Below are positions 1 through 26,801 of a stretch of 26,801 nucleotides of DNA, in pieces. A model generated the notes under the pieces. That model was given only the letters and a program-made list of their open reading frames with translations. It was not told the DNA's origin and made no database searches. A program made the translations under genes and the position numbers. Where the stretch lies: IMG/VR virus record IMGVR_UViG_3300025132_000234, positions 1 through 26,801 of that record, one strand, 5' to 3'. Source of the stretch: a virus. Every line of letters starts with the position of its first letter. Position 1 is the first letter of the stretch.

Positions 1-1
1 A

Positions 2-169
2 GATTCAGCAAAAGGAGTAAAAAGAGTAACAGAAATGTATTTAGTAAATGCAAATTCTGTAACCCATGCGGAAGCAATGGTAACAAAAGACTTTGAAGGA
101 GATGGAGTTGACTTTGAAGTTAAAGCAGTATCCAATTCCAAGATTATTAAAGTAATCGAAAACAACTAA
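2..169 (+). CDS. DUF4494-like protein, C-terminal fragment
   Basis: The first 55 readable codons end at TAA (167-169); the start lies before the window. Residues 8-19 of the fragment (RVTEMYLVNANS) followed by THAEA, and the ending with KAVSNSKIIKVIE, resemble the DUF4494 family, short proteins with a (K)VTExYLVDAxSxTEAEAR core that I know mostly from Bacteroidota chromosomes and their phages. The function of that family is unknown to me. The match rests on memory of the core motif, so it is moderate. It is followed after 28 bases by the next + strand gene, in the same direction. If correct, it is a hint about the host rather than about function. Confidence 0.6.
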   Translation, partial: DSAKGVKRVTEMYLVNANSVTHAEAMVTKDFEGDGVDFEVKAVSNSKIIKVIENN

Positions 170-199
170 AAATTAAATAATAACTAAAAATTAAAAAAT
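164..199 (+). repeat. 18-bp tandem duplication before the next start codon
   Basis: Bases 164-181 and 182-199 are two adjacent 18-base units that differ at only one position (T178 versus A196). Both begin AACTAAAAATTAAA. The first unit contains the stop codon of the preceding gene and the second runs into the ATG at 198. It reads as a recent slippage duplication that lengthened the gap between the two genes. The A-rich run may also help ribosome binding, because no Shine-Dalgarno sequence is present here. Confidence 0.7.
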
Positions 200-617
200 G
201 GCAAATTCAGTAAAATATCACGTAGGTGATAAAGTAGTAGTCAGAACTAAGTATTATAAATCTGATGAATCAAAGTTACAAGTAGCATTAGTAACAAATA
301 TTAATCCTTCAGGAAAATTAAATAAACGAACATATGATGTTAGGACCGAAGCTGGTTCTGGTATGATACAATTATCAGTTGATGATAAAAAATCAAATCA
401 AACTATTGTATCATCAATTACCGAAGCATGGATAGCTAATGGTGGTACTAACAATATGTTTATTCATAAGAAACATGGTCATACAAGAGCTAATTTTGCA
501 AAAGATATAAAGTTAAGAGCAGATGGTGAAGAAATGGATAGTGATTCAATGGTATTAGGTCATTATGAAAAATATAATAATTTTGTATTTCCAACTCAAG
601 GACCAAGATCGTTTTAA
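198..617 (+). CDS. hypothetical protein, 139 aa
   Basis: I do not recognise this protein. It begins MANSVKYHVGDKVVVRTKYY, a pattern of alternating hydrophobic residues around a GDKVVV segment that suggests a small beta-barrel, and it ends with an aromatic stretch (NNFVFPTQGPRSF). Its middle is rich in Lys, Ser and Asn, with a HKKHGHTR cluster near residues 91-98. No signal peptide or membrane segment is visible. The ATG lies in an A-rich leader without a Shine-Dalgarno sequence. The next gene starts 2 bases after its stop, so the two are probably co-transcribed. The frame is clearly coding (long, + strand, phage-like codon use), but no function can be given. Confidence 0.7.
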   Translation: MANSVKYHVGDKVVVRTKYYKSDESKLQVALVTNINPSGKLNKRTYDVRTEAGSGMIQLSVDDKKSNQTIVSSITEAWIANGGTNNMFIHKKHGHTRANFAKDIKLRADGEEMDSDSMVLGHYEKYNNFVFPTQGPRSF

Positions 618-618
618 T

Positions 619-927
619 ATGAGAGAAGAGATTAAAAAAGCTAGACTTAAAACAAAAGTACTTAAACAATATCCAGATGCAAAAACTGTATTTACAGATA
701 CTGGGATACAAATTATGTCTGGTGATATATTTATTGCTGAAGAGTTTTACTTGCCTGTAACAGATTCTGAAGACCAAGCTTGGGAATATGCAGCATTAGC
801 ATGTAAAACATCTCAACAATTTAATAGAACTCATCCATCAAGAATGAGCCTATCAGATATTGAAAGTAAAATAAATAGGATTAATCGAAGAAGAGGTCCT
901 AGAGGTAAACGTAAAATTAAAAGGTAA
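619..927 (+). CDS. hypothetical protein, 102 aa
   Basis: The reading frame is open from 565, but that start would overlap the preceding gene by 53 bases. The ATG at 619, one base after its TAA, gives the natural start MREEIKKARLKTK. The protein has a charged N-terminal helix, a central segment (VFTDTGIQIMSGDIFIAEEFYLP) that looks like short beta strands, a helix around EDQAWEYAALACKTSQQF, and a very basic tail (RINRRRGPRGKRKIKR) that could bind nucleic acid. I do not recognise a family. It is tightly packed between its neighbours, with 6 bases to the methyltransferase gene that follows. Confidence 0.65.
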   Translation: MREEIKKARLKTKVLKQYPDAKTVFTDTGIQIMSGDIFIAEEFYLPVTDSEDQAWEYAALACKTSQQFNRTHPSRMSLSDIESKINRINRRRGPRGKRKIKR

Positions 928-933
928 TTAATT

Positions 934-1707
934 ATGGCAAATGAAAAAGATCAAGTAATAGATCAAAAAGAAGAACTTGTAGAAGTTCAAGAAACGTCGG
1001 AAGCTACTGAAGTAGTTACTGAACAAAAATCTGAAACACCAGGTGAACAGCCAATGGAACCTGTTGAAGGATATGTAGATGATTTTCCTGTAACAGAAGA
1101 AGCTTTAGGAGATTTGGATAGCAAATATCTTCGCGAAGATCCAATGGTAGTAGGTTATAGAAATTTAGAAGAAATGGAAATTGTTTATGATTTTGTTGCT
1201 TCTAATTTTGATGCAACTCAAGAATCCATTTTAGATGTAGGTTGTGGTAGAGGAGATTTTTTAACTCATATTCAAACAATATATCAATCTGATATTAAAT
1301 ATCATGGTATTGATATGAATAAAGTTTTAATTGGAGTTGCAAAAGAAATGAATCCAACCGCAGCATTTACAGCAACCAATCTATTTAAACTAGACGGTAA
1401 TTATGCATCAGATTGGGTAATTAACATTGGTGGATTATCAATTATGTATGAACCTGTTACAGGTGAATTCAATCAAATGGATGCATTAAATAATACTGTT
1501 GCAAAAATGCTTGAATTAGCAGATACTGGTATTGTAATATCATTACTAAGTGCAAATGCACAAGATGCATATGATGAGCAATATCTAGCATATGATCCAG
1601 TAGAAGTCCTAGACTGGGCATTAAATGAATATGGACAATTAGGAGGAAATGTAAGAATAGATCATAGTATTGCAGATTCCTTATTTACATTAACAATATA
1701 TAAATAA
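934..1707 (+). CDS. SAM-dependent methyltransferase (class I)
   Basis: This 257-residue protein has the Rossmann-fold methyltransferase signature. Motif I is ILDVGCGRGDF at residues 99-109, which binds the methionine part of S-adenosylmethionine. An acidic residue ends the second strand (HGIDMN, Asp127), and the INIGGLSIMYEP segment near 163-174 sits where motif IV-like residues occur. No DPPY- or NPPY-type motif is seen, so an adenine or N4-cytosine DNA methyltransferase is not supported; the substrate may be a small molecule, protein, RNA or sugar. The first 60 residues form an unusual Glu- and Gln-rich, probably disordered extension. The gene sits in a run of small unknown genes and gives no contextual hint of substrate. 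The family assignment is firm and the role is not. Confidence 0.8.
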   Translation: MANEKDQVIDQKEELVEVQETSEATEVVTEQKSETPGEQPMEPVEGYVDDFPVTEEALGDLDSKYLREDPMVVGYRNLEEMEIVYDFVASNFDATQESILDVGCGRGDFLTHIQTIYQSDIKYHGIDMNKVLIGVAKEMNPTAAFTATNLFKLDGNYASDWVINIGGLSIMYEPVTGEFNQMDALNNTVAKMLELADTGIVISLLSANAQDAYDEQYLAYDPVEVLDWALNEYGQLGGNVRIDHSIADSLFTLTIYK

Positions 1708-1713
1708 ACAGAC

Positions 1714-1989
1714 ATGAGTGTAAACTTAACAGCGGCGCATGATAGAAAAAAGACTCGCCACCTTGGAAAATATTGGTCATCAATTGACTTTGAATTAAAA
1801 GAAAGAGTTAATCCAGATGATTTTAAATACGCAAAAATGAAACCTGTAATAGGAGCGTTAGAAATTGGAGGTAAGAAATTTGATATGACATTTTCTGAAC
1901 TTAATCAATTAATGAGAACATGTAGTGCAGCTATGGATCAAGCAGATAAAGCATATCGGTTAGGTAAATGGGGTGTAGCTAGATCGTAA
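1714..1989 (+). CDS. hypothetical protein, 91 aa
   Basis: A small basic protein I do not recognise. It starts MSVNLTAAHDRKKTRHLGKYW, contains a two-strand-like stretch (PVIGALEIGGKKFDMTF, about residues 49-65), and then a predicted helix (SELNQLMRTCSAAMDQADKAYRLG). There is no membrane segment. It begins 6 bases after the methyltransferase gene, and its stop overlaps the next start as TAATG (1987-1991). That suggests translational coupling with the following small gene. Cotranscription with the methyltransferase is likely, but a shared function is not shown. Confidence 0.65.
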   Translation: MSVNLTAAHDRKKTRHLGKYWSSIDFELKERVNPDDFKYAKMKPVIGALEIGGKKFDMTFSELNQLMRTCSAAMDQADKAYRLGKWGVARS

Positions 1990-2225
1990 TGGGATTTCAT
2001 AAACGATATATTGATGACAAACAAGTAATTGACATCTATAGAAATAATGGATGTCAAGCTGTCATTGATTGGTTCTCAAAAGGCGTGGACGCAGTTATAT
2101 TATCAGGGCCATTAGCAAGTGAAGTTAATGATCTAATGAATATTCTAGAACATGATAAGGTACGAGGATGGAATAGAATTTCAGAAACGATATCTAAAGC
2201 TTCCATGAAAAGACAACGAAGTTAA
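1989..2225 (+). CDS. hypothetical protein, 78 aa
   Basis: A small, probably mostly helical protein of unknown family. The ATG shares one base with the preceding TAA, a coupling arrangement repeated elsewhere in the window. Residues 8-32 (DDKQVIDIYRNNGCQAVIDWFSKG) form an amphipathic helix pair, and the C-terminus is basic (KASMKRQRS). No enzymatic motif is visible. It ends a tight cluster. The gap after it (2226-2246) holds one copy of the recurrent promoter-like motif. Confidence 0.6.
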   Translation: MGFHKRYIDDKQVIDIYRNNGCQAVIDWFSKGVDAVILSGPLASEVNDLMNILEHDKVRGWNRISETISKASMKRQRS

Positions 2226-2238
2226 TATTTATATAAAA
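2224..2238 (+). promoter_or_regulatory. late-promoter-like motif, copy 1
   Basis: The sequence AATATTTATATAAAA matches the recurrent motif (C/A)ATATTTATwTwAAA. It overlaps the last two bases of the preceding stop codon and ends 8 bases before the ATG at 2247. It is the least exact of the near-start copies. A role as a late promoter is inferred from recurrence at other gene starts and the presence of a gp55-like sigma gene. Confidence 0.35.
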
Positions 2239-2246
2239 GGGTAGAT

Positions 2247-2441
2247 ATGGCAAAATTTGGAATGTATACAAAAGGTGCTACTGAAAGTCGCCATCATATT
2301 AGTACGGTTGATGTTCAGTCTAAACAAGAAGCGGAAGCATACTTTGCAGGTCGTAAACAAATGACGTTGGCACAATTTCATAACATATTTATTGTCAAAG
2401 AAATTAATAATAATAATTCTAAAAATTTATTACTAGGCTAG
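2247..2441 (+). CDS. hypothetical protein, 64 aa
   Basis: A 64-residue protein with no recognised family. It starts MAKFGMYTKGATESRHHIST and has the pattern VDVQSKQEAEAYFAGRKQM followed by FHNIFIVKEI. A strand, a helix with a QEAEAYFAxRKxM core and a final hydrophobic strand suggest a small alpha/beta fold, of a kind common among tiny phage proteins. A weak GGG-type ribosome site (aaaagggtag) precedes the ATG by a few bases. The final TAG overlaps the GTG of the next gene, so the pair is probably translated together. Confidence 0.6.
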   Translation: MAKFGMYTKGATESRHHISTVDVQSKQEAEAYFAGRKQMTLAQFHNIFIVKEINNNNSKNLLLG

Positions 2442-2911
2442 TGGAAATTGATAGTATACATATTGATGAACAAGATTTTGATATATTTTTAAATCTTAAA
2501 TCTAAAGACAAAGTTGCATTTGTTTCAGATACCGTTTGTTATGGTATTGATGCTGCTATGTCTAAGTTACAAATATTTGAACCAGAAGACGAAATTGAAT
2601 TCGAAGCAGATTTTGATATTGATGATAAGCCTACAAAAAAAGAACAAACAGTAAGTGAATCATTTCAAGATACTGTGTATGAAGAATTGATACATGATAG
2701 GCATAGAATGAATATTCTAATAATTAATAATGCTATTCATATGAATTCTTCAAGCTTATCATGGATAAGAAAAATGGTACTCAAATTATTTATGGATGGA
2801 CATGTTATTATAAAAAATAAACATGCCAAGAAAATACCTGGAATAGACAAATTTCGCTATTATAGGTGTTATGATATTATTGGCCAAGTTCCACCAATTT
2901 GTTTGAGCTAA
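2441..2911 (+). CDS. hypothetical protein, 156 aa, GTG start
   Basis: The start is a GTG that shares its first base with the previous stop codon (TAGTG); the same junction occurs before the gp25 gene at 14146-14150, which supports this start. The N-terminal third is strongly acidic (EPEDEIEFEADFDIDDKP, about residues 46-63). The C-terminal half is basic and hydrophobic (SSSLSWIRKMVLKLFMDGHVIIKNKHAKKIPG). This acidic-to-basic polarity hints at two parts, possibly a regulatory tail plus a nucleic-acid or protein-binding part. No family was recognised. The gene is followed by a 96-base gap with promoter-like and inverted-repeat features. Confidence 0.6.
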   Translation: MEIDSIHIDEQDFDIFLNLKSKDKVAFVSDTVCYGIDAAMSKLQIFEPEDEIEFEADFDIDDKPTKKEQTVSESFQDTVYEELIHDRHRMNILIINNAIHMNSSSLSWIRKMVLKLFMDGHVIIKNKHAKKIPGIDKFRYYRCYDIIGQVPPICLS

Positions 2912-2926
2912 CATATATATATTAAA
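2912..2926 (+). promoter_or_regulatory. late-promoter-like motif, copy 2 (hsp20 upstream)
   Basis: CATATATATATTAAA differs by one base from copies at 4862, 9578 and 13643. It begins right after the stop of the preceding gene and lies 81 bases before the hsp20 ATG, leaving room for a real 5' leader. The distance differs from the other copies, so its role here is less sure. Confidence 0.35.
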
Positions 2927-2942
2927 TAATCGAGTGATACTT

Positions 2943-2953
2943 TGCGGGTCGGT
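2943..2953 (+). repeat. left arm of 11-bp inverted repeat flanking hsp20
   Basis: TGCGGGTCGGT here is the exact reverse complement of ACCGACCCGCA at 3430-3440. The arms sit 54 bases before the hsp20 start and 8 bases after its stop. Both are strikingly GC-rich in an AT-rich genome. They could mark the ends of an imported cassette, or the 5' and 3' untranslated parts of the hsp20 message could pair. Confidence 0.8.
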
Positions 2954-2960
2954 CGGTTAT

Positions 2961-2978
2961 GTTAAAACAATGTTTAAC
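2961..2978 (+). repeat. AT-rich inverted repeat in hsp20 leader
   Basis: GTTAAA and TTTAAC are complementary 6-base arms around a 6-base centre (acaatg). It could be an operator-like site or a weak hairpin in the hsp20 leader. The stem is short and AU-only except for the end pairs, so structure alone is not convincing. Confidence 0.35.
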
Positions 2979-3007
2979 AAAAATAAAATTATTTAAGGAG
3001 ATTTATT

Positions 3008-3421
3008 ATGGGAGAATTAACACTTTTTGGCACATCGCCATTCGACATCCTGTTCAGGGATTTTTACAAATCAGAAGCGGACTTTGCTCCGTTCAATCAA
3101 ATCAGAGTCAATCATCCAGTAGATATATATGAAGCCAAAGGTGGCGTTAATATTGATATTGCATGTGTTGGTTTAACAAAAAAAGATATTGATCTTACTA
3201 TTGAGGGAGATATCCTGCGTGTAGAATACAAAAAAGAAAAAGGTTCTGAAAGCGCAGAATACATTCAAAGAAATATCGCAAAACGATCATTTAACTTTGG
3301 GTGGAGAATTAGTAGAAGGTTTGATTTATCAAAACTAGATGCTAAATTACAAAATGGTTTACTTCATCTGTTTGCCCCGTTAACAGAAGATAACAAACCT
3401 AAAACGGTTACAATTAAGTAG
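3008..3421 (+). CDS. hsp20: Hsp20-family small heat-shock protein
   Basis: This 137-residue protein is an alpha-crystallin-domain chaperone, an ATP-independent holdase that keeps unfolding proteins soluble in the cytoplasm. The domain spans about residues 35-125, from HPVDIYEAKGGVNIDIACVG through LTKKDIDLTIEGDILRVEY, RNIAKRSFNFGWRISRRFDL and LDAKLQNGLLHLFAP; the last piece matches the family's A-x-x-x-N-G-x-L signature. The C-terminus (TVTIK) carries a V-x-I version of the IxI oligomerisation motif. T4-like marine phages are known to carry hsp20. A good ribosome site (aaggag, 2995-3000) precedes the ATG. Its first 100 bases are richer in G and C than the neighbours, and an 11-bp GC-rich inverted repeat brackets the gene, so separate acquisition is plausible. 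Confidence 0.92.
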   Translation: MGELTLFGTSPFDILFRDFYKSEADFAPFNQIRVNHPVDIYEAKGGVNIDIACVGLTKKDIDLTIEGDILRVEYKKEKGSESAEYIQRNIAKRSFNFGWRISRRFDLSKLDAKLQNGLLHLFAPLTEDNKPKTVTIK

Positions 3422-3429
3422 AACAAATC

Positions 3430-3440
3430 ACCGACCCGCA
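3430..3440 (+). repeat. right arm of 11-bp inverted repeat flanking hsp20
   Basis: ACCGACCCGCA pairs perfectly with the left arm at 2943-2953. Seven bases downstream a perfect 10-bp palindrome, GGTTATAACC (3447-3456), follows. CGGTTAT from this region (3446-3452) also recurs in direct orientation beside the left arm (2954-2960). Confidence 0.8.
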
Positions 3441-3446
3441 TTCACC

Positions 3447-3456
3447 GGTTATAACC
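3447..3456 (+). repeat. 10-bp perfect palindrome GGTTATAACC
   Basis: A self-complementary decamer between hsp20 and the next gene. It could be a dimeric-protein binding site or, with the adjacent repeat arm, part of a cassette boundary. It has no loop and no T-run, so it does not look like an intrinsic terminator. Confidence 0.4.
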
Positions 3457-3478
3457 ACCTTTAAAGAACTAATTACAT

Positions 3479-3688
3479 ATGTTACAAGTAGGACATTATA
3501 TAGATTACAATAATAAGAAACTTATCATAAAACGAGCATTCAGATTAAATTCATTAAAACCTAATTTTGATACTAATATTATGAAACAATGGACTATGTC
3601 TGATACATTGTTGAAAAAAGATAATGTGTTATATTGTTGTGAGACTATTCAAGATGCGGAAATTATTTCCGAAGAATCATTAGGATAA
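3479..3688 (+). CDS. hypothetical protein, 69 aa
   Basis: A 69-residue protein of unknown family, beginning MLQVGHYIDYNNKKLIIKRA. Its alternating hydrophobic pattern suggests a mostly beta fold; it has Cys-Cys at residues 53-54 (LYCCETIQDAEII) and an acidic end. No membrane segment or enzyme motif is seen. The ATG follows ctaattacat with no Shine-Dalgarno sequence. It sits between hsp20 and the UV endonuclease gene, and its stop comes 48 bases before my preferred start of the latter. Confidence 0.55.
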   Translation: MLQVGHYIDYNNKKLIIKRAFRLNSLKPNFDTNIMKQWTMSDTLLKKDNVLYCCETIQDAEIISEESLG

Positions 3689-3736
3689 TTGAAAAATTTT
3701 CCTTATATTAATTATAAATTAACTAATAAAAATTGT

Positions 3737-4822
3737 ATGAATAACAAAGTAAGACTAGGTTATGCTTGTGTTAATATGGGCTTAACTAATCGTAAAAAAA
3801 AGCATGGAGGTAAAGTCACTACCTCGAGGACAGCTAGAAAAGCAACTTGGCAATTAGGTTCAGATAATCCTAAAGACTGGGATTATGAATTGATAGGAGA
3901 GCGAGCATTGCTTAATGCAACTGATCTATTACATTATTTGAAATGGAATGAAGAACATGGTATTAGATTATTCCGTGTTGGTTCTGAATTGTTTCCATGG
4001 CATGATCATTATGAATTAAAAGATCTTCCTCAATTACCAGAAATATCTGAACGATTAATGGAGGCAGGTAATTATGCTCGTGCGCATGGTCATAGATTGA
4101 CCACTCATCCAGGTCCATTTCATGTATTAGGTTCACCAACTCAACCAGTAGTAGAAAAATCTATTATAGGTTTAGAACGTCATTCTGAAATGTGGGATCT
4201 TATGGGATATGAACCATCATTTGAAAATAAGATAAATATTCATGTTGGAGGAGCATATGGTGATCATGCAGCTACAGCAAAAAGATGGATTAAAACTTGG
4301 CATCGATTATCTGATAGATTGAAAGCTAGATTAGTTCTTGAAAATGATGATAAACCATCCATGTGGTCAACTCGAATGTTATATGATTATTTCCATAAAG
4401 AAATAGGAATACCGATTACATTTGATTATCATCATCATAGATTCCACCCAGATGAATTAACCGAGCAAGAAGCTTTAGAATTAGCTCGATCGACTTGGCC
4501 AGAAGGAGTTACTCAATGTACTCATTATTCAGAATCAAGACGTAGAGAAAAAGAAGGTAGGTTAAGACAGTTATGTGAAAACAATAACATTAATTTTGAA
4601 GATCTTGATAATGAAGATGATTGGCCAACTTTTTCTAGATTGAAAAAGAAGTGGGCCAAGACTCGTGAAAATGCCCATTCAGATTATATCATTGATGATA
4701 TTAATACATATGGATATGATTTAGATATTGTTGTAGAAGCAAAAGCCAAAGAATTGGCAGTATTGGGATGGAGAAATAAATATAAACAAGAAAAAAGGCC
4801 ACAATTGGCCGAACTTAGTTAA
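3737..4822 (+). CDS. uvsE: UV damage endonuclease (UvdE family)
   Basis: UvdE nicks DNA on the 5' side of pyrimidine dimers and other lesions, starting a repair route independent of UvrABC. The TIM-barrel family motifs appear in order: RLGYACVN at the N-terminus, FRVGSELFPW, THPGPFHVLGSP, NIHVGGAYGDHA, LVLEND, ITFDYHHHRFHP, QCTHYSES, AHSDYI and VEAKAKELAVLG. The His, Glu and Asp residues in these motifs are the family's metal ligands. The frame is open from a TTG at 3689, directly after the previous stop, but I prefer the ATG at 3737 because family members normally begin only a few residues before RLGY. A charged insertion of about 45 residues (RREKEGRLRQLCE...KKWAKTRENA) separates the THYSES and AHSDYI motifs. 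A phage copy would repair UV damage to its own genome in sunlit water. Confidence 0.9.
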   Translation: MNNKVRLGYACVNMGLTNRKKKHGGKVTTSRTARKATWQLGSDNPKDWDYELIGERALLNATDLLHYLKWNEEHGIRLFRVGSELFPWHDHYELKDLPQLPEISERLMEAGNYARAHGHRLTTHPGPFHVLGSPTQPVVEKSIIGLERHSEMWDLMGYEPSFENKINIHVGGAYGDHAATAKRWIKTWHRLSDRLKARLVLENDDKPSMWSTRMLYDYFHKEIGIPITFDYHHHRFHPDELTEQEALELARSTWPEGVTQCTHYSESRRREKEGRLRQLCENNNINFEDLDNEDDWPTFSRLKKKWAKTRENAHSDYIIDDINTYGYDLDIVVEAKAKELAVLGWRNKYKQEKRPQLAELS

Positions 4823-4895
4823 AATATAATATATTATTATTATTAATATTATTAATTATTATATATTTATATTAAATATTTTTAAATATAATTAT
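4819..4895 (+). other. 77-base stretch of only A and T
   Basis: No G or C occurs between G4818 and G4896, immediately after the UV endonuclease gene. The stretch holds short mirrored ATT/AAT runs, a promoter-like motif copy at 4862-4876, and no gene. It would melt very easily, which would suit a promoter region, a terminator-like end of the preceding transcript, or a DNA-unwinding element. I cannot choose among these from sequence alone. Confidence 0.6.
4862..4876 (+). promoter_or_regulatory. late-promoter-like motif, copy 3
   Basis: TATATTTATATTAAA matches the copy at 13643-13657 in 14 of 15 positions. It lies 60 bases before the ATG at 4937 and inside the AT-only stretch, where chance matches are more likely. 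It could drive the gene group from 4937 to 9572. Confidence 0.3.
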
Positions 4896-4936
4896 GCAAA
4901 AGCTAAGTCTAACCACCTAAAAAAAGGAGAAAAGTT

Positions 4937-5116
4937 ATGAGTAATGTAAAAAATGCACCACAAGTTAAGATTCAACTTGATGAAGCGGATAATATGATTG
5001 GTATCTTACAAGATATTATTAGACGTGGAATGAAGATTGATCCTGCAGAAGCACAAAGAAGATTTACTGTTATAAGAGAAAAAATTAAATACGCTCAAGA
5101 TAGCATACAAAACTAA
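4937..5116 (+). CDS. hypothetical protein, 59 aa
   Basis: A short, easily overlooked gene. It has a clear ribosome site (aaaaaggagaaaagtt) before the ATG, and its stop lies 2 bases before the next gene. The protein begins MSNVKNAPQVKIQLDEADNM and is otherwise helical (IGILQDIIRRGMKI, then DPAEAQRRFTVIREKIKYAQDSIQ). This suggests a small helical-hairpin or dimerising protein. No family was recognised. The strong ribosome site, the tight spacing and the composition argue that it is real. Confidence 0.75.
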   Translation: MSNVKNAPQVKIQLDEADNMIGILQDIIRRGMKIDPAEAQRRFTVIREKIKYAQDSIQN

Positions 5117-5118
5117 TT

Positions 5119-6156
5119 ATGAAAAAAAGACTCTTTCCATTTCTAATAGGATTATCTGCTCTAGCCGTATCCGGCTCGGCTGCATTCTATTCTGTATTTG
5201 GATTGAGCAAATTATTTGCAGGTGCAAGCTTGCAAGTAATTATAATGGCTGGATCATTGGAATTTGCAAAATTAGTTACAGCATCTTTATTATATCAATA
5301 TTGGAGTACAATAAATAAGTTTATGAGATTTTATTTATCTGTAGCAGTATTTGTTTTAATGTTAATTACATCTGGTGGTATATATGGATTCTTATCTGGG
5401 GCCTATCAAGAAACGGCAACCAAGTCAGAATTCCTAGATAAATCATTAGCTGTATTGGAAACTAAACAAGAAAGGTTTGAAGAACAGAAGACGGATCTTA
5501 ATATAGAAAAGACGCAACTAAATACAACTATTTCTGATTTAAGAACTTCGCTTTCAAATCCAACTTCGGTATCTTATTGGGATGAAAATTCTCAATCAGT
5601 GATTACAACGACGTCTAGTTCAACAAGAAGAGCATTACAATCAGAATTAAAAACTACCATTGAAGATAGAGATAATATAAATCTAAAATTGGAAGCGGTA
5701 ATGGATTCGGTAATGAGAATTGATACAGAACTATTAGATTTAGAAATTGGTAATGAAGAACAAAGAGAACTTGGACCACTTAAATATTTAGCAGAAACGA
5801 CTGGTAAAGATATGGGTACTATAGTTAACTGGTTCTTATTATTAATAGTATTTGTTTTTGATCCATTAGCAATTGCATTAGTAGTTGCTGCCAATTTTGC
5901 ATTTGCACAAATCAAACCAAAAGAAAAAGAAGTTCCATCACCACATTATTCACCTCAAAGTTACATTCCTGAACCCGAATTGTATTCAGATGAAGATGAA
6001 AAAAGAATGGATGTAATTGGACAAAATGGTAATGATGGACTGCATTATGAAGAAACTAAAAAAGATTTAAAAACAGATATATACCAAGAAAAATTAAAAC
6101 CAGGATCAGATGGCCCCGGTAGAGTAGCTGGACCACCTAAAACTAAAAATTTATAA
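5119..6156 (+). CDS. four-helix membrane protein with coiled-coil domain
   Basis: This 345-residue protein has three predicted membrane helices near the N-terminus (about 7-27, 35-58, 72-92), a long charged coiled coil (about 100-145 and 170-210, with ETKQERFEEQKTDLNIEKTQ), and a fourth membrane helix (about 236-264). The tail is hydrophilic, rich in Pro and Lys, and probably cytoplasmic. The layout puts the coiled coil between membrane anchors, possibly outside the cytoplasm. I have the impression of similar proteins in marine T4-like phages but know no function. It could act in host membrane takeover, lysis control or superinfection exclusion; none of these is shown. It is not a typical holin, being too long and carrying a large soluble domain. 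Confidence 0.75.
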   Translation: MKKRLFPFLIGLSALAVSGSAAFYSVFGLSKLFAGASLQVIIMAGSLEFAKLVTASLLYQYWSTINKFMRFYLSVAVFVLMLITSGGIYGFLSGAYQETATKSEFLDKSLAVLETKQERFEEQKTDLNIEKTQLNTTISDLRTSLSNPTSVSYWDENSQSVITTTSSSTRRALQSELKTTIEDRDNINLKLEAVMDSVMRIDTELLDLEIGNEEQRELGPLKYLAETTGKDMGTIVNWFLLLIVFVFDPLAIALVVAANFAFAQIKPKEKEVPSPHYSPQSYIPEPELYSDEDEKRMDVIGQNGNDGLHYEETKKDLKTDIYQEKLKPGSDGPGRVAGPPKTKNL

Positions 6157-6157
6157 T

Positions 6158-6679
6158 ATGGCAAAGAAAAAGGTTATACACAAATTTAAAACACGAAAAC
6201 GTAATGGTACAACATATATGATATGCAGAAATAGCATTGAAGATAAATCATATTGGGGTTGGCAAATTCTTTCTAAACATCCAAGATGTAATAATTGGTC
6301 TGAGGTAGGAGAAGGTGCGACAGCAGTACTATGTTATCAATGTGTTAATAAAACAGTAGGACCTCCTGATATCAGAGGAGGATATAAATCATCTGGAAGA
6401 TTGCGTGGTTGGCAATTCATGAAAGAGTTTGTTGATAAGGAAGGAAATGTATTTCATAAAGGAGTTGAACAACCTAAACTTAAAGGTACATTAGAAGCAA
6501 CAAAAGCAAAACCAGAAAAAAAGAAATTGACTAAACGAGAAAAAGAACAGTTAAAAACTAAAATTCTTGAACAAATGAATGTTGTAAGAGGTAATCTTAA
6601 AACAGCTGTATATAAAAAAGATATACGATCAAATGGTGTTAAAATGAGAAAGCTTGAACGTCAATTAAAAAAGTTATAG
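6158..6679 (+). CDS. hypothetical basic protein with possible zinc-binding Cys
   Basis: The gene begins one base after the stop of the membrane protein. The 173-residue protein has four cysteines, Cys23, Cys44 and the pair Cys59/Cys62 in LCYQC, spaced in a way that could hold a zinc ion. After residue 90 it becomes very Lys-rich (KAKPEKKKLTKREKEQLKTK), ending in a helical segment (MRKLERQLKKL). A zinc ribbon plus a basic tail suggests nucleic-acid or ribosome contact, but this is inference and no family was recognised. Confidence 0.65.
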   Translation: MAKKKVIHKFKTRKRNGTTYMICRNSIEDKSYWGWQILSKHPRCNNWSEVGEGATAVLCYQCVNKTVGPPDIRGGYKSSGRLRGWQFMKEFVDKEGNVFHKGVEQPKLKGTLEATKAKPEKKKLTKREKEQLKTKILEQMNVVRGNLKTAVYKKDIRSNGVKMRKLERQLKKL

Positions 6680-6721
6680 ATAATTTGGTATTTTGAAAAA
6701 AAGTTATTATATTAAAGTATT

Positions 6722-7360
6722 ATGAGTGATTTATACGACGAAAGACCAAAACCAATCAAACAAGAAACTATGCAATCAACTTTAATGGAAGAATCTCCAT
6801 ATACAAGGTTAAATGATATAATTGCAAATCAACTTGAAATTGAAGATAGTGTATTATATCTAAATGATGAAATAGAAGGCCATACATTGTTTGATTTAAT
6901 AATGAGAGTGCGACATATATTAAAATATCGTACAGGAAAAGAATATAAAGGAACTCAAAATGATCCTTTAAATTTAATGATTAATTCACCTGGTGGTGAT
7001 ATTCATGAAATGATGGGTATTATTGATTATATAGAATCATTAGATGTTAAAACAAATACAATATGTCGTGGCCGGGCATTTTCGGCAGCATCTATTATTC
7101 TTACATGTGGTACTGGAATAAGGATGGCAAGTAAAAATTCTACAATTATGTTTCATCAAGCCTCTTCAATGATATCAGGTAAATTGACAGACGTTACAGC
7201 AACTGTAGACTTTGTAAAACAAGTTGAACAAGATATATACGAACTTCTATCTAAAAAAACAAATAAAGATTCTTCATGGTGGAAAGATAATATGAGATCA
7301 GATATGTTTTTAACTGCAGAGCAGGCATTAGAAATAGGAGTTATTGACCAAATAATTTAA
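6722..7360 (+). CDS. clpP: ClpP-like serine protease
   Basis: A 212-residue ClpP-fold peptidase. The catalytic triad of the family is intact: Ser121 in CRGRAFSAAS, His145 in IMFHQAS, and Asp194 in MRSDMFLTAEQA. The oxyanion-type GGD motif is at 91-93 (INSPGGDIHEM), and EIGVIDQI near the C-terminus matches the usual ClpP ending. An N-terminal extension of about 40 residues replaces the short ClpP propeptide. In bacteria ClpP degrades proteins fed by ClpX or ClpA; no ATPase partner gene is present here, so it may use the host unfoldase, or it may process capsid or other phage proteins. It is followed 12 bases later by the GroES-like gene, whose ribosome site overlaps its stop. Confidence 0.9.
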   Translation: MSDLYDERPKPIKQETMQSTLMEESPYTRLNDIIANQLEIEDSVLYLNDEIEGHTLFDLIMRVRHILKYRTGKEYKGTQNDPLNLMINSPGGDIHEMMGIIDYIESLDVKTNTICRGRAFSAASIILTCGTGIRMASKNSTIMFHQASSMISGKLTDVTATVDFVKQVEQDIYELLSKKTNKDSSWWKDNMRSDMFLTAEQALEIGVIDQII

Positions 7361-7372
7361 GGAGAATAAAAT

Positions 7373-7675
7373 ATGAAAATGAAACCAATGGGAGACCATC
7401 TTTTATTAAAAAAGAAGGCAAGTGAAAATAAAACTAAATCAGGTATTATAATGTCTTCAAATGAAGATGTATATGGATATGCAGAAGTAATTTCAGCAGG
7501 AGATGGTATATTTACACAAACAGGTGATAGAATACCAATGACTTCAAAAGTAGGAAGTACAGTAATTGTACCAGCAAGATTGTTATCAGGTAAAAATGGA
7601 AACGAACTTACATTTGAAGATGAAAAATATTTACTAGTCAGAGAATCAGATGTGGTAATGGTATCAACAAAATAA
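7373..7675 (+). CDS. groES: GroES-like co-chaperonin (Cpn10)
   Basis: A 100-residue Cpn10-family protein. PMGDHLLLKKK (residues 5-15) matches the family start (PLGDRVLVKR). Residues 16-32 form the flexible mobile loop with a hydrophobic GIIM (24-27) that would contact GroEL. YGYAEVISAGDG, VGSTVIVPA and KYLLVRESDVVMV complete the beta-barrel. The insert FTQTGDRIPM corresponds to the roof loop. Phage co-chaperonins such as T4 gp31 replace host GroES so that GroEL can fold the large capsid protein; that role is likely here but inferred. The ribosome site aaggag (7359-7364) overlaps the stop codon of the ClpP-like gene, so the two are probably translated in step. Confidence 0.9.
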   Translation: MKMKPMGDHLLLKKKASENKTKSGIIMSSNEDVYGYAEVISAGDGIFTQTGDRIPMTSKVGSTVIVPARLLSGKNGNELTFEDEKYLLVRESDVVMVSTK

Positions 7676-7681
7676 TAAAAT

Positions 7682-8485
7682 ATGAAATTAACAGCAGAAC
7701 AGATAGTAGAAAATTGGGATAACCTAATACAGGTTATACATGATAACTTCGAAGGTGAAAGAAAAGATAAACTTATAGCAATGTATACAGATCTTGAAGA
7801 TAGAATGTCAATGCAACCTGCTTCAAGTATTGACCATTATCATAATGCATTTGAAGGTGGATATGTAGATCATGTTTTAAGAGTAATTAAATGTGCTGAA
7901 AAAGTTCATTCATTATGGACTGAAATGGGCGCAGATATGTCTGGTTATACAAAAGAAGAATTAATATTTGTAGCATTAAATCATGATATAGGTAAAATGG
8001 GATTTCCTGGAGAGGGTAATGAAACATATATTCCTAATGATTCTGAATGGCATAGAAAAAATATGGGAAGGATGTATAAGGTTAATCCTAATAACCAATT
8101 TACCCTTGTAAATGATCTATCTATTTGGTTATTGCAGCATTATGGTATTAGTATTACTTGGAATGAAATGTTAGGTATAAAATTAACAGATGGATTATAT
8201 GATGAACACAATAAACCATATTTCATGTCAAGAACAGCAGATTCAAAATTAAAAACTAATTTAGGTTTTGTAATGCATCAAGCAGATTGTATGGCAGCTA
8301 GAATTGAATATGAAATGTGGGCAAAAACAAAATCAAATCAAACAGCAACTGTTAAGTCTTCAATTTCAGGATTTAATAAAACTAAGAAAAAAGCTAACTT
8401 TAAAAAATTAGGTAATATAGCATCAAAAGGAGAAGCAGGAGCAGCAATGAAAATGTTTGATGATTTATTTGGAGATAAAAAATGA
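7682..8485 (+). CDS. HD-domain phosphohydrolase
   Basis: A 267-residue protein with an HD metal-binding domain. Likely ligands are His64 (GGYVDHVLRV), the His101-Asp102 pair (ALNHDIGKMG), possibly His153 (LLQHYGI) and Asp202 (MHQADCMAAR). The segment HNAFEGGYVDHVLRV resembles the HHAYxGGLLEHTL motif of YhaM-type HD proteins, which act on RNA or DNA 3' ends; other HD proteins cleave nucleotides. The target here is unknown. The C-terminus is basic (NKTKKKANFKKLG), perhaps for nucleic acid. It lies 6 bases after the GroES-like gene and overlaps the next gene by 4 bases (ATGA, 8482-8485). Confidence 0.8.
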   Translation: MKLTAEQIVENWDNLIQVIHDNFEGERKDKLIAMYTDLEDRMSMQPASSIDHYHNAFEGGYVDHVLRVIKCAEKVHSLWTEMGADMSGYTKEELIFVALNHDIGKMGFPGEGNETYIPNDSEWHRKNMGRMYKVNPNNQFTLVNDLSIWLLQHYGISITWNEMLGIKLTDGLYDEHNKPYFMSRTADSKLKTNLGFVMHQADCMAARIEYEMWAKTKSNQTATVKSSISGFNKTKKKANFKKLGNIASKGEAGAAMKMFDDLFGDKK

Positions 8486-8769
8486 TAACAACAATAATAA
8501 TATTATCGGTGGCATTAGCAATATCAATATTTGTTAATATAAACCAATTACGTAAACAAGAGTCTCAATCAGATTACATTGATGATTTAGAAAAATCAAA
8601 TGTAGCATATTATGATTTTTTAGACCAATTAAAACTTAAAGTAAATCAAGCCAACTCTGAAATAAGAAACGCAGATAGACAAGGAGCATTTGAAGCATCA
8701 GACGAAGTAGGCACATCATTTAAAATTATTAAAGAAGTGATGGAAGACCTAAATCGTGGAGTTAACTAA
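8482..8769 (+). CDS. small membrane-anchored protein, 95 aa
   Basis: The start overlaps the HD gene by 4 bases (ATGA). Residues 3-20 (TTIIILSVALAISIFVNI) form one membrane helix or uncleaved signal anchor, followed by a charged coiled-coil-like region (RKQESQSDYIDDLEKSN, then YYDFLDQLKLKVNQANSEI). One anchor plus a coil is the shape of phage spanin-like or membrane-docking proteins, but there is no lipobox or paired gene, so I do not name it a spanin. Its stop overlaps the sigma-factor start (TAATG). Conservation of this close order in related phages would be informative. Confidence 0.65.
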   Translation: MITTIIILSVALAISIFVNINQLRKQESQSDYIDDLEKSNVAYYDFLDQLKLKVNQANSEIRNADRQGAFEASDEVGTSFKIIKEVMEDLNRGVN

Positions 8770-9572
8770 TGAATGAACAACCTAAATTATCACCGGTAGA
8801 TAAATTTTATGAATGGTTTGAAGCAGACAAACTTCGAATTGAAGAAGAAGCTAAATTACCAAAGAAGAAGCGTAGAGGTAGAAAGCCAACAAAAAAACAA
8901 TATTTCACATATATAACAGATCATGCAATTGTAGCATATAATCAAGAAGACGATTATATGAAGCGCAATAAAGTATACAGAGAACATATTGATTATGCAT
9001 TTAATAAGTTAGCTGAAAATATTATTCATACATTTAAATTTTATTATTTTGATGTACCATATCAAGATGTTAAATGTGAAGTCGTTGCATTTTTAAATGA
9101 AAAGATACATAAGTATCAATTAGAAAAAGGAAAAGCTTTTTCTTATTTTTCAATTATTGCAAAAAATTATCTTATTATTGCTAATAATGCTAATTACGCC
9201 AAAATGAAAGCAAGGACAGATATAACTGTTATTGACGATAGTAGAGATTTAGGTGGTGAAATGGTATATTCTGATTACCAAGAAAGTTTAAGAGATTTTA
9301 CAAATCAATTTGTAGAATATTATTCTACTAATCTAAACAATATATTTTCAAACAAGCGTGATATAATTGTCGCAGATACATTATTAGAATTATTTCGAAT
9401 TAGAGAAAATATAGAAAACTTTAATAAAAAGGCTTTATATATACTAATAAGAGAACGTACAGGATTAAAAACTCAAAATATTACCAAGGTAGTAAACATA
9501 ATGAAAAAACATTATCAAGATATGTTCTTAAAATACTCACATAAGGGGTTCATAGGCACCCATAAATCATAG
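8769..9572 (+). CDS. 55: late-transcription sigma factor (T4 gp55-like)
   Basis: This 267-residue protein matches the gp55-like sigma factors of T4-like marine phages, which replace the host sigma and direct RNA polymerase to late promoters. Visible landmarks are HAIVAYNQEDD (52-62), the FNKLAENIIHTFKFYYFDVP block (78-97) corresponding to sigma region 2, then VKCEVVAFLNEKIHKYQLEK and GKAFSYFSIIAKNYLI (121-136). Residues 32-43 (KKKRRGRKPTKK) form a basic patch like an AT-hook. The recognition is by remembered pattern, not a search. The gene overlaps the preceding stop by one base, and a promoter-like motif begins 5 bases after its stop, in front of the structural genes it would be expected to activate. 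Confidence 0.8.
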   Translation: MNEQPKLSPVDKFYEWFEADKLRIEEEAKLPKKKRRGRKPTKKQYFTYITDHAIVAYNQEDDYMKRNKVYREHIDYAFNKLAENIIHTFKFYYFDVPYQDVKCEVVAFLNEKIHKYQLEKGKAFSYFSIIAKNYLIIANNANYAKMKARTDITVIDDSRDLGGEMVYSDYQESLRDFTNQFVEYYSTNLNNIFSNKRDIIVADTLLELFRIRENIENFNKKALYILIRERTGLKTQNITKVVNIMKKHYQDMFLKYSHKGFIGTHKS

Positions 9573-9577
9573 TTGTA

Positions 9578-9592
9578 CATATTTATTTTAAA
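9578..9592 (+). promoter_or_regulatory. late-promoter-like motif, copy 4 (start of structural block)
   Basis: CATATTTATTTTAAA begins 5 bases after the sigma gene stop and ends 11 bases before the ATG at 9604, overlapping the ribosome site aaaggag. Its position at the head of the structural block makes it the strongest candidate for a late promoter. If the first half is the -10 element, the message leader would be only about 10 bases. Confidence 0.45.
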
Positions 9593-9603
9593 GGAGTATT
9601 ACT

Positions 9604-9981
9604 ATGCATGATGAATTTGAATTATTCAAAGGCACTACATTTTCTGATTTAATGAAAGATATCTATCATAATTCTAAAAAGAAGGATAGACAAATCAATA
9701 CATTGATACAAGAATTGCAACCATTAATTAAAAATATAGGTGATGCAACAGTTATAGTCCCGTTAATAAAAGAATATCTAGATGTATCAGTTAAAAATGA
9801 TGAACATTTAGTTAAACTAGCAGCAGTTGTTCAAAGATTAGTTGGCTCTGCAACTAAAGAAGGTGGCGATGAATATGGCATGTCTGAAGAAGAAAAAGCT
9901 AGATTATTACAAACTGCACAAGAAGAATTAGATGCAATACATCAACAACAAGATGAAATTAATTTAGGAGATGCTAAATAA
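9604..9981 (+). CDS. conserved phage protein, 125 aa, function unknown
   Basis: First gene of the structural block. It begins MHDEFELFKGTTFSDLMKDI and looks almost entirely helical, with NTLIQELQPLIKN and TVIVPLIKEYLDVSVKNDEHLVKLAAVVQRL as hydrophobic-heptad segments, and has an acidic C-terminal tail (EEEKARLLQTAQEELDA). I have the impression that similar proteins occur beside hub genes in marine T4-like phages, but no function is known to me; a baseplate assembly or chaperone role would fit the place. A good ribosome site (aaaggag) precedes the ATG. The stop overlaps the hub gene start (TAATG). Confidence 0.7.
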   Translation: MHDEFELFKGTTFSDLMKDIYHNSKKKDRQINTLIQELQPLIKNIGDATVIVPLIKEYLDVSVKNDEHLVKLAAVVQRLVGSATKEGGDEYGMSEEEKARLLQTAQEELDAIHQQQDEINLGDAK

Positions 9982-12353
9982 TGTCACAAGGAATAACATG
10001 GGGATTTGGAGAAGTAGTTAGTACAGAACATACATACAACCAAACAACAGGTGCTGAACAAAAAAAAGATCGAGATAAACAAGGAAAGGCCGTTGGCGAA
10101 GATCAAGCTAATCCAAAATACCGAGGAGAAATTGAAGTTACTATGCAGGCCAATCAAGGAGGCCTACCAGGTGGCGGACTTGCAGGTGATACTGTAACTG
10201 CATATCCATCTGATATTAATATTACAAAGATTCCATTAGTTGGCGAACATGTTATAATGTATCAAGGTCCAGGATCAAATATGGGGTCAGCTCCACCCGA
10301 TCCAAAAACAGGAAAAAAGAAAACAGGAATAAACTATGATACAGAATGGTTTTATTTACCACCAATATCATTACGAGGACAGGTAGAACTTAATGTTAAT
10401 CCAATGGCGAATGCAGGAGGACCTAAAGGTAATCAAGTAATTCAAGATGGAGAACAAAAAAGTAAAACAGAAGCTTATTCAAATGCTGAAACAGGTAATC
10501 CATCGGTAGTAAATAAAAAACCTACTGGTGGTCAAGAAGGATCTGCAAAAAGTAGAAATACATTTCCTGATTATACAAAAGGAGAATTAGCACCTGATGA
10601 TATTGCAGAATTTCAAAGATTAGAACAACGTATTCTAGATTTAAATGATCCAGAAAATGAATTTTATAAATTTCAATTTGCAAATGCAGGAGGATTAGAA
10701 TCATCATCTGCAGGTGAAGCTCGTATTGAACAGCTTATTAAAGAAACAGAAGATGAAATTGAAGAATATAAAGAACAGTTAATAGAACATGTAGGATACC
10801 AAGGAAAGTTTATTGAATCAGAAGGAGATATAGATACCATAACAGGATATTTAGGATTGATTCCAGAACAAGAAGCTCAGAAAAAAGAAGAAGAATCTCA
10901 ACGAGAAGCGGAGATAGCTGGTAGAAATACAAATAAAAATACTAGTAATCAAAAAGGTGGAGGAAATGATAAAGCACAAAATACATTAGATACTGCACCA
11001 GGTAATGATTTTGTTGAAAAAGGATCTATCGGAAATCTACAGCCATATGAAGGTGATTTTTTATTACAAGGCAGGATGGGACAAAGTATAAGATTTGGAT
11101 CGCAAACATCTCCAAAAGACCCAGAACGATATGTACAACCACAACCATGGGGACAGGGAGAAGCACCAGAGGGATCACCTATTCTTACAATTAGGAACGG
11201 CCAATCGACTGATGCGGGTGGTGGTACTGCAAATAATTTTATTGTAGAAGATATCAACGGAGATAAATCATCTGTATACTTAACATCAGGACAAAAAATA
11301 TCAATAACTGTTGCAAGTCCTATATTTGATGCAATTGATAATGCAATTAGACAAGCAGATAGTCCAACATATAACGATTCAAATGGAAATCCAGTTCCAT
11401 CCTGGGATTGTAACGGTATTAGTGGACCAATAGAACCAATGGCAGGAACAAATGTAACAGATCCAGTTCCAGAAGACTGTGAAAAACTTCCATTAATAGA
11501 CATGACAGTAGAGTATTTTGATACTGAAAAAGGATCACCAACTCGTGGAAAGGTAATGGGAACAGATAGATTACGTATGATTCAAAAATGGCCTGTATTA
11601 GAACAATATGCTTGTATTATATTACAATTATTTCAAGCCGCGGAATCCAATGGTATTTTCTTAACATTGAATAGTGGATTTAGAGGTATTCATCAAATTA
11701 ATCATCCAATTACCGGAAAGAAATTAGCATCTGGTCAATTAAATTGTAGATATTCATGTGCAATAAACAGAGGATGGGCAACGGAGGCAAATAAAAAAGA
11801 TAGATCAAGTCCATTATGGAGAGCAAGATCATCAAAATTTAAACCATATGTTGCAATACCAGGATATAGTAGACATCAAAATGGAACAGCAATTGACATT
11901 AATTATAAAGATGGTAAAAATATTAATCATGGTACTGATAAACCAAAAAAAATTAAAAGAACTAAAACAACTGATTATGATGGAGTATATGCTTGGTTAA
12001 TTGCCAATACATATAAATTTGGATTTGTAAGAACTGTATCAACTGAAGAATGGCACTTTGAATATAATCCTACATTGGCAGCAAAAGGACCTTTTGGAAA
12101 ATTAGGACCAAGTAGTAGTAATAGATGGCATGGTTTAGATAAAGGTTGGCAAGCAGGAAAATTAGGACCTAATGGAAATAATACATGGTTTACAGACCAA
12201 TCAGTATTACCACCTGGCCATCCATGGAGTGATACACCATTACCTCAAGGTTTTATAGACACTGATGATGGGATACTTGAAAATACTGCTCAAGCAGCAT
12301 TAGAAATATTTTCATTTGGATTACTTGGTGATGATGATGGACTATTAGGATAA
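9981..12353 (+). CDS. 5: baseplate hub protein with M15 peptidase domain (gp5-like)
   Basis: This 790-residue protein appears to be the baseplate hub with a built-in wall-cutting enzyme. An OB-fold-like N-terminus (YRGEIEVTM, DINITKIPLVGEHVI, WFYLPPISLRGQ; about 45-135) resembles gp5 hubs. A charged coiled region follows (205-310), then the hub segment GNLQPYEGDFLLQGRMGQSI (351-370) through VYLTSGQKI. The peptidase part (about 500-700) has SGFR (565-568), SRHQNGTAID (630-639) and EEWHFEY (689-695), the M15 D-Ala-D-Ala peptidase pattern with likely zinc ligands His632, Asp639 and His692 and catalytic Glu689. It would cut peptidoglycan cross-links as the tail penetrates. GKLGP recurs at 706 and 726 in a 20-residue repeat. 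T4 gp5 carries a lysozyme instead, so this is a swapped enzyme. Confidence 0.88.
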   Translation: MSQGITWGFGEVVSTEHTYNQTTGAEQKKDRDKQGKAVGEDQANPKYRGEIEVTMQANQGGLPGGGLAGDTVTAYPSDINITKIPLVGEHVIMYQGPGSNMGSAPPDPKTGKKKTGINYDTEWFYLPPISLRGQVELNVNPMANAGGPKGNQVIQDGEQKSKTEAYSNAETGNPSVVNKKPTGGQEGSAKSRNTFPDYTKGELAPDDIAEFQRLEQRILDLNDPENEFYKFQFANAGGLESSSAGEARIEQLIKETEDEIEEYKEQLIEHVGYQGKFIESEGDIDTITGYLGLIPEQEAQKKEEESQREAEIAGRNTNKNTSNQKGGGNDKAQNTLDTAPGNDFVEKGSIGNLQPYEGDFLLQGRMGQSIRFGSQTSPKDPERYVQPQPWGQGEAPEGSPILTIRNGQSTDAGGGTANNFIVEDINGDKSSVYLTSGQKISITVASPIFDAIDNAIRQADSPTYNDSNGNPVPSWDCNGISGPIEPMAGTNVTDPVPEDCEKLPLIDMTVEYFDTEKGSPTRGKVMGTDRLRMIQKWPVLEQYACIILQLFQAAESNGIFLTLNSGFRGIHQINHPITGKKLASGQLNCRYSCAINRGWATEANKKDRSSPLWRARSSKFKPYVAIPGYSRHQNGTAIDINYKDGKNINHGTDKPKKIKRTKTTDYDGVYAWLIANTYKFGFVRTVSTEEWHFEYNPTLAAKGPFGKLGPSSSNRWHGLDKGWQAGKLGPNGNNTWFTDQSVLPPGHPWSDTPLPQGFIDTDDGILENTAQAALEIFSFGLLGDDDGLLG

Positions 12354-12364
12354 GGAGGATAAAA

Positions 12365-13618
12365 ATGATATCAAAAACACATAAAACATCGACAAAGGGA
12401 AAAGTAAAAGTTACATCAAAAACTGTATATGATGCTGAGATTTGGGGAAGAGAAAATGTTTATATCTTTCCTGAAAAGGTATATGAAGATGGTATACGTG
12501 GTGTAATATGGATAATACCACCACCTAATATAACCGATGTCCCATACAAAGACAACCCAGGATTTCCAGGACAACATTTTGCATATGATATGGCTATGAA
12601 TGCAATAGAAGATGGACATATACCACAAAACGAATATATAATATGTGTTTTACCATCATCAGAAACAGATGTTAAACAAGCTTCTGATATGGCAGTAAAG
12701 ACTGGAATATTTAATTCACATGGATTTGATTATTATGATTTTATCGATCTATGTGGTTGTTGTACAGATCAAACCGGTAGAGAATATTTAAATATTATAT
12801 ATGCAATGGGAGATGGTTGTGGAGAAATTGATTTTAATGATGATACTATAACAAACATAGTAATGATAGATCCTATTCTATTAGATGCAGATATACCAGA
12901 AGAGTTTATACAAAATATTTCAATGATTAATAATCCATTAAATCATGATCCAACAACAGATTTAGGTTCTGCTACAATAGAAAGTCAAGCTGCTATTGCA
13001 GAACAATTACCAGATGATAATGTTATAACAACAAATGATCCAAAATTTGATTTTTTCAATTTGGCATCAATTGGTTTTGCTGCTTTAAACTTCTTAGCTG
13101 GATTAGGTGATTTATTTGGTGGATTAAATAAGGATCTACCATGGGAAGATCACAGTGAAGAACCATTTGTAACTTCTAGTGTAAGTACAAAGCCACCACC
13201 AGAAGAACAAAATAGTCCTCAATCTCCACCACAAATAATGACTCAATCTCCAGCTGATTTTCAAAGACCTCAAGTTGTCATTAATTCAGATAGGATTTTA
13301 ATAAATTCAAAAGCAGATGATATAAGATTATCATCAAATATTCATATAGGATTGTCTGCATTAGAAGCCGTTGGTATTGATGCTGGTAATCATTTTACAG
13401 TTAACGCACCAGAAATTTATTTAGGACTTGGAGCAGTAGAACCATTAGTACTAGGAGATCAGTTAACAAATTGGTTAGCATGTTTAATTGATTCGTTAAG
13501 AGTATTTACATATACAAATGCAGGAGGACCGACCGGACCAGCTATAAATGTATATTTACTTGATGAATTAGCAAACTCATTAGAATCACTCAAAAGTAGG
13601 CAGAATAAGACCTTATAA
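12365..13618 (+). CDS. baseplate spike-like protein, 417 aa
   Basis: The gene has a strong ribosome site (aaggagg, 12352-12358) overlapping the hub gene stop, so it should be translated with the hub. The C-terminal 115 residues (VVINSDRILINSKADDIRLS, IHIGLSALEAVGID, and GAVEPLVLGDQLTNWLACLI at 356-375) match the short beta-helix and EPLVLGD ending that usually closes gp5-type spike proteins. The first 200 residues are unrecognised and hold a Cys-rich patch (Cys130, Cys132, Cys133, Cys152), with a hydrophobic helix near 228-254 and a Pro/Gln linker at 275-300. I infer that it forms part of the tail-tip spike with the hub protein. The N-terminal region could be an enzyme or a trimerisation domain; nothing decides. 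Confidence 0.65.
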   Translation: MISKTHKTSTKGKVKVTSKTVYDAEIWGRENVYIFPEKVYEDGIRGVIWIIPPPNITDVPYKDNPGFPGQHFAYDMAMNAIEDGHIPQNEYIICVLPSSETDVKQASDMAVKTGIFNSHGFDYYDFIDLCGCCTDQTGREYLNIIYAMGDGCGEIDFNDDTITNIVMIDPILLDADIPEEFIQNISMINNPLNHDPTTDLGSATIESQAAIAEQLPDDNVITTNDPKFDFFNLASIGFAALNFLAGLGDLFGGLNKDLPWEDHSEEPFVTSSVSTKPPPEEQNSPQSPPQIMTQSPADFQRPQVVINSDRILINSKADDIRLSSNIHIGLSALEAVGIDAGNHFTVNAPEIYLGLGAVEPLVLGDQLTNWLACLIDSLRVFTYTNAGGPTGPAINVYLLDELANSLESLKSRQNKTL

Positions 13619-13642
13619 CAAGTACCATAATTCTAATATCTT

Positions 13643-13657
13643 CATATTTATATTAAA
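13643..13657 (+). promoter_or_regulatory. late-promoter-like motif, copy 5
   Basis: CATATTTATATTAAA lies in the 56-base gap after the spike-like gene and ends 17 bases before the ATG at 13675, followed by the ribosome site cggagaa. It differs from the copy at 9578 by one base. It would start a second late transcript beginning with the small helical protein and gp25. Confidence 0.42.
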
Positions 13658-13674
13658 ATAAATCGGAGAAAACT

Positions 13675-14148
13675 ATGGATACGAAGAGTTTTGTAAAAAT
13701 TTTACGAAAAGTTATTAGAGAAGAAGTTAGTAAGGCTGTGAAACAAGCATTAAATGAAAACACAGTTTCTGACAGAAAGGTTATTAATCATGGTATGAAT
13801 TTGGCTGAAATTGCAGAAAATCCTATGCCATCAAGACCATATGCAAAGAAAAAGAAATTTGCAAAAAATTCAATGATTAATGATTTATTAAATGAAACAG
13901 CTCAAACTGGTGATTTTGCTTCAATGATGCAAGGACCTCCAGCTAGTATGATGAATGATTATGCACAAATGGGACCAACAAGAACATCTAAAATGGTTAG
14001 GCCTAATCAACAAATGACAGGTATTAATGGAGAAACAGTTAAGCCTGCAACTAAAGAATTACAAGCTGTACAAAATGCACTAATGAAAGATTATAGCGGT
14101 GTCATTAAAGCAATTGATAAGAAAAATGGTAAAATGGGAACTAAATAG
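13675..14148 (+). CDS. structural-block protein, 157 aa, function unknown
   Basis: A basic protein whose N-terminus (SFVKILRKVIREEVSKAVKQAL, with the positive residues on one face) is an amphipathic helix. The rest is low-complexity, rich in Met, Asn and Gln (ASMMQGPPASMMNDYAQMG), and ends Lys-rich (KAIDKKNGKMGTK). I recognise no family, though short helix-plus-disorder proteins starting in this way are common in phage tail modules. It lies directly before gp25, whose GTG overlaps its stop (TAGTG), implying coupled translation and a likely baseplate assembly role. No membrane segment is present. Confidence 0.65.
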   Translation: MDTKSFVKILRKVIREEVSKAVKQALNENTVSDRKVINHGMNLAEIAENPMPSRPYAKKKKFAKNSMINDLLNETAQTGDFASMMQGPPASMMNDYAQMGPTRTSKMVRPNQQMTGINGETVKPATKELQAVQNALMKDYSGVIKAIDKKNGKMGTK

Positions 14149-14783
14149 TGGCTGGACCAGAATCAAAATATTTTAAAGAACGTAGAGAATCAGCATACGC
14201 AGAAGGTGGCGGTAGACCAATATACAGATATAATCCAGTTGATTTGGAACCTGATACTGCAATTGGCGTTAAACTTCCATTTAATGGTAATACTAATCCT
14301 TTTGGTTTATTGACAGATGCAGATGGATATACAGGTATTACTGGTTCATTTAGTCAATCAACAAATTCTACATTTTATCAAAATAGAATTTCTGGTAAAT
14401 TTCCATTGTCATATACAACAGAAGAACAAGCATTATCAAATATGAAAAATTTACTTCTTACATATCCAGGTGAAAGATACATGCAACCAACATTTGGCGT
14501 AAGAATTAAAGATAGAGTGTTTGAACCAAATACTCCAGATTTAAGAATAGCATTAAATAAAGAAATTCAAGAAGCAATTGGTTATTGGTTACCATATATA
14601 AAAATACAGACAATTGCTATTGATAATAAAGAACCTGGATCATCATTCATTACTAATTTTTTATTTATTAAGTTAGAATTTAAGGTAACAGACCAAGGAG
14701 CTAATCAGACAATAACATTAGTGTCAAATGGAGAACAAACAACAACAGTTTCAGCAGCAGGTGCTGGAGCAGGATCGTATTAG
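14148..14783 (+). CDS. 25: baseplate wedge protein gp25
   Basis: A 211-residue gp25-family protein, part of the wedge sheath-initiation complex of contractile tails. The core NLLLTYPGERYMQPTFGVRI (101-120) with RVFEPNTPDLRIALNKEI (123-140) and IGYWLPYIKI matches the family's LLTxPGERxMxPxFG and FEP pattern. The start is a GTG sharing its first base with the preceding TAG, and no ATG fits upstream. An N-terminal extension of about 85 residues, Gly-, Ser- and Asn-rich, is longer than T4 gp25 (132 aa), and the C-terminus ends in a Thr/Ala/Gly-rich tail. It lies 12 bases before gp6, its known partner in the wedge. Confidence 0.9.
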   Translation: MAGPESKYFKERRESAYAEGGGRPIYRYNPVDLEPDTAIGVKLPFNGNTNPFGLLTDADGYTGITGSFSQSTNSTFYQNRISGKFPLSYTTEEQALSNMKNLLLTYPGERYMQPTFGVRIKDRVFEPNTPDLRIALNKEIQEAIGYWLPYIKIQTIAIDNKEPGSSFITNFLFIKLEFKVTDQGANQTITLVSNGEQTTTVSAAGAGAGSY

Positions 14784-14795
14784 GGAAAATAAATT

Positions 14796-16676
14796 ATGGC
14801 AGATATAGTTAAAAAAGATATTAAATATTTAAGTAAAGATTTTGGAGATTTTAGACAAAATCTAATAAACTTTACAAAAAATTATTTTCCAGACACATAT
14901 AATGATTTTAATGAATCATCACCTGGTATGATGTTTATGGAAATGGCTTCATATGTTGGTGACGTATTAGCATATTACACTGATAGTAACTTAAAAGAAT
15001 CTTTATTATCATATTCAGAAGAAAGAGGAAATCTTAATGCAATAGCAACAGGGTTAGGATTTAAACCAAAGAATATGAGATCATCATTAGTTACATTGGA
15101 TTTATATCAAACAGTGCCAGCAATTGGCACAGGAGTAAATGCTAAACCAGACTACAAATATGCATTAACTATTAATGCAGGTATGATAGCGCAGTCAAAT
15201 TCAGGAATTAATTTTAGAACACTAATGCCTGTTGATTTTAATCATACAGGGTCAGGTACAAACGGAAGACAGGTAACAGTATACCAAGTAGATGAAACTA
15301 CAGGAACGCCTACATATTATCTTATTAAAAAACAAGTACAAGCAGTATCAGGAGAAATAGTTTCAGAAGTATATGAATTTGATGAACCAAAAATTTATGA
15401 TAAAATAGTTTTACCATATGAAGATATAATTGAAGTGATTGATTGTTATGATGAACAAAATAACCGCTGGTATGAAGTAGATTATTTGGCCCAAGAATTT
15501 GTTCAAGATTCAATTAGGAATACACCAGATATTGATCCAGACCTTGCAAGCTATAATAGTAGTGCGCCATATATTTTAAAATTAAAAAGGACTGCAAAGA
15601 GATTTATATCTAGATTTAGAGCAGATAGAAAATTAGAAATGCAATTTGGTGCTGGTATATCTGAAGAACATGATAGAGATTTAATACCAAACCCAGAAAA
15701 TGTTGGTTTAGGAGTTCGTGGTCTAAAACGAGAAGTAGATCTATCAGTTGATCCTGCAAACTTTTTATATTCAAGTACTTATGGACAAGCGCCATCACAG
15801 ACTCAATTAACTATTAGATATTCTAGAGGTAAAGGTTTAGCAGACAATGTTCCTGCAAACTCAATACAACAAATAACAGACGTAGAATATAGCAATCAAG
15901 CAACAACAGTAGAAACAATATTGTTACAGCAAGCTAAAGATTCAGTAGCCGTTAATAATCCATTACCTGCAAAAGGAGGAGGAAATATGGAACCAGTTGA
16001 AACTGTAAGGCAAAAAGCTTTAGGAACATTTGCAGCTCAAAATAGAGCTGTTACTAAAGAAGATTATATATTACGTGCATATACAATGCCTGCCAAGTTT
16101 GGTGATGTTGCAAAAGCTTACATTATACAAGATGAACAAGTAGATTCAACTAATCCAGAAGCTAAAATTGCAAATCCATTAGCAATGAACATGTACTGTA
16201 TGGGATATAATTCATCACAACAGTTAGTAGCTTTAAACCCAGCAGTAAAACAAAATTTAAAGACATATATATCTCAGTTTAGATTAATGACAGATGCAAT
16301 TAATATTAAAAATGCATTTATAGTTAATCTTGGTGTTGAATTTGAAATTATACCAAAACCATCATTTAATGGATCTGAAGTAGTAGTTAAATGTATAGAT
16401 GCATTACGAACATTATTACATGTTGAGAATATGCAAATTAATGCACCAATTGTAATATCTGATATTTATACAAAACTAGATACAGTCGAAGGTGTACAGA
16501 CAGTATCAGATGTTGAGATTATAAATTTATATGATACAAATTCAGGATATTCAGGAAATGTTTATGATATAAAAGCAGCTACATTAAACAATGTAATATA
16601 TCCTTCATTAGATCCTTGTATATTTGAAATTAGATATCCAAACAAAGATATTAAAGGAAGAATAATAGGATTATAG
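14796..16676 (+). CDS. 6: baseplate wedge protein gp6
   Basis: A 626-residue homologue of T4 gp6, the dimeric wedge protein that forms the inner baseplate ring and binds gp25. The N-terminus matches strongly: DIKYLSKDFGDFRQNLINF, DFNESSPGMMFMEMASYVGD, AYYTDSNLKESLL and RGNLNAIATGLGFKPKN. Further on, VRQKALGTFAAQNRAVTKED (about 403-422) followed by DYILRAYTMPAKFGDVAKAY is the conserved baseplate_J-like central segment, and the C-terminal part (VVVKCIDALRTLLHVENMQI and VSDVEIIN) fits the ring-forming end. The length is close to T4 gp6 (660). The start follows a gggaaaataaatt leader, the same type as the following gene. Confidence 0.9.
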   Translation: MADIVKKDIKYLSKDFGDFRQNLINFTKNYFPDTYNDFNESSPGMMFMEMASYVGDVLAYYTDSNLKESLLSYSEERGNLNAIATGLGFKPKNMRSSLVTLDLYQTVPAIGTGVNAKPDYKYALTINAGMIAQSNSGINFRTLMPVDFNHTGSGTNGRQVTVYQVDETTGTPTYYLIKKQVQAVSGEIVSEVYEFDEPKIYDKIVLPYEDIIEVIDCYDEQNNRWYEVDYLAQEFVQDSIRNTPDIDPDLASYNSSAPYILKLKRTAKRFISRFRADRKLEMQFGAGISEEHDRDLIPNPENVGLGVRGLKREVDLSVDPANFLYSSTYGQAPSQTQLTIRYSRGKGLADNVPANSIQQITDVEYSNQATTVETILLQQAKDSVAVNNPLPAKGGGNMEPVETVRQKALGTFAAQNRAVTKEDYILRAYTMPAKFGDVAKAYIIQDEQVDSTNPEAKIANPLAMNMYCMGYNSSQQLVALNPAVKQNLKTYISQFRLMTDAINIKNAFIVNLGVEFEIIPKPSFNGSEVVVKCIDALRTLLHVENMQINAPIVISDIYTKLDTVEGVQTVSDVEIINLYDTNSGYSGNVYDIKAATLNNVIYPSLDPCIFEIRYPNKDIKGRIIGL

Positions 16677-16687
16677 GGAAATAAATT

Positions 16688-17836
16688 ATGGCACAAGATC
16701 AAATATATGCACAAAGAGATGCAACAATATACGAAAAGAAAGTAAATTGCAATACAGGTATTGACCAAATACTTGAAATTGTATCTTCTAAATCTGGTTC
16801 GGTATTAGATGAGTTGTATCAAAATGGAACATATAATTCTCGTATATTAATAGACTTTACAGGAACTGAATTTACTGCCTTATCACAATCAATTGTGGAA
16901 GGAACTATTGGTTCAACATCACGAAAATTTTATTTAAACTTAAAAGGAGTGTATGCAACCGATTTACCAATTGCATATAATCTTGAAGCATATCCAATAT
17001 CTCAATCATGGTTGAATGGGACAGGTAATTATGCAGACAAGCCTGAAACAAGAAATGGTGTTGCATGGTCAACCCGTACAGGATTTGATGGTACAAATCA
17101 ACAATGGAACACAGGATCTGCTCATAGCGCAAATACATCAGCAGGCCTTGAAGTATCAACTGGTGGAGGTACTTGGATAACTGGTTCCGGATATGAAGCT
17201 TCACAATCATTTAATTATGAATCTACAGATGTTAGAATGGATGTGACAGATATTGTTGGTAAATGGTTAGATGGTACAATTACAAACTATGGATTCATGG
17301 TCAAATTACCATATTTATCTGAAACAACAGGAAATGAAAATTTTAATTTAAAATTCTTTTCAAGAGATACTCATACAATATATGCACCAAGATTAGAAGT
17401 TGTATGGTCAGACTTTACCGCAGCCGGTGGATCACAAACATCTGTAGTACATCAAACTAATGAAGGAGGACCAATAGTATATTTTAAAAATATAGAAGAA
17501 AAATATGCCGAAGGTTCTATAGTACAATTTAGATTAGGTGCAAGACAAAAATATCCAACTAAAACGTATACAACGTCATCATTTTATTTAGAATCAACCA
17601 AAAGATTAACAATAACAAGTTCATATTCAGTATGTGATGGAGTTACAGGAGAAACAATATTAGATTATGATGATACATATACACAAATAAGTTATGATTC
17701 AGATGGTAGTTATTTTAACTATAGAATGAATGCATTAAGTCCAGAAAGGTATTATAAATTTAAACTTAGATCAAAATATGATGATGGTACAATAAAATAT
17801 TTTGATAATGGTTATTACTTTAAAGTGGTAAGATAA
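16688..17836 (+). CDS. DNRLRE-domain structural protein, 382 aa
   Basis: A structural protein with a DNRLRE-type beta-sandwich (about residues 10-243). DATIYEKKVNCNTGIDQILEI fits the domain's usual DATIxExxPxxNxGxxxxL opening, and VTDIVGKWLDGTITNYGFMV with RDTHTIYAPRLEVVW fits its ending. The C-terminal 130 residues are rich in Tyr and Thr and probably beta. DNRLRE folds are common in adhesins, so contact with the host or connection within the tail is likely, but neither is shown. It lies between gp6 and the large fibre-like proteins, a place where baseplate-periphery proteins occur. No leader or membrane helix is present. Confidence 0.7.
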   Translation: MAQDQIYAQRDATIYEKKVNCNTGIDQILEIVSSKSGSVLDELYQNGTYNSRILIDFTGTEFTALSQSIVEGTIGSTSRKFYLNLKGVYATDLPIAYNLEAYPISQSWLNGTGNYADKPETRNGVAWSTRTGFDGTNQQWNTGSAHSANTSAGLEVSTGGGTWITGSGYEASQSFNYESTDVRMDVTDIVGKWLDGTITNYGFMVKLPYLSETTGNENFNLKFFSRDTHTIYAPRLEVVWSDFTAAGGSQTSVVHQTNEGGPIVYFKNIEEKYAEGSIVQFRLGARQKYPTKTYTTSSFYLESTKRLTITSSYSVCDGVTGETILDYDDTYTQISYDSDGSYFNYRMNALSPERYYKFKLRSKYDDGTIKYFDNGYYFKVVR

Positions 17837-17837
17837 A

Positions 17838-19646
17838 ATGGCAACAACTCAGTATAGAAATAAAACAAAAGCATCAGTTTCAGAACGAGTAGCTACAGAT
17901 GATCAAATATTTAAAAAATTAAATAAAGCGATGAATGGTCTTGATAAACCAGTCAATCAAACAGCTACCATACAAACTCATCCTGAAGCTATTAAACCAG
18001 ATGGCACAGTTGCTCAATCAGATGCTGATATCAAATTGATACAAGGCCAACCTGAACGAACACCGACTGGTGTATTAGAATATCGCGAAGAAAAAGAAAA
18101 TGAAAACTTTCCTATCAAGGTATCATTACAGACAACTAAATACGAAGTAGAATCATTTTATGGAGCTATCAATGAAAATTTTGGCCACTTCTTACAAGGA
18201 TTTAATCAAGAGCCATTAGTAGCACCATCTATTACAGTAACAGCTGGTCCAACATTTGTACAAGAACAAGTAGTAATAGACGGAGGTAAGCCTGAAGATA
18301 TTGATCAATCAATAGAAGAATCAGAAACACCATTTAAAACGGCTGGAGAAGTGCATGGAAAAGAATTCCGAGTAATTACAGAAATAAATTCAGCTGGTAA
18401 TTTTACAGGAATTTTGGCAAATGCAATGTTTATGGTATGGAAAGGAATTAGATATAAATTTTATAATGGTGATACTGATACTACTATTCCAGGAGCAGAA
18501 GTACATACTACAGAATTGACAAATGGAGGAAAAAATACTCTTACATCAGCTGCAACTAACCCAGGACCAATTAAAGGATTAACAAATTCTTATGCAGGAA
18601 GAAATCTAGAAGTATTTCTTAAAGAACGTGACATGTCATATGCTGATGTAGAAATATTACCTGCAGCCGAAGTAAATGAACTTATGGAAATATCACAAGT
18701 AGTTGGAATGGATGTTTGGGATACCATACAATGGAATAGTGCTGCAAATGATGGATTTCAATATAATCAAAATGCAGTGGTAATAAATGAAGTAGAATAT
18801 GAACCAGGAGATATTATTAATCCTGCAGGAGATGACAATGACTCTCCAACAGATAGAATATTTTTACCTGAAATACATGATAGATGGACAGAATACCATA
18901 CATTTGACGTAGGCAAGCCTGCTCATAGATCATTAATATATAAACCAACTGCAGATGAATTAAGAAATAAAGTATATGAAGGTAAACCAATACGAGGATA
19001 TACAGGAGGAACTACAACTGGTTATTATATGATAATGGAAGGAGAGATCTATAAAATAAGCAGTGGTGGAGTATTTTTCTTAGCAACAGTAAATGAAACA
19101 CCATTTAGTGTTAACGAAGAAGGTAATAATAACTATAGTGAATATCATAAAGCATCATATATTACGATGGATTGGACTGAAATAAGATATCTTGGAACAC
19201 CAGGTAATAAACCAACTAAGTTGCAAGAAGATCCTTCTTTAAGAGTTAGAATGGCTCAACATTATGATGGTGGTGGATGGACCATAGATCTACCTACAGG
19301 TAAATGGAGAGCTGCAGGAACTAGTTATTCTGGATTTTCTAATTATTCTGGATTTATAAATAATGATGCATCATATTTAAATGTGCCAACAGGATTAGGT
19401 ATTGAAATATATGATGATCCAGGATCAAACTCCCAAGATTTTAGTAATAAAACATATAATGGACCTGCTACAGTAAATCTAGATGGAAGTAAAAATGATG
19501 ATATTTCTGCAGTTAGAGTATTTTACAATGAAGGAATTGAAGCTCCTAAAGGATATAGAGGTCATAGTGAAGTTAAAAAGTACTTTGCAGGAGAAACGTT
19601 TTATAAAAAACCACATCTTGCTGAATATAATAAATTATTTGAATAG
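17838..19646 (+). CDS. putative tail/baseplate structural protein, 602 aa
   Basis: A large protein with no recognised domain, starting MATTQYRNKTKASVSERVAT one base after the previous stop. The first 130 residues are polar and include a helix (DDQIFKKLNKAMNGL) and a conserved-looking stretch (FPIKVSLQTTKYEVESFYGA). The rest looks beta-rich with many Gly, Thr and Asn. A late segment (YSGFSNYSGFINNDASYLN) carries an internal YSGF repeat. Size, place between gp6 and the 1937-residue protein, and composition suggest a baseplate or fibre component, but I cannot name it. An ion- or ligand-binding role is not indicated by any motif. Confidence 0.65.
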   Translation: MATTQYRNKTKASVSERVATDDQIFKKLNKAMNGLDKPVNQTATIQTHPEAIKPDGTVAQSDADIKLIQGQPERTPTGVLEYREEKENENFPIKVSLQTTKYEVESFYGAINENFGHFLQGFNQEPLVAPSITVTAGPTFVQEQVVIDGGKPEDIDQSIEESETPFKTAGEVHGKEFRVITEINSAGNFTGILANAMFMVWKGIRYKFYNGDTDTTIPGAEVHTTELTNGGKNTLTSAATNPGPIKGLTNSYAGRNLEVFLKERDMSYADVEILPAAEVNELMEISQVVGMDVWDTIQWNSAANDGFQYNQNAVVINEVEYEPGDIINPAGDDNDSPTDRIFLPEIHDRWTEYHTFDVGKPAHRSLIYKPTADELRNKVYEGKPIRGYTGGTTTGYYMIMEGEIYKISSGGVFFLATVNETPFSVNEEGNNNYSEYHKASYITMDWTEIRYLGTPGNKPTKLQEDPSLRVRMAQHYDGGGWTIDLPTGKWRAAGTSYSGFSNYSGFINNDASYLNVPTGLGIEIYDDPGSNSQDFSNKTYNGPATVNLDGSKNDDISAVRVFYNEGIEAPKGYRGHSEVKKYFAGETFYKKPHLAEYNKLFE

Positions 19647-19652
19647 GAACAA

Positions 19653-22600
19653 ATGTCATTAGATAATTACATAAATAGAATTAATATTATTTCATCCACC
19701 CAACCAATGGATGCAATCCAATTACGAGCTGAAGATCAAGATGTTATAAAAAATGAAATAGTAGAAATACGTGATTTCAATGATCCTGCATTAGATGAAA
19801 TTATTGAATTACATGTTTATGATTCAGTAGGAAGTTACGTAACAAGTGATCATACATCTGATAATTGGAAACATTTTGCTGACGAAGATAGCTTTGTACA
19901 ATATGATATATATAAAAATTTAAATGATATTGGAATAACTCAAGGAACATTTAAATTTGTTTTAAATTTTCATAGAACATTAGTTGGAAATTCGAATAAT
20001 GCTAATTTATATATAAAAGAAATATCACCTGATAGGACAGAACTTTTAGTAAAAATAGGCGATGATCATATAAAATCAGAAGCAAAGGATAAATCAAATA
20101 CTAAAGAAATTGATGTAACTACGCATGATCAACTATCAATGTTTGAAAAGCGTCGTCCAGAAATATGTAATGATGATGGCTTTGTTCATTTGATGTTCAT
20201 GAATATGGGTAATAACAGATTGATTCAATTTGTTAATTACAAGTATTTATTTGAAATGGAAGAATTGTATATTAAATTATATACACCATTACCAGAATCA
20301 ATTAAAGAAAAACAAAAGTTTTGGATTGCACAACAAATAAGGCAGCCATATACAGATAATGCTGTACTTTATAGAAAACCAATTGAATCACCTACAACAT
20401 CATTACGTGGACCTAATTTTGAAATAGAAACTAAATTTACAAAAATTAATGAAACAAATTTTGAAAGTTGGAATGATTTATTAGGATCATCTGTTGCAAC
20501 ATCTCAACAAATTGTAGATAGTATATTTTCAGGATCATTAGGAGGAATGGACCTAGGAATTGATTATTCAGGATTTCAAAATTTTATAAACTTTTCATCA
20601 GCAGCAGAAAGATTAAAAAACTTTAAATATAAAGTAGAGTTAATTGAATATTATAATGATCAAATAACAACTTTAAATTCTATATCTGAATCCAATGAAG
20701 TAAATGCTAATAAATCATTGTATAAAAAATATAAAGACAATGTTATAGGCGGATTTGATGGTTTTGAAAGGTATATGTATAAAGAACAAACTGGAAGTTT
20801 TTATACTCATGGAACATCTGGATCTGCAATATTTAATGATACATTTACAGTAGAACCGTGGCCAAAAATTGAATATAGAATAACAGGATCAGCTGATGGA
20901 TTATATCCAGGAGCACAATATCAACTATCTCATACCACATCATCAATTGCCGTCAGTTATTATGAAGGAATTTTAGCATCTGCATCATTATGGGACACTC
21001 ATAATTCAGCCGCATTAATTAAAGCTGTTCCTGAACATATTAGAGAAGATCAGAACAACCAAGAATTTGAAGTATTTGTTAACATGGTCGGCCAACATTA
21101 TGATATTTTATGGACATATATAAAACATCAAACCGATGTATACAATCGCGATGAACATTATGCTCATGGTATGTCTAAAAATTTATTATATGATGCAGCT
21201 GAATCTATGGGATGGCATTTAGTAAACGGAAATCAATCAGAAAGATTATTTGAATATTTACTAGGAACTAATGAACAAGGCGAATTTGGAAAAATTAATG
21301 ATCGAAAAATTGATCAAGACTTAGTATTATATGTACCATTCGATGAAGGTAGACCAGATTTTGCAAGAAAGAATTTTGTTGATTATAGTCCAAGACAAGA
21401 TCAGTTATTTGATTATAATAAGCCGTCATTTGTTCCTGGAGCTCATGGTCATGGTGCATTTTTTGATGGAAACAATTTCTTGAGATATAATACACCATAT
21501 GATTATGGAACTGGTGATTATGCTATTTCATTCTGGATAAAAGATCTTTATGCAGGTGGTGCATCAACAATATTTAGTGCCACATCAGGCTCTGGTGGTG
21601 GAATAGACACAGGTATTCATATTTCACCACTAGTGGGAGAAATATATTTCCAACAATATTATACAGGTTCAAATGGAGCACATACAGTAATCCTACCAGC
21701 ATCAGTAGTAAATAGATTTTCATCATCTTATTTAGATTCATCATCTCCGCAAGGTCAATCAACTGGTGGTGAATCAAATGGATGGCATCATATTGTGTTT
21801 AATGTTGATAGACAAGAAAGTGCATCAGTATATGTAAATGGCGAGTTTCAAGCTGGAACAGACATAAGCATATCTGCATCAGCTGATATTGGCCCCGAAT
21901 CTACAGGAGACTTTCCAAGACCAGTTATTGGAGCTCGAGCACCAACTGGAGATGATGCACCAACTAATAAATTAACTGGTTCATTGGATGAATTCCGAAT
22001 ATACAAAAAGAAATTAACTACATCTGAAATAGTAGAATTATATACAGACGGTGGATTATATGTAACTCAATCATCCGCAGTAACATTGGCAACACCAAAA
22101 GAAGCTTTAAGTACTCAAGTATGGAGAAGAATAGTTAACAATTTACCTCATCTTTTGAAAACAAAAGGAACATCAAGATCAGTTAAAGCATTGTTATCAT
22201 GTTATGGTATTCCAGAATCATTATTATCTATCAGAGAATATGGCGGACCTAAAATGCCAGAAACTCAACCTGCAGCAATAGAAGAAAGATTTTCATATGC
22301 ATTAAATATTAGTTCTGGTTCTGTGTTAAGATTTCCAAGTGATAATTATTACACCACCGCATCAGGTTGGGGCCTAGCAGCTGAACGCAATACAACATTA
22401 AGTGAAGCCCCAGATGCAATACAAGGTGGTTTACCAAATGGAAGACATTTAAATAATAGACCACCTGATACTAGAGAGATACGAATCAGGCCAGCTGGTA
22501 CATCATCAATGTATGTAATATCTAGTCGAGCAATGGCATCTCCTGATAATATGCATTGGGCATTAGGTATTCAACATACCGCATCATTTTCAGGTAGCAG

Positions 22601-25466
22601 CGACTATGGACGATTGTTTTTCCAATATAGAGATTTAGGCGCTGACGGTTCAGTTCAAGATGAAAAATTAGGAAATGCTAATACAAGTTATTCGCCATAT
22701 GTTCCATTGTATGACGGTGAATTTTGGAATATAAGATTATGGACACAGTATCCATTTATAACATCTAGTCATGACACTGCAACAGTTCCAAACATATATT
22801 TTGAAACACAAAAAGCATCAGATTATATTTCTGGAAAAATATTACATCAAGCATCAGGTTCATTGAATCCTGGATCTGGATCGAGTCCAACAAATGGTGA
22901 AGCATTACTTAAATATTGGATATCAGATCCGTCAACCAAAGAGATTGTAATAGGTGGAGCTACAGGTAGTGGATTATTTGGAGCAGCTGGAATTATAGCA
23001 GGAACCTTTACCGGTTCAATGCAAGAATATCGTGAATGGTTAGAAATACTTGATGATGATACATTTGACAAGCATACATTAAACCCAAAATCATATGTAT
23101 CGTCATTATCACCATCTTCATCATATGACACTTTAGTTAGGCATTATCCATTAGGAACCAATCAAATTGCATATGATCATACTCAAACATTATTTATAAC
23201 ATCATCTCATCCAAATTACGAAATACAAGATTTTTCTAATCCAGATACAGATGGAGTCACTCAGCATGCAACCATGTCAGGATTTTTTGCACCAACTGAT
23301 ACTATAAACAATGATCATTATGACCGAGTAGATGAAACTTATTATATTCATGGACCAAGTATTGGTGGTAAAAATTTAAAATCTGAAAAGATTAGAATAG
23401 AATCAAATAAATTAATTCATCCATTGAGTAGAGAAACAAGAGGTGAAGTTAGTCAATTTGATCGAGTATCAAATGATTCCAATCGATTAGGTATTTATTT
23501 TTCTCCTCAAGATATGATTAATAAAGATATTTTTAATCAAATAGGATCTACGGCATTAGATGATTTCTTTGGTTCTGCAGAAGATCAATATAAAGATAAC
23601 TATCCAAGATTTAAAAGATTTGCTCATGATTATTGGAAAAAATATGAAAATGATAATGATTTAAATGCTTATATAAGAATATTTGCTTTATTTGATTTTT
23701 CATTTTTCCAGCAAGTTAAACAATTAATTCCTGTTAGGACAAATGCAGATACAGGGCTTATAATTGAGCCAAGTGTACTAGAGAGGTCTAAAGTAATGGT
23801 AGAAGCAGAACCTTCAAGAGAAGAACTGCATTATGAGGATAACATACCAGATCCATTCCCGAATCCATTAATGGAAACATTGCCATTAACAGGATCTATC
23901 CAATCTACAGAACCATTAGCTGCAGAACCAATGCATTATACTGCATCTATTACAAACATAATTTCGCAATCAGCTGAAACATTACATTACACTGCATCTA
24001 TTTCAAATATAATGTATAGCGGTTCTGGAGAAGATTTAACATTTACTAGTTCTATAAAAGATAAAATTGTAACACTGTCACCAGAATTTTTACCTGTATA
24101 TTCAATGACAACTTCAAGTGTTGAAGAAGCTGATATTCTTGACCCAGGTGTAGATTTATTTAATATTAGAAGCGGCCATCAAGGTGCAATCTATCAACAT
24201 ATAAGCGCATTTCATTCATCTGTATACGGATGGACAACTCAATCAAGATCACCATTAGAATATTCAGCAACTCAATCAATTATAACAGAACAAAGAAAAT
24301 CAAATATTTACAAGAAAAAAGTGTTTAGTTATGCACCAACTGATGATGTAACAAGATTTTATCCATTGAATGAATTTAATGGAACTCAAATATTAGACCA
24401 GTCACCAGGAGCCCGAGAACATTCAAAACAATTAATACAGTTAGATCAAGGATTACTACTTACTGGTAATGTTGCAACCGCATCCGCATCAGACTTTACA
24501 TTTGAAACTATTACTCATAATAACTTTACAGGACAAGCTTTAATATTTTCTGCATCGGTAAGTGAGTCTGTTCAAAAAAGAGGTGCACAATTTGTAGAAA
24601 TACCAAGATTTGTTGGAACTAGAAAAGGTCAATGGGCATTATCATTTGTTGTGAAAAATTCTCAAGCATTTACGAATCCTAATACAGCAAGCATATTGAT
24701 TGGAGGTAATTATTCAACCAATGATGGTGTAGGTCCTGGAGGATCAACTGATGCAACTACCAGACCAGGTATTTGGTTTGAAGGCAGTAAAATACGTCCA
24801 AGAGATGCAACCGGCCAATATTGGACATTTAGTTCAGCTGCTATTATATCAGAACCAGCTGAGACAAATCATATTGTATTGAATTGGAACGGTTATGATT
24901 TGGATTATCCAGCAACTGGTTCATTTGAAGTATATGTTAACGGTGAATTGAAAGACACTATAAGAAGAGGTATAACAGGTGCGTCAAATTCTGAAAGATC
25001 TGGTTCATTCTATTTTGAAGCTTTAGGTGGTGCATATTATTCTTCCACCAATACTCATCAATTCTCTGGTTCATTGTCAAATGTAAGATTCTATGATAAA
25101 AACTTAGATGAACAAGAAATATCTTATTTGAATAGATATCCACATTTGAGAGCAAATAGAGATATTGATAATATATACGGTCGTGGTCGAGAAATAATGA
25201 CAAGACAAAGAAGAAGTAATGGATATTCACCATTTACAGATTTAGGTTTAGTTGCAACTAGTGCATCATTAGAAACAGCCGATTATAGAGATGATGCAAA
25301 AGATTCATCATTTTTTAAAGGTTCAAAATTAACTGCACCAAACATAAATGCCCCATCAGATAATGATGTGGATGGTGAAGAAGTAATAAAAATAACAGAA
25401 AGAAATAGATATAATTTGATTTATAAAAAAGATTTACCAGATGGCGCTAATTTAGATGTTAGATAA
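19653..25466 (+). CDS. giant baseplate/tail protein with concanavalin-like domains
   Basis: A 1937-residue protein, the largest in the window. The N-terminus (SLDNYINRINIISSTQPMDA and following) resembles large proteins of marine T4-like phages. Three lectin-like regions are visible: a LamG-type domain at about 557-800 (LVLYVPFDEG, YAISFWIKDL, GWHHIVFNVD, SVYVNGEF, GSLDEFRIYKK), a divergent jelly-roll at about 877-1150 (VPLYDGEFWNIRLW), and another LamG at about 1567-1833 (FYPLNEFNG, HIVLNWNG, FEVYVNGEL, GSLSNVRFYDKNL). Between the first two, LLKTKGTSRSVKALLSCYGI (834-853) is the motif seen in baseplate gp7/P2 gpI-like proteins. A four-unit repeat lies at 1408-1477. Likely roles are wedge scaffold and receptor binding to surface sugars. 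Assignment to gp7 is possible but unproven. Confidence 0.75.
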   Translation: MSLDNYINRINIISSTQPMDAIQLRAEDQDVIKNEIVEIRDFNDPALDEIIELHVYDSVGSYVTSDHTSDNWKHFADEDSFVQYDIYKNLNDIGITQGTFKFVLNFHRTLVGNSNNANLYIKEISPDRTELLVKIGDDHIKSEAKDKSNTKEIDVTTHDQLSMFEKRRPEICNDDGFVHLMFMNMGNNRLIQFVNYKYLFEMEELYIKLYTPLPESIKEKQKFWIAQQIRQPYTDNAVLYRKPIESPTTSLRGPNFEIETKFTKINETNFESWNDLLGSSVATSQQIVDSIFSGSLGGMDLGIDYSGFQNFINFSSAAERLKNFKYKVELIEYYNDQITTLNSISESNEVNANKSLYKKYKDNVIGGFDGFERYMYKEQTGSFYTHGTSGSAIFNDTFTVEPWPKIEYRITGSADGLYPGAQYQLSHTTSSIAVSYYEGILASASLWDTHNSAALIKAVPEHIREDQNNQEFEVFVNMVGQHYDILWTYIKHQTDVYNRDEHYAHGMSKNLLYDAAESMGWHLVNGNQSERLFEYLLGTNEQGEFGKINDRKIDQDLVLYVPFDEGRPDFARKNFVDYSPRQDQLFDYNKPSFVPGAHGHGAFFDGNNFLRYNTPYDYGTGDYAISFWIKDLYAGGASTIFSATSGSGGGIDTGIHISPLVGEIYFQQYYTGSNGAHTVILPASVVNRFSSSYLDSSSPQGQSTGGESNGWHHIVFNVDRQESASVYVNGEFQAGTDISISASADIGPESTGDFPRPVIGARAPTGDDAPTNKLTGSLDEFRIYKKKLTTSEIVELYTDGGLYVTQSSAVTLATPKEALSTQVWRRIVNNLPHLLKTKGTSRSVKALLSCYGIPESLLSIREYGGPKMPETQPAAIEERFSYALNISSGSVLRFPSDNYYTTASGWGLAAERNTTLSEAPDAIQGGLPNGRHLNNRPPDTREIRIRPAGTSSMYVISSRAMASPDNMHWALGIQHTASFSGSSDYGRLFFQYRDLGADGSVQDEKLGNANTSYSPYVPLYDGEFWNIRLWTQYPFITSSHDTATVPNIYFETQKASDYISGKILHQASGSLNPGSGSSPTNGEALLKYWISDPSTKEIVIGGATGSGLFGAAGIIAGTFTGSMQEYREWLEILDDDTFDKHTLNPKSYVSSLSPSSSYDTLVRHYPLGTNQIAYDHTQTLFITSSHPNYEIQDFSNPDTDGVTQHATMSGFFAPTDTINNDHYDRVDETYYIHGPSIGGKNLKSEKIRIESNKLIHPLSRETRGEVSQFDRVSNDSNRLGIYFSPQDMINKDIFNQIGSTALDDFFGSAEDQYKDNYPRFKRFAHDYWKKYENDNDLNAYIRIFALFDFSFFQQVKQLIPVRTNADTGLIIEPSVLERSKVMVEAEPSREELHYEDNIPDPFPNPLMETLPLTGSIQSTEPLAAEPMHYTASITNIISQSAETLHYTASISNIMYSGSGEDLTFTSSIKDKIVTLSPEFLPVYSMTTSSVEEADILDPGVDLFNIRSGHQGAIYQHISAFHSSVYGWTTQSRSPLEYSATQSIITEQRKSNIYKKKVFSYAPTDDVTRFYPLNEFNGTQILDQSPGAREHSKQLIQLDQGLLLTGNVATASASDFTFETITHNNFTGQALIFSASVSESVQKRGAQFVEIPRFVGTRKGQWALSFVVKNSQAFTNPNTASILIGGNYSTNDGVGPGGSTDATTRPGIWFEGSKIRPRDATGQYWTFSSAAIISEPAETNHIVLNWNGYDLDYPATGSFEVYVNGELKDTIRRGITGASNSERSGSFYFEALGGAYYSSTNTHQFSGSLSNVRFYDKNLDEQEISYLNRYPHLRANRDIDNIYGRGREIMTRQRRSNGYSPFTDLGLVATSASLETADYRDDAKDSSFFKGSKLTAPNINAPSDNDVDGEEVIKITERNRYNLIYKKDLPDGANLDVR
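23874..24083 (+). repeat. four 17-18-residue repeats inside the giant tail protein
   Basis: Units begin at 23874, 23925, 23976 and 24030. Each starts Glu-x-Leu/Met and carries a (L/Y/F)TxSI core: ETLPLTGSIQ, EPMHYTASITNI, ETLHYTASISNI, EDLTFTSSIKDK. Units 2 and 3 are nearly identical at protein level and similar in DNA. The pattern suggests stacked strands, such as a short beta-helix or fibre shaft, linking the N-terminal body to the C-terminal LamG domain. Confidence 0.7.
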
Positions 25467-25489
25467 ATGGTATACTTTTCAATGATAAA

Positions 25490-25504
25490 CATATTTATTT
25501 AAAA
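25490..25504 (+). promoter_or_regulatory. late-promoter-like motif, copy 6
   Basis: CATATTTATTTAAAA lies in the 54-base gap after the giant protein gene and ends 16 bases before the ATG at 25521. The ribosome site aaaaggg follows. A separate promoter here would raise expression of the last two proteins relative to the giant gene. Confidence 0.42.
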
Positions 25505-25520
25505 ATAAAAGGGAAAAACT

Positions 25521-26195
25521 ATGGGATATTTAGATAACAGTTCAATCACGGTAGATGCAATCCTTACCAAAAAAGGAAGACAATTACTTGCAAGAGGTCG
25601 TGATGAATTTAAAATTACGCAATTTGCGTTAGCAGATGATGAGGTTGATTATGATTTATGGAACCCTGATCATCCATTAGGAACAGCATATTATGGTGTT
25701 GTAATTGAAAACATGCCGGTAATCGAAGCATTACCAGATGAAACACAAATGATGAAATACAAGCTAGTTACATTACCTTCTAGGTCAACTAGAATCCCAG
25801 TAATTTCCGTACAAAATAGAAGTATTACATTATCAAGCGGTGGAACGGCATCAATTAGACCATATACAAGAAACTTTAATAGAGGTAATCAGACATTTGG
25901 TTATACTGCAATTTTATCAGATTCTGATGCAGCTTACTTAAGAGTAACAAGAGGAACAGGTAGAAGAGGTGCAGGAGCAACAGTACCAGCATTTATTGGT
26001 GATAATGAAGCAGCTCAAACAGTAACTGTTTCAGGATTATCATTTGAAATAATTGCAAAAGCGCAGCCGACCGAAGATAAAACAGCAACTGTAACAATTG
26101 TTGGAAATGAAACAGGTGGTAGTGTTACTATTAATTTAACAATTGAGAAACAAGAGCTTGAAACTACTCCTGGAGTAGCTTTAGAAGCTTTATAA
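25521..26195 (+). CDS. conserved phage structural protein, 224 aa
   Basis: The N-terminus, MGYLDNSSITVDAILTKKGR followed by QLLARGRDEFKITQFALADDEVDYDLWN, matches a protein type I remember from many marine tailed phages, found beside tail genes; its exact role is unknown to me. The C-terminal 90 residues are a Thr/Val-rich beta-sandwich (VTVSGLSFEIIAKAQPTEDK, TATVTIVGNETGGSVTINL), probably an Ig-like or BACON-like module for surface display. The gene has its own promoter-like motif and a ribosome site. It is likely an abundant virion part, because it is separately promoted. Confidence 0.72.
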   Translation: MGYLDNSSITVDAILTKKGRQLLARGRDEFKITQFALADDEVDYDLWNPDHPLGTAYYGVVIENMPVIEALPDETQMMKYKLVTLPSRSTRIPVISVQNRSITLSSGGTASIRPYTRNFNRGNQTFGYTAILSDSDAAYLRVTRGTGRRGAGATVPAFIGDNEAAQTVTVSGLSFEIIAKAQPTEDKTATVTIVGNETGGSVTINLTIEKQELETTPGVALEAL

Positions 26196-26213
26196 AAATA
26201 GGGATAGAATAAT

Positions 26214-26801
26214 ATGGCATCAATTAAAAGAAACTATGGCGGATCTTCAATGATTTTAGGTCGTAGAGGTTTAGGTGGAAGAGGAGCTAGACTTAATAGA
26301 GCAGTTCCAAATAGATCTGTAGGTCCAAGACCAAGACCAAGACCAAGACCGACTAGTCCACTTCAAGCTGAATCTGCACAAGATATTGCAAATCAAGCAA
26401 GAATTAGAAATATAGAAATTGAAAGAAGAGCAAGACAAATTGCAAATCAACTTATTGCACAAAGAGAGCGTGCAAGGTTAGCAGCAAGAAATGGAAGAAT
26501 ATTTACTGAGTTTGATATTGATACTGATGTTATCCCAAATCAGCAAGAGATCGTTACTAGTGGATTATTTCCAAACAATGTTGGTAACCAAACAAGATTT
26601 TTTACATCTTCATTATTAACAGAAACTCAAAAAAGATATTACCAAGAAATATTTAATGGTGAAATGACCAGTACTAGCATTATTGCTAATGATATAACAG
26701 CATCATCAATGTTTAGTATTGCATATGGCCATGTTGGAGGGTCTGGATCTGCAGATGAAGGAGGACAAGTAAATGATACTCCATCAAGAGCAATTTATTC
26801 T
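26214..26801 (+). CDS. conserved phage structural protein, N-terminal 196 residues
   Basis: The frame opens at ATG 26214, after a gggatag ribosome-like site, and stays open for 196 codons to the window edge, so the C-terminus is missing. The first 100 residues are very Arg- and Gln-rich with a PRPRPRPRP run (about 38-46) and a predicted helix (ARIRNIEIERRARQIANQ). From EIVTSGLFPNN (about residue 111) the sequence matches a type I recall from marine phage tail modules (VTSGLF, FFTSS, YYQEIFNGEMTST, FSIAYGHVGGSGS, VNDTPSRAIYS). No role is established; a virion component is likely from its neighbours. Confidence 0.7.
   Translation, partial: MASIKRNYGGSSMILGRRGLGGRGARLNRAVPNRSVGPRPRPRPRPTSPLQAESAQDIANQARIRNIEIERRARQIANQLIAQRERARLAARNGRIFTEFDIDTDVIPNQQEIVTSGLFPNNVGNQTRFFTSSLLTETQKRYYQEIFNGEMTSTSIIANDITASSMFSIAYGHVGGSGSADEGGQVNDTPSRAIYS
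26325..26348 (+). repeat. four CCAAGA hexamers coding Pro-Arg repeats
   Basis: Four exact tandem CCAAGA units encode (Pro-Arg)4, continued by a fifth Pro from CCG. The identical codons point to slippage expansion. The Pro-Arg run would be a stiff, positively charged linker near the start of the structural protein. Confidence 0.8.

Follow-up and report, generated by a model that had tools for sequence, protein, structure and literature searches.

A recurrent A+T-rich element before structural genes as a candidate late promoter in a large group of aquatic phages

The DNA analysed here (the window) is a 26.8-kb IMG/VR virus record of 26,801 nt with a G+C content of 32% (A+T 68%), in which the + strand holds nearly all genes. 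Matches to PHROG and Pfam families identify the myovirus baseplate genes, namely a gp25-like gene at 14148-14783 and a gp6-like gene at 14796-16676, and further homologues include a ClpP-like protease, GroES, Hsp20 and UvdE. At 8769-9572 on the + strand lies an ORF encoding a 267-aa protein that we will consider as a candidate late sigma factor. The gene order around this sigma-like ORF agrees with that of Flavobacterium phage immuto (NC_055915) and Microcystis phage Mel-JY01 (PP395634), the common order being a phosphohydrolase or protease gene, a small gene, the sigma-like gene, a small gene and the baseplate genes.

Six copies of a short A+T-rich motif, all on the + strand, lie at the coordinates at which a sequence-only reading of this DNA had placed them, and the shared motif it described is borne out: copies 1, 3, 4, 5 and 6 match the 14-mer ATATTTATWTWAAA exactly, and copy 2 carries one mismatch. 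The box of copy 1 (ATATTTATATAAAA, 2224-2238) overlaps the stop codon of ORF 1989-2225, with a predicted +1 near 2238 that would serve ORF 2247-2441; the spacing before this gene is 14 nt in the window, whereas in the relatives G001, G002 and G003 the box is fused to the ATG. Copy 2 (ATATATATATTAAA, 2912-2926), before hsp20 (3008-3421), reads CATATATATATTAAA, also written ATATATAT; since 12 of 18 distinct relatives carry ATATTTAT at this site, we regard it as a decayed copy that was fairly counted. Copy 3 (ATATTTATATTAAA, 4862-4876) stands before ORFs 4937-5116 and 5119-6156 with a leader of ~60 nt, and its site is conserved in G001, G002 and G003, where it is partly palindromic. Copy 4 (ATATTTATTTTAAA, 9578-9592) begins 5 bases past the end of ORF 8769-9572, as previously remarked, lies directly 5' of a GGAG Shine-Dalgarno sequence and ORF 9604-9981, and heads the gene block 9604-13618. 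Copy 5 (again ATATTTATATTAAA, 13643-13657) precedes the baseplate block 13675-25466 and is likewise conserved in G001, G002 and G003, and copy 6 (ATATTTATTTAAAA, 25490-25504) precedes ORF 25521-26195 at a site conserved in G001, the Flavobacterium phage and the Microcystis phage. The accompanying claim that the motif marks nearly every real intergenic gap was somewhat strong: among the eight gaps of at least 20 nt, five hold a strict copy and one a decayed copy, and those at 3422-3478 and 6680-6721 (the latter before the ClpP-like gene) are without a copy in the window. The gap orthologous to 6680-6721 in relative G007 contains a sigma70-like TTGACT-16-TATATT.

When counted against shuffled sequence, by strand and by distance to gene starts, as the sequence-only reading had called for, the motif is strongly enriched upstream of late genes in both the window and larger relatives. 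Within the window, TATTTATWWWAAA is seen 5 times, with 0.17 expected from whole-window dinucleotide shuffles and 0.07 when the intergenic gaps alone are shuffled. A search allowing up to one mismatch yields seven forward matches and no reverse match, the seventh lying within a gene, at 16462. Allowing two mismatches gives little excess (21 matches vs 14.9 expected), and degenerate matches therefore carry no meaning. The 103-kb relative G001 has 23 copies on the + strand, with 0.53 expected by shuffling, and 3 on the - strand, two of which overlap + copies as palindromes; no copy there is centred in a gene. Pooling all fetched relatives gives 186 copies that differ in their flanks, and an open start codon lies within 70 nt of 179 of these. 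Genes in relatives are our own ORF picks, and copies were counted by distinct flanks to reduce the redundancy among viral contigs, which are fragmentary and in part redundant. The 13 reverse-strand matches in the fetched loci amount to one orthologous palindromic site, and no two-stranded relative that could test the polarity of the box was found. Box-to-start distances are bimodal, with a spike at 5 nt (nine distinct copies family-wide, then zero until 10 nt) followed by a group at 13-18 nt that leaves space for a Shine-Dalgarno sequence. At 5 nt the A of the ATG is the last A of the AAA, which makes for a leaderless start, and the 5-nt floor is partly built in, as the AAA allows no earlier ATG.

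The anatomy of the element emerges from several approaches. Counting k-mers ahead of starts puts ATATTTAT first among enriched octamers in G001 and in G005-G007. Expectation maximisation (EM) from random seeds recovers cATATTTATATtAAA; run on 311 upstream zones, it yields nncATATTTATATtAA, present in 28% of them. An alignment of 71 copies, chosen by the pattern TATTTATNNNAAA such that the invariance of those letters is built in, has a conserved C and A 5' of the core and A/T followed by AAA 3' of it. The A+T-rich segment WWWAAA directly downstream of the box emerges independently in the marine group, through EM and through anchoring on ATATTTAT alone, and its AAA part is weaker in the Microcystis phage. 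Defining the motif as an exact 15-mer with G after the AAA proved too strict. No -35 element was found in the 71 copies, where no position between -50 and -6, counted from the core, carries more than 0.19 bit, nor do these copies conform to the host sigma70 layout of TTGACA and TATAAT at 16-18 nt.

Conservation extends well beyond the window. Directly downstream of the sigma-like gene the motif is almost invariant in ~38 distinct relatives, among which the flanking sequence differs and the spacing from the stop codon is variable, an overlap with that codon included. Relatives whose adjoining sigma-like gene is as little as 45-50% identical still carry the site at orthologous positions, and more distant viral contigs with a sigma-like protein 45-65% identical hold 60 upstream copies vs 9.2 expected. 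The sigma-like proteins of immuto and Mel-JY01 are 42-45% identical; here the 45 nt ahead of starts hold sense ATATTTAT 20 times vs 1.1 expected (immuto) and 19 times vs 2.5 (Mel-JY01), and sites are shared among reciprocal best hits above expectation (Fisher p=0.006 and p=0.002, respectively). The box after the sigma gene, at the site of copy 4, is also kept in the Flavobacterium phage. The genes that follow copies, their class as late being judged from structural function, include portal, head completion, tail sheath, tail tube, baseplate hub and other genes in G001; terminase, tail sheath, tail tube, baseplate hub and PhoH, among others, in immuto; and portal, tube and hub, among others, in Mel-JY01. 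Some copies precede genes not known as late, such as PhoH or the ssDNA-binding protein, and no copy stands directly before the major capsid gene in the orthologue comparison with immuto and Mel-JY01. Terminators lie upstream of the box in 11 cases, several of them before a tube or hub gene: among gaps holding both, the terminator is upstream in 6 of 6 in immuto and 4 of 6 in Mel-JY01, with one more in G001, and the association is not significant in the marine set. If these terminators work, transcription must restart at the boxes directly downstream of them.

The protein encoded at 8769-9572 is probably a sigma factor with a region-2-like core. Relatives of it are encoded at no fewer than 585 places in viral contigs, yet no Pfam or PHROG family recognises the window protein itself. 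Aligned by hhalign, the profile of its family matches T4 gp55 with P=3.4e-4 (probability 38) over 114 columns of the sigma2 part, a weak similarity at the edge of detection; 25 control families drawn from the same phages come no closer to gp55 than 0.039. The gp55 model phrog_234 matches the immuto orthologue with E=0.008, its sole match in that genome. AlphaFold models (mean pLDDT 78 and 87) are all-helical, with a sigma2-like core and C-terminal helices, and Foldseek matches are mostly sigma factors, including, among viral models, the phage sigma factor S5MMM6 (E=0.009, prob 1.0); matches in the PDB are weaker, comprising sigma regions and whole sigmas at E >0.2. For sigmaE region 2 the TM score, taken by target length, is 0.49-0.62. 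Sigma70_r2 matches weakly in 3 of 39 cases, and a PDB sequence search with the candidate returned irrelevant matches or none. Neither Sigma70_r2 nor r4 matches anywhere in the genomes of G001, immuto or Mel-JY01, the Pfam sigma models having matched only T4. At the C-terminus, the place of the clamp-binding motif in the gp55 family, the sequences differ and are variable. The gp55-like label given to this gene earlier is thus plausible as far as a weak but consistent likeness to gp55 and sigma-70 region 2 goes, but naming it gp55 is unjustified: the candidate measures ~230-275 aa against 187 for gp55 and has C-terminal helices that gp55 lacks.

In bacteriophage T4, the late box TATAAATA is read by gp55 together with gp33 and gp45. 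Its late promoters place an 8-bp box roughly one turn ahead of the start, with A+T-rich sequence below it and no -35 element (PMC2988020). The element described here resembles them in having one -10-type A+T box, an A+T-rich segment downstream, no -35 element and a place before head and tail genes (PMC2988020), and by analogy its box-to-start spacing would be similar. It differs in that its core in sense is ATATTTAT(A), the reverse complement of TATAAATA, with an additional conserved C before the core and AAA after it, and in that a gp45-type clamp (PF02916) was not detected in G001, immuto or Mel-JY01. The suggestion that the motif is a variant of the T4 late promoter accordingly stands as to layout, but the core is not a drifted TATAAATA. 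The T4 octamer in sense is at chance in the marine relatives, as in G001 (1 vs 1.0, compared with 25 vs 1.1 for sense ATATTTAT), whereas in a 50-kb late stretch of T4, taken as a control, sense TATAAATA occurs 12 times vs 0.4 expected, alongside 4 sense and 8 antisense copies of ATATTTAT. An opposite-strand T4-type TATAAATA promoter, contained in the motif's reverse complement and pointing away from the gene, was judged unlikely because of the fixed short distance to the downstream start and the lack of leftward genes. Variation of gp55-type boxes between phages has precedent among T4 relatives, in Aeh1 (a/gC at -13/-12) and in KVP40, 44RR and S-PM2, whose boxes are near that of T4 (PMC2988020); these retain the T4 base order, whereas the box here does not. 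Late promoters have also been studied in Ma-LMM01, a cyanobacterial myovirus of Microcystis without gp55, but these are SigA-like (WTNNANN16-22TATTMT) and unlike the box here (PMC5780444). Surveys of marine T4-like phages have sought late promoters by the T4 word TATAAAT only (PMC3037559, PMC9004378). We found no description of the present box in the open-access literature, subscription papers lying outside the search.

Enrichment before late genes, conservation at orthologous sites and confinement to gene starts support the candidate late promoter reading. We consider it likely, on the evidence of sequence, that the motif serves this phage group as its late promoter, built on a -10-type box without a -35 element and paired with a phage sigma factor. 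From the observed element, with its statistics, strand, position and conservation, we infer promoter activity, late timing, a start site and the sigma pairing. The -10-type box (C)ATATTTAT would form the core, with three A/T and then AAA behind it. If the register of T4 applies, in which the box spans -13 to -6, the start would fall ~6 nt past the octamer, on the last A of the AAA. In G001, G002 and G003, orthologues of ORF 2247-2441 start MxKFG at this same A; together with the leaderless spike at 5 nt, these starts agree with a T4-register start, and they are supporting rather than decisive because the AAA partly forces the floor. In this scheme the sigma-like protein of ORF 8769-9572, or an orthologue of it, would join the host RNA polymerase core, and the complex would open the A+T-rich stretch; transcription would then cover the head, tail and baseplate blocks in turn, with fresh starts after terminators.

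Several other explanations must be weighed against this one. Given 68% A+T and the commonness of two-mismatch copies, chance might seem an obvious candidate, but base composition is ruled out by the shuffle counts in the window and relatives, family-wide counts having already refuted it, and EM and the start distances also speak against it; we regard its probability as negligible. The motif might instead be a host sigma70-type promoter in which TATATT forms the -10 box read by host sigma. Phages often use host promoters, some copies do contain TATATT (TTTATATTAAA), and the gap at 6680-6721 has a sigma70-like element in G007; yet copies such as TATTTATTTTAAA and TATTTATTAAAAA retain ATATTTAT without TATATT, the aligned copies have no -35, and the octamer is common to phages of Bacteroidota and Cyanobacteriota hosts, all of which makes this improbable. 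We hold it no more probable that the motif acts as RNA, either as a nuclease processing site or as an AU-rich translation enhancer before ribosome-binding sites. Its strand-specific position just upstream of Shine-Dalgarno sequences would suit such a role, and processed 5' ends would look alike, but some copies are fused to the start codon and others lie 60-70 nt away, the terminators directly upstream of copies imply that transcription must restart, and the Flavobacterium phage keeps the box without obvious Shine-Dalgarno sequences.

A further alternative, which we think rather unlikely but deserving of serious attention, accepts the promoter and assigns it another reader, either a different phage sigma or an activator acting with host sigma. 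The sigma signal of the ORF 8769-9572 protein is weak, and these genomes hold many ORFs to which no function is assigned. Against another reader, this family gives the best gp55 match of the 25 compared, G001, immuto and Mel-JY01 offer no Sigma70_r2 or r4 match elsewhere, and the protein travels with the box over a wide range. Every genome showing the box here also has an orthologue of the sigma-like gene, a co-occurrence that is not independent, relatives having been collected via that gene or its neighbours. To judge from these sequence comparisons, the box is probably read by the protein of ORF 8769-9572, acting as a sigma factor.

We lean, with less assurance, towards regarding these elements as a separate class of late promoter, in which the T4 octamer is reverse-complemented and read by a sigma lineage of its own, distantly related to gp55, in a very large group of aquatic myoviruses that infect Bacteroidota and Cyanobacteriota and start some of their mRNAs at the AUG. 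Late promoters read by phage sigma factors are already known; what would be new here is a box spelt in reverse, a sigma lineage of its own and the breadth of hosts. Knowledge of the box may allow late operons and start sites to be read from sequence in uncultured phages of the group, and the box and its candidate sigma factor offer a natural pair for asking how sigma region 2 shifts the preferred -10 box.

Flanking the hsp20 gene (3008-3421) in the window is an inverted repeat whose arms, TGCGGGTCGGT at 2943-2953 and ACCGACCCGCA at 3430-3440, are spaced 491 nt apart. Among relatives, both arms are altered with pairing retained (TTGCGGGTTGGC/GCCAACCCGCAA, CATCACTGCGGGTTGTA/TACAACCCGCAGTGATG and AACACTGCGGGT/ACCCGCAGTGTT), and pairing is likewise retained where an additional gene lies in between (~710 nt). 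The arms possibly represent long-range pairing within the mRNA, joining the leader with the 3' end; a search of Rfam returned no match for the repeat.

Repeated elements also precede starts in two phages that share gene order with the window near the sigma-like ORF. In Flavobacterium phage immuto (L123, L125-L127), the zones upstream of starts carry ATATTTAGGTATCAATAATT, octamers of which occur in 9-19 copies (>10x expectation), and this element is perhaps a further promoter class. Immediately upstream of starts in Microcystis phage Mel-JY01 (L128-L130, L124), a AACAACCTAACAGG-type repeat is present in 6-7 copies vs. ~0.1 expected.

A reverse-strand copy of the late box, the candidate late promoter motif, occurs in the 103-kb relative G001 (L104-L109; TATTTATATTAAATG, flipped coordinates 4316-4328) and is joined directly to a 24-codon ORF (MKERIDITPAIYIGLMIAIFLLAI); this arrangement may reflect either chance or a tiny leftward gene. 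The window gap at 6680-6721, upstream of the ClpP-like gene, is without a late box, and the equivalent gap in another relative, G007, holds a putative sigma70-like promoter (TTGACT-16-TATATT). The baseplate region of the window also encodes, at 9981-12353, a protein of 790 aa that contains a VanY-type peptidase domain and is probably a tail-associated peptidoglycan hydrolase.
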